A stretch of DNA of 48,226 nucleotides from an uncultured Bacteroidales bacterium. Its GTDB lineage: Bacteria > Bacteroidota > Bacteroidia > Bacteroidales > Muribaculaceae. A program made the position numbers and the translations under genes. Below are positions 1 to 48,226 of this stretch, piece by piece. Position 1 is the stretch's first letter; each line of letters starts with the position of its first letter. The stretch spans positions 1 to 48,226 of the forward strand of contig CACYSG010000008.1 in NCBI GenBank assembly GCA_902776955.1. The letters are read 5' to 3'. Under the pieces are notes generated by a model, which was not told where the DNA came from, searched no databases, and was given only the letters and a program-made list of their open reading frames with translations.

Positions 1-570
1 GAGCAGTGCGCCCACGCTGTCGGCAATCTTGCGCATGCGCTCGTAGTCCCACTCGCGGCTGTAGGCGCTGGCGCCACCGACGATCAGCTTGGGACGCTCG
101 CGCTGTGCCACCTCTTCCATCTGGTCATAGTCCACCAGGTTGGTGTCGGGGGTAACGTTATATTCGCAAGCCTGGAACATCAGACCCGAGAAGTTAACGG
201 GGCTACCGTGTGACAGGTGACCACCATGAGCCAGGTTCAGACCCATGAACTTGTCGCCGGGCTTGAGGCAAGCCATGAAGACGGCCATGTTGGCCTGTGC
301 GCCCGAGTGGGGCTGCACGTTAACGTACTCGGCATCGAAGATCTGTTTCAGGCGGTCGATAGCGACGTTCTCGCTCTCGTCAACGCACTGGCAACCGCCA
401 TAGTAGCGGTGTCCGGGATAACCCTCGGCATACTTGTTGGTCAGGCAGCTGCCCATGGCCTGCATCACCTGGTCGCTCACGAAGTTCTCACTGGCGATGA
501 GCTCAATGCCGTGTTGCTGACGCTGATGTTCACGCTCGATGATGTCAAAAATCACTTTGTCTCGTTCCAT
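1..570 (-). CDS. glyA: Serine hydroxymethyltransferase (5' part, cut by window edge)
   Basis: PLP enzyme that interconverts serine plus tetrahydrofolate with glycine plus 5,10-methylene-THF in the cytosol. The first 190 codons are present; the C-terminal half, including the PLP lysine, lies left of position 1. Visible family signatures are ELIASENF (about residues 23-30), [15 protein letters not shown] (45-59) and a HSGAQAN motif near residue 88. Translation starts at ATG 570-568. The upstream 88 bp to the flavin reductase gene carry a degenerate heptamer repeat, and an 8-mer on the minus strand (650-657, TAACTTTA) differs from the TAnnTTTG box only in its last base. It could have its own weak promoter or be read through from the flavin reductase gene. 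Identity is secure. Confidence 0.97.
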
Positions 571-640
571 TGTTTAGTTTTTTTAGTTTCTAGTTTCTAG
601 TCCCTAGTCCTTAGTTTCTAGTTTCTAGATTTTTTTAAGT
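571..640. repeat. Degenerate TAGTTTC/CTAGTCC heptamer tandem repeat
   Basis: Between glyA and the flavin reductase gene the sequence consists of about seven imperfect copies of a 7-bp unit (TAGTTTC, with variants TAGTCCC and TAGTCCT), flanked by T-runs. It is non-coding. The unit invites slipped-strand length change in the leader of glyA, but no function is shown by the sequence. Confidence 0.7.
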
Positions 641-658
641 TGTTAGTATTAAAGTTAT

Positions 659-1234
659 TTAGTCTCTTTTCGGTTTCTTGCGGACGGTCCAGCCGAAGTG
701 GCCCAATTCCTCGCCCAGCGCGTAGTAGTGGCCGTGGCAGTAGGTAATCAGGTCGGCTGCCTTGAGGTCCAGAGCCCCCGTCTCGGGGTCGATGAAGCGG
801 TCGTCGGCGATGACGTTCATCACCTCGCCGATGAACATGTCGTGTGTGCCCAGGCGCATGATGTCACGCACGCGGCACTCGATGCTCACCGGAGCCTCCT
901 CGATATAGGGAGCCGCAACTGTCTCGCCCTTGACAGGCGTCAACCCCATTTCACGCCACTTGTCGTAGTCTCGTCCCGATCGCACGCCGCACCAGTCGGT
1001 GGCGCGTGCCAGGTCGCGATTGGTCAGGTTGAGCGTGAAAGCCATGTTACGCTCCACGATGCCGTGGCTGTGACGCTCGGGCCTGATGGAGACATAACAC
1101 AACGCCGGATCGGAACAGATGGTGCCCGTCCATGCCGCCGTGAATACGTTATATTCGTCGGGCGAAGCCCCGCAGCTGACCAGCAGTGCGGGCAGCGGGT
1201 ATACCATGGTTCCAGGTCTCCAGTTCTGTTTCAT
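659..1234 (-). CDS. Flavin reductase family protein (FMN-binding split barrel)
   Basis: 191-residue protein of the flavin reductase-like split-barrel family, which binds FMN and often reduces flavin with NAD(P)H or acts as a small flavoprotein. The N-terminal stretch ending MVYPLPALLVSCG, followed by NVFTAAWTGTICSDPALCYVSIRPERHSH, is the usual FMN-contact region of the family, and the spacing and length are typical. It has no signal peptide, so it is cytosolic. Start is ATG 1234, with a perfect TACCTTTG -7 box 25 bp upstream. The substrate cannot be told from sequence. It is followed by glyA after 88 bp. Confidence 0.85.
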   Translation of the reverse strand: MKQNWRPGTMVYPLPALLVSCGASPDEYNVFTAAWTGTICSDPALCYVSIRPERHSHGIVERNMAFTLNLTNRDLARATDWCGVRSGRDYDKWREMGLTPVKGETVAAPYIEEAPVSIECRVRDIMRLGTHDMFIGEVMNVIADDRFIDPETGALDLKAADLITYCHGHYYALGEELGHFGWTVRKKPKRD

Positions 1235-1258
1235 TCCGGGGGTCTATGTATTTTGCGG

Positions 1259-1266
1259 CAAAGGTA
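1259..1266 (-). promoter_or_regulatory. Bacteroidales -7 box for the flavin reductase gene
   Basis: On the minus strand the octamer is TACCTTTG, a perfect TAnnTTTG match, placing transcription start near 1252 and giving a leader of about 18 nt. No clear TTTG -33 element is seen at the usual spacing, so confidence is moderate. It lies back to back with the plus-strand promoter at 1372-1401. Confidence 0.5.
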
Positions 1267-1371
1267 ATGCTTTTTTTTAGATAATAGGGAATAGATAATG
1301 GATAATAGTTTTATTTTTTTGGCGATGGTCGAGGAATCGTCAAGATGTTAATAACTTTCTTATTGCAACGC

Positions 1372-1401
1372 TTGTTGAGACGGCGAAAAGGGCTACCTTT
1401 G
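1372..1401 (+). promoter_or_regulatory. Promoter of the deoxynucleoside kinase pair
   Basis: A TTG (1372-1374) stands 19 bp before TACCTTTG (1394-1401), which fits the Bacteroidetes -33/-7 pattern. The predicted start near 1408 leaves a leader of about 24 nt before the GTG start at 1432. Confidence 0.65.
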
Positions 1402-1431
1402 TAGATTGTAAAACAACCTAACAACAGAACC

Positions 1432-2058
1432 GTGCACATCGTTATAGCAGGAAATATCGGCAGCGGGAAGTCGACACTTGCCGAGATGCTCGCCAAGCAT
1501 TACGGCTGGGAGCCCTTTATGGAGCCCGTGGTGGACAACCCCTACTTGAACGACTATTACAAGGACATCAAGCGCTGGTCGTTTGCCCTGGAGGTGTTCT
1601 TCCTCAAGCAGCGCTTCAAGGACATTCTGGGCATCAACGCCAGCGACAAGACCATCATCCAGGACCGCAGCATCTTTGAGGGCGTCTATATCTTTGCCGC
1701 CAACAACCGCGACATGGGCAATATGGACGACCGTGACTTTGAAACCTACATGGAGCTGTTTGAGCAGATGATGACCATTGTCCGCATGCCCGACCTGATG
1801 ATTTACCTGCGCTCGAGCGTTCCTCACCTGGTGGACAACATCCGCAAGCGCGGCCGCGACTACGAGCAGACGATGCCCCTGAAATACCTGTCGAACCTTA
1901 ACGAGCGCTATGAGGAGTTCATCATGAACACCTACAAGGGCCGCAAACTCGTTATCGACGTCGACGACATGGACTACAAGAACAATCCCGAGGACTTTGC
2001 CTCGATCATCGACAGGATCGACGCCACGATGTTCGGCATCTTCGGGCCGCTGGATTAG
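1432..2058 (+). CDS. Deoxynucleoside kinase, paralog 1
   Basis: Phosphorylates a deoxynucleoside 5'-OH with ATP for dNTP salvage in the cytosol. 208 residues, normal for bacterial dNK (dAK/dGK/TK2-like). Visible parts are the P-loop GNIGSGKST (7-15), substrate-side Glu31 in MEPV, the IIQDRS motif (75-80) and the arginine-rich LID around KRGRDYEQT (139-147). It starts with GTG, supported by the -7 box 31 bp upstream; the homology begins exactly there (MHIVIAGNIG, the same as the next gene). It is followed after 118 bp by a paralog. Which base each kinase prefers is not readable; Bacteroidetes often keep two with different purine/pyrimidine preference. Confidence 0.93.
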   Translation: MHIVIAGNIGSGKSTLAEMLAKHYGWEPFMEPVVDNPYLNDYYKDIKRWSFALEVFFLKQRFKDILGINASDKTIIQDRSIFEGVYIFAANNRDMGNMDDRDFETYMELFEQMMTIVRMPDLMIYLRSSVPHLVDNIRKRGRDYEQTMPLKYLSNLNERYEEFIMNTYKGRKLVIDVDDMDYKNNPEDFASIIDRIDATMFGIFGPLD

Positions 2059-2176
2059 GGCAAATTGGACAAATTGGTCGAATTGAACTAATTGGACAAA
2101 TTAGACCAATAAGACCAATAGGACCAATAAGACCAATATCAACTAAAGACTAACCAACTAAAACAAAAAATAGGAT
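2059..2176. repeat. Degenerate GACCAAT/GACAAATT repeat between kinase genes
   Basis: The spacer between the two kinase genes is filled with imperfect copies of two related units, AAATTGGAC and AAGACCAAT (most regular at 2095-2138). No terminator and no TAnnTTTG box are visible in it, so the two kinases are probably co-transcribed. Confidence 0.65.
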
Positions 2177-2806
2177 ATGCATATCGCAGTAGCAGGAAAC
2201 ATCGGCAGCGGCAAGACCACCTTGACCAAGCTGCTTGCCAAGCACTACGGCTGGAGCCCGCGCTTCGAGCCCGTTGACAACAACCCCTATCTGGAGGACT
2301 TCTATGCCGACATGTCGCGCTGGTCGTTCAACCTGCAGATTTACTTCCTGAACAAGCGCTTCAAGGAGGTTGTCGAGATCTCGCAGAGCAAGGAGAACAT
2401 CATCCAGGACCGCACCATCTATGAGGATGCGTGCATCTTCGCCCCCAACCTTCACGGGCAGGGCTTGATGAGCGACCGCGACTTCAACAACTACCGCGAC
2501 CTGTTCGAGCTGATGATGTCGCTGGTGAAGATGCCCGACCTGATGATATACATCCGCTCGACCATCCCCAACCTGGTGCAGCAGATTCAGAAACGCGGCC
2601 GCGAATACGAGCAGACGATGCGCCTCGATTACCTGGAGGGACTGAACAAGCGCTATGAGGACTGGATTGACGGATACAAGGGTAACCTGGTGATTATCAA
2701 CGGCGACGAGGTGAAATTCGGCGACAGCGACGAGGCCTTCCGTGAGGTGTGCGACAAGATTGACGCCAACCTGTTCGGTATCTTCTCGCCGTTCAACCAG
2801 CGCTGA
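2177..2806 (+). CDS. Deoxynucleoside kinase, paralog 2
   Basis: Same fold and reaction type as the gene before it: 209 residues with P-loop GNIGSGKTT (7-15), Glu31 in FEPV, IIQDRT (75-80) and LID residues KRGREYEQT (139-147). The two proteins align end to end without large gaps, but differ in the residues after the P-loop and in the DRS/DRT-xYE segment. This suggests an old tandem duplication with diverged base preference rather than recent copying. Start is ATG 2177. A rho-independent terminator at 2835-2866 closes the pair. Confidence 0.93.
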   Translation: MHIAVAGNIGSGKTTLTKLLAKHYGWSPRFEPVDNNPYLEDFYADMSRWSFNLQIYFLNKRFKEVVEISQSKENIIQDRTIYEDACIFAPNLHGQGLMSDRDFNNYRDLFELMMSLVKMPDLMIYIRSTIPNLVQQIQKRGREYEQTMRLDYLEGLNKRYEDWIDGYKGNLVIINGDEVKFGDSDEAFREVCDKIDANLFGIFSPFNQR

Positions 2807-2834
2807 CCACGGGATAGCGCAATCTGTCCTGTCC

Positions 2835-2866
2835 CACCCATATTCACAGATGGGTGCGGTTTTTTT
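2835..2866 (+). terminator. Rho-independent terminator after the kinase pair
   Basis: The stem CACCCAT (2835-2841) pairs with ATGGGTG (2850-2856) over an 8-nt loop, followed by CGG and a run of seven T. It ends 29 bp after the stop codon of the second kinase. Confidence 0.85.
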
Positions 2867-2874
2867 GGCGCAAA

Positions 2875-2907
2875 TTGATTAAAAAACAAATTTTATGTGT
2901 AAATTTG
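2875..2907 (+). promoter_or_regulatory. Promoter of the C10 protease gene
   Basis: A TTG (2875-2877) and a perfect TAAATTTG box (2900-2907) are separated by 22 bp. The predicted start is at about 2913, giving a leader of about 110 nt before the ATG at 3024. It sits directly behind the kinase terminator. Confidence 0.65.
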
Positions 2908-2910
2908 CAC

Positions 2911-2948
2911 CCGCCTTTCACGACAGACGATGTCATCGTTAAGGGCGG
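2911..2948 (+). promoter_or_regulatory. Strong hairpin at the 5' end of the protease leader
   Basis: CCGCCTTTCACGA (2911-2923) pairs with TCGTTAAGGGCGG (2936-2948) through 13 positions, with one C/T mismatch and one wobble, around a 12-nt loop. It falls at the predicted transcription start, and five T follow four bases after the stem. It could protect the 5' end of the mRNA or act as an attenuator; the sequence does not decide between these. Confidence 0.5.
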
Positions 2949-3023
2949 TATGTTTTTAACTCATTGAATAACAGAATTCAAGCATATTGTAACCCAGTAT
3001 CATTAATACATTAACTACGATTT

Positions 3024-5390
3024 ATGAAGAAAATCCTTTTTCTCTCCACCCTGCTGGCTGTGACCTTACAGGCTATAGCCGCCGACGTCGATGTGGCTAC
3101 CGCAATGGCCACCGCCCAACGGTTCACCACCCAGGCCGCCATCGGTCCCCGCCGTGCTGCCCCCAATGGCACTAACAACGTCAGACTGATTCACACCGAG
3201 CTGAACACGTCGAGCGTTACCCAAGCCGTCTATTACATCTTCAACACCGATGACAGCTATATCATCGTCGCCGGCGACGACCGCGCCACCGAGGTGCTGG
3301 CCTATGGCGACAGCCCGCTGGACATGAACAATATCCCCGAGGGGTTGCAATACTGGCTGGACTGCTATAAGGGACAACTCGAGTACCTGCAGGCTCATCC
3401 CGCGATGGTGGTCGACAATGGGCCGCGGCGTTTGCCCGGCGTGTCCCTTGGCGAGACTGTAGAGCCACTGCTGACCGCTTTGTGGGACCAGAGCGCGCCC
3501 TACAACAACCAGTGCCCCTATAAAGGCGGACGTCGCTGCATCACCGGTTGTGCCGCAACCTCGCTAGCGATGGTATTCTACTACTGGAAGTATCCCACCG
3601 AGCCCACGCCGACAGTTCCGGCTTATGTCACCGCGAGCGAACAAATCTACGTGAACGAGTTACCCTCGACCACGTTTGACTGGGACAATATGCTCAACCG
3701 CTACCGCGGCGGTTACAGCTCGGCACAGGCCAATGCCGTTGCCTGGCTCATGCGCTACATCGGCCAGGCCGAAGAGATGGACTATGCGCCCGACGGCAGC
3801 GGCTCCTACGGCGAGAATATCCTCGAGACCGCCCTGCTGTTCGGCTACGACAGCGACACGGAACTCATCTACAAGACCTCATGGGACGGTGACGAGTTTT
3901 ACACCGACGACGAGTGGGCCGAGATTATCCAGGAGGAGCTGTATGCCCGCCGTCCCATCGTCATGTGCGGATATGCCAACGGCTTCAACGGGATGTCGGG
4001 CCATGCGTTCAACATCGACGGCTATGACGCCGACATGAACATGTACCACATCAACTGGGGCTGGAGCGGCTCGGGCAATGCCCACTTCGCGCTCAACGCC
4101 TTCAAGGGCGGCGGCTCGACCTACAACATCGTGCAGCAGATCATCGTAGGCATGGAACCGACAGCGACGGTGCCCACCATCAAGCCCAGCGCCCAGCGCA
4201 TGAGACTTGAGACCCTGGTGGACCATGAGACCAGCATGTCGTTGAAGGTCAAGGGTGTCCTGCTCACGGGCGACGTGCAGCTCGAGCTCAACGACAACAC
4301 GGGCATGTTCTCGCTTGACGAGGATCACATCAACCGTAGCGAAATCACCAGCGGCACGCATGTGAAAGTGAATTACGCGCCCCTGTCTCCCGGCACCCAC
4401 ACCGCCGTGCTCACCCTCAAGAGCGAGGGCGCCAAGGACGTGAACATCAAGATCACGGGAACCTCTCAGCTTGAGACCTACACCCCCGAGTTGACCGAGC
4501 GCTATGACATCGGCACCTCGTCCATCACCGTCAACTGGGACGACGCCACCCCCGCCAAGAACGTGTCCACTTACCGACTTGAGGTCGCCAAGGTTCCCTA
4601 TAGCGAACTAGCCCTGAAGGAGCGTTTCGACCATGAGAACGCGACGTGGTCAGGCTCAGCCGACTGCTCGTCACATCTCGACGAAATCACCGCCACCCCC
4701 GGTTGGACCGGCAGCAAGGTGTACATGGGCGAGGACTACCTGCGCCTGGGCAACAACAGCACCAAGGGCTGGCTCGAGACGCCGGCCGTCAACATGCTCG
4801 ACAGCAAGGGTCTGATGACCGTCAAGGTGACCGCCAAATGTGTGACCTCGGACAACGGTGCCGCGCTGCGCATCTCTTGCGGCGACAACGACACGACCGT
4901 CATGATCACTCCCGAAGCCACCGAATACAGCGTCCTGCTGCCCTGCCCCATCAGCAAGGATGCCAAGATGAGGCTCACCAACGCCATGACGGGCAAGCGC
5001 GTGCTGCTCTACAACGTCGAGGTGATTACCGGTGACGATTTCTCACCCATCGACCAGTCAACAGTATTCTACATCGACGGGATTACCGGCTCCTCCTGCA
5101 AGGTGGACGGTTTGTCTCCCGACACCTACGCCCTCAGCGTCCAGGCCATCTATACCGACGGCACACGCTCGATGTGGAGCGACCGCCTGCGCCTGACGGT
5201 CAACGGCATGCGTGGCGACGTGAACCGTGACGGCGAAATCAACATCGCCGACGTCAACACCATCATCCACGTCATGCTCTCCAGCGACGCCAGCACGCGC
5301 CTCATCGGCATCAGCGACATCAACTGCGACGGCGAGGTCAACCTGGGTGACATCAATGCGGTGATCGACATCATCCTGAACGCCAACTGA
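3024..5390 (+). CDS. Secreted C10 (streptopain-type) cysteine protease with dockerin-like C-terminus
   Basis: 788-residue exported protease. Residues 1-20 form a signal peptide ending AIA-A. Residues about 21-140 look like the Spi/propeptide region that keeps C10 enzymes inactive. The catalytic domain (about 145-378) shows Gln156 in LWDQSAPYN, nucleophile Cys176 in CITGCAATS, His327 in SGHAFNIDGYD and Asn344-Trp345 in INWGWSG, so the active site is complete. Residues 380-725 are beta-rich repeats of the Ig/FN3 kind with no clear motif. Residues 729-788 hold two calcium-loop repeats, GDVNRDGEINIADVN and SDINCDGEVNLGDIN, typical of a type I dockerin. No type IX (Por) sorting tail is seen. It is a single gene with its own promoter and terminator. 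Confidence 0.93.
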   Translation: MKKILFLSTLLAVTLQAIAADVDVATAMATAQRFTTQAAIGPRRAAPNGTNNVRLIHTELNTSSVTQAVYYIFNTDDSYIIVAGDDRATEVLAYGDSPLDMNNIPEGLQYWLDCYKGQLEYLQAHPAMVVDNGPRRLPGVSLGETVEPLLTALWDQSAPYNNQCPYKGGRRCITGCAATSLAMVFYYWKYPTEPTPTVPAYVTASEQIYVNELPSTTFDWDNMLNRYRGGYSSAQANAVAWLMRYIGQAEEMDYAPDGSGSYGENILETALLFGYDSDTELIYKTSWDGDEFYTDDEWAEIIQEELYARRPIVMCGYANGFNGMSGHAFNIDGYDADMNMYHINWGWSGSGNAHFALNAFKGGGSTYNIVQQIIVGMEPTATVPTIKPSAQRMRLETLVDHETSMSLKVKGVLLTGDVQLELNDNTGMFSLDEDHINRSEITSGTHVKVNYAPLSPGTHTAVLTLKSEGAKDVNIKITGTSQLETYTPELTERYDIGTSSITVNWDDATPAKNVSTYRLEVAKVPYSELALKERFDHENATWSGSADCSSHLDEITATPGWTGSKVYMGEDYLRLGNNSTKGWLETPAVNMLDSKGLMTVKVTAKCVTSDNGAALRISCGDNDTTVMITPEATEYSVLLPCPISKDAKMRLTNAMTGKRVLLYNVEVITGDDFSPIDQSTVFYIDGITGSSCKVDGLSPDTYALSVQAIYTDGTRSMWSDRLRLTVNGMRGDVNRDGEINIADVNTIIHVMLSSDASTRLIGISDINCDGEVNLGDINAVIDIILNAN

Positions 5391-5416
5391 CAATCCCGTC
5401 AATCAATACCCTCTAG

Positions 5417-5456
5417 GGGCTGTGTCACTATACAAGCGTGATACAGCCCATTTTTT
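5417..5456 (+). terminator. Rho-independent terminator after the C10 protease
   Basis: GGGCTGTGTCAC (5417-5428) pairs with GTGATACAGCCC (5438-5449): 12 bp with one G-U pair and a 9-nt loop, followed by A and six T. The T-run also provides the -33 TTTG of the next promoter. Confidence 0.88.
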
Positions 5457-5485
5457 GGTCATATCGTGGTTTTGTGCTACTTTTG
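5454..5485 (+). promoter_or_regulatory. Promoter overlapping the terminator T-run
   Basis: TTTG (5454-5457) is formed by the end of the terminator T-run plus the next G. A perfect TACTTTTG box (5478-5485) follows after 20 bp. The predicted start, about 5490-5492, coincides with the GTG start codon of the next gene. Confidence 0.65.
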
Positions 5486-5489
5486 CCGC

Positions 5490-6029
5490 GTGATTGGCAA
5501 GAGAATCATAGGTGCAATCCTGTTGCTGGCCCTGGGGACGGGGCTGCTGTCGGCCCAAGTGAGCGTTGACTACCACCGGGAAGACGGCTCGCGCTATGTG
5601 TGCTCGAGCCAAGAGGTGATGTATGACGACTTCTTCCATACCGCACGCTTTGCCGTGGCAGCCGTTGCCGACGTCAGCGGGCTGATCAGTTTCTCGCTTG
5701 AGGTGACCTACGACGAGGGCCTGTTGCAGGTCTCACGCGGCGATAGCCTGACGCTGGTGCTGCGCGGCGGCGACCGCATCATCCTCAAGACCGACCGTGA
5801 CGTCACGCGTCGCGACATCGTCAAGCGGCACTACCTCACCTACAACGACTACTATGTGACCTGCCACTACCAGATGAGCAACTACGACATCCAGCGCATC
5901 ACGCGCAACCGTGTCACCAAGATGTCGGCGCAGACCGACGTTTTCACCTTTGACCGCAAGCTCGACAAGTTCCAGGACCGCTTCAGGCGGCAGTTCACCG
6001 CAGTTTACCGCTATCTGATGGGTAACTGA
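5490..6029 (+). CDS. Small secreted protein of unknown function
   Basis: 179 residues from GTG 5490. I chose this start because it gives a clean signal peptide (MIGKRIIGAILLLALGTGLLSAQ); an upstream in-frame GTG at 5466 would lie inside the promoter. The mature part is beta-rich, with no cysteine pair other than scattered ones and no motif I recognise. It is basic towards the C-terminus (DKFQDRFRRQF). Because the -7 box ends 4 bp before the start codon, the mRNA would be leaderless or almost so. There is no close partner gene: the C10 protease lies upstream behind a terminator. Confidence 0.7.
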   Translation: MIGKRIIGAILLLALGTGLLSAQVSVDYHREDGSRYVCSSQEVMYDDFFHTARFAVAAVADVSGLISFSLEVTYDEGLLQVSRGDSLTLVLRGGDRIILKTDRDVTRRDIVKRHYLTYNDYYVTCHYQMSNYDIQRITRNRVTKMSAQTDVFTFDRKLDKFQDRFRRQFTAVYRYLMGN

Positions 6030-6072
6030 CGCGAGACATCACCATGTCCGTGGGAAAATGCGTTTTATATTC

Positions 6073-6166
6073 TAGCCTGTAGATACGCAAAATTTTGCGT
6101 CTCCAATCGGTAGAAATTACCATTATGCTACCCTTGAGACGCAAAATTTTGCGTCTCTACAGGCTA
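6073..6166. repeat. REP-like nested inverted repeat
   Basis: Arm 6073-6103 and arm 6136-6166 are inverted copies, 31 bp each with one mismatch. Each arm also contains its own palindrome with core ACGCAAAATTTTGCGT. The DNA can therefore fold as two short hairpins or one long one around a 32-bp centre. There is no T-run, so it is not a standard terminator, although it follows the small secreted protein gene by 43 bp. Confidence 0.8.
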
Positions 6167-6363
6167 TGGGCATCAGTACTTTACTTTCTTTGAACTCACG
6201 TTAAAATAGGTCTGATGGAGTTACCTGTGGCTTTGCTGGCTGCTACAGGTTACGGGGGGACGGTTCTGCCTTATTGCGGCCACGCCAAGGCGAGGCCCTA
6301 CATCATGCGGGTTTTATACCTAGGCGTTGTTAGAGGATGTGAGATATCACAATAGGACACGAT

Positions 6364-6408
6364 AAAAACGGCGGGCGGCCAGCTTGCTTTCACAGCGCTG
6401 GCCGCCCG
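6364..6408 (-). terminator. Rho-independent terminator of the M23 peptidase gene
   Basis: On the minus strand CGGGCGGCCAGC pairs perfectly with GCTGGCCGCCCG (12 bp; 6397-6408 and 6372-6383) around a 13-nt loop, followed by CCG and five T. It lies 33 bp past the stop codon. The opposite strand has a weaker T-rich tail, so it may also stop plus-strand transcription. Confidence 0.88.
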
Positions 6409-6441
6409 GGTTATCTTTTCAACTAAGTGGGGAAAGACGGT

Positions 6442-7449
6442 TTATTTCAGTCTCAGCACCTTTCCTGCCTCAACGTTATTGCTTGTCAGTCCGTTCAACT
6501 TCTTGAGCTGGTCAACGCTCATGTTGTTGGCTGCAGCGATCTTGGTCAGGTTATCACCCTTCTGCACCTTGTAGGTCGAACGGCTGTTATCGCGGCTCTC
6601 CCTGGTAGACTTGCGGGTGCTGGCGGTAGTAGCCTCCTTCTTGCCATGTGACTTGGATGCGGCAGCATTCTCCTCGGTGCTCTTCTTGGAAGCGGAGTAG
6701 CGCTTGCTGGGCGAGTAGTCACGAGCCTTGGTGTAAGTGCTCTTGGAGAAGGTGTAGCTGTCGGTGTGGGTGCAGCGGTTAGCAAAGTCAAAGATGGCCT
6801 CGGGGTTGATGGCGTAACCCATGAAGCGGGTCTCGAAGTGCAGGTGGGGACCCGTGCTGCGGCCCGTGTTACCACTCAGGGCGATGGGCTGTCCGGCCTT
6901 GACATACTGGTCGGGCTTCACAAGGAAACGCGACAGGTGACCATAGACGGTCTCCAGGCCGTTCTCGTGACGCACGATCACATAGAAGCCGTAACCGCCA
7001 CGCTCAAAGCGCGTCAGGCGCACGCGGCCCGAGAAAGCCGAGTAAACGGTGTCGCCGATGGCCGAACGCAGGTCGACGCCCTTGTGGGTACGGCCGAACT
7101 GCGGACGGTAGCCGTAGTGCGAGGTGACATAGTTGCCCTTGATGGGCATGACATAGTGGCGAACGTCAAGCACCTTGGTGTTAGGCACGTTGGCGTCCTT
7201 ATAGCAGTTAACGAGATCGCTGTCCCAGCCCTCGGTGTAGATGTCGGGCTCGGGCTCACATTCCTCGTATAAGTCGGCAGCATACTTCTGAGCTTCCTGC
7301 ACGCGGATCTGGTCCTTAACACGATTCTGCTTTGCGAGCAGGTCGTTGTGCATCTTGCTGTAGCTAGAAGGTTGCATATTCTGAGCCGATATGCTTAGCG
7401 CAAAAAGGGTCATCGCCGTCAAGGCGACATATAATCGTTTTATACTCAT
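6442..7449 (-). CDS. Secreted M23 metallopeptidase with C-terminal LysM
   Basis: 335 residues from ATG 7449; a longer in-frame start at 7491 would sit inside the -7 box and break the signal peptide (1-22, ending SISA-Q). The M23/lysostaphin-type domain (about 97-225) has the zinc ligands His122 and Asp126 (THKGVDL), catalytic His171 (GHLS) and His202/His204 (PHLHFE), so it should be an active peptidoglycan endopeptidase. A Ser/Thr/Lys-rich linker (about 235-290) leads to a LysM (293-335, YKVQKGDNLTKIA) for glycan binding. The probable role is periplasmic cell-wall remodelling at division or growth. It stands alone, with a promoter box at 7489-7496 and a strong terminator. Confidence 0.93.
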   Translation of the reverse strand: MSIKRLYVALTAMTLFALSISAQNMQPSSYSKMHNDLLAKQNRVKDQIRVQEAQKYAADLYEECEPEPDIYTEGWDSDLVNCYKDANVPNTKVLDVRHYVMPIKGNYVTSHYGYRPQFGRTHKGVDLRSAIGDTVYSAFSGRVRLTRFERGGYGFYVIVRHENGLETVYGHLSRFLVKPDQYVKAGQPIALSGNTGRSTGPHLHFETRFMGYAINPEAIFDFANRCTHTDSYTFSKSTYTKARDYSPSKRYSASKKSTEENAAASKSHGKKEATTASTRKSTRESRDNSRSTYKVQKGDNLTKIAAANNMSVDQLKKLNGLTSNNVEAGKVLRLK

Positions 7450-7488
7450 TTCAGGTAATTTTCTAGTCCGTTTTATCTTAAGAACGCC

Positions 7489-7496
7489 CAAAGTTA
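7489..7496 (-). promoter_or_regulatory. -7 box of the M23 peptidase gene
   Basis: The minus strand reads TAACTTTG, a perfect TAnnTTTG, 40 bp before the ATG at 7449. No good TTTG is seen upstream, so only the -7 half is supported. Confidence 0.5.
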
Positions 7497-7670
7497 GGCA
7501 TTTATTTTGTAAGAGACGGTCTTTGTCGTGCTAAAAAGTGTAAAGTTTGGTTTCGTTGTCTAAACGAAGCAGCGTAATCTATTAGCCTTCAGCGAGATAA
7601 AAAATTCACAAATGCAAACACCCGTTATTTAGATTTGCAACGGCAAAGCGGGGCATTCTGGCCGTCAGGA

Positions 7671-9191
7671 CTACTTCCAGGCCGGGTCGCTCTCGTTCCA
7701 GCAGCGGTCCAGAGCGGTGACGGCATATTGCCAGTTGCCCTTCCCTCCATCGGGCAAAGCAAACGTCGTTTCGCCCGTAATGGCCAAGATATGAGCGGCA
7801 TCGTCAAGGCTCCCCTTCTTGCCCTTGGGGAAACGGTAGATGACATAGCGGACAGCCTGCTGCATGGGGTCGTCGGTGTCATGAGCTTGCCAGATGAGGC
7901 ACTTCTTGCCGCCCACCTTCTTGATCTTGAGGCCATCGACATGATGGGGCTTCACGTCATCAAGCCAGGTGTAAGCGGGAATGAGCGCGGGACGGCTGGT
8001 CTGCTTGGCGGTCAACGAGTCGAGCACGCCCTTGTAGTTGCTGGTGACCGAATAGGCAGGCCACCAGGTGACGCCGTGCACATCGTCCATCGCGCGCTGC
8101 AGGCGCATCTTGTGGTCGAGCTGCGTGGGATTGATGGTGTCACCGCCCTCGTCGGCGATGTCTCGGTGGCTCATCACGTTGTTGACCGATTGTCCGTAGT
8201 ACATGTGGCGGCCGTAGGCATGGTCGTTCCACCAGTGCATGAGCACGAGGTCGCTGGCGCGCTTGTGCTCGAGCTCCCAGTAGAGCTGGGGCACCATGTA
8301 GTCCACCCATCCCTCGGCGGTCCACTTCAGGCAGTCGGCATAGAGGGCATCATAGCACTGCAGGCCGTCGGTCTGGCTGCCGTCGGGGTCACTGGAGATA
8401 TTGCGCCAGATGCCGAAGGGGCTGATACCGAAGCGCACCCAGGGCTTCACCTCCTGGATGGTATTGTGCAGCTGCTCGATGAGCAGGTCCACGTTGTGGC
8501 GTCGCCAGTCATCCTTGTCCCACCCGATGCCATAGGCGTTGTAGGAGGCCGTGTCGGGGAACTCGGCACCCGTCACGGGATAAGGATAGAAGTAGTCGTC
8601 CATGTGCAGGGCGTCGATGTCATAGCGGGTGAGGATATCGCGCACCACCTGGTCGATGAAGTCGCGGCTCTCGGGCAGACCCGGGTCGAAGTACAACTTG
8701 CCGTCGGCATACTTGAGGAACCACTCGGGGTGCTCATAATAGACATTGCCGGGCGCCGGCTTGTCTTCCTCGCTGCTGGTCACGCGATAAGGGTTGATCC
8801 ATGCGTGCAACTCCATGCCGCGGCGGTGGCTCTCGTCGATCATGAACCGCAAGGGGTCCCACACGGGATTGGGGGCCTTGCCGGGCTCGCCGGTGAGCCA
8901 GCGGGTCCAGGGTTCCAGTTCGCTGGGATAGGCCGCATCGGCCTGCGGTCGTATCTGCCAGATGACAGCGTTGCAGTTGGCCTGCTGCAGGAGGTCGAGC
9001 TGCTTAATGAGGTATTCACGCGTCTGCTCGGGCGACATCTCGGCATACTGTTTTTGCCCGATGATGTGCATCCAGGCGCCGCGGAACTCATGCTTGGGCA
9101 GCCGCACGGTCGTTGCGTCAGGCGTCTGTGCCGTCACGCAACCCGTCAATGCCACGATGAGCATCGACAGAATAATGAATGATCTTTTCAT
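7671..9191 (-). CDS. GHL10-family (DUF187-like) glycoside-hydrolase-like lipoprotein
   Basis: 506 residues from ATG 9191, chosen because it begins a lipoprotein signal (MKRSFIILSMLIVALTGC, lipid cysteine 18); in-frame codons further upstream would overlap the preceding gene. The (beta/alpha)8-type domain opens with HEFRGAW (34-40), and has AVIWQIRPQADA (75-86), HAWINPYR (129-136) and HMDDYFYPYP (196-205), all marks of the YngK/GHL10 family. A C-terminal FN3-like part follows (about 410-506). It probably sits on the outer membrane or periplasmic face and cuts an unknown glycan. It follows the beta-helix lipoprotein gene by 28 bp, likely one transcript. Confidence 0.88.
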   Translation of the reverse strand: MKRSFIILSMLIVALTGCVTAQTPDATTVRLPKHEFRGAWMHIIGQKQYAEMSPEQTREYLIKQLDLLQQANCNAVIWQIRPQADAAYPSELEPWTRWLTGEPGKAPNPVWDPLRFMIDESHRRGMELHAWINPYRVTSSEEDKPAPGNVYYEHPEWFLKYADGKLYFDPGLPESRDFIDQVVRDILTRYDIDALHMDDYFYPYPVTGAEFPDTASYNAYGIGWDKDDWRRHNVDLLIEQLHNTIQEVKPWVRFGISPFGIWRNISSDPDGSQTDGLQCYDALYADCLKWTAEGWVDYMVPQLYWELEHKRASDLVLMHWWNDHAYGRHMYYGQSVNNVMSHRDIADEGGDTINPTQLDHKMRLQRAMDDVHGVTWWPAYSVTSNYKGVLDSLTAKQTSRPALIPAYTWLDDVKPHHVDGLKIKKVGGKKCLIWQAHDTDDPMQQAVRYVIYRFPKGKKGSLDDAAHILAITGETTFALPDGGKGNWQYAVTALDRCWNESDPAWK

Positions 9192-9219
9192 ATATAACTT
9201 GAATGATTGGCTTGAATGA

Positions 9220-10662
9220 TTAGTCTTCCTCGTCGTCGGGGACATATTTCCAGACGTAAGCGCCCAGGTCCACAGTGCCATTGATTAAGCGGTCGTAACC
9301 ATAGCGGTCGTAACGCGCCGCGGCAGGACACAGGGCGGGATTGCCCTTGCCGATGGCGTCGCTCTCGTTGCCCAGACGGTAGTCGAAGATGTAATCCTCG
9401 CGCACGGTGAAAAACTTGGGATCACCCAACCACATGCAATTGATGAAATGCTCGTCATTGTTACCGTCATTCTTGAGCAGGCAGTAGCGCAGGTAGACGT
9501 CCATGTCTTCGAGTTTGCCGTCATTGATCTCGGGGATTTTTTCGGCCATGCTGTAGAGGATGCTGTTATCGAAATAAGCCTTAATCTTGCCGACGGTGTG
9601 ATCTTCGAACTCCACGTCTAAGGCACTGATAAGGGGCCAGGAAGGAACGTCAAACAGGTAGTAATTGGCAAACGTGCACTGGCTCATCTTCACCTTGCCA
9701 CCGGCAAAATACGCCACCTCCTCGGCGGCATCGCTGAACTCGGTGCCGATAGCTTCCACATAACAGATCTGTGCCGCCAGACAGGTCGATGCCGAGTTGG
9801 TCAAGACACAATTCACCAGTTTCAAGGCGCAATTTGTCGTGTCACCATTGGCGCTGCAGTGCATACCGATGCTGCTGCCCCGCATAATCACGTGACTCAA
9901 GACATTGCCCATCGTGGGCGGCGTGAAGATGACGCCACCCCACTGCCCCGACATGACATCGAAGCTGGTCTCACCCACAATGCGGTCCAGACGGTCGCCG
10001 CGGAAGGTGATAGGCCCCTCGACCGTGCCGTTGGCGAGCATACGGCCCGCACAGCGTATCGCCGCCTTGTCGTGGAACAAGAGCGTCGCGCCGGCATCAA
10101 TCGACAGCGTCACGCCGGGAGACACAAACATCGTGTCGTAGATGAGATAGGGCTTGTTGGCATTGAAGCGGGTGTTGCGAGAAATCGTGTCCCCCTTGAT
10201 GCGGACGACATCCTGTCCCCATGCACTGAGCAACACTTTCTGAGTCATGCCGTTGGTCACAAACTCCAGGCGATCCTCGAGTAGCGTGGGTTCGTCCTGC
10301 TCCATCTCGTCGAGATAGGCCTCGATGAAGATGAAAATCGAGTCGTTGCCACGTATTTCCACATTCTGGAACTCGTCACCGCGGATGCCGTCCACGTTGA
10401 GGTGGAAGTGCCCCTTGGACGAGAGTCCCGCCACCTTGATGGACGAGATATTGATCTGTTTCTTGCTGCGGTTATACACGATCATCTGCTTGGTGGCCGT
10501 TCCCTGCAACGTGATGACGGTGTCAAAGGCCACCGTGTCGGTGTTGAACGCCAGCACGTCGCTGGACGATGTGGTGAAACCGTCCTCGATGCAAGAAGTG
10601 GATATCGCCATGACAGCCAGCAGGGCCGCCATTACCCACAGTGATTGTTTGATATTATTCAT
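9220..10662 (-). CDS. Right-handed beta-helix lipoprotein, function unknown
   Basis: 480 residues with a lipoprotein signal (lipobox STSC, Cys24). The body is made of short beta-strand repeats rich in N, G and C with 'GVIF', 'HVIMRGSS' and 'ALKLVNCVLTNS' type turns, as in parallel beta-helix proteins. It begins with a choice-of-anchor-like beta domain (about 30-150) and ends with LGAYVWKYVPDDEED. This family is common in Bacteroidales surface lipoproteins, with no known enzyme activity. It may bind or cut carbohydrate together with the GHL10 gene downstream. Start is ATG 10662; the gap to the upstream EEP gene is 73 bp without a visible promoter. Confidence 0.75.
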   Translation of the reverse strand: MNNIKQSLWVMAALLAVMAISTSCIEDGFTTSSSDVLAFNTDTVAFDTVITLQGTATKQMIVYNRSKKQINISSIKVAGLSSKGHFHLNVDGIRGDEFQNVEIRGNDSIFIFIEAYLDEMEQDEPTLLEDRLEFVTNGMTQKVLLSAWGQDVVRIKGDTISRNTRFNANKPYLIYDTMFVSPGVTLSIDAGATLLFHDKAAIRCAGRMLANGTVEGPITFRGDRLDRIVGETSFDVMSGQWGGVIFTPPTMGNVLSHVIMRGSSIGMHCSANGDTTNCALKLVNCVLTNSASTCLAAQICYVEAIGTEFSDAAEEVAYFAGGKVKMSQCTFANYYLFDVPSWPLISALDVEFEDHTVGKIKAYFDNSILYSMAEKIPEINDGKLEDMDVYLRYCLLKNDGNNDEHFINCMWLGDPKFFTVREDYIFDYRLGNESDAIGKGNPALCPAAARYDRYGYDRLINGTVDLGAYVWKYVPDDEED

Positions 10663-10735
10663 GTGACTGGTTATTTACTTAAGAAGATTACATCTATAGA
10701 ACGAGAAAATCGCCCGTTTAGTGTGTACGGTCCAG

Positions 10736-11788
10736 TCAACGCTCAATGACGGCGACCAGCGGATAGTGGTCGCTCTCCCCCTTCTTGTCGCATCGGCACG
10801 AGAGCACCTTCATGTCCCCGCGGTAGAGGATATGGTCGATTTTCACATACATGTGATGGTCGTGGAACGTATAGACCGGCCCGAAACCCGTATCGGCCCA
10901 GGCATCCCGCAGGTCCTCGCCGCACACTGTGCGGTAGGCGAACGAGCCAGGGGTATCATTCATGTCTCCCATGACCAGCACGTCGCCGGGGGTCTCGTCC
11001 AGCAACTGGCGCATCGCCTTGGCCTGACGGGCGTGGGAGCGGAAACCCACGTCCAGTTTCTGGGCCACCGAGCGGATGCGGTTCTTGCGTCCCGAGGGCG
11101 TATTCATCGACTCTATCAACTGGCTGTCATTGCCCGTAAAGCGCAACGAGCTCAGGTGCATACTCACCACACGCAAGTTGCCGCCAGGCGCGTCAACATC
11201 CCAGGCCTTGATGAAATAGCCCAGGGTATCCTGTGCCAGGACAGGGCTCTTCACCTCCTCGAACGGGTACTTGGACAGAATGCCCACATCAAAGTATTGC
11301 TTCTTGCGGTAAGGGTACTTCTTATACAATTCCTGGAGCATGGGTTTCACCGTGACGAGGCCCTCGTAGGAGTAGTACAACAATCCCTCCTGGATGACCA
11401 CGATATCGGCATCCTCGTCGAGAATATAGCGCATATTCTTGCTGGGAGGCTCGCCCTTGGACCAGTTGAACTGGGTCACGTTCATGGTCATCACCTTGAG
11501 CTGCGTTTTATCGGGGTCGGCCTTGCTATGGCCGAAATTGACGGGCGAGATGAGCCTCAACGTGGGCCATGAGAGCATCAACGCTCCCACGATAACCACT
11601 GCCGAGCGCCACTGCTTGAACACCGCGAGCAGTACCAGCAACACAAGCACCACGAGGGTCACCACCGGCAGGGCCAGGGTCGCCAGCGAGGGAAGTGTCC
11701 ACACCGTGGGATCGACACGGCCGCCATAGGCTGAAAACAGCAGCGCGAATGCCGCCACGATAGCTAACAGACGAAATAAGTATTTCAT
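10736..11788 (-). CDS. Membrane-anchored endonuclease/exonuclease/phosphatase family hydrolase
   Basis: 350 residues. Two or three N-terminal membrane helices (about 4-20, 38-57, 62-80) precede an EEP domain (96-350). Its active-site residues are all visible: Asn103 (MTMNV), Glu134 (IQEG), His211 (SMHLSS), Asp275 and Asn277 (GDMNDTP), Asp318 (KIDHILY) and Asp340-His341 (SDHYPL). The domain should therefore be a metal-dependent phosphodiesterase or phosphatase on the periplasmic side. Bacteroidetes have many such membrane EEP proteins of unknown substrate; lipid-linked phosphate is possible. It lies 16 bp after the acyltransferase gene, so it is probably the tail of the long operon. Confidence 0.88.
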   Translation of the reverse strand: MKYLFRLLAIVAAFALLFSAYGGRVDPTVWTLPSLATLALPVVTLVVLVLLVLLAVFKQWRSAVVIVGALMLSWPTLRLISPVNFGHSKADPDKTQLKVMTMNVTQFNWSKGEPPSKNMRYILDEDADIVVIQEGLLYYSYEGLVTVKPMLQELYKKYPYRKKQYFDVGILSKYPFEEVKSPVLAQDTLGYFIKAWDVDAPGGNLRVVSMHLSSLRFTGNDSQLIESMNTPSGRKNRIRSVAQKLDVGFRSHARQAKAMRQLLDETPGDVLVMGDMNDTPGSFAYRTVCGEDLRDAWADTGFGPVYTFHDHHMYVKIDHILYRGDMKVLSCRCDKKGESDHYPLVAVIER

Positions 11789-11804
11789 GATAATGATGAT
11801 TGTT

Positions 11805-12827
11805 TCAATTCAAGCGCCAACCCGGCAAGAAAAAGGGTTTCTGAGCCGTGAAGCGCGGAGCGTAGGTCTTGAGCAGCCAAATCAGGGGCCACTCCAGCAG
11901 CATGGTCAGTACAAACACCGTCAAGGTGAGGGTGACGCCACTTTCCATGCCCTGCCGCAAGAGCAGGAAGCGCAGCGGCTGCATGATGAGCGGATGGGTG
12001 CCCAATATAATGAGTGAATAACGGCCAAAGTGACACAGGACGGGGATGTGAGGCAACGGCTTGCACGCCCAGAAAAACGCCAGGATGGCGACAAAAGGCA
12101 ACAAATAGAGTTTCCAATAGGCCGGCAGCACCTGGAAATGCAGGTTCATGAAGTCGCTCAACCAGTAAATGGGCAAGGCCACCAGCAGCAGGGCTACGAT
12201 GCCCCAGCGGTCCAGTCGTGAGGGCTGCAATGCCCCTACCCGCTTGGCAAGCCATCCGAGCACAAAATAGGGCAACGCCACCAGCGACGTGTCGAGCATG
12301 AGCGGCAATTCCACATGACGGATGCCCAGCCAGTAGCCCGCAACCGAAATGCCTGCCGTGGCCAGCAAGAGCCCCCACAGGGGACGGATGAAGCGCTGCA
12401 GGGCATAGAATATTACATTCACCCAAAACAGGCTCAGCAGGAACCACAACGGCGTCGTGTTGGGCCAGTAACGCAGGTAGAACGGCTCGACGAGCTGATG
12501 GAAACCCAGTTCTATCGCCTCGGCCCCCAGCAGATGCCGGACGGCGGTCTCAAGGCAGCGTACACCGAAGGCGAAAACCACAAAAAAGACAAACGGCACA
12601 AGGATGTTGTTGACCTTGCGCCGCGTGAAGTCGCCATAGCCGTCGTAGAGCTTGAAGAAAATGCCGGATATGAAATAATACATCGGCAGGCGGAAGGCCT
12701 GCAACGCGTCATTCAGGTGAGGTGCCAGATAATTGAAAAACTCATGGTCGATATGGTACATCACGATGAGCATGATGCACAGGCACTTCATGAAGTCGAT
12801 GTAGGCGATGCGCTGTTTACCGGCCAT
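11805..12827 (-). CDS. Integral-membrane acyltransferase (AT3/OafA type)
   Basis: 340 residues with about ten hydrophobic helices. The N-terminal IAYIDFMKCLCIMLIVMYH places His25 in the first helix, and FRLPMYYFISG (about 45-55) carries the Arg of the AT3 family, both needed for acyl-CoA dependent O-acylation. It likely moves an acetyl or other acyl group across the membrane onto a surface glycan, which fits its place at the end of the glycan operon. Start ATG 12827 follows the ACP gene by 39 bp. Donor (acyl-CoA or the neighbouring acyl-ACP) and acceptor are unknown. Confidence 0.85.
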   Translation of the reverse strand: MAGKQRIAYIDFMKCLCIMLIVMYHIDHEFFNYLAPHLNDALQAFRLPMYYFISGIFFKLYDGYGDFTRRKVNNILVPFVFFVVFAFGVRCLETAVRHLLGAEAIELGFHQLVEPFYLRYWPNTTPLWFLLSLFWVNVIFYALQRFIRPLWGLLLATAGISVAGYWLGIRHVELPLMLDTSLVALPYFVLGWLAKRVGALQPSRLDRWGIVALLLVALPIYWLSDFMNLHFQVLPAYWKLYLLPFVAILAFFWACKPLPHIPVLCHFGRYSLIILGTHPLIMQPLRFLLLRQGMESGVTLTLTVFVLTMLLEWPLIWLLKTYAPRFTAQKPFFLPGWRLN

Positions 12828-12866
12828 TCCCTGCAGCAGTCTGTGACGGCGTCAAGACGCGCCGTC

Positions 12867-13091
12867 TCACAGTTTGGATTTCACCATCTCGACGACACGG
12901 GCAAAGTCGGTCATCTCGGCAATCTCCTCGGGCTCCAGTTCGATATCCAGGGCCTCCTCAAGTTCGGATGCAAGCGTGAGATGGCGCAGCGAGTCCCAGC
13001 AGTCACAATTCTTCTGAGACACTTCGGTGGTCACATCGTCGATGCCAAACACCTCGCGCATGATTTCTAAAATCCTGTCTTCCAGATTCAT
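12867..13091 (-). CDS. Acyl carrier protein 1 (partner of FkbH)
   Basis: 74 residues from ATG 13091. I chose this start because its ATG overlaps the FkbH stop in an ATGA junction (13088-13091), a sign of translational coupling; an in-frame codon at 13112 would add a non-homologous tail. The four-helix ACP pattern is clear, with the phosphopantetheine serine at Ser34 in CWDSLRHL. It is very acidic. In known systems an FkbH protein loads a glyceryl unit from 1,3-bisphosphoglycerate onto its own ACP, so this is the expected glyceryl carrier here. Confidence 0.9.
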   Translation of the reverse strand: MNLEDRILEIMREVFGIDDVTTEVSQKNCDCWDSLRHLTLASELEEALDIELEPEEIAEMTDFARVVEMVKSKL

Positions 13092-14680
13092 AATACTCTT
13101 ATGTTGTAACAATTCTTAATTTCATACACACTGTCGAGACTCATCTCGTAACGGCGGGTGCCGTCGTCGTCAACCGTCACACACGTCATTCCCATGCGGT
13201 CAAAGAAATCGGCCGTTTGGCCGTTCTTGGCCGTCGGGAGGTAACAGGCCGTCACGCGTCGATACCCGTCCAGACGCATCAGGTTGAGCACCGTCTTAAA
13301 GAAGGCCTCTTCAATTCCCTTGCCCAGGACGCGGCAACTGGCGAGCAACGTGTCGATATCAAGGGTCACGTCGTCAACCGGGTGCAGGAACATCGTTCCC
13401 GTGATGCCGCTGTCGCCGAAGCGGTCACTCACATTCACGCAAAAGATGTGCCAACCGCTCTTGAGGAACCCGTTGACGTCGGCCTCGGTGTAGCGGCGGG
13501 TAGTGAGGTTGAACTGGTTGGTCTTTTGGGTCATCTGGGCGATGCGCGGCAGGTTGTGCTCATCGGCGGGGATGACGTCCAGCGAGATGTCCAGGCTGTA
13601 GAGGTAGTCCTCAAAGTCGACAAAACGCGATTGCTCGGCACGGCGCATGGCGTTGGCCTGGTACTGCGCGGTCTTGGCGCGGTCCTCGTCGGTCACGGCG
13701 TAGATGCGAAAATATCTGTCTACCAGCTGCTTGAAGAACGGCATGAGCTGGTAAGGTTTGTCGGGGAAATCGGGCACCGTGACCTCGGGCAACATCTGCT
13801 TGACCAATTCACGCTCGGCGGGATTATCGTCGACAAAGACCATGCTGTCCAGACCGATATTCAGTTCGGCGGCCAGTTCTCGCAGGTTGGTCGCCTTGTC
13901 GTTCCAGTTGATGCGCAGGGCGCTGAAGTGCTCGCGCTTGAGCACCATCGACGGGTTTTTGTCCCATGCCTCCTGCACGTCGGCCTCATTGTTCTTGCTG
14001 CACACCGCCAGGATCACGCCAGTCGACGAGAGTTGCGACAGGGCTTTCTGCCACATGTAGTAGGCCTTGCCGGGATAGTCCCCGCCCAGCGAGATGCCAT
14101 CGACGCCGTCCTCGCCCAGGACCCCACCCCACAGGGTATTGTCCAAATCCAGGACAAGGCACTTCTTGCGCTTGAGCGCCATCTCGTCCTCGATGCGTTG
14201 CCACCAGGCCTGGAAATCACGCGCCAGCCGCGGATTTAGCAACGTCTGGGACATGAGGTAGTACTTCCAGTTCACGAGCGTCTCGGCGTCATAGCGTGAG
14301 GTGAATTCGCCGAAGTCCACCCACTTGACCCCCGCGCGCTCGCGGGACAAGCGCATGGCGTGGTCGTTAAAGGCCGACACCGCATCGGCGACAGCCACCT
14401 CGTCACCAGTGAGCCTCAAGGGGAAGAGGTTGACCAGCGAGAAAATGATAAACGGCTTGGACGGGTCGGCGGCCGAGAGCACCAGGTCCAGCTGGTCGCT
14501 ATAGGCCGTCACCTCCTGAGCCAGTTGCGCGCTATCGGCGTTGACCGGCACCTGATAGAACCAGATGTAGCGGTCCACATCGCCGGGAATCCGACTGATG
14601 TCACCATAGCCCGAGAAGGTCATCCCGGAATCACCGAGGAAAGCCTCTACCGTTTGATTGCGAAAGACAAATGTCGTCAT
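13088..14680 (-). CDS. FkbH-like HAD-IIIC protein (glyceryl-ACP synthase type)
   Basis: 530 residues. The N-terminal 1-165 part is the SGNH-like region often fused to FkbH. The HAD domain (about 172-330) shows LVLDLDNTLWGGVLGE with Asp178 and Asp180, a VCSKNNE motif (226-232) and FVDDNPAER (282-290), the last being a hallmark of the FkbH family. The C-terminal part (about 380-530) is GNAT-like. Characterised relatives dephosphorylate 1,3-bisphosphoglycerate while moving the glyceryl group to an ACP. This gene is overlapped by an ACP gene, which supports the same reaction. In a glycan locus the glyceryl group may end up as an N- or O-acyl decoration. Confidence 0.9.
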   Translation of the reverse strand: MTTFVFRNQTVEAFLGDSGMTFSGYGDISRIPGDVDRYIWFYQVPVNADSAQLAQEVTAYSDQLDLVLSAADPSKPFIIFSLVNLFPLRLTGDEVAVADAVSAFNDHAMRLSRERAGVKWVDFGEFTSRYDAETLVNWKYYLMSQTLLNPRLARDFQAWWQRIEDEMALKRKKCLVLDLDNTLWGGVLGEDGVDGISLGGDYPGKAYYMWQKALSQLSSTGVILAVCSKNNEADVQEAWDKNPSMVLKREHFSALRINWNDKATNLRELAAELNIGLDSMVFVDDNPAERELVKQMLPEVTVPDFPDKPYQLMPFFKQLVDRYFRIYAVTDEDRAKTAQYQANAMRRAEQSRFVDFEDYLYSLDISLDVIPADEHNLPRIAQMTQKTNQFNLTTRRYTEADVNGFLKSGWHIFCVNVSDRFGDSGITGTMFLHPVDDVTLDIDTLLASCRVLGKGIEEAFFKTVLNLMRLDGYRRVTACYLPTAKNGQTADFFDRMGMTCVTVDDDGTRRYEMSLDSVYEIKNCYNIRVL

Positions 14681-14713
14681 ATTGGATAGTGGGTGGTATT
14701 CAGTGCTATTGTT

Positions 14714-15724
14714 TTATCCCTTGATCGTGCGGTAAACCCAGCTGAGCAGATTCCACAGGCCGGGTCGCATCATCAAGACGTGGATGAGTTTCCATTTCCT
14801 GCCATAGTAGTTGGCCTCGGGGCCCACACAGGGGAAAGGATAAAGGCCGGACTGACGCATCCGTTCCACCGTCGGTTTCACGAAGCCGCAGGTCAAGGCC
14901 TTGGTCAAGGCGAAATACAGGTACACATTACGCAGTCCCGCGACGCTGGCAGGCGCCTGCTGTCCCGTCGACGCCTCGTGGCGCTTGATGGTCTCGTCAA
15001 TCAACGAGGCCGATTCCACCTGGCTCATGATGCGTCGGTGCAGGTGCTCGACGTTGCGATTGTTCATCGCGCTATTGCCACGCTGCACGTAATGGTAAAG
15101 CGCGGCATCGGACTGCACCATGCGGCGGGCATTCAACAGCAGGTGGGTGATGAGCTCGCCGTCCTCGCAGACGATGAGCGACTCGTTGAAGCGCCAGCCA
15201 CCGCCGTTGAGGTATTCACGGTTGATCAGGAAACGCCAGATGTAAGGGGTCATGCTGTGCCCCTTGAGGTAGGTCACGCCATCGGTCACCGGTGAGGCCT
15301 CAAAGTTGTCGTTGCGGGATGCGGGCAGTTTGTTACCCTGTTCGTCCTCACACTCGTAATTGAACACGAGGACATCCAGCCCCTCATCGATGGCCTGCCG
15401 CAGGAGCGAAGCCATCTGGCCCGGCTGCAGATGGTCGTCGCTGTCGACAAACTGCAGGTAGCGGCCGCGGGCGCCAGCGATAGCCCGATTGCGGGCGGCA
15501 CTCACGCCGGCGTTCTTCTGGGCCATCAGCCTCACCTGAGGATGCTCCTTGGCAAAGGCTTCGATGAGTTCGCGGCTGCCGTCGGTCGAGCCGTCATCCA
15601 CCACGATGACCTCATACTCGCCATCTTCCAGACCCTGGTCGAGTATAGAAAGCAAACACCTGAGCACATAGGGCTCGGTGTTATAAACTGGTACGATATA
15701 TGTCAACAGGGGGGATTCGGTCAT
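14714..15724 (-). CDS. GT2 family glycosyltransferase
   Basis: 336 residues from ATG 15724; an in-frame codon at 15748 would overlap the VOC gene and add residues not seen in GT2 proteins. The GT-A fold begins with LTYIVPVYNTEPYV (7-20), VVDDGSTDGS (41-50) and the metal-binding FVDSDD (92-97). A C-terminal helix-rich tail follows. It adds a sugar from a nucleotide donor to a lipid-linked glycan at the inner face of the membrane. It lies between the VOC and FkbH genes, so sugar and acyl chemistry are interleaved here. Confidence 0.9.
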   Translation of the reverse strand: MTESPLLTYIVPVYNTEPYVLRCLLSILDQGLEDGEYEVIVVDDGSTDGSRELIEAFAKEHPQVRLMAQKNAGVSAARNRAIAGARGRYLQFVDSDDHLQPGQMASLLRQAIDEGLDVLVFNYECEDEQGNKLPASRNDNFEASPVTDGVTYLKGHSMTPYIWRFLINREYLNGGGWRFNESLIVCEDGELITHLLLNARRMVQSDAALYHYVQRGNSAMNNRNVEHLHRRIMSQVESASLIDETIKRHEASTGQQAPASVAGLRNVYLYFALTKALTCGFVKPTVERMRQSGLYPFPCVGPEANYYGRKWKLIHVLMMRPGLWNLLSWVYRTIKG

Positions 15725-15725
15725 C

Positions 15726-16130
15726 TCACTCCGTTTCGACCAACTCAATCAGGCCCGTATCTTTCTTGAAAAGGAACGCCACACGGTGGCCGTCCATTGC
15801 CGGTGCGGCGACAGGGCCGCTCACCAGCAGGAAGCGCTCACCACGCAGCGACTGTATCGTCTCCTCGATATCAGCCACCTCGTAGCACAGGTGATAGGGG
15901 GTGACACCGGCGTTAGCCAGCGTGCGTGCCACAGGGCTCTTATCGTCGAGCGGCTCCAGCAGTTCAAGACGCGGCGCATCGGCCTTGTCGAGGAAGCACA
16001 CCTTGACATGCTGCACCTCGTCCTCGACCACTGCCGACGCCGAATATCCCATCGCCTCGTAGAAGGTGCGGGTTTTCTCTATCCGGTGGCAAGCGATGCC
16101 GATGTGATGAAACGTCAACTTGTTATCCAT
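15726..16130 (-). CDS. VOC-superfamily protein, methylmalonyl-CoA epimerase-like
   Basis: 134 residues from ATG 16130; TGA of the KASIII gene and this ATG share one base (TGATG, 16128-16132). Two beta-alpha-beta-beta-beta halves are visible, with metal-ligand candidates His9 (FHHIGIA), a Glu in RLELLEP, a His in YHLCYEV and a Glu in GLIELVE. This pattern is that of methylmalonyl-CoA epimerase and glyoxalase relatives, which act on the alpha carbon of acyl thioesters or lactoylglutathione. Coupled translation with a KASIII suggests it handles an acyl-ACP or acyl-CoA of the same pathway, for example as an epimerase. Substrate unknown. Confidence 0.82.
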   Translation of the reverse strand: MDNKLTFHHIGIACHRIEKTRTFYEAMGYSASAVVEDEVQHVKVCFLDKADAPRLELLEPLDDKSPVARTLANAGVTPYHLCYEVADIEETIQSLRGERFLLVSGPVAAPAMDGHRVAFLFKKDTGLIELVETE

Positions 16131-17179
16131 CAATACTCGATTACAGGCGAGACATTACAGTCACGCGTCTGCATGATTGCAGCGCCCCAACTCAATCCCG
16201 CACCGAAGGCACTCAGTACGACCGTGTGAGTACCGTCCAGGCGGCCGTTCAGTTCACTGGAAATCGTCAAGGGAACCGACGAACTGCTCGTGTTGCCGTA
16301 CTTGCTGATGCAATAGGGCACCCGCTCGGGCGATATCTTGAGTTTTTTCACAAAGAAGTCCATCATGAAGCGGTTGGCCTGATGGAAGACCAGATAATCC
16401 ACATCATCGATGGTGTGGTCGGTCTCCTGCAGGAGGCGCTTGATGCTCTTAGGCACCTTGCTGATGGCAAAATTGAAGACATCCATGCCGTCCATGAACA
16501 CTTCCAGGTCGTTACGGATGTTCCCTTCCTCCTGCTCCCGCTCGACACATGACTCGGGCGTGATGGGATTGCGCATTCCGGCATGTATCTTGAGGGTGTT
16601 CTCCCCGCTGCCGTCGGTATAGAGCATAAACGTCGAATCGCCATAGTCGCCCTTCTCGATCAGGGTCGCCGTGCCCGCGTCGCCATACAGTGGCCAATCC
16701 ACCTTGTCGCGGCGGTTCACAATCTTGGAAAAAGTCTCGCCGTCAAGGAGCAGCACCCGGTTGACGCCTTCCATCGAGGCGTAGGCAAAAGCCGTGCTCA
16801 GCGCGTAGATATACCCCGAGCAGCCCAACGTGATGTCAAAGCACATCGTCTCGCGGGGCAATCCCAGCCGTCGCTGCAGCAGGCATGACGTGGCGGGGAT
16901 GCGGTAGTCGCCCGTCTGGCTCATGAACAAGAGCACATCGATGCTCTCGGGCGCGATGTCGTTGTCGGCCATCAGTTGCTGTGCCGCCTTGAAGCACAGG
17001 TCACTGGCCATGACGTCAGGCGCCGCAATGCGTCGCTGATCGATGCCTATGTTGTTGATTGTCTTCTCTATTTCTTCCTCGGGTATGAGATAGCCCAAGT
17101 CCCTGTTGGAAACGATTTCGGGAGGCACACATGCACTAAGGGCCTTAATTCCCACTCCATGGAATGTAACTTTAGCCAT
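16130..17179 (-). CDS. Beta-ketoacyl-ACP synthase III (FabH-like), paralog 1
   Basis: 349 residues, thiolase fold. The catalytic triad is intact: Cys120 (LGCSGYIYAL), His266 (VFHQANR) and Asn296 (KYGNTSSSS). FabH enzymes join an acyl-CoA starter to malonyl-ACP; related proteins move acyl groups to sugars or other hydroxyls. It shares with the other two KASIII of this window the CSG(Y/W) and HQAN blocks but differs in the substrate-pocket stretches. It follows ACP 2 (gap 136 bp) and is overlapped by the VOC gene. It is not the housekeeping FabH by context, being deep in a glycan operon. Confidence 0.92.
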   Translation of the reverse strand: MAKVTFHGVGIKALSACVPPEIVSNRDLGYLIPEEEIEKTINNIGIDQRRIAAPDVMASDLCFKAAQQLMADNDIAPESIDVLLFMSQTGDYRIPATSCLLQRRLGLPRETMCFDITLGCSGYIYALSTAFAYASMEGVNRVLLLDGETFSKIVNRRDKVDWPLYGDAGTATLIEKGDYGDSTFMLYTDGSGENTLKIHAGMRNPITPESCVEREQEEGNIRNDLEVFMDGMDVFNFAISKVPKSIKRLLQETDHTIDDVDYLVFHQANRFMMDFFVKKLKISPERVPYCISKYGNTSSSSVPLTISSELNGRLDGTHTVVLSAFGAGLSWGAAIMQTRDCNVSPVIEY

Positions 17180-17315
17180 ATTCTACTATCAGGAATTTGG
17201 TTTTTCGGTTGTACTAAAAAGAGTCCCGCATGAGAACATAACACCTACACTTACACGAATAACCTATCGGCGAAAACTCGCGACAGTGCGGAAAATATCT
17301 ATTATCCTCATGCCA
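17180..17315. other. 136-bp gap between ACP 2 and KASIII paralog 1
   Basis: This gap is unusually long for the operon. I find no TAnnTTTG box, no terminator hairpin and no small ORF with ACP-like or other recognisable content. It may hold an RNA feature that I cannot see by eye. Confidence 0.4.
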
Positions 17316-17549
17316 TCACTCTACCCTTTCCTTGACGATATTGTACAGATCCTCGATGGTGTTGCTGTTGCGGATGTCATCACCGCGGAATTCAACATCA
17401 TATTCCTCATCAATCATTGCAATGACCGACAAGGCAAAAAGCGAGGACCACTCGTCAAGTTCCTTAAAACGGGTGGTGGCTTGTATGGTATCAGGCTCTG
17501 TTTCTTCGAACAGGTCCGTGAAGTTCTCTATGAAACGTTCAAGGCTCAT
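17316..17549 (-). CDS. Acyl carrier protein 2
   Basis: 77 residues from ATG 17549; a longer in-frame start at 17606 adds a tail that no other ACP here has and would run through the predicted promoter region. Sequence ELDEWSSLFALSVIAMIDEEY matches helix II of ACPs, with the phosphopantetheine serine most likely Ser36. The residue before it is Ser, not the usual Asp of the DSL motif. It resembles ACP 4 (24040-24285) closely, including the WSSL motif, and ACP 5 more distantly. It probably serves the KASIII gene that follows. Confidence 0.88.
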   Translation of the reverse strand: MSLERFIENFTDLFEETEPDTIQATTRFKELDEWSSLFALSVIAMIDEEYDVEFRGDDIRNSNTIEDLYNIVKERVE

Positions 17550-17593
17550 CACATTATATAACGCAATTATACCAGATATATTTTGACGGGGCG

Positions 17594-17601
17594 CAAAATT
17601 A
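17594..17601 (-). promoter_or_regulatory. Possible -7 box before ACP 2
   Basis: The minus strand has TAATTTTG (perfect TAnnTTTG) in the 130-bp gap between the NeuD-like gene and ACP 2, 45 bp before the ATG. The upstream half shows only A/T-rich sequence without TTTG at the right spacing, so this is a tentative second internal promoter. Confidence 0.35.
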
Positions 17602-17679
17602 AGCAAAAAAACTTATATTCTACCCGTTTTTTTATAGATTCTTGAGTTTTTACCCTTAAAATGGCCGATGGTGATAATG

Positions 17680-18321
17680 TCAGAAGTCAAATTTCATGGC
17701 AGGAACACCCAGATAAGTGCAGTTGTCGCGCGGTTGCGTCATCAGGACACTGTTGGCACCCAGGGTGACACCGTCACCGATGGTCATGCCCTGCAACACG
17801 ACGCTGGCCACACCCAGCAGGTTGTTATTGCCGATGGTGATACCTCCCGAGAGGTGAGCTCCCGGCATCAGGCCGTTGAAGTCCCCGATGGTATTGTCGT
17901 GGCCCACAACGACGTGGTCATTGAACAGATTGAAGCTGCCGATGATGACATCGCAAGATATCATGCAGTGGTTCTGAATGATATTGCCCTCGCCCATGGT
18001 GACCGTGTGCTCGTCCACATAGAACAGCGACGGGTCGATCAGATTGGGGAAGGTGATATGGGGGTTAGTAATACTCTCACGGATGCGGCGCACGGCCTTG
18101 TTGTCGTTGATTGCAATCGCCACGGCCAGCGGTTCCTGGACCTGCGACAGGGTTTCCATGCCGCCCAGGACCTTACCGTAACTAGAAACCGACAAGCCGG
18201 CCTCCTTGGTGTCGTCAAAGAAACCGATAAGATGCCATTGTCCTCCATGGTTATTGATTCTCTTGATCAGGCAGGCGACCTCCTTGCCGAATCCGCCTGC
18301 ACCATATATTGCGATGTTCAT
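17680..18321 (-). CDS. NeuD/PglD-type sugar O- or N-acyltransferase
   Basis: 213 residues from ATG 18321 (the in-frame extension to 18405 overlaps the aminotransferase gene and is not homologous). An N-terminal Rossmann-like part with IAIYGAGGFGKEV (3-15) binds the nucleotide sugar. A left-handed beta-helix of hexapeptide repeats (about 100-205, e.g. IGSFNLFNDHVVVGHDNTIGD) binds the acyl donor. PglD and NeuD use acetyl-CoA to acylate amino sugars. Directly after a DegT aminotransferase (40-bp gap), the pair matches PglE-PglD: amination at C4, then acylation. It is a close paralog of the C-terminal half of the FemAB fusion at 26334-28100. The donor could be one of the special acyl-ACPs. Confidence 0.9.
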   Translation of the reverse strand: MNIAIYGAGGFGKEVACLIKRINNHGGQWHLIGFFDDTKEAGLSVSSYGKVLGGMETLSQVQEPLAVAIAINDNKAVRRIRESITNPHITFPNLIDPSLFYVDEHTVTMGEGNIIQNHCMISCDVIIGSFNLFNDHVVVGHDNTIGDFNGLMPGAHLSGGITIGNNNLLGVASVVLQGMTIGDGVTLGANSVLMTQPRDNCTYLGVPAMKFDF

Positions 18322-18361
18322 AGCTTTTCTTTTATTAGGATAAATAGTTGAAATTGGCCAA

Positions 18362-19504
18362 TCACTTCTTGCAGCAGGACTTGATCTCGCTGGCCACGAG
18401 CTCAACGTGCTCGTCGCTCACCCAGGGGCCGCTAGGCAGGCACAATCCCATCGTGAACAATTCCTCGCTCACGCCGTTGACATAGGCCGGCGCATCCTTG
18501 AACACGGGCTGGGTGTGCATCGGTTTCCACAACGGGCGGGACTCGATGTTGCAAGCATCAAGATGCAGGCGCAGGGTCTCGTAGTCGGTTCCGGTCAACT
18601 TCGGGTCAATCAGGATGGTGTTGAGCCAGTAGTTGCTGTCAGAGCGCTCGTCGGCATTGGTGTGAACCGTGATGCCGTCAACGTCTGCAAACAACTCCAC
18701 GTAGCGGTCGCACAGGTGGCGGTGATGAGCCAGATGCTCGTCGAGCACGGTCATCTGTCCCCTGCCGATGCCGGCGCAGATGTTGCTCATGCGGTAGTTA
18801 TAGCCGATTTCCTTGTGCAGGTAATAGGGCATGGGCTCACGGGCCTGCGTCGCATAGAACATGATCTTCTTCTTGGTATCCTCGTCGGGGCAAATCAAGG
18901 CACCGCCACCGCTGGTGGTGATCATCTTGTTACCGTTGAAGCTCATGATGCCGTACTCGCCGAACGTGCCGCACAACTGTCCGCGATAGCGTGAACCGAA
19001 GGCCTCGGCCGAGTCCTCAACGACGGGAATCTCATAGCGACGCGCGATCTCCATGATGTCATCAATCTTGGCGGGCATGCCATACAGATAAACGGGTATG
19101 ATGGCGCGGGGCTTGCGTCCGGTCTTGGCGATGCGGTCCTTAATGGCATCCTCAAGCAGGTTGGGATCCATATTCCATGTGTCGCGCTCGCTATCGACAA
19201 ACACGGGAGTGCCGCCCTGATAGACGATAGGATTGGCGCTGGCCGAGAATGTCATCGATTGACAGATCACCTCGTCACCACGTCCTACACCCAGGTTGAC
19301 CAGAGCCAGATGGATCGCCGCAGTGCCCGAACTGAGGGCCACCACATGCTTGCCCTCGCCGCACAACTGCTCAAGGTCCTGCTCAAAGGCGTTCACATTG
19401 GGTCCTAGGGGAACTACCCAGTTGGTGTCAAAGGCCTCCTGGATATATTTCATTTCCTGTCCACTCATGTGGGCGAGACAAAGTAAAATTTTGCTGTTTG
19501 CCAT
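18362..19504 (-). CDS. DegT/DnrJ/EryC1/StrS sugar aminotransferase (PglE-like)
   Basis: 380 residues, PLP fold type I. The Schiff-base lysine is Lys193 in SFNGNKMITTSGGG and the PLP-ring Asp164 is in VVEDSAEAFGS. GTAAIHLAL (60-68) is the phosphate-binding loop. These enzymes put an amino group on a 4-keto (or 3-keto) nucleotide sugar with glutamate as donor. The nearest expected partner, a nucleotide-sugar 4,6-dehydratase, is not in this window. Together with the NeuD-like gene downstream it should give an N-acylated 4-amino-4,6-dideoxy sugar (bacillosamine-like or perosamine-like). Confidence 0.93.
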   Translation of the reverse strand: MANSKILLCLAHMSGQEMKYIQEAFDTNWVVPLGPNVNAFEQDLEQLCGEGKHVVALSSGTAAIHLALVNLGVGRGDEVICQSMTFSASANPIVYQGGTPVFVDSERDTWNMDPNLLEDAIKDRIAKTGRKPRAIIPVYLYGMPAKIDDIMEIARRYEIPVVEDSAEAFGSRYRGQLCGTFGEYGIMSFNGNKMITTSGGGALICPDEDTKKKIMFYATQAREPMPYYLHKEIGYNYRMSNICAGIGRGQMTVLDEHLAHHRHLCDRYVELFADVDGITVHTNADERSDSNYWLNTILIDPKLTGTDYETLRLHLDACNIESRPLWKPMHTQPVFKDAPAYVNGVSEELFTMGLCLPSGPWVSDEHVELVASEIKSCCKK

Positions 19505-19517
19505 ATCTATATGTTTT

Positions 19518-20105
19518 TTAGTTAGTTATTTCTTCATTTTGCGGGGCATGACCCGGATAAATGTGCCGTCCCTTGGCCAGTTCTTTTATCAACTGCTCGC
19601 TCTGCCGGGCCTGTTCCTTGTCGCATTGCGGGAAAATGGTCACCGTCTTGACACCGGGAATGTAACTGTCGCCGGTGAAAACGGCATCATCGACCACCCA
19701 AGTGATGCAACCCGGGCTATGTCCCGGAGTAGCGACCGCGACGGCATACAGACCGTCCATGAGCACGATTTCCTGGCTATCGTCCACCAGTCGGACGTTA
19801 TCAGGCGCGTTGAGCACAAAGGGTTCCTCGTAATACCGCGAGAAATTGAGTCGGTCGCTCAGCAGGCCTTTCAGCCCGTCCTCACCCGTGTAGATGGGCA
19901 GGTCGGGGAACAATTCAAGCAGCTGGTTCAGCCCGTAGATGTGGTCAAAGTGGGCATGGGTAAGCAACACCCCGCACAGGGGGCCTTCAAGGGCATGGAG
20001 GATGGATTCCACGTCGCCGCAGTCCACCAGCCACGATTTCCCGTCCTGCACAATCACATAGCTGCAGGAATTGAATATCCTATTTACCACTTGACGAATT
20101 TCCAC
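19518..20105 (-). CDS. MBL-fold hydrolase (glyoxalase II / thioesterase-like)
   Basis: 195 residues, GTG start at 20105; I see no in-frame ATG that keeps the first strand. The metallo-beta-lactamase signature THAHFDH gives His50, His52, Asp54 and His55, followed by His129 (TPGHSPG), Asp146 (FTGDSYIPG) and His186 (YPGHAPQ), a full two-metal site. The size and spacing fit glyoxalase II-like thioester hydrolases. In this operon it could hydrolyse a wrong or finished acyl thioester, or a lactone. It is placed between the ATP-grasp and the DegT genes. Confidence 0.87.
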   Translation of the reverse strand: MEIRQVVNRIFNSCSYVIVQDGKSWLVDCGDVESILHALEGPLCGVLLTHAHFDHIYGLNQLLELFPDLPIYTGEDGLKGLLSDRLNFSRYYEEPFVLNAPDNVRLVDDSQEIVLMDGLYAVAVATPGHSPGCITWVVDDAVFTGDSYIPGVKTVTIFPQCDKEQARQSEQLIKELAKGRHIYPGHAPQNEEITN

Positions 20106-20148
20106 TTCAACGGCGTCTATATCTCACATTATCTAGCGCGCGGCCTTC

Positions 20149-21249
20149 TCACTGCATGTGCAGGTAGAACAACGAATCGCGCGCAAATACTTTCTTGTTG
20201 GTCTTCACACGGGAGCACTCGGCTTGACGCGCCCGCTCGACGACCTCGTCCAGATTCTCGCCGAACATCGGGCCCGCCATGATCTGCGGTCCCTCGATGC
20301 CGGGAACGAGATTGAACTCGATGAACAGCGGCTCCCCGTCGGGGTCAACCGTCACATCCCATCCCACGTAGTCAAAGTAAGGCAGGTGCTTGTGCATCCC
20401 AATCAAGGTATTTATCACCTTCTGATAGCAGGGAATCACCAGATTCTCGGTTCCCGTCTCGCGCTTGAGCGAGGACACCTCCAGGCTCTTGAAGCGGAAG
20501 ACGCGGTCATCCACACGGCCCTCAGGGTCAATGAGGCAGGTGCCGCCGCCCTTGGACGTGTTGTCCTTGATGGCCCCTTTCCCGCCATAACGCAGCATGG
20601 CGTAGGGATAGAGGAACACGATGTTGCCGTCCAGCCTGCGGTAGGTGTACAGGCGCATCGAGTTGAGCGATGTGGGGTTCACCCGCTGCAAGTCGGGGTG
20701 CTGGCGTGCCTTTTCCTGCACAATGAAATTGAAGGCGTATCTGTCGAACAGTTTGTTGAGGCTGTCCTTGTCAAATGCCGTAATCTGGTCCACGCCGTCA
20801 CCGTTACAGGTCTCGACGGTGGGCTTGATCATGATTTCGCCGCCATAATGGGCCACGATGTCGATGGCTTCGTCACGGGTCACCTCATTCCCCTCGCGGT
20901 AGAAGTGGCCATGCATGTTCTTGACCACCGTCACCGGCTGGCGCACACCGGGGAACAAGTCGCTGTAGATGTTCTTGTCCAGGTAAGCGTTGATGAAATC
21001 ATAGCGGTTGAGCGCCGGGACGACAAAGAAGTAGTACACGTCCATCGAGAGGTAGCGGTCGCTGTGGATGCCGTTGATGCGCGAAAAGAAGTCGTCAAAC
21101 ATCATCGACACCTTGAAGCCCCGCTGCTCGTAATAGGGCGAAAGTTCCTTCTTATGGGCCTTATAATCAAACTCGGGCGCCATCACGTGGTCCTTGAAGT
21201 ACCAGTCGCCCCAGTGGAACTCTTTATTGGTATTGATAAACTGAACCAT
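20149..21249 (-). CDS. Sugar-transfer associated ATP-grasp protein
   Basis: 366 residues, ATG 21249. It has the layout of the ATP-grasp group found in capsule and O-antigen loci (ATPgrasp_ST). Lys-containing GEIMIKPTVETCNGDGV (about 137-153) is the ATP-binding strand, NSMRLYTYRRLDG is in the central region, and the metal-binding end is PLFIEFNLVPGIEGPQIM with Glu and Asn. ATP-grasp enzymes activate a carboxylate as acyl phosphate and join it to an amine, thiol or hydroxyl. Here it may ligate an acid or amino acid to an amino sugar or to an ACP-bound acyl group. It lies 16 bp after KASIII paralog 2. Exact reaction unknown for the family. Confidence 0.85.
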   Translation of the reverse strand: MVQFINTNKEFHWGDWYFKDHVMAPEFDYKAHKKELSPYYEQRGFKVSMMFDDFFSRINGIHSDRYLSMDVYYFFVVPALNRYDFINAYLDKNIYSDLFPGVRQPVTVVKNMHGHFYREGNEVTRDEAIDIVAHYGGEIMIKPTVETCNGDGVDQITAFDKDSLNKLFDRYAFNFIVQEKARQHPDLQRVNPTSLNSMRLYTYRRLDGNIVFLYPYAMLRYGGKGAIKDNTSKGGGTCLIDPEGRVDDRVFRFKSLEVSSLKRETGTENLVIPCYQKVINTLIGMHKHLPYFDYVGWDVTVDPDGEPLFIEFNLVPGIEGPQIMAGPMFGENLDEVVERARQAECSRVKTNKKVFARDSLFYLHMQ

Positions 21250-21265
21250 AACTATCCATCATCGG

Positions 21266-22327
21266 TTAATAGTCAATCACATCGACCATTTTCACATCGC
21301 CGGCATAGAACTCCATGCTCGCCCATGCCAGTCCCACGCCAAAGCCGCATGCGACGCAGTGCAACTCCTGTCCTGCCAGTCGGTCACCGCACCGCGACAC
21401 CATGGTCAAGGGGATGGACGCACTGGTCACGTTGCCGTATTCCTCCAGGCAATAGGGGGTCTTCTCGGCCGGAATCTTGACCGCCTTGCGAATCTTCTCG
21501 TCGATGAACTTGTTGGCCTGGTGCAGGAGCAACAGGTCCACCGTCTCAACATCGATGTTGAAGGTCTCGATGAGTTCCTTCAACGAGCGGGGCGGCTGCT
21601 TGATGGCAAAGCCGAACACGTCCATGCCGTTGACAATCATGTCAACGCCGCGCCTGAAGACGCCGGGGGAGACCTCCTTCTCTTCAAGAGCCTCGACCGT
21701 GACAGGATTGCGCATTCCGCCATAGGGAGCCCACACGGCGTCAAAACCGCTACCGTCGACCCCGAACATGAAATTCATGGGATGTGACTTCTCGGGATCA
21801 TACTCCAGGGCTGTCACCGTAGCGGCATCGCCAAACAGGGGCCTCACCGTCGTGTCACGCTGGTTGCGGTTCTGGGTGTTGGTCTCGGCAGCGACGAGCA
21901 ATGCGCGCTTCAAAGTACCGTGGGACATGAGCGATGAGACGATGCTCATGCCGTAAACCCACCCCGAGCAGCCGAACGGCAAGTCAAACACGCAGCAATC
22001 GTGGCGCAGTTTCAAGCGGTCCTGCAGGACGCAGGCCGTTTGAGGTGCGATATAATCCCTTGACGTGCAGACGTAGGCAAAGCAATCGACATCCTCGGGT
22101 TGCCACCCCATCTTGTCGAGCAGGGCCTCGACGGCCTTGACCGTCAGGTCGGACGCCGTTGTCCCCTCCTCCACCTTGTGGTGACGCTCGATGCCAGTCG
22201 AAGCAATCACTTTGAGGGCCTCGGCCTCATCCTTGTAGATGGGAAGCGTGCGGTTGTCCTCGACGGTTGCCGGGACACAGGCACTCATGCCCGCGATGCG
22301 CACATTGTTGATCGTTAATTGAGACAT
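21266..22327 (-). CDS. Beta-ketoacyl-ACP synthase III (FabH-like), paralog 2
   Basis: 353 residues. Triad Cys120 (PFGCSGWVYG), His269 (LLHQANK) and Asn299 (EYGNVTSAS) is complete. The tryptophan after the nucleophile loop (CSGW) differs from the tyrosine of the other two copies, and the pocket region around 155-230 is distinct, so a different starter or acceptor is likely. Only 3 bp separate its start from the ligase stop, so ligase and KASIII are tightly coupled. A simple reading is that the ligase makes an acyl-ACP which this enzyme extends or transfers. Confidence 0.92.
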   Translation of the reverse strand: MSQLTINNVRIAGMSACVPATVEDNRTLPIYKDEAEALKVIASTGIERHHKVEEGTTASDLTVKAVEALLDKMGWQPEDVDCFAYVCTSRDYIAPQTACVLQDRLKLRHDCCVFDLPFGCSGWVYGMSIVSSLMSHGTLKRALLVAAETNTQNRNQRDTTVRPLFGDAATVTALEYDPEKSHPMNFMFGVDGSGFDAVWAPYGGMRNPVTVEALEEKEVSPGVFRRGVDMIVNGMDVFGFAIKQPPRSLKELIETFNIDVETVDLLLLHQANKFIDEKIRKAVKIPAEKTPYCLEEYGNVTSASIPLTMVSRCGDRLAGQELHCVACGFGVGLAWASMEFYAGDVKMVDVIDY

Positions 22328-22330
22328 ATT

Positions 22331-23818
22331 CTATTGTTTGAGTTTTAATCGTTGGATTTTCCCCGATGCGGTGCGGGGAATGCTGTCGACCCATTCCCAC
22401 TGCACGGGAATTTCATGCGTCGGTAACAGTGTCGTCAACCGCGCCTTGATGTCGTCAATGCTCATAGTGCAACGGCCACGTTTGAGGTAAGCCTTGGGCA
22501 CCTCACCGAGCACGCCGCTGGGATCGGGCACGGCGACGCATGCGCAGTCCTCAATGCCCAGCGAGAGGATGGCCTTCTCGATGGCCACGGGGCTCACTTT
22601 CTCGCCACCCACGTTGATAAGTTCTTTTTTGCGGCCTGTGAGATAGAAATACCCGTCGGTGTCGCGATGGCCCCAATCGCCGGTGCGGAACCAGTCGCCC
22701 CAGAAAGCGTTTTCATTATCCTGGGGCAGGAAATAGGAGCGGCACACCATGTTGCCGCGCACGCACAGTTCCCCGTCAACGCCGTCGGGCACCGGTTTGC
22801 CGTAATCATCCAGCACACACACCTCGACCTGAGGGGATGACGGCCGACCGACCGTCGTCAGGTTGCCGGCATCGGCATGGAACTCGGTGAACATCGCGCG
22901 GGAGGCCTCCGTCAGGCCGTAATGCATGCACAGACGCGTCTTGGGGAACAACTCCATGAGGAGGCGTTTGTCCTCGACAGGCAGCGATGCGCTACCGATT
23001 TCGACATAACGCAACTGGTCGGCAAATTTGGCTATGCGCCTGCCGCTCAGTCGCTTGATATATTGCCACACGGCGGGCACCATGCCGAAGCCCGTCACGT
23101 GCTCGGCCTCAAGGACCGAGAAGAACGACTTGAGGTTGGCAAAATTACCCACCAGGACCAATGCCGCACCCGTCATGAGCACACAACGCAGACGCCCCAA
23201 GCCAAAGGAGTGGCTCAAGGGCAATGCCAAAGCCTCGATATCGCCCTCTTGGGTGCCGATAAAGGCATTGGTGTTACCGGCAGAGCCGGCAATGTTGGCG
23301 TGAGTCAGGCACACTCCCTTTGGAGTGCCCGTCGTCCCCGTAGTAAACATGATGTCGGCGACGTCAGTCCGGTGGACTGTTGCCGGCTGGATATCTGCCT
23401 CGGCGCCCTCGTTGAGGTCTATCTCGTCAAATGACAGGCAACGGTAGCCGTCTACCGACAATCGGTTACCCATCACTAGGGCCGGATTGACAACGCCCAG
23501 GATGTAATCAAGGCGATCGCGCTGCGACGTGGGATCAACCACCACGTTGACAATACCGGTATAGTGGGCGGCAAGATAGAAATAGATGAAATTCAACTCC
23601 TTCTGAGCCGAAAGGACGATGCGGTCGCCCGATTTAACGCCCACCGACCGCAGATAGGCTGCCGCAGCAAGAATGCGCGACGATAGCTGGCGGTAGGTCA
23701 CACGCTCGGTGCCCGAGACAAGAGCTATCTTGTCGGAGTTGCGGCTCGCATGTCGGGAGATTTCACACAGTATGGGGCTGTGTGCCGTTTCAAGCATCAT
23801 AGAGTCGGTTGACTTCAT
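22331..23818 (-). CDS. AMP-dependent acyl-CoA/acyl-ACP ligase
   Basis: 495 residues from ATG 23818 (alternatives at 23800 and 23797 would shorten the overlap with ACP 3 from 29 bp). ANL-superfamily motifs: the ATP loop FTTGTTGTPKGV (158-169), a YGLTEAS motif, WFRTGDWG, the hinge GRKKELI, and the C-terminal catalytic Lys487 in TASGKIQR. It activates a carboxylic acid as an acyl-AMP and loads it on a thiol. Two ACP genes directly upstream make an ACP the likely acceptor, as for RfbL/RfbK in the Vibrio cholerae O1 antigen locus. The residues that choose the acid cannot be read by eye. Confidence 0.92.
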   Translation of the reverse strand: MKSTDSMMLETAHSPILCEISRHASRNSDKIALVSGTERVTYRQLSSRILAAAAYLRSVGVKSGDRIVLSAQKELNFIYFYLAAHYTGIVNVVVDPTSQRDRLDYILGVVNPALVMGNRLSVDGYRCLSFDEIDLNEGAEADIQPATVHRTDVADIMFTTGTTGTPKGVCLTHANIAGSAGNTNAFIGTQEGDIEALALPLSHSFGLGRLRCVLMTGAALVLVGNFANLKSFFSVLEAEHVTGFGMVPAVWQYIKRLSGRRIAKFADQLRYVEIGSASLPVEDKRLLMELFPKTRLCMHYGLTEASRAMFTEFHADAGNLTTVGRPSSPQVEVCVLDDYGKPVPDGVDGELCVRGNMVCRSYFLPQDNENAFWGDWFRTGDWGHRDTDGYFYLTGRKKELINVGGEKVSPVAIEKAILSLGIEDCACVAVPDPSGVLGEVPKAYLKRGRCTMSIDDIKARLTTLLPTHEIPVQWEWVDSIPRTASGKIQRLKLKQ

Positions 23819-24020
23819 CAACTATCGACCTGACAGAAGTCAAGTCAAACAATACTTCAAGGGGGAACTCGATGTCCAGTTCCTGCTCTATCGTTGAAAT
23901 AATCGCAAGATTGCCCACGGAGTCCCATTCGGGGATTTCTCCTGACGAGAGGTCGTCGGTAATCCTACCGACGTCCACGTTGAGGACCCGGGCAATGATT
24001 TCTTTAACCTGCGATTCCAT
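23790..24020 (-). CDS. Acyl carrier protein 3
   Basis: 76 residues from ATG 24020; longer in-frame starts lie inside the neighbouring ACP gene. Ser34 in PEWDSVGNLAIIS is the phosphopantetheine site (DSV form). The sequence EIIARVLNVDVGRITDDLSSGEIPEWDS is the classical helix I-loop of type II ACPs, unlike ACP 2, 4 and 5. It overlaps the ligase start by 29 bp, so it is probably the ligase's own substrate. Confidence 0.9.
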   Translation of the reverse strand: MESQVKEIIARVLNVDVGRITDDLSSGEIPEWDSVGNLAIISTIEQELDIEFPLEVLFDLTSVRSIVDEVNRLYDA

Positions 24021-24039
24021 CAATGATTCTTGTGATTCC

Positions 24040-24285
24040 TTAGCGTTTGGGGTCAAGAATGCGTTTCTCAACCACGTTGAACAAGTCCTGGATAGTGACC
24101 GAGTTGATAATATCGTTACCCTTGACGATGATATTATACTCATCATCAATCATCGCGATGATTGACAAAGCAGTCAACGACGACCAGTCTTCCAACTCCT
24201 TGAACTTGGTCTCGGCAGTAATTGCTTCGGGATCAGTGTCGTCTAATTGTGCGGCGAAATTATCAATAAACTCCTGAATATTCAT
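24040..24285 (-). CDS. Acyl carrier protein 4
   Basis: 81 residues. Helix II reads ELEDWSSLTALSIIAMIDDEYNI, with Ser36 as the likely phosphopantetheine site, preceded by Ser in place of the standard Asp. Nearly the same block is present in ACP 2 (17316-17549), so the two are recent paralogs. It is the first gene after the strong internal promoter at 24344-24374 and lies 19 bp before ACP 3. Having two different ACPs side by side suggests that two acyl intermediates are kept apart or handed from one to the other. Confidence 0.9.
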   Translation of the reverse strand: MNIQEFIDNFAAQLDDTDPEAITAETKFKELEDWSSLTALSIIAMIDDEYNIIVKGNDIINSVTIQDLFNVVEKRILDPKR

Positions 24286-24343
24286 AGAATACCTAGTCTA
24301 AGTTCGTGTTAAAACTGGGGTTACTACTTCAATATTTAAGCGA

Positions 24344-24374
24344 CAAAAGTACACTTATTTTTGAAATTAACAAA
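24344..24374 (-). promoter_or_regulatory. Strong internal promoter before ACP 4
   Basis: On the minus strand TTTG (24371-24374) is followed after 19 bp by TACTTTTG (24344-24351), a full match to the Bacteroidales -33/-7 pattern. The start site should be near 24337, 52 nt before the ACP 4 ATG. This is the only complete promoter I see between 48 kb and 12.8 kb, and it would allow the acyl genes downstream to be expressed separately from the glycosyltransferase part. Confidence 0.75.
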
Positions 24375-24389
24375 ACAAACGGTGTTAAA

Positions 24390-25148
24390 CTATATGGAAA
24401 AGCCTCCATCAATCACCAAATCGTGACCTGTTAGCCAGCTTGACGCATCGCTCAACAGGTAGATCGCACCATTGGCGATATCCTCGGGTTGGCCGTAGCG
24501 TCCCAGCGGGTAACGCTTGGCATCCTCGGCAAGCTGCTCCTCGGTGATGGTGCCGCGGTGGATGAGCGGCGTGTCGACCATGCCAGGGCAGATGCTGTTG
24601 ACACGCACCCGCCGTGAGGCGAACTCGCGCGCGGCATATTTCATGAACGAGTTCAGGGCGGCCTTGGATGCACCATACACGCCGTTGCCCGGCATGAAAC
24701 TGTGGGTGCCGCCTATCGATGCCATCAGCACCACCGACGCCCCTTTCTGCAAGATTTTTTTCTTGTACATCATGCGCAGCAACTCGACCGGGGCAAAGAA
24801 GTTGACGTCAAACATCTCGTCGAACTTGTCCCTCGAGCCGAACTGCAGCGGCAGGGTCGTTGAATTGCCGGCAGACAGCACAGCGCCGTCGAGCGACGGC
24901 AACGATGCCACCAGCGCAGTCATCTCGTCGGATGAGGTCAAGTCGGCCACCAGCAAGCGGTGCTCCTGCCCACTCGACTCCAAACTGTCTAAGGTGGCCT
25001 GCAGGCGCTCCTCGTTGCGGGCCGTTACCACTACCGTGGCCCCCATGCGCGAGCAAGCGATAGCTATCTCGCGGCCAATGCCAGACGAAGCTCCGGTGAC
25101 CAGCACCGTCTTACCCTCGAGCGAGAAGGGATTATATCCTGTTTCCAT
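24390..25148 (-). CDS. SDR-family oxidoreductase (FabG-like ketoreductase)
   Basis: 252 residues. NAD(P)-binding TGASSGIG (18-25), a catalytic Ser144 (LMASIGG), Tyr158 and Lys162 (YGASK), and CPGMVDTP after strand 6 are all in place for a classical short-chain dehydrogenase. The C-terminus (GHDLVIDGGFSI) is the FabG-type. It could reduce the beta-ketoacyl-ACP made by a KASIII to a 3-hydroxyacyl-ACP, which would fit a hydroxyacyl decoration. A sugar ketone is the other choice. It ends 104 bp before ACP 4, with the internal promoter in between. Confidence 0.9.
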   Translation of the reverse strand: METGYNPFSLEGKTVLVTGASSGIGREIAIACSRMGATVVVTARNEERLQATLDSLESSGQEHRLLVADLTSSDEMTALVASLPSLDGAVLSAGNSTTLPLQFGSRDKFDEMFDVNFFAPVELLRMMYKKKILQKGASVVLMASIGGTHSFMPGNGVYGASKAALNSFMKYAAREFASRRVRVNSICPGMVDTPLIHRGTITEEQLAEDAKRYPLGRYGQPEDIANGAIYLLSDASSWLTGHDLVIDGGFSI

Positions 25149-25193
25149 ACGTTTATTTTATTTATTAGCTTTTCTATATTACGTTATTTGAAA

Positions 25194-26273
25194 TCATTTT
25201 GCGAATCGGTCAAAGACCTTAATGAGCGGCCTGACAACCATCAGAGAAGCCGGGAAATGCAAGAACAAATCATATATCTTGCCCTTGGCACCTCCGGAAT
25301 AGGGATATACCTTCCACTCCATCAGCTGTTTCCTCATGCCACTAATCTTCTTGCAGCTCATGTCAGACCTCAGCGCCAGCGGGGCTATAGACTGCAAGGA
25401 ATCGGTTTGATTCCATGCGATACGCGCTTTCAACTCCTTATCGGCGGTTTCTTCCTTCTTTTGCTGCATCGCGCCCACTCCGGTAATGATATTTGACAGC
25501 ATCCTACTATTCTTCTCGGCAGAGCTGTACCGGATATTGGATAAAGAATAATTGTGATGAATCCAGTAATGGCATCTGCATTTAACACGTCTCACCCTCA
25601 AGGGATAATCCTGCAGCAACAAGTCCATATTGAACATATTATCCTCCAGATAAGACAAGTTCCTGAACCTGACGCCTAGGTCGGTAATCAGTTGGTGGCT
25701 GTAGAAGAAAATCCAACACACCTTGGCCAAATACTTCTTGAAGAATTCGGTTCCCGACCCTTCCCATTCAATCAGATCGGCGGAGTACTCATCCAGTTTT
25801 CCCTCAGAGAGTATTTTTTCAAAACCATCGGCTTTCTCGATGATGTTGGTTTTAAAGGAAAGGATTTGAATGTCATCGGTGATAAAATGCTCATACAGAT
25901 ACCGATAGGCGCCATCTTTCAACGCGTCGTCGGGATCAAGGAAGACGATCCATTTTCCCCTGGCGACACTCAGGCCGTCGTTGCGCGCCCTGCTCACGCC
26001 CTGGTTCTCGGGCTTGTCAATCAGTTGCGTGTTATCGGGATGACGTTCACAGAACTCGCGCAGCATGTTTATCGTGCCATCGGTGCTGCAATCGTTGATA
26101 AACACCATTTCCAGCGAGTCGTCATCCCACTGCCTCTCAAGGCAGCGCAACGAAGTAGCCAAGTAATTCTCCACATTGTAACACGGAACAATCACCGTCA
26201 GTTTAAACGGATAATTGTCTCCTGTGAAGGAATTAGCCGGTGTCCTGTTTGATGCGTTCTTCTGTTCCATCAT
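25194..26273 (-). CDS. GT2 family glycosyltransferase
   Basis: 359 residues (ATG 26273, or the next codon 26270). LTVIVPCYNVENYL (25-38), INDCSTDGT (59-67) and VFLDPDD (110-116) mark a GT-A inverting transferase; DPDD replaces the usual DSDD. The C-terminal part is rich in basic residues (GAKGKIYDLFLHFP) and may touch the membrane. It transfers a sugar to the lipid-linked repeat unit. It lies between the FemAB-NeuD fusion and the SDR gene. Confidence 0.9.
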   Translation of the reverse strand: MMEQKNASNRTPANSFTGDNYPFKLTVIVPCYNVENYLATSLRCLERQWDDDSLEMVFINDCSTDGTINMLREFCERHPDNTQLIDKPENQGVSRARNDGLSVARGKWIVFLDPDDALKDGAYRYLYEHFITDDIQILSFKTNIIEKADGFEKILSEGKLDEYSADLIEWEGSGTEFFKKYLAKVCWIFFYSHQLITDLGVRFRNLSYLEDNMFNMDLLLQDYPLRVRRVKCRCHYWIHHNYSLSNIRYSSAEKNSRMLSNIITGVGAMQQKKEETADKELKARIAWNQTDSLQSIAPLALRSDMSCKKISGMRKQLMEWKVYPYSGGAKGKIYDLFLHFPASLMVVRPLIKVFDRFAK

Positions 26274-26333
26274 GGCATCAAGCCTATCGTCTCCTTAAAA
26301 TACACACTTCGTGCTTTCTGATGATGAAATGAT

Positions 26334-28100
26334 TTATTTGAAGTTAAACTTCTTGGCGGGCACGCCGATGTAAGTACTGCCATCTTTGGGCTTGGTCATC
26401 AACACGCTGCCAGCGCCCAGGGTCACATTATTACCGACGGTTATCTTCTGCAGCACAACGCTGTCAACACCCAGCAGATTGCAGTTACCTATCTTAACGG
26501 CGCCCGACAGGTGCACGCTAGGCATCAATACATTGAAATCACCTATCACATCGTCATGACCCAGAACGTTGGCACCGTTAAACACGTTGAAGTTACCGAT
26601 GGTCACGTCACAGGTGGCGCTGCAGTTGTCTTGTATGATATTGCCCCGCCCGATCTTGAACGTCTCGGGGTCAAGCACCTTGAAAGAAGGCGCGATGAGA
26701 TTCGGGAAGCTGATATTGGGATTGGTGATGCCCTCAAAGAGGAGTTTACGTGTCATCGGGTCGCCGACGGCAATGGCCAGGCCGAGCGGTTCCTCGATGG
26801 AATTGAGGGCTTCTTTTCCTCCGAGGACCTTTCCGTAGTGGGATATTTGGGTCCCGATAGGGATATTGTCGTCATAGAACCCGATAAACTCCCATTGTTC
26901 ATCGCTTGAGTGATTGATGCGCAGTATACCTCCTGCCACCTCACGGCCAAAGCCACCCGCGCCATAAACCGCAATCCGCTTAACCTTGGTCTCAACAACG
27001 GTTGCAACCTGAGAATTGTTTTCGCCCAGTTTATCCCTATAGACCGGGAAGAACGAAGAGTTGACGTCAAATTGCGGGTCTTTTTCTTTCCTCCAATCCA
27101 CCAACTGGTTATAGACGCCCAGGTTGAAGACCTCCTGACCAATTGAGAACCTGAAATCACTATTCCTGTTGAATGCGGCCTTGAACTTGTAAAGGTTGTC
27201 TTCGCCAGAGCCGACGCCGCCGCCCAGGTGGAAGAGTTTGAGCCCATTGCGGCAACCCCACAACGAGGCCTCGTAAAGCAATAGATTGGTCGGCGCATAC
27301 TGACGGAATTCCGCCACTGTTCCCGACAAGTGATAATGCATCAATCCATTGCCATAGAGCATGATCGAGATCGCGATGATCTGGCCGTTGAGCACAGCGT
27401 AGAACATTTCGGTGTTTTCGCTCAGGCTGTCGATGATCGACTTATAGAACGTATCGTCAAAGAAATAGTAATCCTCGGCATGATCATACCTCATGGTCTC
27501 ATCATAGATCTCTTTAAACGACGCCATGAGTTCGGGCGTGGGCTTGCTGTGCTCGATCGTCACGCCGTTCTTGATCGCCTTGCGGATCATGTTACGGTTC
27601 TTGCTGGTGATGTTTTGCCAGATGATTTCCTCGGAGCTCAAATCGATGGCAATGGTTTTTCCCAGATCAATGACCTTGCTCAACTGCCTCATGAAACAAG
27701 CATTCTTCAACGCGGGACTATACCTGACAAAGTTGCTCACATAGTTGTGCTCAAGCATGTAATGGGTATACTCAGCATAGAATGTCTGCAGGTTCTGCTC
27801 ACAGGAGTCCCCTTCAAATATCCAGCCACCGTAGCCATAGGGAGTCGTCAAGTCATACCACTTGCCCGGCTGGAACTTATCTGTCATCCATGGCAACAAT
27901 GACAAGTCTCGCTTCATAGCCACATACATGCCCTGGAGGTCTCCCGAGTCCGATTTATAGTAAAGCAGTACCGGGTCGCCATCGCCATGAAGCATGAAGG
28001 CCTCGACATAGCCATGGAAATAGTAAACATCGTGGCTCTTGAACAACGAGACCACATCATTCCATTCAGTTTTTTGCGTAAATGTTATTATCTTAATCAT
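26334..28100 (-). CDS. Fusion: FemAB/GNAT-like acyltransferase + NeuD-type acyltransferase
   Basis: 588 residues in one frame. Residues 1-345 form a double-GNAT FemAB/BioF2-like protein (TSKNRNMIRKAIKNG at 165-179, ISIMLYGNGLMHYHLSG at 244-260, LFHLGGGVGSGEDNLYKFK at 289-307). Residues 373-588 are a full NeuD/PglD-like protein, starting KVKRIAVYGAGGFGREVAGG and ending in hexapeptide repeats. The second half is very similar along its whole length to the separate protein at 17680-18321. FemAB proteins add amino acids or acyl groups from activated donors to amines. The fusion may place two acyl or aminoacyl groups on one sugar. It overlaps the upstream PLP enzyme gene by 8 bp. Confidence 0.88.
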   Translation of the reverse strand: MIKIITFTQKTEWNDVVSLFKSHDVYYFHGYVEAFMLHGDGDPVLLYYKSDSGDLQGMYVAMKRDLSLLPWMTDKFQPGKWYDLTTPYGYGGWIFEGDSCEQNLQTFYAEYTHYMLEHNYVSNFVRYSPALKNACFMRQLSKVIDLGKTIAIDLSSEEIIWQNITSKNRNMIRKAIKNGVTIEHSKPTPELMASFKEIYDETMRYDHAEDYYFFDDTFYKSIIDSLSENTEMFYAVLNGQIIAISIMLYGNGLMHYHLSGTVAEFRQYAPTNLLLYEASLWGCRNGLKLFHLGGGVGSGEDNLYKFKAAFNRNSDFRFSIGQEVFNLGVYNQLVDWRKEKDPQFDVNSSFFPVYRDKLGENNSQVATVVETKVKRIAVYGAGGFGREVAGGILRINHSSDEQWEFIGFYDDNIPIGTQISHYGKVLGGKEALNSIEEPLGLAIAVGDPMTRKLLFEGITNPNISFPNLIAPSFKVLDPETFKIGRGNIIQDNCSATCDVTIGNFNVFNGANVLGHDDVIGDFNVLMPSVHLSGAVKIGNCNLLGVDSVVLQKITVGNNVTLGAGSVLMTKPKDGSTYIGVPAKKFNFK

Positions 28101-29133
28101 TACAGTATGAGTTACAATGGTTTATGATACCATACAGGTCCATTATGTCATCTTTGTTATATCGGGTATCACAATGAATTGACAACATCTGCTGCGAGAA
28201 ATCTTTCACAATCGGGGTCTTCTCGTCAGGTGTATTCCACAATATCGCAGGATAGACGTCATTATCAATCAAGGCTTTCCTGAAGCGGTTTCTCGCCTCC
28301 TTGTCACTAAAGACGATTGTCATCGAGAAGGGATTGCAACCGGTCGTCTCGGGCTCTAGTATCTTGAAGGCATCGCTGGCGGCGACCTTGTTCAAGAGGG
28401 ACCAATTCTCCCGTTTTCCTTTATACCACCGGTCGACGTCAAATTGCTCGAGATAGTCGACAGTCTCGGGGTCAAGTGCCGACACTTCCATGGAGTCCAA
28501 CGCCTCTTCGACGGCAATCATCGCGTTACGGAATTCTGTCTTATCCGTAATCTTGTTTTCCATATACAAGGCCTTCTGCCGCATTGCGTTCCACATTATC
28601 GCGGCAACCTCCTTGTTATGACTTGATTCGGCAGGCTCATTTTTTAATTCGTGCCCTTGGGGAGACCAAAGCATCCCGCCCTCGGCCAGCGGCAGCGTTT
28701 TCCTCAGGGAGGCGATACACCAGTCGGCATCACTGCTACAGGCCCAGGGGCCAATCAAGTCATGAGTGTGGTCCTCGACAACGGGCACCTTGATTGCTCG
28801 ATTGCTCCTCATCGACCTCAAGCCGAAATAGTTCACACGGAACAAGGCGTCCCCTTCTTCAAAGGGCAAGTCACGCACAACGTCATCCTCGTCAAACGTC
28901 GGGTAATCGGTATAGAACGCGACATTCACCCCCTCACGAAGCACCGAGCCCAGCACCTCGTAACAGAAGTATTCCGGCACCCACAAGCGTTTCCAACCCA
29001 TCTGCCTGTAAAGATCAATCAGGGCATGCCGCCCCGTCGCATAGTAAACCGCGTCAGGGTGGTAATGCCCGATTGTCCTTACAGCATTTACCTCTACAGG
29101 CAAATAATGGAAGTTGGAACCGAATTCCTTCAT
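28093..29133 (-). CDS. DegT-like PLP enzyme, divergent
   Basis: 346 residues with fold type I PLP features but far from standard sugar aminotransferases. TGRHALIDLY (33-42) is the phosphate loop, VVEDHTHDLIG gives Asp121, and the Schiff-base lysine is most likely Lys145 in ASLRKTLPLAEGG. It is shorter than DegT proteins by about 35 residues. ATG 29133 overlaps the epimerase stop (TAATG), and its end overlaps the FemAB fusion, so three genes are translationally linked. It may aminate a nucleotide sugar or act on an amino acid later used by the FemAB domain. Function uncertain. Confidence 0.75.
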   Translation of the reverse strand: MKEFGSNFHYLPVEVNAVRTIGHYHPDAVYYATGRHALIDLYRQMGWKRLWVPEYFCYEVLGSVLREGVNVAFYTDYPTFDEDDVVRDLPFEEGDALFRVNYFGLRSMRSNRAIKVPVVEDHTHDLIGPWACSSDADWCIASLRKTLPLAEGGMLWSPQGHELKNEPAESSHNKEVAAIMWNAMRQKALYMENKITDKTEFRNAMIAVEEALDSMEVSALDPETVDYLEQFDVDRWYKGKRENWSLLNKVAASDAFKILEPETTGCNPFSMTIVFSDKEARNRFRKALIDNDVYPAILWNTPDEKTPIVKDFSQQMLSIHCDTRYNKDDIMDLYGIINHCNSYCND

Positions 29134-30134
29134 TATCTTCCTCTAAGCTCGAGGAAACGATCAATCTTCATTTCCTCCCTATAGTTCTCAAACAGTTTGT
29201 GAACATCATATACCGGCTCGTAACCAAGTTCTTCCTTTGCATTGGTAATATCCATGAGGAAGCCGCCACCACTCTTGCGATCGGGGTCGATATATTCGAT
29301 TACCGACGGGTTGTCCTTGGGCGAGAACACATCAATAATCGCCTGGCACTGCTCCTGCAAGGTAACAGGAATACCAGTACCCACATTGTAGAAGCCACCC
29401 TCGCGGTCAGACAGCACCGCCTTGCATATCATCTGTGCGCAATCATAGACATGGACCATATCCTTGGCATAATTCGGATCGCCCCAGATGGTCAAGGGCT
29501 CGCCCTTGATGGCCTTGTTGATCTGCTGATACAAGGGACGCATCGTCTTTACGCCATTGGGATAGTAGTACTGATAGGGGCTATACTCATAAATCGTCGG
29601 GAACCTGAAGACAAACTTCTTGATACCGAACTCCTGGTAGTAGTGTTCCATCATCTCGATAGCGCAATTCTTGGCGATCACATATACGGCATGGTCACCG
29701 GTATAGGCAAAATTAGGTTTGTCGTAGGGGTCGATCACATGGTCACTCGGATAGAGGGAAACGTCGAACACCGTTTGACTGAACATCAGGCGGTCGGCCT
29801 TCACCTTGCGGCAGTACTCCAGCACATTGGTGGTACCGATTACAATGCTATCAATGTACTTGCGCGGATGATACTCACTCATGTAAGAGGGGATCTCGGC
29901 GGCAAGATGAATGACAGCATAGACATTCTCTTGGGGAAGATTTTCAAAATCTTCGGCTTTGGTCAGGTCAACAGAACAGTAACGAACGCCTTGCCTGGTC
30001 CAGAAATCCGTCTTTCTGCGCCCCGAGGCAATCACTTCGTATTTCTCTTTGTCAAAAAAGTTCAGGGCATATAACGTCAAATAAGAGCCCACATTACCCG
30101 TTGCACCGAAAATAATAATTTTTTTTCTTTCCAT
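29133..30134 (-). CDS. NAD-dependent epimerase/dehydratase (extended SDR)
   Basis: 333 residues from ATG 30134; in-frame codons further upstream fall inside the sugar-transferase gene. The Rossmann loop is IIIFGATGNVGS (6-17), and the active site YVIAK gives Tyr151 and Lys155; the usual Ser/Thr is in MFSQTVFDVS (117-126). Its length and the NVGTG...T substrate-binding block match nucleotide-sugar epimerases, reductases and dehydratases. It probably makes one of the sugar donors for this glycan. Whether it is an epimerase or a C4 reductase cannot be fixed. It begins 5 bp after the upstream stop. Confidence 0.88.
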   Translation of the reverse strand: MERKKIIIFGATGNVGSYLTLYALNFFDKEKYEVIASGRRKTDFWTRQGVRYCSVDLTKAEDFENLPQENVYAVIHLAAEIPSYMSEYHPRKYIDSIVIGTTNVLEYCRKVKADRLMFSQTVFDVSLYPSDHVIDPYDKPNFAYTGDHAVYVIAKNCAIEMMEHYYQEFGIKKFVFRFPTIYEYSPYQYYYPNGVKTMRPLYQQINKAIKGEPLTIWGDPNYAKDMVHVYDCAQMICKAVLSDREGGFYNVGTGIPVTLQEQCQAIIDVFSPKDNPSVIEYIDPDRKSGGGFLMDITNAKEELGYEPVYDVHKLFENYREEMKIDRFLELRGR

Positions 30135-30138
30135 AATA

Positions 30139-30801
30139 CTACTTATTTTTATTGCGATATTGTTCTTCAAATATTCTGATTGCTTCATTCTTGCGTTTGT
30201 CCCAGCCCAGGTCATCCACTTCGTTGGACAAGCCATTGCCTATATCCTTAGACGACAACACATTCTTCACTGTCATATAGAGGATTTTCAGGTCCAGTTT
30301 AAATGACAGATGATCCACGTACCATACGTCATACTTGAATTTGTTACCATAGGTAATGGTGTTTCTTCCGTTCACCTGAGCCCATCCCGTGATACCGGGA
30401 CGCACTTCATGTCGCCGTGCCTGTTCCTCATCATAAAGAGGCAGGAACCACGTGAGCAAGGGACGAGGGCCGATGAGTGCCATATCTCCCTTGAGGACAT
30501 TGATCAATTGGGGCAGTTCATCAAGAGACATGGCGCGAACGATGCGGCCCACCTTGGTCAAACGCTCTTTATTGGAAAGGAGTTCACCGTTGGCATCCCG
30601 TTCATCGGTCATCGTCTTGAATTTGATGACCTTGAAAATCTTTCCGTTCAGGCCCGGGCGCTCTTGAAGGAAGAACGCGCCGGCTCCCTTGTTGGCAAAA
30701 TGCAGCAATATCGTTACCACTATCAATATCGGGCTCACACAGATCAACCCGACAAGTGCTAACAGAAAATCGATCAATCGTTTGAAAAAGTGCTTGTACA
30801 T
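30139..30801 (-). CDS. Initiating sugar-phosphate transferase (PglC/WcaJ-type), copy 2
   Basis: 220 residues: the small monotopic phosphoglycosyl transferase form, with one N-terminal re-entrant hydrophobic helix (about 8-35) and the catalytic domain. Motifs are KFKTMTDERD (about 61-70), the long SLDELPQLINVLKGDMALIGPRP block and RPGITGWAQVNGRN. It moves a sugar-1-phosphate from UDP-sugar to undecaprenyl phosphate and so starts the repeat unit. The polar C-terminal tail (GNGLSNEVDDLGWDKRKNE) is longer than in its neighbour. The pair of tandem copies (25-bp gap) is unusual. Confidence 0.93.
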   Translation of the reverse strand: MYKHFFKRLIDFLLALVGLICVSPILIVVTILLHFANKGAGAFFLQERPGLNGKIFKVIKFKTMTDERDANGELLSNKERLTKVGRIVRAMSLDELPQLINVLKGDMALIGPRPLLTWFLPLYDEEQARRHEVRPGITGWAQVNGRNTITYGNKFKYDVWYVDHLSFKLDLKILYMTVKNVLSSKDIGNGLSNEVDDLGWDKRKNEAIRIFEEQYRNKNK

Positions 30802-30825
30802 TTATCTCTTAATGACTAGGATTTA

Positions 30826-31440
30826 TCAATTACCATTAAACTCTTTCATGGTAGCCTGACCCTCCTGGGAGATGCCCTCATGCTTGATCACCTTGCGTAT
30901 CGTGAGGCAGAAAATCTCCCAATCAATCTTGAATGAGCAATGGTCGACATACCACACATCCAGCTTGAATTTCTCACTCCACGAGACCTCATTACGGCCG
31001 TGGCACTGAGCCCATCCCGTAATGCCGGGGCGGACCTCATGCCGGCGGGCCTGCTCGGGCGTGTACCGCGGCAAATAGCGGGTCAGCAACGGACGTGGGC
31101 CAATCAGCGCCATGTCACCCTTGAGGACATTCAACAGCTGCGGGAGTTCGTCGATGCTTGTTGCACGGACAAAACGCCCAACCTTTGTCAAGCGGTCCTC
31201 GTCGGGAAGGAGGTTGCCCTCCTCATCCCGCTCGTCGGTCATGGTCTTGAACTTGATGATCTTGAAGATTTTGGCATCCTTTCCCGGGCGGTCCTGGATA
31301 AAGAACGCTCCGGCGCCCTTGTTGGCGAAATGCAGCCACACGGTCACTACCAGCAACACCGGTGACACACAGATCAGCGCCACCAATGAGATGATGAAGC
31401 CGAGCATCCGCTTGATATACTTGCGATATATGGTATTCAT
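30826..31440 (-). CDS. Initiating sugar-phosphate transferase (PglC/WcaJ-type), copy 1
   Basis: 204 residues, closely related to the gene after it: FHFANKGAGAFF-like membrane exit, KFKTMTDERD, SIDELPQLLNVLKGDMALIGPRP and RPGITGWAQCHGRN are shared. Differences cluster in the stretch after the ITGWAQ block (CHGRNEVSWSEK instead of VNGRNTITYGNK), near the sugar pocket, so the two may use different sugar donors. Both have intact acidic catalytic residues. Start ATG 31440 lies 9 bp after the deacetylase gene. Confidence 0.93.
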   Translation of the reverse strand: MNTIYRKYIKRMLGFIISLVALICVSPVLLVVTVWLHFANKGAGAFFIQDRPGKDAKIFKIIKFKTMTDERDEEGNLLPDEDRLTKVGRFVRATSIDELPQLLNVLKGDMALIGPRPLLTRYLPRYTPEQARRHEVRPGITGWAQCHGRNEVSWSEKFKLDVWYVDHCSFKIDWEIFCLTIRKVIKHEGISQEGQATMKEFNGN

Positions 31441-31449
31441 CGTATTGAT

Positions 31450-32328
31450 TTATTGGATTATCAATTTGGGTGCATTCTCCCAATCAATCAGCCCGTTGGC
31501 CTGGGCTACCGACACGAAACGCCAAGCGCGAATCAGGCGATTCATTTTGCTGAGGGCCGTTTTCTTGCCCAAATTGGTCTTCATGTGACGCTTGCGCCGA
31601 TTCAGCCAGGTGGCCGGTTCCTTGTAGTACCGTTCATAATTCTCCTTTGACATCATCTTGCTGGACGGTGTCAAGTCTCCGATGTGGAAATAACAGATGT
31701 TGTAATCACGCTTCTTCATTTCGCGATTGACAAACCAGAACGGGAAGAGTCTGAAATATCCACCACCCGAGAAGGCCACTTCCTTGTTAAGAAGCCTCGA
31801 AATCGTGATCGGGAACTCCTTGATGTCACCAGCAGGAGTCTTGACGAGCGTCGGGACCTGATTCCCGAAGTCGGGAAAACCGCCGAAGTCGTGCGCTGCG
31901 GGAAAAACCGATGCGTCAAACTCGATACCGCATTTGGCCAGGATCTCAAAAGCCCATTGATTCTCTTTCCCTATCGAGAAAGCGGGAGCGCGATAGGCCT
32001 TCACTTTACGGCCGATGCACTGCTCCAAGGCGTCAACTGCCTGACGCGTGTCCTCATAGACCTCGTCACGGCTCATTGTGTTGAGCCATGTGTGTTGATA
32101 GGAGTGACACCCGATATCATGTCCCCGGTCATTGATGCGCTTTACCACTTGAGGAAAATCCAGCGCCATCTGACCGATAACGAAAAAGGTCGCTTGAGTG
32201 TGCTGCTCATCAAGCACATCCAGAATGGAGTCCAGATATTGATCGAATACCTTGAAGCGGTCAGACCCCCTGCCATGCAGGAAGCTCTCGATGTACCACT
32301 CCTCTATGTCAAACGACAGGATATTCAT
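31450..32328 (-). CDS. Polysaccharide deacetylase (NodB homology, DUF3473 type)
   Basis: 292 residues, no signal peptide, so cytosolic or bound to the inner membrane. NodB motifs are visible: SFDIEEWY with Asp7, the metal-binding HSYQH with His75 and His79, and the YRAPAFSIG motif 3. The C-terminal SFSGGGYFRLFP-like block and FHIGDL motif fit the DUF3473 group that appears in exopolysaccharide loci. It would take an N-acetyl group off a lipid-linked sugar, leaving a free amine that one of the acyltransferases here could re-acylate with a different group. It is 15 bp after KASIII paralog 3. Confidence 0.9.
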   Translation of the reverse strand: MNILSFDIEEWYIESFLHGRGSDRFKVFDQYLDSILDVLDEQHTQATFFVIGQMALDFPQVVKRINDRGHDIGCHSYQHTWLNTMSRDEVYEDTRQAVDALEQCIGRKVKAYRAPAFSIGKENQWAFEILAKCGIEFDASVFPAAHDFGGFPDFGNQVPTLVKTPAGDIKEFPITISRLLNKEVAFSGGGYFRLFPFWFVNREMKKRDYNICYFHIGDLTPSSKMMSKENYERYYKEPATWLNRRKRHMKTNLGKKTALSKMNRLIRAWRFVSVAQANGLIDWENAPKLIIQ

Positions 32329-32343
32329 CTACGGGGGCTTTGT

Positions 32344-33348
32344 TTATTTGTTCATCTTCACCACGACGGCTCCCCATGAGTAGCCTACGCCGAATCCACA
32401 CAGCAGCACATTGCCCCTGAGGCTATTATCCTTATGCGCCTCGACAAGGCAGATGGGAACGCTGGTGGAGACGGTATTGCCCACATTTTCCATGTGGATA
32501 TAGAAGTTCTCCTCGGGGATGCCCATTTTCTTCCTCAGGAAATCGAGCATATACCTGTTAGCCTGATGCAGGATGAACAAGTCTATATCTTGCTTGGCAA
32601 GATGATTCTTGTCAAGGACCTCGTTAATCACCTGAGGCACATTGCGCTGGGTGAAGGCAAATATCTGGGCACCGTTCATGAACAGGTAGTCTGACGACAC
32701 GGGGTTGCCGTTCTTGTCAAACGTCAAGTCATTCTGCTGCTCGGGCAACCTCGACGCACCAGACTTGACAATCAGGTTGTTAGCGCCCTTACCGTTGGTT
32801 CCCAAGGCGAAGTCCAGAATCTCGGCGACGCCATCGTCAGACACCAGTGTGGCCGAAGCGCCGTCCCCGAAGATGGTTCGGTTTCCTTTATCCTTGGGGT
32901 GCAGATACTTATTGTAGGTCTCGGCAGTCAGCAGCAGCACGTTGTTGGCAACACCTGCAAGGATAAGTCCCTTGGCCACAGCCAGGCCATATATATATCC
33001 CGAGCAGCCCAGGTTGAAGTCAAAGGCGCCTACGTCCTGACGCAACCCAAGGCGGGTCTGCAACAGGCAGGACGACGAGGGCAGGAAATAATCAGGGCTC
33101 TGGGTGCACAGCAGGATGAAATCGATGCTCGCGGGGTCGATATTGTTTTCCTCAAACAACCTGACAGCCGCTTTCTCGGCAAGGTCGGTCGCGGTTTCTC
33201 CAGGTGCCGAGACATGGCGCTGGTTGACACCAACTTTCTCGGTAATCTTCTCGACAGACCATTCGGGGAAATCCTTGACAATGGCCTCGTTGGTGACTAC
33301 CGTCTCGGGCAGATAATATGCCACATGCTTAATAAAAGCCTTTTTCAT
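32344..33348 (-). CDS. Beta-ketoacyl-ACP synthase III (FabH-like), paralog 3
   Basis: 334 residues, closest to true FabH in length. Triad Cys115 (NLGCSGYIYGL), His261 (LHQANRY) and Asn291 (NVGNTVSTS) is complete, and GFGVGYSWGAVVV closes the fold. It follows ACP 5 by 49 bp and precedes a polysaccharide deacetylase, which links the acyl product to sugar amine chemistry. As with the other two, it is not likely to be the housekeeping FabH, because it sits in the glycan operon with its own ACP. Starter substrate unknown. Confidence 0.92.
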   Translation of the reverse strand: MKKAFIKHVAYYLPETVVTNEAIVKDFPEWSVEKITEKVGVNQRHVSAPGETATDLAEKAAVRLFEENNIDPASIDFILLCTQSPDYFLPSSSCLLQTRLGLRQDVGAFDFNLGCSGYIYGLAVAKGLILAGVANNVLLLTAETYNKYLHPKDKGNRTIFGDGASATLVSDDGVAEILDFALGTNGKGANNLIVKSGASRLPEQQNDLTFDKNGNPVSSDYLFMNGAQIFAFTQRNVPQVINEVLDKNHLAKQDIDLFILHQANRYMLDFLRKKMGIPEENFYIHMENVGNTVSTSVPICLVEAHKDNSLRGNVLLCGFGVGYSWGAVVVKMNK

Positions 33349-33397
33349 TCACTCAAAGAATTATGGGGTTTAGCCCTTAATGGAACCTTATCCTTGA

Positions 33398-33628
33398 TTA
33401 ACTCAGGGAGTTAACGTAATTGAACAGATCCTCGACGGTACGCGTCTCGCTCAACTCATCCACATCGACAATGATGCCATATTCCTCGTCAACCATCGAA
33501 ATCAACGAGAGAAGCATCACCGAGTCCCATTCCTCAAGTTCGGAATACACGGTATCGGCCTTGATGCTGGCAGGGTCGGTCTCTTCAAAGATGTTAGCAA
33601 ATTTCTTGATAAAATCGTTTATTTCCAT
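33398..33628 (-). CDS. Acyl carrier protein 5
   Basis: 76 residues. ELEEWDSVMLLSLISMVDEEYGI carries Ser36, the phosphopantetheine site, with the usual Asp before it. Along the whole length it follows the same pattern as ACP 2 and ACP 4 (xIxxFIxxFxxxxxETDP at the start), so the three form one subfamily, with ACP 1 and 3 outside it. It directly precedes KASIII paralog 3. Confidence 0.9.
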   Translation of the reverse strand: MEINDFIKKFANIFEETDPASIKADTVYSELEEWDSVMLLSLISMVDEEYGIIVDVDELSETRTVEDLFNYVNSLS

Positions 33629-33702
33629 AATACAAATCTATGATTGATTCGTTTAGTTTCTAATATTTTTAATAACGCATTTCTTATACCCGTGCTGAAA
33701 TC

Positions 33703-34821
33703 TTATTGCGATACTTCACGATAAAATGCAAGAATGCAGTCACGCACGAAGCCCTTCTCAAATCGGGAGGCGATTAACTGGCGGGCATTGGCCGCCATCG
33801 GGGCGATGACCTCGGGATGCTCAATGAAGTTCTTCATCGCATTGTACAAGGCCTCTTCGTCTTGAGGTGGGATAATCACACCATTTTCACCGTCAATGAT
33901 AATCTCTCGCGAACCATTTATATCGGTCACGATGCTGGGCAGTCCCATCGCGCCGGCTTCGATAACGACGTTAGGGAAGCCCTCTCGATAACTCGGAAAT
34001 ACCAACGCATCGGCTTGGGCATAGAATGGCCTGACATCGGACTGCATACCTAACATTTCTATTCCGTCGCCTTGCTCGATTCGGCGGGATGTTTCTGGCA
34101 GTAACGGGTCTAATTCGTTCTCGTAACGCCCTACCAGCCACAGCTTAGTGTCGGGATGCTCCTGACGGATTCGGTCAAATGCCGAGATCAATTCATTGAT
34201 ACCCTTATCTCTGACAACTCTACCCACAAAGACGAAGATAAAACCGTCATGACTCTTTTGATAACCTTTCCCTTCGGGATTGAAGTAATCCAGATCAATA
34301 CCCTTGACGTTGCCATAACCCAGCACTTTCAACGGTTTCTTTGTGATTTTGTGACCCAAGAGATCGCTTTTCACACCCTCGCCTTCAGGGATAATGTGTG
34401 TAGCACATGAACAGATCAACCAATCGGTAAACATCAGGATGCGGCGTTTCAGACCTGTCGATGTGGGCCAAACCAGTCCCGTGAAGGTGTGGATTCTGAC
34501 AGGGACCCGTGCGAGGAAAGAAGCCAGCATACAGATAAGGCCAGCCTTGGGAGTCATCGAGTGAACCATATCGGGACGTTCACGCCTCATCACATGCCAC
34601 ATCTGCCATAAGGAACGTAAATCCTTGAAAATCGAGATTCTTCTCTCCATGGGAACTGCGATTGTCCTCACCGATTCCTTGCCTTTCAGTGAATCGAGTC
34701 CCTCTCCCGGAGCTGATATGGCAACCACCTCATGCGTTTTTGACATCTCGTCTATGACCCTTCCAAACAGGTCGGCAATAGACACGCTGACTGTGGTCGC
34801 ACAAATATACTTTTTCTTCAT
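33703..34821 (-). CDS. GT4 family glycosyltransferase
   Basis: 372 residues, GT-B fold. The C-terminal domain shows FVFVGRVVRDKGINELISAF (about 205-225) and the donor-binding SYREGFPNVVIEAGAMGLP with the EX7E glutamates. The N-terminal domain contains VHSMTPKAGLICMLAS, typical of the capsule GT4 proteins that take UDP-HexNAc or a deoxyaminosugar. It is a retaining transferase at the inner face of the membrane. It is followed by ACP 5 after 74 bp. Confidence 0.92.
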   Translation of the reverse strand: MKKKYICATTVSVSIADLFGRVIDEMSKTHEVVAISAPGEGLDSLKGKESVRTIAVPMERRISIFKDLRSLWQMWHVMRRERPDMVHSMTPKAGLICMLASFLARVPVRIHTFTGLVWPTSTGLKRRILMFTDWLICSCATHIIPEGEGVKSDLLGHKITKKPLKVLGYGNVKGIDLDYFNPEGKGYQKSHDGFIFVFVGRVVRDKGINELISAFDRIRQEHPDTKLWLVGRYENELDPLLPETSRRIEQGDGIEMLGMQSDVRPFYAQADALVFPSYREGFPNVVIEAGAMGLPSIVTDINGSREIIIDGENGVIIPPQDEEALYNAMKNFIEHPEVIAPMAANARQLIASRFEKGFVRDCILAFYREVSQ

Positions 34822-34837
34822 AGTACTATTGAATTAA

Positions 34838-35818
34838 TTATCTTACATCAAATCCCATCAGCGAGAAATTCCAGTTATCGGAATTGGCGATTCCATCAAA
34901 ACGCGATTTCTCATCCTTATTGAGCACATAGCACGTCAAGGGCAAGCGTTTGGGAACCATTCGGTCGGGCAATTTCGCCATCAGGCACTGGGCAAGATGC
35001 ATGAAGCCCACATATAAGACCGCGTCAACGTCCTCGTGGGCGGCAATATAACGGCATGCTTTGACCAGGGACCTGTAAGTTTTGTCATCTCCCGTGCGGC
35101 AATCCATCAGGTAGGCAACATCCTTGCCCTCCTCGTGGTATACCCTGTAGACGAACCGGTGCCCATCCTCATTCACTTTCTTGTATTCGCGGCCCGAAAA
35201 GCGGTTGCTGTAAGAGGGTTCGTCAACCGACATGCTGAACGGACGCCAACGCTCCTTGTTGTCGGCGATGCTTGACAAGAGCGCGTTGACCCACAGATGA
35301 ACTTTCAAGGCAAGGCGCCACAGCCTGTCGACAAATCCCGGCAATCGTTTGCCCATAGTGCGCGACAAGGTTATCGGCAGTACATAGTAGGGCAAATCCT
35401 TTACCCATGTCACCTTATTGATCTTGAGGTGGTATTCCAGTGAATTATGGTTCGGCACCCCCACCTCGATGTCAAAGCCCTCGTCGGCACACCGCTTTCT
35501 CAACGCCTTGATCATTGAGGCGAAGAGCATGATGTTTTTGCGATATTTCTTCCGCACGAATGTGCTGCCGCTGACGACGACCTTGATGCCGTTATCATAC
35601 TGTAAGGGCGTGAACACATTATAGGCCATCAGCTCGTCATCGTCGGCCAAGGCTACCGCATGAAACGCATAGCCCCATGGATTTGACACATACCAACCGT
35701 GCTTGAAGCCCTCGGCATCGGCATGAAGGCCGAACGACTCGTTGAAGCCATCCACAATCTTGGCCCACAACTCGTCGGTAATCTCGTCGGTGCGGTAAAC
35801 GATGACCTTTTGTGCCAT
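34838..35818 (-). CDS. GNAT-like acyltransferase, glycan-locus type
   Basis: 326 residues from ATG 35818 (3 bp after the upstream stop). No signal peptide. The stretch VVVSGSTFVRKKYRKNIMLFASMIKALRKRC (about 80-110) looks like the acetyl-CoA loop and helix of a GNAT domain, and GVPNHNSLEYHLKINKVTW follows as the next strand and helix. The second half lacks a clear motif. Proteins of this kind are found in Bacteroidales O-antigen and capsule loci between glycosyltransferases. The likely role is N-acylation of an amino sugar. The fold call is moderate and the substrate unknown. Confidence 0.6.
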   Translation of the reverse strand: MAQKVIVYRTDEITDELWAKIVDGFNESFGLHADAEGFKHGWYVSNPWGYAFHAVALADDDELMAYNVFTPLQYDNGIKVVVSGSTFVRKKYRKNIMLFASMIKALRKRCADEGFDIEVGVPNHNSLEYHLKINKVTWVKDLPYYVLPITLSRTMGKRLPGFVDRLWRLALKVHLWVNALLSSIADNKERWRPFSMSVDEPSYSNRFSGREYKKVNEDGHRFVYRVYHEEGKDVAYLMDCRTGDDKTYRSLVKACRYIAAHEDVDAVLYVGFMHLAQCLMAKLPDRMVPKRLPLTCYVLNKDEKSRFDGIANSDNWNFSLMGFDVR

Positions 35819-35820
35819 AT

Positions 35821-36987
35821 TCAACGAGCGGATGTAATCTTGTTCAGGAAATCCAGCATGTGCTCCCTAACGATGGAATGCTCGAAATTCTCAACCACGA
35901 ACGCCCGTGCCGCTTTACCGAAGCGGCGTGCTTTCTCGCGGTCAAAGAAGGATGCGATGGCGTTGGCTATCGACTCGGGGGTGATATCACAATAGACGCC
36001 CGTCTCGTTCTCGACAATCGAGTCGATGCAGCCTGTAGCGCGCGAAACGACCACCGGCAGTTCCATCGCCGATGCCTCCAGCACCACTGTGGGGAACCCC
36101 TCGCGGTAGGACGGCAACACAAACACATCCATGACGGTATAGTAGTTCTGTATCTCGCTATAGTCAACCTTGCCGGTGAATATCACGTGCTGGGATTCCT
36201 TCAAAAAACGGATGGTCGCTTCGGGGATGGCATCGCGCTTCTCGGGATCGCCGATGACAAACAGTTTAACGGATTTGTCGGGATAGCGCTCATGCAGCAG
36301 GCGGATGGCATCCGTCAGTTCCTCGATTCCCTTGTCATGAACGAGTCTGCCGCAGAATCCGACGACAAAATCATCGGTTGTCAAGCGATATTTACTGCGG
36401 ATTTCCTCGGTGACTGATGCGGGGACATTCTGCGGATTAAATTTGGTCAACGCCTGAACGCCATTCGCCGTTCCCTTACCCAGGATATGCTGTTTCCGGG
36501 GCTTATCTATACCCAGGTTCACCCGGCTTTTCATCACCGACGGGCTGACGCACAGCACATGGGTGGCGCACATCGAGCAAATGCGGTTCTCGGTGGCGAA
36601 TATCTTCTGTTTCAGGCCCGTCATCGTGTCCTCGAGCACGCCATGGGCCAACACGATGCGATACCGTGCACCAGCCAGCCATCCGGCAATCATGCCATAG
36701 AGAACGCCCTTGGACTGATGACCGATGACCACATCTATCTTATGCCTGCGGATATACCGGTAAATCGTCCACATGTTCTTGAGGTCCTGAACGGGTTTTA
36801 TCGCCCGCGGGATTTCTAACGGGTAATAGCTCGCACCCTCGCCCTCGGCGAACTCAGCGACACCGCTCATCGGCGTGCTGATCAGATGCATCCCATAGCC
36901 TCCTTTTTCCCTGAGATAGGACAACTGGTCGCCAATAAACGCTATTGCCGACGTTCCCAGAGGCATGATTTCAAGAACCTGTAACAT
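35821..36987 (-). CDS. GT4 family glycosyltransferase
   Basis: 388 residues, GT-B fold. VVGFCGRLVHDKGIEELTDAI and LPSYREGFPTVVLEASAMELP (EX7E) mark the donor site. The acceptor half has VVIGHQSKGVLYGMIAG. It resembles the GT4 at 33703-34821 in general plan (REGFP motif, CATH region after the hydrophobic patch). It transfers a sugar to the growing lipid-linked unit. It is 31 bp after the GT2 gene upstream. Confidence 0.92.
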   Translation of the reverse strand: MLQVLEIMPLGTSAIAFIGDQLSYLREKGGYGMHLISTPMSGVAEFAEGEGASYYPLEIPRAIKPVQDLKNMWTIYRYIRRHKIDVVIGHQSKGVLYGMIAGWLAGARYRIVLAHGVLEDTMTGLKQKIFATENRICSMCATHVLCVSPSVMKSRVNLGIDKPRKQHILGKGTANGVQALTKFNPQNVPASVTEEIRSKYRLTTDDFVVGFCGRLVHDKGIEELTDAIRLLHERYPDKSVKLFVIGDPEKRDAIPEATIRFLKESQHVIFTGKVDYSEIQNYYTVMDVFVLPSYREGFPTVVLEASAMELPVVVSRATGCIDSIVENETGVYCDITPESIANAIASFFDREKARRFGKAARAFVVENFEHSIVREHMLDFLNKITSAR

Positions 36988-37018
36988 AAAAAGATGATAG
37001 GTGTTGCCTAGTTGGGCT

Positions 37019-37921
37019 TCACCTGTTGATATTCATTTTTGAATTGTTTTTCACTTTATGGCGAATCAGCAAATAGAGTGCCACACCGCTGGGAATGCAC
37101 AGCACGGTCATCAGTTTCTTGGGGCTTTCCTGAATAAAGCGCCAGTTGCGGCTGATGATGCTACTTGACACATAATGGGTGCACACCATCAGTTTGCGTT
37201 TCAAGCTATGGGCCAACAGCATCTCGGTTTTGCGATAAAAGGCCATGCCCCGAGGATTGCGCCAATACTGCTTGAACATATTGAAGCTGGAACCGTCCTG
37301 CTGATACTCAACGATGACCAACGGCTCATTGAGCACGGCAAGTTCGTAATCCTGGTCGATGAGCATGTACTTATAGCCCAGACCCACATAACGTTCACCC
37401 TCAAACAGGGGGTACTCGGGATAACGGGTAATCACGTCGGTGCGGTAAACAAGCTTTTTGTCGCCCCTGCCGCCTGCCTCATAGAAGCCCTGCAAAGTCG
37501 TTCTTTTCATGCCCTCGGGGAAGGGGACGCCGATGACATTTCCGTCCTGGGTCACGTCCAGACCGATCAGTCCGGCCAATTGGTCATTGCCATTCTCCCG
37601 CCAGCATTTCAATATCTTTTCTACGGCATCATCAGGCATGTAGTCGTCGCTGTCAATACAGGTGTTGAGCAGCGTGTGGATATTGCGGTAGGCGGTATTG
37701 TGGGCCCCATGCATGCCCTGATTCTCCTGGTATATATATCGGATGGGTATCTTCCCCTCGGCAATCCAGCCCTCCACCAGTTGACGGGTGTTGTCGGAAC
37801 TGCCATCATCAACGACGAGCCACTCAAAGTCCTTTGACGTCTGTCGGCAAAGGCTCTCGTACGTTCGTCCGATGGTATGGGCCCGGTTATAGGCCGGAGT
37901 GAATACTGTTAATGTAGCCAT
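37019..37921 (-). CDS. GT2 family glycosyltransferase
   Basis: 300 residues. TLTVFTPAYNRAHTIGR (3-19), VVDDGSSDNTR (36-46) and TCIDSDDYMPDDAV (87-100) are the GT-A nucleotide and metal sites. After the GT domain a hydrophobic helix (about 265-288, VLCIPSGVALYLLIR) may anchor it to the membrane. This FTPAYNR type is common for UDP-Gal/GlcNAc transferases in Bacteroidetes capsule loci; the exact donor cannot be told. Confidence 0.9.
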   Translation of the reverse strand: MATLTVFTPAYNRAHTIGRTYESLCRQTSKDFEWLVVDDGSSDNTRQLVEGWIAEGKIPIRYIYQENQGMHGAHNTAYRNIHTLLNTCIDSDDYMPDDAVEKILKCWRENGNDQLAGLIGLDVTQDGNVIGVPFPEGMKRTTLQGFYEAGGRGDKKLVYRTDVITRYPEYPLFEGERYVGLGYKYMLIDQDYELAVLNEPLVIVEYQQDGSSFNMFKQYWRNPRGMAFYRKTEMLLAHSLKRKLMVCTHYVSSSIISRNWRFIQESPKKLMTVLCIPSGVALYLLIRHKVKNNSKMNINR

Positions 37922-37963
37922 ATTATCTAGTTTAATGGTATTCTGTTCTTAATCATTTCTTCA

Positions 37964-39028
37964 TCACAGCGAGCGGTACAAATCGAGGTACTTTTCGGCC
38001 GTGATGGATATGTCATAACGATGAGCGGCCTGCTGGCAACGAGTGGCCACGTCACGATAAACATCAGGATGCTCACAAAGCCACTGGATTCTTTCAGCCA
38101 GGGCCTTATCGTCTCCAGCGGGGAACAATTCGCCTGCCCCGCCGACGATATCATGCAAGCCGTCCACGTCGCTGGCGACAAAAGGTCGACCCGAAGCCAT
38201 CCCCTCGACAGCCACCAGCCCGAAGCCTTCCCAATGGGACGAGAGCACGTTGACGTCACTCTGCTCCAAGAGGTCGGGAACATCCATGCGCACCCCCATA
38301 AAAGTCACCTTTTCGTCGAGTCCCAAGTCATGGGCCTGAGCCTTAATTTCAGCCTCAAGGTCACCGCCGCCCACAAGCCGCAGATGATAGTTATCGGGCA
38401 AGCGGGTCATGGCTTTCAACACCGTTTCGTGATCTTTCTCGGGCCTTAAGGCGGCCACCATCGTAATCACAAACTCATCCTTGCCCGTGATGTCCTTGAC
38501 AGGTCGAACAAAGCGCTCGATATCCACCCCGTTAGAAATCAGGGGGAAATTGTATTTCTTGCCGACGTATCGTTGAAGATTGTCACGCGAGATGTCGCTG
38601 ATGCACACGGTTGCCGAGTAACGGCTGTACATCCATCGGTCAATGGGCTTGAACCACCACTTGTCACGGCGCCTGTTGTTGGAACTGTGCTCGGTGGCGA
38701 CCAACTTGGCCTTTGACGACGTCAGCATCTTGGCCAGAGGCACATACATCTGGCAAGCCGTGTTGTGCGCATGAATGATATCGTACCCGTTGAGGAACTT
38801 ACGCATCCTGGGGATACGGTTCGGGTTGTATATGTCATTGGTCATGGCCAGCCATTTCACGCCGATGCCATGCTCAATGAGGCTCTTCTTGAAGGGAGTA
38901 TCAACCCCGTTGAAGAGCAACAGGTCCACCTGATTCTTGCCGCCGTCGGTCAACCGAGGTAACAGATCAACCATCAACCGCTCTGCCCCACCGGTATATA
39001 ACGATGTGATAACGTGAAGAATCCTCAT
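37964..39028 (-). CDS. GT4 family glycosyltransferase, tandem copy 2
   Basis: 354 residues, GT-B. GGAERLMVDLLPRL (13-26) at the N-terminus and SHWEGFGLVAVEGMASGRP (EX7E) in the C-terminal half. It shares long identical blocks with the gene directly upstream (39046-40134), for example in MRILHVIT, LLLFNGVDTPF, KPIDRWMY and ATDVDGLH-like stretches, so the two are a tandem duplication. Small changes in the acceptor half (KYNFPLISNGVDIERF against PMCVINNGVNVQRF) suggest different acceptors or donors. Gap 17 bp. Confidence 0.92.
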   Translation of the reverse strand: MRILHVITSLYTGGAERLMVDLLPRLTDGGKNQVDLLLFNGVDTPFKKSLIEHGIGVKWLAMTNDIYNPNRIPRMRKFLNGYDIIHAHNTACQMYVPLAKMLTSSKAKLVATEHSSNNRRRDKWWFKPIDRWMYSRYSATVCISDISRDNLQRYVGKKYNFPLISNGVDIERFVRPVKDITGKDEFVITMVAALRPEKDHETVLKAMTRLPDNYHLRLVGGGDLEAEIKAQAHDLGLDEKVTFMGVRMDVPDLLEQSDVNVLSSHWEGFGLVAVEGMASGRPFVASDVDGLHDIVGGAGELFPAGDDKALAERIQWLCEHPDVYRDVATRCQQAAHRYDISITAEKYLDLYRSL

Positions 39029-39045
39029 GCGTCAATCAATAGCTA

Positions 39046-40134
39046 TCACATGGACAAGCTGCGGTACAAATTGCTATACCCCTCGGCCATCACCGTGATG
39101 TCATATCGTTGAGCCCGCTCTTGACAAGCCTCGGCCACCTTGCGGTAGCGTTCAGGATTCTCGCAAAGGTCACGGATCTCATTGGCCAGAGCAACGTCGT
39201 CATAATGCGGAACAAGCACACCGGCACCAGATACAATCTCGTGCAGGCCGTCAACATCAGTAGCGACAAAGGGGTGCCCTGACGCCATGCCCTCAACACT
39301 TGACAGGGACAAACCCTCCCAATGTGACGAGAGAACGACGACATCGCTATTCTCGAGAATGCCGGGGATATCCATTTGGTTGCCCATAAACTCCACACGG
39401 TCACTCACGGACAATTCCTTGCTAAGCTCTTCGAATTGCGGCCTGATGATACCATCGCCCACCAATTTTAATGTGTAATTCTCGGGCAAATGGGTCATCG
39501 CTTTTATCAAGGTAGCGTGATCCTTTTGTTCCCTGAAAGCCGACACCATGGCAATAACAAACTGTTTCTTCCCGGCTACGTCGGCGACCGGTCTCATGAA
39601 ACGCTGCACATTAACACCGTTGTTGATCACACACATGGGAACCTCAATTCCGAGATGGGCTTTCAGATTCTCCATCGTTTTTTCTGAAATGCAAACCACC
39701 TTGGAATATTGCCTGTACATCCATCTGTCAATAGGCTTGAACCATGCCATATCGCGACGGCGATTGGTCGTATTGTGCTCTGTCGTGACCAACTTCACCT
39801 TGCCCCCGAAAAGCGCCCGTGACATCGCCGCATAGAGCTGGCAGGCAGTATTATGGGTATGGATGATATCGTAGTGACGCAGGTATTTGCGCATTTTCAC
39901 GAAATTCCAGGGATTATAAACCCTAAAACGATATTTCTTCACATCATGCCCATGCGAGAGTTCGTGAATCTTTATTCCCTGCCTCTCAAGTTCGGCCCTG
40001 AAAGGGGTATCCACGCCATTGAATAAAAGCAACTCAACATCATGGCCCAGATTTCGCAACCGTGGCAGCAAATCGACCATCAAGCGCTCTGCTCCACCGG
40101 TGTCCAACATCGTTATCACATGAAGTATTCTCAT
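39046..40134 (-). CDS. GT4 family glycosyltransferase, tandem copy 1
   Basis: 362 residues, GT-B, same architecture as the next gene: GGAERLMVDLLPRL at the start, IHTHNTACQLYAAMSRAL, HNTTNRRRDMAWFKPIDRWMY, and SHWEGLSLSSVEGMASGHP as donor site. The pair was made by duplication and has drifted mainly in the first 90 residues. It is a retaining transferase acting on the lipid-linked oligosaccharide. It follows the GT2 pair after 62 bp. Confidence 0.92.
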   Translation of the reverse strand: MRILHVITMLDTGGAERLMVDLLPRLRNLGHDVELLLFNGVDTPFRAELERQGIKIHELSHGHDVKKYRFRVYNPWNFVKMRKYLRHYDIIHTHNTACQLYAAMSRALFGGKVKLVTTEHNTTNRRRDMAWFKPIDRWMYRQYSKVVCISEKTMENLKAHLGIEVPMCVINNGVNVQRFMRPVADVAGKKQFVIAMVSAFREQKDHATLIKAMTHLPENYTLKLVGDGIIRPQFEELSKELSVSDRVEFMGNQMDIPGILENSDVVVLSSHWEGLSLSSVEGMASGHPFVATDVDGLHEIVSGAGVLVPHYDDVALANEIRDLCENPERYRKVAEACQERAQRYDITVMAEGYSNLYRSLSM

Positions 40135-40196
40135 TTTATTCTCTGTTTATAGTTAGTCACAGGCGATAATTGATACATCCTGTTCCCGGTATCCAC

Positions 40197-41294
40197 TTAT
40201 CGTCTAGGGCCAATCAATTTATGATATCCCTCAATAATTGCGTTAACCGTATTCAATACCCTGTGTCTAGTAGAGCCAAACACCTGTTTTTTCACATCAA
40301 CAGCATGATTGTACATTCCTTCATAGTCCCTGCTGATCAACAGTTGTGTGCCCTTGTCCTGTACGTCCTTGTCTTTATAGAAATCTATCAGCCTCGACGT
40401 GAAATCACGGGATCCGATATCTTGCTTGAAGAAGGCTATCACAGCATCCCTGTCGGTGTGGTTAAAAAACATCATCTGAGCCGCGTGATAGTAAACGCAG
40501 TTCACATATTCCTCAAATAAATAAGTATAACCCCGGTCGTAGCCGAACTCATCCAGCAACTTCAACCTCTTGTCCGACAAGACGAATATCTCAGGGAAAA
40601 AGCGGTTGTAATGATCGACCGTGCCCCCAAAGCGATAATAGTACACCGGTTCGTCGGTGCGATACATCGACGTCAAATAGGGGAACAACTTGACATTAAA
40701 GTACTCGTCACCCGCCATGCAGGGCATCTCGGGCGAGAACAGTTCGGTCTCCTGGAAAGCCTTGTCGACGACACTTTTTTTGTACAAGCGCGCCCAGATG
40801 GTCACAAGGAATACCGTATTGGCAAAGTAACCGTTATAATAGTCATCAAACAGGCGCGGTATCCTCACAACCTCGTTGACAGGGAAGGTGCCATAGACCT
40901 GTTTTCTCATGAACGGCCCGAGCTTTCTTATCACCGAGCCCATCACCAGATCGACGTCGTGCTCCTCGATGAGTCTTACCATCGTCTCGACCGCGTTTGC
41001 CGTTAACATATCATCATTGTCGATGAACGTGATGTACTTTCCCGTGGCATTCAGGTAGCCGTCACGTCTTGCAAACGACGTTCCCTCGTTTTTCTTATTG
41101 ATCATCTTGAAACGAGGGTCCTTATCGACCCACTTCTGGGCCCTTGACAAGGTGTTGTCGGTTGACCCGTCGTTCACGATGATGACTTCGATGTTGCGAT
41201 ATGTTTGATTGGCGATGGATTTCAGGCAGGCATCCAGATAATACTTCTGGTTATATACCGGCACGATAACGCTCACCAAAGATGACTGATTCAT
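40197..41294 (-). CDS. GT2 family glycosyltransferase, tandem copy 2
   Basis: 365 residues from ATG 41294 (a TTG at 41318 is in frame but adds only eight residues). VSVIVPVYNQKYYL (7-20), IVNDGSTDN (39-47) and TFIDNDD (89-95; DNDD variant) define the GT-A site. The C-terminal half is helix-rich with many Tyr and Arg. It is a clear paralog of the gene upstream (41321-42409), with the same length, the same FDxYYxxxFxxT...SKL/ARLYKKSVxD blocks and YYYR(F/Y)GG motif. Gap 26 bp. Confidence 0.92.
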   Translation of the reverse strand: MNQSSLVSVIVPVYNQKYYLDACLKSIANQTYRNIEVIIVNDGSTDNTLSRAQKWVDKDPRFKMINKKNEGTSFARRDGYLNATGKYITFIDNDDMLTANAVETMVRLIEEHDVDLVMGSVIRKLGPFMRKQVYGTFPVNEVVRIPRLFDDYYNGYFANTVFLVTIWARLYKKSVVDKAFQETELFSPEMPCMAGDEYFNVKLFPYLTSMYRTDEPVYYYRFGGTVDHYNRFFPEIFVLSDKRLKLLDEFGYDRGYTYLFEEYVNCVYYHAAQMMFFNHTDRDAVIAFFKQDIGSRDFTSRLIDFYKDKDVQDKGTQLLISRDYEGMYNHAVDVKKQVFGSTRHRVLNTVNAIIEGYHKLIGPRR

Positions 41295-41320
41295 TATTTC
41301 AGGCTTTTGCAAAATCAAGA

Positions 41321-42409
41321 CTAGAATTTACTTAAAACATTCATCACAAAGTTGCGCAATTTCCCTTTCAGCGAGTAGCGGCTGTTATAGACCAGTTGCT
41401 CGACCAAGCGATACATCCCCTCAAAGTCCCTGTTGACCATCAGGCGGATGCGTTCGCTCATGTCTTTATCAGGTGTGTAGTACTCTATCATGCGAGGGAT
41501 GATGCGCCTTGTGGAGAACTCTTTCTTGAGAAAAGCGATCACTTCGTCCTTACCCCCTTTCTTGAAATAAAGGAGCTGCTGTGCATGATAATAAACCGTA
41601 TCGGCATAGCTCCTGAACAAGGGGTCGTACCCTTCGTCTAACTTGTAATGGTCAAGGAGATCCAACCGTATATCGGCCAGCGTGAACAAGGACGGATAAC
41701 TGGGGCTGAACCTGTTGGATGACCCGCCTCCATACCGATAATAGTAAACGGTCTCTTCGGTCCGATACATGGAACGTACATAGGGGAAGAGTTTCAAATT
41801 AAAGAAGTGGTCCTCGCCCACAAAGGGGAATTCATGGGAGCACAGTTTTGTTTCCTTCATCGCATTGTCAATGACACTCTTGCGATAAAGCTTGCTGCAC
41901 ATCATGATGGTGAAATAACCCTTGCCGAAGAAGTTCAGGTAGTATTTATCAAACAATTCAGGCTGCTTAACAACCTGATGAAAGGGGAAAGTGCCCACGT
42001 CATAGTAGTGATCCCTCTTGATAAAACCGAGCATCCAGGACATCGACCCTTGCACGATATCCACGTTCTTCTCGGTCATGTAGCCCGCCAGAATCTCAAT
42101 CGCATTCTTGGGCAGAATATCGTCACTATCGACCGGGGTGATATAATCGCCTGTCGCATGGCGGTATCCTGTCCAGCGCGCCATTGCCGCACCAGCATTC
42201 TTCTTGCTGATATACTTGATGCGGCTATCACGGGCAGCCCATTGTTGAGCAATTTCCGGGCTACGGTCGGTTGACCCGTCATTAATAACGATAATCTCCA
42301 GGTTCTTGTAGGTTTGACCGCAAACCGAGCGCATGCACTTGTCAAAATACCGTTCCTGGTTATACAGGGGTATTAATATGCTTACCAAAGGGGTTCTACT
42401 GTTTTCCAT
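41321..42409 (-). CDS. GT2 family glycosyltransferase, tandem copy 1
   Basis: 362 residues. VSILIPLYNQERYF (9-22), VINDGSTDRS (41-50) and TPVDSDD (91-97). The long C-terminal part (100-362) is shared with the gene after it and is typical of Bacteroidales capsule GT2 proteins that carry a second helical domain for acceptor binding. It probably adds adjacent similar residues in the repeat unit together with the paralog. It follows the polymerase gene by 39 bp. Confidence 0.92.
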   Translation of the reverse strand: MENSRTPLVSILIPLYNQERYFDKCMRSVCGQTYKNLEIIVINDGSTDRSPEIAQQWAARDSRIKYISKKNAGAAMARWTGYRHATGDYITPVDSDDILPKNAIEILAGYMTEKNVDIVQGSMSWMLGFIKRDHYYDVGTFPFHQVVKQPELFDKYYLNFFGKGYFTIMMCSKLYRKSVIDNAMKETKLCSHEFPFVGEDHFFNLKLFPYVRSMYRTEETVYYYRYGGGSSNRFSPSYPSLFTLADIRLDLLDHYKLDEGYDPLFRSYADTVYYHAQQLLYFKKGGKDEVIAFLKKEFSTRRIIPRMIEYYTPDKDMSERIRLMVNRDFEGMYRLVEQLVYNSRYSLKGKLRNFVMNVLSKF

Positions 42410-42448
42410 AACCGAGCGTTACAATACCTTATGCGAACAGAGCGTATC

Positions 42449-43651
42449 CTACTTTCTCCACCAGTACTGGTCAAATCCCTTGAAACCTGTTGTTCCGAAG
42501 TAGAAGATAAAGAACATGAAGAACGTAAAACCAGAATACAAGAAGAACGTGAGGGACGTCTTACGGTCCTGGTCTTTCCACAAGTTCATGCGCAGCAACG
42601 GATAGATGAACACTAACGGGTAAATGAACCAGGACAAGTAGGCGAAGCGGTTAGAGAACGCGGCCCTGATTACCATGATCCAGAATGAGTTGCACAACAG
42701 ATAGGTGTTGGCAATCACGGTAAAGGCGGGATCATTGAAATGGCGGTAACGTGTCACATACCAAATCAGAGCCACCGGGAACGAACTATAAAGCAAGAAG
42801 TCCCAACGGAAACCGACGTGGGAGAAGTTGTCGGAGTGGCCTGCGTAGTTCTGTGCTTCGGAGTAGTCTGACATTCGATCATCAAATCCCAACGCTCCAA
42901 AGAACTGCTCCATAAGCGGACCCGCTACCAGAGATATGGCAATCGAAGCGAACCAGAACCTGAGAGCCGTCTTGGTATCTTTAATAAAATACAGCGATGC
43001 AAAAGCCGCTACCGACGGTAACATTGTGGAACGGTGAATAACTAACGCCATCAGCATCAATATGATAGCAACGATACGCTTGGAATTCTTCTTATCAATC
43101 GCATACATCGCCACCTCGGCAATCGCAACAAGAATAAGACTACAAGCTAATCCATTGCGAATACCGTTCGTCCCATAAGAATAGGTACTGAATGCCGTCA
43201 AGAAAAACATCATTGCTATCCACAAGTTCTTGCGCACGAGTAAAACAGAACAAATGAACATTCCACCAAAGTATCCGAATGCCACCAGAACAAAAAAGTC
43301 GTGAACATTCATGCCCAGTACGTTCTTGGTAAATATCTGAATGTTCGACCAGAGCCACTCGGTCTTAAGACTATACGGCATATAGCCTGTCAAGTTTGTG
43401 ATACGCTCATAGTAGCCAGCATAACCAACAGTATCACCAAAGTCCTTTGCAATCTCTCTCAAGCCCAGGAAGAATACCGACGCCAGGATCAGCAACAACG
43501 ATGACACTAGTGCCGAATTGCCTTCGGCCCGCAGGATTTTTTGCTCATTAGAGCCAACATAATACAATGTTGTAATCCAGCTCAATATCAGCAAAGCTAT
43601 ATACCAGGCAGAACTATAGTAGTAATAGGGTATAAATTCAATAGGTTCCAT
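42449..43651 (-). CDS. EpsG/Wzy-like polysaccharide polymerase
   Basis: 400-residue integral membrane protein with about ten to twelve hydrophobic helices. The block FSTYSYGTNGIRNGLACSLI (GIRNG) and NRFAYLSWFIYPLVFIYPLL are the signatures of the EpsG family. It polymerises lipid-linked repeat units in the periplasm, so the locus makes a polymer rather than a single glycan. The matching flippase (Wzx) is not in the window. It lies in the middle of the glycosyltransferase run; gap 43 bp to the GT2 upstream. Confidence 0.9.
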   Translation of the reverse strand: MEPIEFIPYYYYSSAWYIALLILSWITTLYYVGSNEQKILRAEGNSALVSSLLLILASVFFLGLREIAKDFGDTVGYAGYYERITNLTGYMPYSLKTEWLWSNIQIFTKNVLGMNVHDFFVLVAFGYFGGMFICSVLLVRKNLWIAMMFFLTAFSTYSYGTNGIRNGLACSLILVAIAEVAMYAIDKKNSKRIVAIILMLMALVIHRSTMLPSVAAFASLYFIKDTKTALRFWFASIAISLVAGPLMEQFFGALGFDDRMSDYSEAQNYAGHSDNFSHVGFRWDFLLYSSFPVALIWYVTRYRHFNDPAFTVIANTYLLCNSFWIMVIRAAFSNRFAYLSWFIYPLVFIYPLLRMNLWKDQDRKTSLTFFLYSGFTFFMFFIFYFGTTGFKGFDQYWWRK

Positions 43652-43694
43652 TATGTGTCTAGTGTTTTTTTATAACTATTGTGTCGCTGAGGTA

Positions 43695-44618
43695 TCAGCG
43701 GTATATGAACTTGGTCACGAAACAAGCGAGCCGGTAATGGTGGGATACCAGCCAGGCATAGGCCCTCATCTTCCATGACGAAATGCCGGCACGGGTGATC
43801 AACGACCCGTCACGGCGAACTTGTTCCTGCAGCAACTTGATTCCGGCATCACGCTTGTACTCCCTGTGCGCCGCATCCCGCAGGATTTGTGTCATCTCGC
43901 AGGCAAACCGTCCACGAGCTATATCATGGTACTTTCTCCAGGAACTGTCGGTTTCGCGACAGATCGCATCCCAGGCCGTGTAGGCCGATAATTTCTTTCC
44001 GTTGAAGGGTTGACGGGACAGGCTGGCGGGATTCACGCGGTAATGATAGAACACGCGACCGAGCATCCGCATCTTGTTGATGCGCTGCAGCACTTGCCAC
44101 ACCATGAGCGCGTCCTCGCCATAGCTGACGTTCTCGTCAATCTTCAATCCCTCGAACAACGAGCTCCTGATCAACTTATCGCACAACGAACCGCGGAAAC
44201 TCTTGTGCTCAAGAAAGAGGCTGATGGCCTGTTCTTGTGTCAACGTGCGGTCCCCTTCGCCATTTGCGGTAATCCTGTACATCACGATGTCATAGTCATC
44301 GACCTGCTGTTCCTGCATCAGCACCTCGATGGTGTCCAGGTCAATCCAGTCGTCGCTGTCGACAAACAACACGAAGTCACCGCGCACCTTGTCCAACAGC
44401 TGGTTGCGTGTCGCGGCAACACCGTGATTGCGTTGACTGTAAATCTCGATGCGACGGTCCATGCGGGCCAGTTCTTTCATGACAGCCCAGGAGCCATCGC
44501 TGGAGCCGTCGTCAATCATGACAATCTGGAGGTCGCGATAGGTTTGGCCCACAAGCGACTCCACACATTCCTTGAGATAGGGAGCGGAATTATAAACAGG
44601 AACAAGAATCGATACCAT
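43695..44618 (-). CDS. GT2 family glycosyltransferase
   Basis: 307 residues. MVSILVPVYNSAPYL (1-15), MIDDGSSDGS (34-43) and LFVDSDDWIDLD (84-95) are the GT-A nucleotide- and metal-binding sites. The C-terminal tail (Lys/Arg-rich, ending CFVTKFIYR) is amphipathic and probably membrane-associated. It likely adds one of the first sugars after the initiating residue. It lies 21 bp after the CgeB-like transferase gene. Confidence 0.92.
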   Translation of the reverse strand: MVSILVPVYNSAPYLKECVESLVGQTYRDLQIVMIDDGSSDGSWAVMKELARMDRRIEIYSQRNHGVAATRNQLLDKVRGDFVLFVDSDDWIDLDTIEVLMQEQQVDDYDIVMYRITANGEGDRTLTQEQAISLFLEHKSFRGSLCDKLIRSSLFEGLKIDENVSYGEDALMVWQVLQRINKMRMLGRVFYHYRVNPASLSRQPFNGKKLSAYTAWDAICRETDSSWRKYHDIARGRFACEMTQILRDAAHREYKRDAGIKLLQEQVRRDGSLITRAGISSWKMRAYAWLVSHHYRLACFVTKFIYR

Positions 44619-44639
44619 CGCCTTGAATATGGATACTTT

Positions 44640-45848
44640 TTATTTGTTGGCCGGATGCTCGGCAAGCCATCGACGCTGGGCGTCGATCAGATTATTCAGC
44701 AACGACTCGGCAGCCGCCGGACCGTTGAAATGCTTACGCACAAACTCGCAGCCCGCCGTAGCAATGGCCTCGAGTTCCTGCTGGTGTTCGGGTTGCTGGT
44801 AATAGGAGATTTTGGCTTTCAGGTCGTCCAACGAGCCGTCATAGCCGATGTAGTGGACACCCTCTTTCATGCCGTAGTCCTCATAGTAGCCGACCGTCTG
44901 ACCGAGGTAGGCGCAACCGCAAGCCATACCCTCGACAAAGCCGATGCCCGGCAAGCCGATGATTTCCTCGCCCACGACACACATCTTGTAGTCGTTGAAC
45001 TTCTCCACCATGTCAAACGAGTAATACTTCTTCTGGTGGCCCAGGAAGAACTTGGAGTGCAAGCGCGTGGCAATCTGCTTCAGCTTGTTATCGTTGGCCG
45101 AAGACTTGGCTACCTTGTCATCCTCCAGGTAATCGCTGTTGAAGCAATCCACCCAGGGAGTCAACTCCTTGGCGTTGTCATACACCTGTTTGCGTGCCGG
45201 CTGCAGGCAGTTGGTGCCATAATACTTGTCCAGATAGTTGGGATAGGTCACCGTTCCCACCGACACCGCCTTGTTTTGACGCTCGTTAAAAGGCTTGATG
45301 ACCTTGAAACGCTCGGCGAACACAAAGGGGATGACCAGATACTGCTTGTTGAACCAGCCGAAGAAATCGTTGAAGCCGACAAAGCGCTTCATCATATTGC
45401 TCTCGTTGTACATCAGGTCGGGATCCACCTGTTCAAGAGACTTGGACGCCCAGGGCGTGAAGTGCAACTGACTCACCGCGATAAACGCATCGGGCCGATG
45501 GTCGAAATCTATCTGGGTCCAGAACACCTGATACATGATCACGATATCGTCGTGGCGTATCTCGTTCTCATGCTTGAGCACGGTGATTTTGTCCTTGGGG
45601 ATGCCGTTTTTCTTCATCGTGATGTCGTGCTCCAGGAAACGGAACGATTGCAGGAAGCGGTTGTCCGTCGAGTAGGACAACGACAGTCCGCGGCGGTTGA
45701 TGAAGGTGCACACCTCGACGTCGTCACGCGACAGCAGGTAGTCCAGGATATATTTATGCTTCATGGCAACCGACTGCTTGAAGATGTACTTATTGAGCGT
45801 CTTCACCAGGAACTCATTGCCATGCAGGTTGACAAATACTACTCTCAT
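44640..45848 (-). CDS. GT-B glycosyltransferase (Glyco_trans_1_2/CgeB-like)
   Basis: 402 residues. The N-terminal half (MRVVFVNLHGNEFLVKTLNKYIFKQ) forms a Rossmann domain. The C-terminal half has GHQKKYYSFDMVEKFNDYK and EEIIGLPGIGFVEGMACGCAYLGQ, the last with the Glu-Gly-Met-Ala-x-Gly donor loop of GT4-like proteins. It lacks the normal EX7E spacing, so it belongs to the divergent CgeB-type group. It probably adds an unusual sugar. It is close to the nucleotidyltransferase/kinase module at the right end (14-bp gap), so it may use that donor. Confidence 0.8.
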   Translation of the reverse strand: MRVVFVNLHGNEFLVKTLNKYIFKQSVAMKHKYILDYLLSRDDVEVCTFINRRGLSLSYSTDNRFLQSFRFLEHDITMKKNGIPKDKITVLKHENEIRHDDIVIMYQVFWTQIDFDHRPDAFIAVSQLHFTPWASKSLEQVDPDLMYNESNMMKRFVGFNDFFGWFNKQYLVIPFVFAERFKVIKPFNERQNKAVSVGTVTYPNYLDKYYGTNCLQPARKQVYDNAKELTPWVDCFNSDYLEDDKVAKSSANDNKLKQIATRLHSKFFLGHQKKYYSFDMVEKFNDYKMCVVGEEIIGLPGIGFVEGMACGCAYLGQTVGYYEDYGMKEGVHYIGYDGSLDDLKAKISYYQQPEHQQELEAIATAGCEFVRKHFNGPAAAESLLNNLIDAQRRWLAEHPANK

Positions 45849-45861
45849 ATCTTGTTATGAT

Positions 45862-46545
45862 TCAATATTTTACATTAGTCACGCTCCAGTCCTGATAGTC
45901 GTCTATCTCGATGGGGCGGAAAATCTTCTTGTCGAGCAGCATCGAGTAGATGATGTGTGACAAGTACAGGGGTGAGTATTCCTTGAGGCGCTCATAGTAG
46001 CGGCAGAACTCCGCCGCATCCTCAAAGCAGTAGCCGCCGGCACTGAAGAAGCGGCTCACCACCCGTTTCTCGATGATATTGGTCACATAGAACATGTCGT
46101 CGACGGCCACATAGCTCTTGTGCTGCGGGTCGACGATCGGCAGATTCTCGAGGGCATAGATGGCCACGCCATTCTGCGGCAGGATCTCGTCGGCCGTGAA
46201 ATAGCAGTCGGCGTCCTTGATGAACACCATGCCGGTGATGCCGTTCAGCTCAATCGCACGGGCAACGGTCTCGGCCTGGCTGCCGGTGGGCTCGTCGAGG
46301 ATGGTCACATGGGCATTGGTGAGATGGTGGCGGCGGAACTGCATCATGAGCTGCTCGTTGAGCATGAAGCGCTCGTCATGGTCACGCAGGACCACAAAGT
46401 AGATGTTGTCCATCTGGTCGAGCGGCAGGCCCGTGATGGCCCTCACGCAATACATCATCCCCTCGTCGTCCAGGCGGAACGGCTGGGGCAGTTTGTGTGC
46501 ATAGTCGTCATTGTTAGCGGCTATGGGTACTATCAGCGTCATCAT
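45862..46545 (-). CDS. Nucleotidyltransferase-like GT-A fold protein
   Basis: 227 residues from ATG 46545 (46542 is the next codon). TLIVPIAANNDDYAHKLPQPF replaces the usual NTP-binding loop (no clear GxGTR), but PTGSQAETVARAI (86-98) and VFIKDADCYF (107-116, Asp111/Asp113) match the uridine/cytidine contact and metal site of sugar-phosphate nucleotidyltransferases. It could be an active enzyme with a changed loop or a regulatory subunit. It starts 5 bp after the stop of the kinase-fold gene, so it belongs to the same module. Function uncertain. Confidence 0.65.
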   Translation of the reverse strand: MMTLIVPIAANNDDYAHKLPQPFRLDDEGMMYCVRAITGLPLDQMDNIYFVVLRDHDERFMLNEQLMMQFRRHHLTNAHVTILDEPTGSQAETVARAIELNGITGMVFIKDADCYFTADEILPQNGVAIYALENLPIVDPQHKSYVAVDDMFYVTNIIEKRVVSRFFSAGGYCFEDAAEFCRYYERLKEYSPLYLSHIIYSMLLDKKIFRPIEIDDYQDWSVTNVKY

Positions 46546-46549
46546 AATT

Positions 46550-47434
46550 TCATGCGGTTTTAGGGTTACCCAAGGTCGCCAGCTGACTTGAGATGACGCG
46601 CTTGAGATAGGCAATGACCTTGTCATCGTGGGCATACTGGAGGATGCGCAGGAAGTTCATCAGCTGCAAGGGCATGTAGTAGTCGCGATACCACTGGTAC
46701 TTGCCGGTGAAGTACTCGTCGATGGCCGTGTCGATTTTCTCGCTGATGATGCTCAGCCTCACCTTGTCGAACGGCTTGTTGTACATCAGCGTGGACCACA
46801 AGTAGGCCGTGTCCTGACGTATCTTGACGATGTCGAGCAAGGGCGACTCGATGAACGAGTCCAGGAAATCGATCAGATAGTAGTTGTTGCCGTTGAACAG
46901 GATGTTACTGAAGGTCAGGTCGCCATGGCACATGCCGACGGGCATCACCATGTCGCCCACGCCATCCATCACCTCGCTGGAACGCTTCACCAGTTCCATG
47001 GCCTCCTCGTCGTGGTTGAGATGGTCGTTGTGCGACACCTTGCGCGCCACATCGGCCATCTTGTCGGTGAGGATGCGCGAGGGCACCGTCTGCATCGACG
47101 AGTTATTGATTTCGAGGTCAATAAAGTACTTGATGGCACCGATGAGGTACTTGATCTGTTCAAAGCCCGCCTGCTCGAAGTGCTCGATGAAGTTGCGCGA
47201 GTAGATGTATTCCATCTTGATGGTCGCATCGGTGTCGCTCTGCTCCACTTCAAAGATCTTGGGCACACGGATATTCTGGTACTCGATACGGGACGCCGCA
47301 ATCTGCTTTTTCGCCTGGTTGACGAGTCGCGACACGTAGCCCGGGTCGTGGGTGCTCTTGTGGATGAACAGGTCGCTATCCTCGTGCACGATGGCGATGT
47401 CGCAGCCCGAATGGCCTTGGATGTCCAGTTTCAT
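46550..47434 (-). CDS. APH/choline-kinase-fold phosphotransferase
   Basis: 294 residues. The catalytic loop MCHGDLTFSNILF (168-180, Asp172 and Asn177) and the metal-binding YLIDFLDS (186-193, Asp189) show an active aminoglycoside/choline-kinase-type fold. The N-terminal lobe (VPKIFEVEQ... KMEYIYSRNF) binds ATP. LicA-type enzymes phosphorylate choline; others phosphorylate sugars. With a nucleotidyltransferase and a HAD phosphatase next to it, it probably makes an activated small group (sugar-1-P or alcohol-P) for transfer. The substrate cannot be read. Confidence 0.82.
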   Translation of the reverse strand: MKLDIQGHSGCDIAIVHEDSDLFIHKSTHDPGYVSRLVNQAKKQIAASRIEYQNIRVPKIFEVEQSDTDATIKMEYIYSRNFIEHFEQAGFEQIKYLIGAIKYFIDLEINNSSMQTVPSRILTDKMADVARKVSHNDHLNHDEEAMELVKRSSEVMDGVGDMVMPVGMCHGDLTFSNILFNGNNYYLIDFLDSFIESPLLDIVKIRQDTAYLWSTLMYNKPFDKVRLSIISEKIDTAIDEYFTGKYQWYRDYYMPLQLMNFLRILQYAHDDKVIAYLKRVISSQLATLGNPKTA

Positions 47435-47449
47435 AGCTTAGATCATTTA

Positions 47450-48004
47450 TCAGAGGGTTATTTTGATATAGTGGGCTCCCGCCGCCTGTGCGGCCTGCAG
47501 GCCCACCGCTGAATCTTCAAAGACGAGGGTCTCGCCTGCCGTGACGCCCATGCGCGACATCACGGTGAGATAGATCTCGGGAGAGGGTTTTCCCTGCTTG
47601 ACGTCCTCTCCGGCCAGTATCAGGTCAAAGTCGCCCGTGGCGCCGATGTGCGCCAGCGCGTTGCTCAGGTTCTTGCCGCGAGCCGTCGAGGCGACAGCCG
47701 TCAAGCCTCCGCCAGCACGGAACATCCTGATGAAGTCAAGCAAGCGGGCGTTGACGCGCAACTGGTCGAAGTGGCGCGGATAGCACTTGCCCTTGATGGT
47801 GCGTATCTGGTCTCGCACCCGGGCATCGGTGATGTTCATTGTGTCCATGAAGTTATCAAACCGCAGGCCGTAGCATTGGCGGTACTGCTCCCGGGTCAAC
47901 GTCAGGCCCACTTGCCCGAAGGCCTCGCAATAGGCCTGGTAATTGGCCTGGAACGTATCGACCAGCGTGCCGTCAAAGTCGGTGATAATCAGTTTGATTT
48001 GCAT
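47450..48004 (-). CDS. HAD-superfamily phosphatase (beta-PGM/GmhB-like subfamily I)
   Basis: 184 residues. Motif I LIITDFDGTLVDT (nucleophile Asp9, acid Asp11), motif II with VASTAR, motif III Lys in KQGKPSPEIY and motif IV VFEDSAVGLQAA are all present, so it is active. The cap domain (15-90) is helical, the C1 type. Such enzymes remove a phosphate during donor synthesis (as GmhB does for heptose) or isomerise a sugar phosphate. Kinase, HAD and nucleotidyltransferase together are the order seen in activated-sugar modules. Start ATG 48004. Confidence 0.9.
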   Translation of the reverse strand: MQIKLIITDFDGTLVDTFQANYQAYCEAFGQVGLTLTREQYRQCYGLRFDNFMDTMNITDARVRDQIRTIKGKCYPRHFDQLRVNARLLDFIRMFRAGGGLTAVASTARGKNLSNALAHIGATGDFDLILAGEDVKQGKPSPEIYLTVMSRMGVTAGETLVFEDSAVGLQAAQAAGAHYIKITL

Positions 48005-48017
48005 AACGGACAGTATG

Positions 48018-48226
48018 CTATGAGTTATATTTCATGAGCTCCTCGGGGGTGCCGTAGGAGTAATACTCTTCCATCGTGGCCAGACGGACCGTTTTGCCCT
48101 CGGCCAGGAGGTAGTTGTAGAGCAGCGACACATAGAACTCGGCCTTGCCGTGAGTGCCGTCGTCAAGCAACTGGTGGGCGATGCGCTTGAAATCCCTGCC
48201 GCTCCCGAAGAAGTAAGCGCCACACA
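48018..48226 (-). CDS. Sugar-phosphate nucleotidyltransferase (C-terminal part, cut by window edge)
   Basis: Only the last 68 codons lie in the window; the 5' part is right of 48226. The visible end reads GAYFFGSGRDFKRIAHQLL, then GKAEFYVSLLYNYLLAEGKTVRL and a final EEYYSYGTPEELMKY. The CGAYFF segment and the YGTPEEL ending are typical of the NTP_transferase family (RmlA/LicC-like). The stop (TAG, 48020-48018) lies 13 bp before the HAD gene start. It is the probable nucleotidyltransferase of the kinase-HAD module. Confidence 0.82.
   Translation of the reverse strand, partial: CGAYFFGSGRDFKRIAHQLLDDGTHGKAEFYVSLLYNYLLAEGKTVRLATMEEYYSYGTPEELMKYNS

Follow-up and report, generated by a model that had tools for sequence, protein, structure and literature searches.

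A surface-sugar operon of a rumen-type gut bacterium that seems to carry three private fatty-acid-like modules

We analyzed a window of 48,226 nucleotides, the whole stretch of DNA under study, from an uncultured Bacteroidales bacterium. It seems to hold a surface-sugar operon of a rumen-type gut bacterium with three private fatty-acid-like modules. Going by its genes, the operon probably directs synthesis of a surface polysaccharide with short hydroxyacyl groups on its amino sugars, using private ACPs and three KASIII modules. The first-pass annotation had proposed that short hydroxyacyl or glyceryl groups are assembled on ACPs and then transferred to amino sugars, and this remains the best reading.

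Gene content and conservation of the operon

Pfam and NCBIfam scans bore out the inventory first given for this one minus-strand glycan operon: ACPs, three KASIIIs, FkbH, an AMP-forming ligase, a ketoreductase, a VOC protein, an MBL protein and several acyltransferases (Table 1). The run does lie on the minus strand, but its end had been drawn too early, as same-strand genes extend to about 48004. The MBL-fold hydrolase is perhaps an editing thioesterase.

Gene identity, linkage, conserved catalytic residues and selection could be observed directly for this operon. Four other, related genomes share most of it in synteny, and 21 genes compared in one close genome pair gave dN/dS values of 0.00-0.19, by which most of the gene set is under purifying selection. 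Synteny and these values together argue that the gene set is not due to chance. Degradation of the ACP and KASIII genes in relatives, raised earlier as a possibility, was looked for; synteny, dN/dS and conserved residues all indicated otherwise.

Acyl-dehydratase and malonyl-transferase families had no match among the scanned proteins (the ORFs at 37964-39028, 39046-40134, 41321-42409 and 10736-11788 lay outside the scan), in keeping with the absences first noted. The enoyl reductase, also listed as absent, is a different matter, as the SDR matches PF13561, titled "Enoyl-ACP reductase" in Pfam; this is a broad family, and the NCBIfam matches of the SDR are FabG/SDR-like. Since no malonyl-transferase was seen in the operon, malonyl-ACP must be supplied from elsewhere. 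The first three of the unscanned ORFs resemble glycosyltransferases.

Table 1. Features of the operon in order of position in the window
Feature	Coordinates	Strand	Evidence and remarks
Membrane acyltransferase	11805..12827	-	PF01757; 3' end of run; adjoins ACP1 also in G163, G192, G195, G199
ACP1, beside FkbH	12867..13112, probable start 13091	-	PF00550 23.2 bits; attachment Ser 85/85 aligned
FkbH, glyceryl-ACP-synthase-like HAD protein	13088..14680	-	TIGR01686 293 bits; best PDB sequence match 3slr
GT2 glycosyltransferase	14714..15748	-	PF00535
VOC metalloenzyme, methylmalonyl-CoA-epimerase-like	15726..16133	-	PF13669; metmalonyl_epim 72.8 bits, cut-off 114.95
KAS1, KASIII; close relatives accompany FkbH	16130..17179	-	PF08541+PF08545
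ACP2, WSSL motif	17316..17606, probable start 17549	-	PF00550 16.9 bits, cut-off 20.8; attachment Ser 77/77 aligned
PglD/VioB-family sugar N-acyltransferase	17680..18405, ORF start over-called	-	PF17836
DegT aminotransferase, PglE-like	18362..19504	-	PF01041; best PDB sequence matches 1o61, 4ztc
MBL-fold hydrolase	19518..20105	-	PF00753
Sugar-transfer-associated ATP-grasp	20149..21249	-	PF14397
KAS2, second KASIII	21266..22327	-	PF08541+PF08545
AMP-forming acyl ligase	22331..23821	-	PF00501 237.5 bits
ACP3	23790..24020	-	PF00550 35.4 bits; attachment Ser 33/33 aligned
ACP4, WSSL motif	24040..24285	-	PF00550 24.6 bits; attachment Ser 56/56 aligned
SDR, FabG-like ketoreductase	24390..25148	-	PF13561/PF00106; NCBIfam SDR/FabG
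GT2 glycosyltransferase	25194..26273	-	PF00535
FemAB/GNAT acyltransferase fused to second PglD-like domain	26334..28100	-	PF13480, PF17836
Divergent aminotransferase-like protein	28093..29133	-	Foldseek: sugar aminotransferases; model pLDDT 59
NAD-dependent sugar epimerase/dehydratase	29133..30236	-	PF01370
Initiating sugar-phosphate transferase 1, PglC-type	30139..30801	-	PF02397
Initiating sugar-phosphate transferase 2, PglC-type	30826..31440	-	PF02397
NodB-fold polysaccharide deacetylase	31450..32328	-	PF01522; TIGR03006 177 bits, below cut-off
KAS3, third KASIII	32344..33348	-	PF08541+PF08545
ACP5	33398..33628	-	PF00550 31.0 bits; attachment Ser 7/7 aligned
GT4 glycosyltransferase	33703..34821	-	PF00534
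Tandem-GNAT acyltransferase (GNAT2)	34838..35824	-	Model pLDDT 71; Foldseek E 3.8e-8 to GNAT proteins, TM about 0.5
EpsG-family protein, probable polymerase	42449..43651	-	PF14897

Carrier proteins, condensing enzymes and three modules

Four of the five ACPs initially called score above the PF00550 cut-off; the fifth, ACP2, falls below it yet keeps its attachment Ser throughout the alignment. In ACP2 and ACP4 the Ser motif is WSSL rather than DSL. The ORF of ACP3 (23790-24149) was over-called, with a probable start at 24020.

The complete Cys-His-Asn triads reported for the three KASIIIs were confirmed by alignment with C112, H244 and N274 of E. coli FabH, and all three residues are kept in 152/152 KASIII relatives. 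KAS1, KAS2 and KAS3 fall into separate clades of the tree (supports 0.98, 1.0 and 0.999, respectively). FabH residues W32, R36, R151, K214 and R249, which we take to be CoA/ACP contacts, are absent from all three in the alignment, and every one of the 13 housekeeping FabHs from sister genomes retains them; the loss of these five residues suggests that the enzymes are primed from ACP-bound substrates. Against this, Arg at FabH position 151 is retained in 9/91 KAS1 and 9/47 KAS2 relatives, and the Lys found there in KAS1 and KAS3 is a mild change.

The genes fall into three acyl modules (A, B and C), working units whose boundaries we infer. Module A likely consists of the PglE/PglD-like enzymes with ACP2, KAS1, VOC, FkbH and ACP1. 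The best PDB matches of its aminotransferase are presumably both C. jejuni PglE. The N-acyltransferase scores 156.3 against TIGR03570, just below the cut-off of 160.8, and matches a pilin glycosylation protein, VioB, and perosamine and bacillosamine N-acetyltransferases in the PDB. FkbH residues D178, D180, T182 and C227 are each kept in at least 99% of 79 aligned sequences, and H10, E57, H81 and E130 of the VOC protein in 71/71.

Around the 80 loci closest to KAS1, chosen by similarity to it and overlapping with our other sets, we found ACP1 at 78, FkbH at 77, SDR at 76 and VOC at 68, all on the same strand and no more than about 10 kb away. VOC was not seen at 12 and FkbH at 3, one of which (L113) stops just past VOC. 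In the family sample, FkbH occurs at 5/5 loci with at least 52% identity to KAS1, a cut set after seeing the data, versus 0/15 other glycan-KASIII loci. Four enzymes of 45-47% identity within the wider KAS1 clade (support 0.98; L043-L046) have no FkbH in the retrieved stretch, and the FkbH link is therefore confined to a KAS1 subclade with support 0.82. Relatives of KAS1 come from assemblies labelled as various Bacteroidota and from one assembly each labelled Treponema, Opitutia and Opitutales, where binning errors are possible.

Module B likely comprises the second PglD with SDR, ACP4, ACP3, the ligase and KAS2. The PglD part of its fusion protein aligns closely with 17680-18405. Of the two DegT-type genes first reported, the one in module A stands; for 28093-29133, Pfam, NCBIfam and PDB-sequence searches gave no match, and its low-confidence model resembles fold-type I sugar aminotransferases and cysteine desulfurases, which makes the label plausible rather than proven.

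Module C, likely formed by the NodB-fold deacetylase, KAS3, ACP5 and tandem GNAT, would deacetylate and then re-acylate. D7, H75 and H79 of the deacetylase, presumably the catalytic Asp/His of the NodB fold, are present in 13/13 aligned sequences. GNAT2 has no Pfam match, NodA included, and its GNAT fold was assigned by Foldseek. Among 295 genomes, GNAT2 homologues were found in four others of the same order, and all four have a deacetylase of at least 150 bits in the retrieved stretch, versus 0/16 KAS3 loci without GNAT2.

Proposed route and alternatives

From this gene set we infer the substrates, the order of steps, the sharing of one SDR and every product. A candidate 4,6-dehydratase encoded at another place in the genome would act with the PglE-like aminotransferase to yield a UDP-4-amino sugar. 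FkbH would load a glyceryl unit onto ACP1, KAS1 with VOC would elongate an ACP-bound primer, and the SDR would then reduce the ketone. The PglD-like enzyme could transfer the hydroxyacyl from ACP2 onto the sugar's 4-amine, and a PglC-like transferase could pass the acylated sugar to the lipid carrier. Module B would run an equivalent route from a ligase-activated acid. In module C, the deacetylase may remove an N-acetyl group and a KASIII-made acyl may replace it, much as NodB and NodA act on Nod factors. Nod factor synthesis likewise brings together a deacetylase, N-acyltransferase, condensing enzyme and ACP (NodB, NodA, NodE and NodF). The NodB-fold deacetylase with its catalytic Asp/His is shared with that set; unlike it, KAS3 is a KASIII, GNAT2 lacks a NodA match, and the context is a polymer operon.

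Counting against this route are the single SDR for three KASIIIs, the need for malonyl-ACP from outside the operon, the presence of two initiating transferases and two PglD proteins, and a locus (L179) where VOC lies beside FkbH with no KASIII. The candidate dehydratase (PF02719, 400 bits, at G000:C61) is unlinked to the operon and its family is not PglF-specific; its PglF role is an assumption.

A bolder form of the same route, which we regard as tentative and rather unlikely, makes KAS1-VOC-FkbH-ACP1 a glyceryl-primed mini polyketide/fatty-acid line for glycans, combined with a NodB/NodA-like swap, to give up to three private acyl decorations per polymer. KAS1 would take glyceryl straight from ACP1 rather than CoA and condense it with malonyl-ACP2; VOC would reset the stereocenter beside the ketone before the SDR reduces it. 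PglD would then add a polyhydroxy C5 acyl amide, e.g., 3,4,5-trihydroxypentanoyl, to a bacillosamine-type sugar, and the NodB/NodA-like module would exchange N-acetyl for another KASIII-made acyl.

As a variant within the main reading, it is possible, though on balance we do not expect it, that FkbH, VOC and ACP1 supply only plain, perhaps epimerized, glyceryl, while KAS1, SDR and ACP2 independently make 3-hydroxybutyryl as in the viosamine island. L179 fits such a split, as does L192, where VOC lies near FkbH; 16/18 FkbH genomes of the order sample lack a KASIII match in the retrieved stretch, and KASIII+SDR+ACP often occurs without FkbH. However, FkbH follows the close KAS1 relatives in a largely fixed gene order, and KAS1 may therefore be adapted to FkbH; the missing CoA-contact residues also disfavor acetyl-CoA priming.

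Joint occurrence of KASIII, FkbH, ACP and sugar genes would also suit KASIIIs that move ready-made acyls from ACP or CoA to sugars with no condensation. Such KASIII-fold acyltransferases exist, and CerJ acts on a sugar hydroxyl (available text of PMC9573744). We consider this improbable here: ChlB3 and CerJ have a Cys-His-Asp site according to that description (PMC9573744), whereas all relatives carry Cys-His-Asn at the FabH columns. Separate acyltransferases adjoin the ACPs, and acyl transfer alone would need no SDR, which is found near most KAS1 loci.

Highly improbable is a tetronate cassette, in which KAS1 would couple glyceryl-ACP1 with a beta-ketoacyl-ACP and form the tetronic acid ring, glycan-attached or released; we are aware of no capsular tetronate. 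The accessible nonthmicin cluster table lists KASIII, FkbH and ACP as neighbors in that order (PMC7256010), and the same set and order recur here, with VOC (plus GT2 in the window) between. Unlike that cassette as described (PMC7256010), the operon has a glycan context and a linked SDR and PglD, which point to a linear hydroxyacyl amide, and its scanned proteins gave no Pfam match to the tailoring pair (2-oxoacid-dehydrogenase-type acyltransferase and hydrolase). Least probable of all is a free secondary metabolite with an incidental glycan neighborhood: KAS3-SDR-ACP triplets do occur in stretches without homologues of the window glycosyltransferases (L052, L053, L204, L205), but here the set is interleaved with aminotransferase, PglD, initiating transferase, deacetylase and glycosyltransferase genes, the run is kept in four other genomes, and DegT and an initiating transferase (BTR2 match) lie near 49/80 and 34/80 KAS1 loci.

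Precedents and significance

The first-pass annotation knew of no comparable set beyond loci such as RfbK/RfbL of Vibrio cholerae O1, where an O-antigen locus holds one ACP and one ligase. Closer precedents exist, so novelty as worded is unsupported. In Flavobacterium psychrophilum, wfpB-G encode two KAS, ACP, KR, PglD and PglC; a 3,5-dihydroxyhexanoyl amide on Qui2NAc4N was determined chemically, and the PglD-type enzyme is predicted to take its acyl from the dedicated ACP (PMC6519341, available portions). By its gene descriptions, this is a Bacteroidota glycan locus with PglE/PglF, KAS, ketoreductase and a PglC-type transferase, and the operon has the corresponding PglE-type aminotransferase, PglD-type acyltransferase, dedicated ACP, KAS and ketoreductase, and PglC-type transferase (PF02397 twice). 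The wfp description names one ACP and does not mention FkbH (PMC6519341), whereas three KASIIIs, five ACPs and FkbH occur here, together with VOC, MBL, ligase, second PglD, deacetylase and tandem GNAT.

The P. syringae viosamine island combines the DegT aminotransferase VioA, KASIII VioS, an ACP, SDR VioR and acyltransferase VioB; an N-3-hydroxybutyryl amino sugar was proposed, and vioR deletion loses the modified sugar (PMC3927599, in the part available). This set, shared with the P. aeruginosa PAK glycosylation island, resembles ours, but the viosamine island as described there has seven genes with one KASIII and one ACP, without FkbH, VOC or ligase, and serves a flagellin glycan. Flagellin islands of Enterobacteriaceae also hold ACPs, fatty-acid CoA ligases and FabG, and their LuxE/LuxC recur in a relative (L050); the available text has no mention of fabH, FkbH or 3-oxoacyl (PMC4875605).

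The principle is thus already known, and the operon looks like an enlarged variant and not like a system of a new type. Its scale and gene combination are new, as are the KAS1-VOC-FkbH-ACP1 cassette and module C, which pairs KAS3, ACP5 and GNAT with a NodB-fold deacetylase.

On bacterial sugars, N-acyl groups affect surface antigens; in F. psychrophilum, LPS antigenicity varies between strains whose R-group genes differ (PMC6519341, as excerpted). How unusual N-acyl groups are made has mostly been predicted from gene names. Because the enzymes share a conserved operon and fall into modules, acyl-group structure might be predictable from gene content. The operon offers a small set of tools for making acylated amino sugars and a test case for KASIIIs seemingly primed from ACP rather than CoA. 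A glycan locus with three KASIIIs also occurs in another family of the same order (L196).

Operon layout, sugar and candidate function

The host assembly totals 3.23 Mb in 123 contigs, and the window is its contig C8. Pfam and NCBIfam scans matched the gene list of the first-pass annotation with small corrections, so its observation of the operon's gene content was borne out. The large negative gaps between operon genes are over-called gene starts. No flippase family was matched among the proteins scanned; as the contig stops upstream of the operon, a flippase gene may sit past its end. Sequence searches with DegT2 against Pfam, NCBIfam and PDB sequences gave no family assignment.

Coordinates of features in the window and of loci on other contigs
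Feature	Contig	Positions	Strand	Remark
Gene run (chosen genes)	C8	~48004 to 10736	-	
27 genes of the run	C8	12867-36987	-	intergenic gaps -110 to +136 bases
KAS1	C8	16130-17179	-	
KAS2	C8	21266-22327	-	
DegT2	C8	28093-29133	-	
KAS3	C8	32344-33348	-	
GNAT2 (tandem GNAT)	C8	34838-35824	-	
APH/choline-kinase-like protein (PF01636) adjoining HAD phosphatase (PF13419)	C8	46550-48004	-	5' end of gene run
Similar neighboring gene pair	C8	1432-2058, 2177-2806	+	by eye resemble deoxynucleoside kinases
Putative secreted peptidase	C8	3024-5390	+	by eye resembles C10-type cysteine peptidase with C-terminal dockerin-like repeat
L038 (fourth KASIII of host)	C88	2198-5825		near contig end
L050 (LuxE-LuxC fusion)		14474-16954		
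L196 (three-KASIII locus)	G241:C11	2124-9880		another family of the order

The reading we prefer, and hold to be probable, is that three KASIII modules build hydroxyacyl groups on private ACPs and that these are put on amino sugars; we infer every step from substrate to product. The closest solved structures to the DegT are 1o61/4ztc, which we take to be PglE, and those to PglD are a pilin glycosylation protein, VioB, and the perosamine and bacillosamine N-acetyltransferases. Together with the two PF02397 transferases of the operon and a PF02719 protein on contig C61, these matches suggest that the acylated sugar is probably of the UDP-Qui2NAc4N type, as in F. psychrophilum. According to an excerpt of one report, the F. 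psychrophilum 3,5-dihydroxyhexanoyl amide was shown chemically and the roles of the wfp (R-group locus) genes were assigned by prediction (PMC6519341). According to another, the P. syringae glycan lost its modified viosamine when vioR was deleted (PMC3927599). By analogy with these precedents, the general function (a hydroxyacyl amino sugar) is likely, and it is no longer unprecedented. The earlier interpretation was thus right in outline and overstated in its novelty, given wfp, the viosamine genes and the locus L196.

Among the top-ranked matches in the open-licence PMC literature, no paper by title or abstract covered a three-KASIII glycan operon or a glycan-locus KASIII-VOC-FkbH-ACP cassette, nor did any describe a cassette of deacetylase, KASIII, ACP and GNAT or an operon that combines three modules of this kind. 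What appears new is the two cassettes in glycan loci and the joining of the three modules within a single operon. The nearest relative of the KASIII-VOC-FkbH-ACP cassette is the tetronate cassette, as far as the available part of its description goes (PMC7256010).

Gene partners of the three modules

Module A groups a PglE-like DegT, PglD, ACP2, KAS1, VOC, FkbH and ACP1. We scanned for KAS1 relatives using a profile of eight KAS1-type sequences, in place of one from all 17 KASIIIs, and from 325 relatives kept the 80 best loci. In these 80, which were picked by KAS1 similarity and take in the four syntenic genomes described below and four loci of other genomes with an identical KAS1, the same strand within ~10 kb held ACP1 in 78, FkbH in 77, SDR in 76, VOC in 68, ACP2 in 63, DegT in 49, a PglD-fusion match in 48, a NeuD match in 47, KAS2 in 43, ACP4 in 41, MBL in 40, BTR2 (a PF02397 transferase) in 34, and ligase and ACP3 in 32 each. 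In the less biased family sample, FkbH was present in 5/5 loci with KAS1 at ≥52% identity versus 0/15 with other glycan KASIIIs (Fisher p 6e-5), with the cut chosen post hoc and the next value below it at 48%. The named assemblies closest by KAS1 are from rumen, goat and deer, and are labeled Muribaculaceae, Prevotellaceae or Bacteroidales.

An alternative, possible and less probable than not in our estimation, is that the module is really two: FkbH, VOC and ACP1 would give a plain glyceryl group, and KAS1, SDR and ACP2 would separately make 3-hydroxybutyryl. In the tree, the broader KAS1 clade counts 88 members (support 0.98), among them four enzymes of 45-47% identity whose fetched stretches show no FkbH (L043-L046). 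Its FkbH-rich subclade (83 members, support 0.82) also holds four whose fetched stretches lack it; for two of these the contig runs out at that point (L113). These members strengthen the two-unit alternative and weaken both our preferred reading and the proposal that KAS1 is glyceryl-primed and the operon carries up to three different acyl decorations. We consider that proposal unlikely. A search of 295 genomes of the order matched FkbH in 18 at E≤1e-60, the window included, and the KAS1-VOC-FkbH-ACP1 type was seen only in the window and G361 (same contig as L119). The other 16 had no KASIII match within the fetched stretch; VOC adjoins FkbH in one (L179) and lies nearby in another (L192). VOC may therefore partner FkbH rather than KAS1, which again counts for the two-unit alternative. 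The presumed VOC metal ligands H10, E57, H81 and E130 are invariant in 71/71 sequences, and we take the conserved residues of VOC, FkbH and the NodB-fold deacetylase to be catalytic.

Within the preferred three-module reading, module B (SDR, ACP4, ACP3, ligase, KAS2 and a FemAB/GNAT-PglD fusion) has an unchanged order in the four syntenic genomes. Module C consists of the deacetylase, KAS3, ACP5 and the tandem GNAT. KAS3 matched 31 genomes other than the host's at E≤1e-80; of the 18 loci fetched and read, 16 had an ACP match and 14 an SDR match. A tandem-GNAT profile built from seq­uences of seven proteins matched 5/295 order genomes. A deacetylase of ≥150 bits was found in the fetched stretch of all four other GNAT genomes (directly adjacent in three, three genes between in one) versus 0/16 KAS3 loci without tandem GNAT, two of which had weak matches (Fisher p 2e-4). 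A KASIII lies within ~2 kb of the pair in L196 and L198 and at ~10 kb in L199, and none was found near it in the fetched stretch of L197. In L156, itself one of the profile's sequences, deacetylase, KAS3, ACP and GNAT are consecutive at 36, 57, 42 and 25% identity. The Nod genes offer a comparison for the pairing of a deacetylase with an N-acyltransferase.

The KASIII enzymes and their spread

Cys, His and Asn at the positions of FabH C112, H244 and N274 are kept in KAS1, KAS2, KAS3 and 152/152 relatives, so condensation is the reaction expected from their sequences. The KASIII-fold acyltransferases CerJ and ChlB3 use a Cys-His-Asp active site, according to an excerpt of PMC9573744. CerJ-like acyl transfer was dropped as first choice because the window enzymes carry Asn, not Asp. 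We also reject a recent duplication of a single KASIII, as mutual identity is 31-37% and the three fall in separate clades (supports 0.98, 1.0 and 0.999); the tree leaves the branching order among these groups open (supports 0.32 and 0.61).

E. coli FabH residues W32, R36, R151, K214 and R249, which presumably act in CoA and ACP binding, are kept in 13/13 housekeeping FabHs of sister genomes. In KAS1/KAS2/KAS3 they are K/K/K, N/S/K, K/T/K, N/G/A and F/F/Y, respectively. Lys at position 151 is a mild change from Arg, and exceptions with Arg occur there in 9/91 KAS1 relatives and 9/47 KAS2 relatives. We predict that the primers would come ACP-bound (glyceryl-ACP1, ligase-charged ACP3), not as acetyl-CoA.

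KAS1 scores fall into two classes in 149 family genomes, with glycan-type KASIIIs at ≥193 bits and housekeeping FabHs at about 158 bits or less. The glycan type is present in 17/149; the host has four copies, and the other genomes of this set never more than two. The fourth copy, beside aminotransferase, PglD and SDR homologs, possibly marks a second R-group locus. The triple arrangement is not unique to the window: the glycan locus L196 combines three KASIIIs with two ACPs, two SDRs, a PglD, a deacetylase and the tandem GNAT, and three KASIII matches occur in L107. In L050, an 826-aa LuxE-LuxC fusion (PF04443+PF05893) adjoins the ACP3/ligase pair of a glycan locus; enterobacterial flagellin islands also hold LuxE and LuxC, according to part of PMC4875605.

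Conservation and selection

Four other genomes of the genus have the same gene order for most of the operon: G163 (L145/L146), G192 (L147/L148), G195 (L149/L150) and G199 (L151/L152). An extra tandem KAS3-ACP5 pair in G195 and G199 (L150, L151) brings the operon there to four KASIIIs and six ACPs. Glycosyltransferase number varies among the four; GT2b (the second GT2 glycosyltransferase) and the epimerase had no match in any of them, nor did DegT2 or BTR1 (the other PF02397 transferase) in G199. KAS3 at ≥80% identity occurs in 5/101 genus genomes, host included, and by this measure module C in the window's form is narrowly distributed.

For the close pair G163 versus G192, 21 genes were compared, the SDR across just 157 residues, and dN/dS came to 0.00-0.19; ratios against the window itself are indicative only, with dS often saturated. 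The ACP attachment serine is invariant in alignments that include the window (ACP1 85/85, ACP2 77/77, ACP3 33/33, ACP4 56/56, ACP5 7/7). Low dN/dS and intact serines led us to reject operon decay and, together with synteny in four genomes, speak against the degradation in relatives that the first-pass annotation had proposed to look for. Outside the window, host contigs C17 and C74 have PF00550 matches within frames (2426 and 1455 aa) that may encode NRPS-like proteins.
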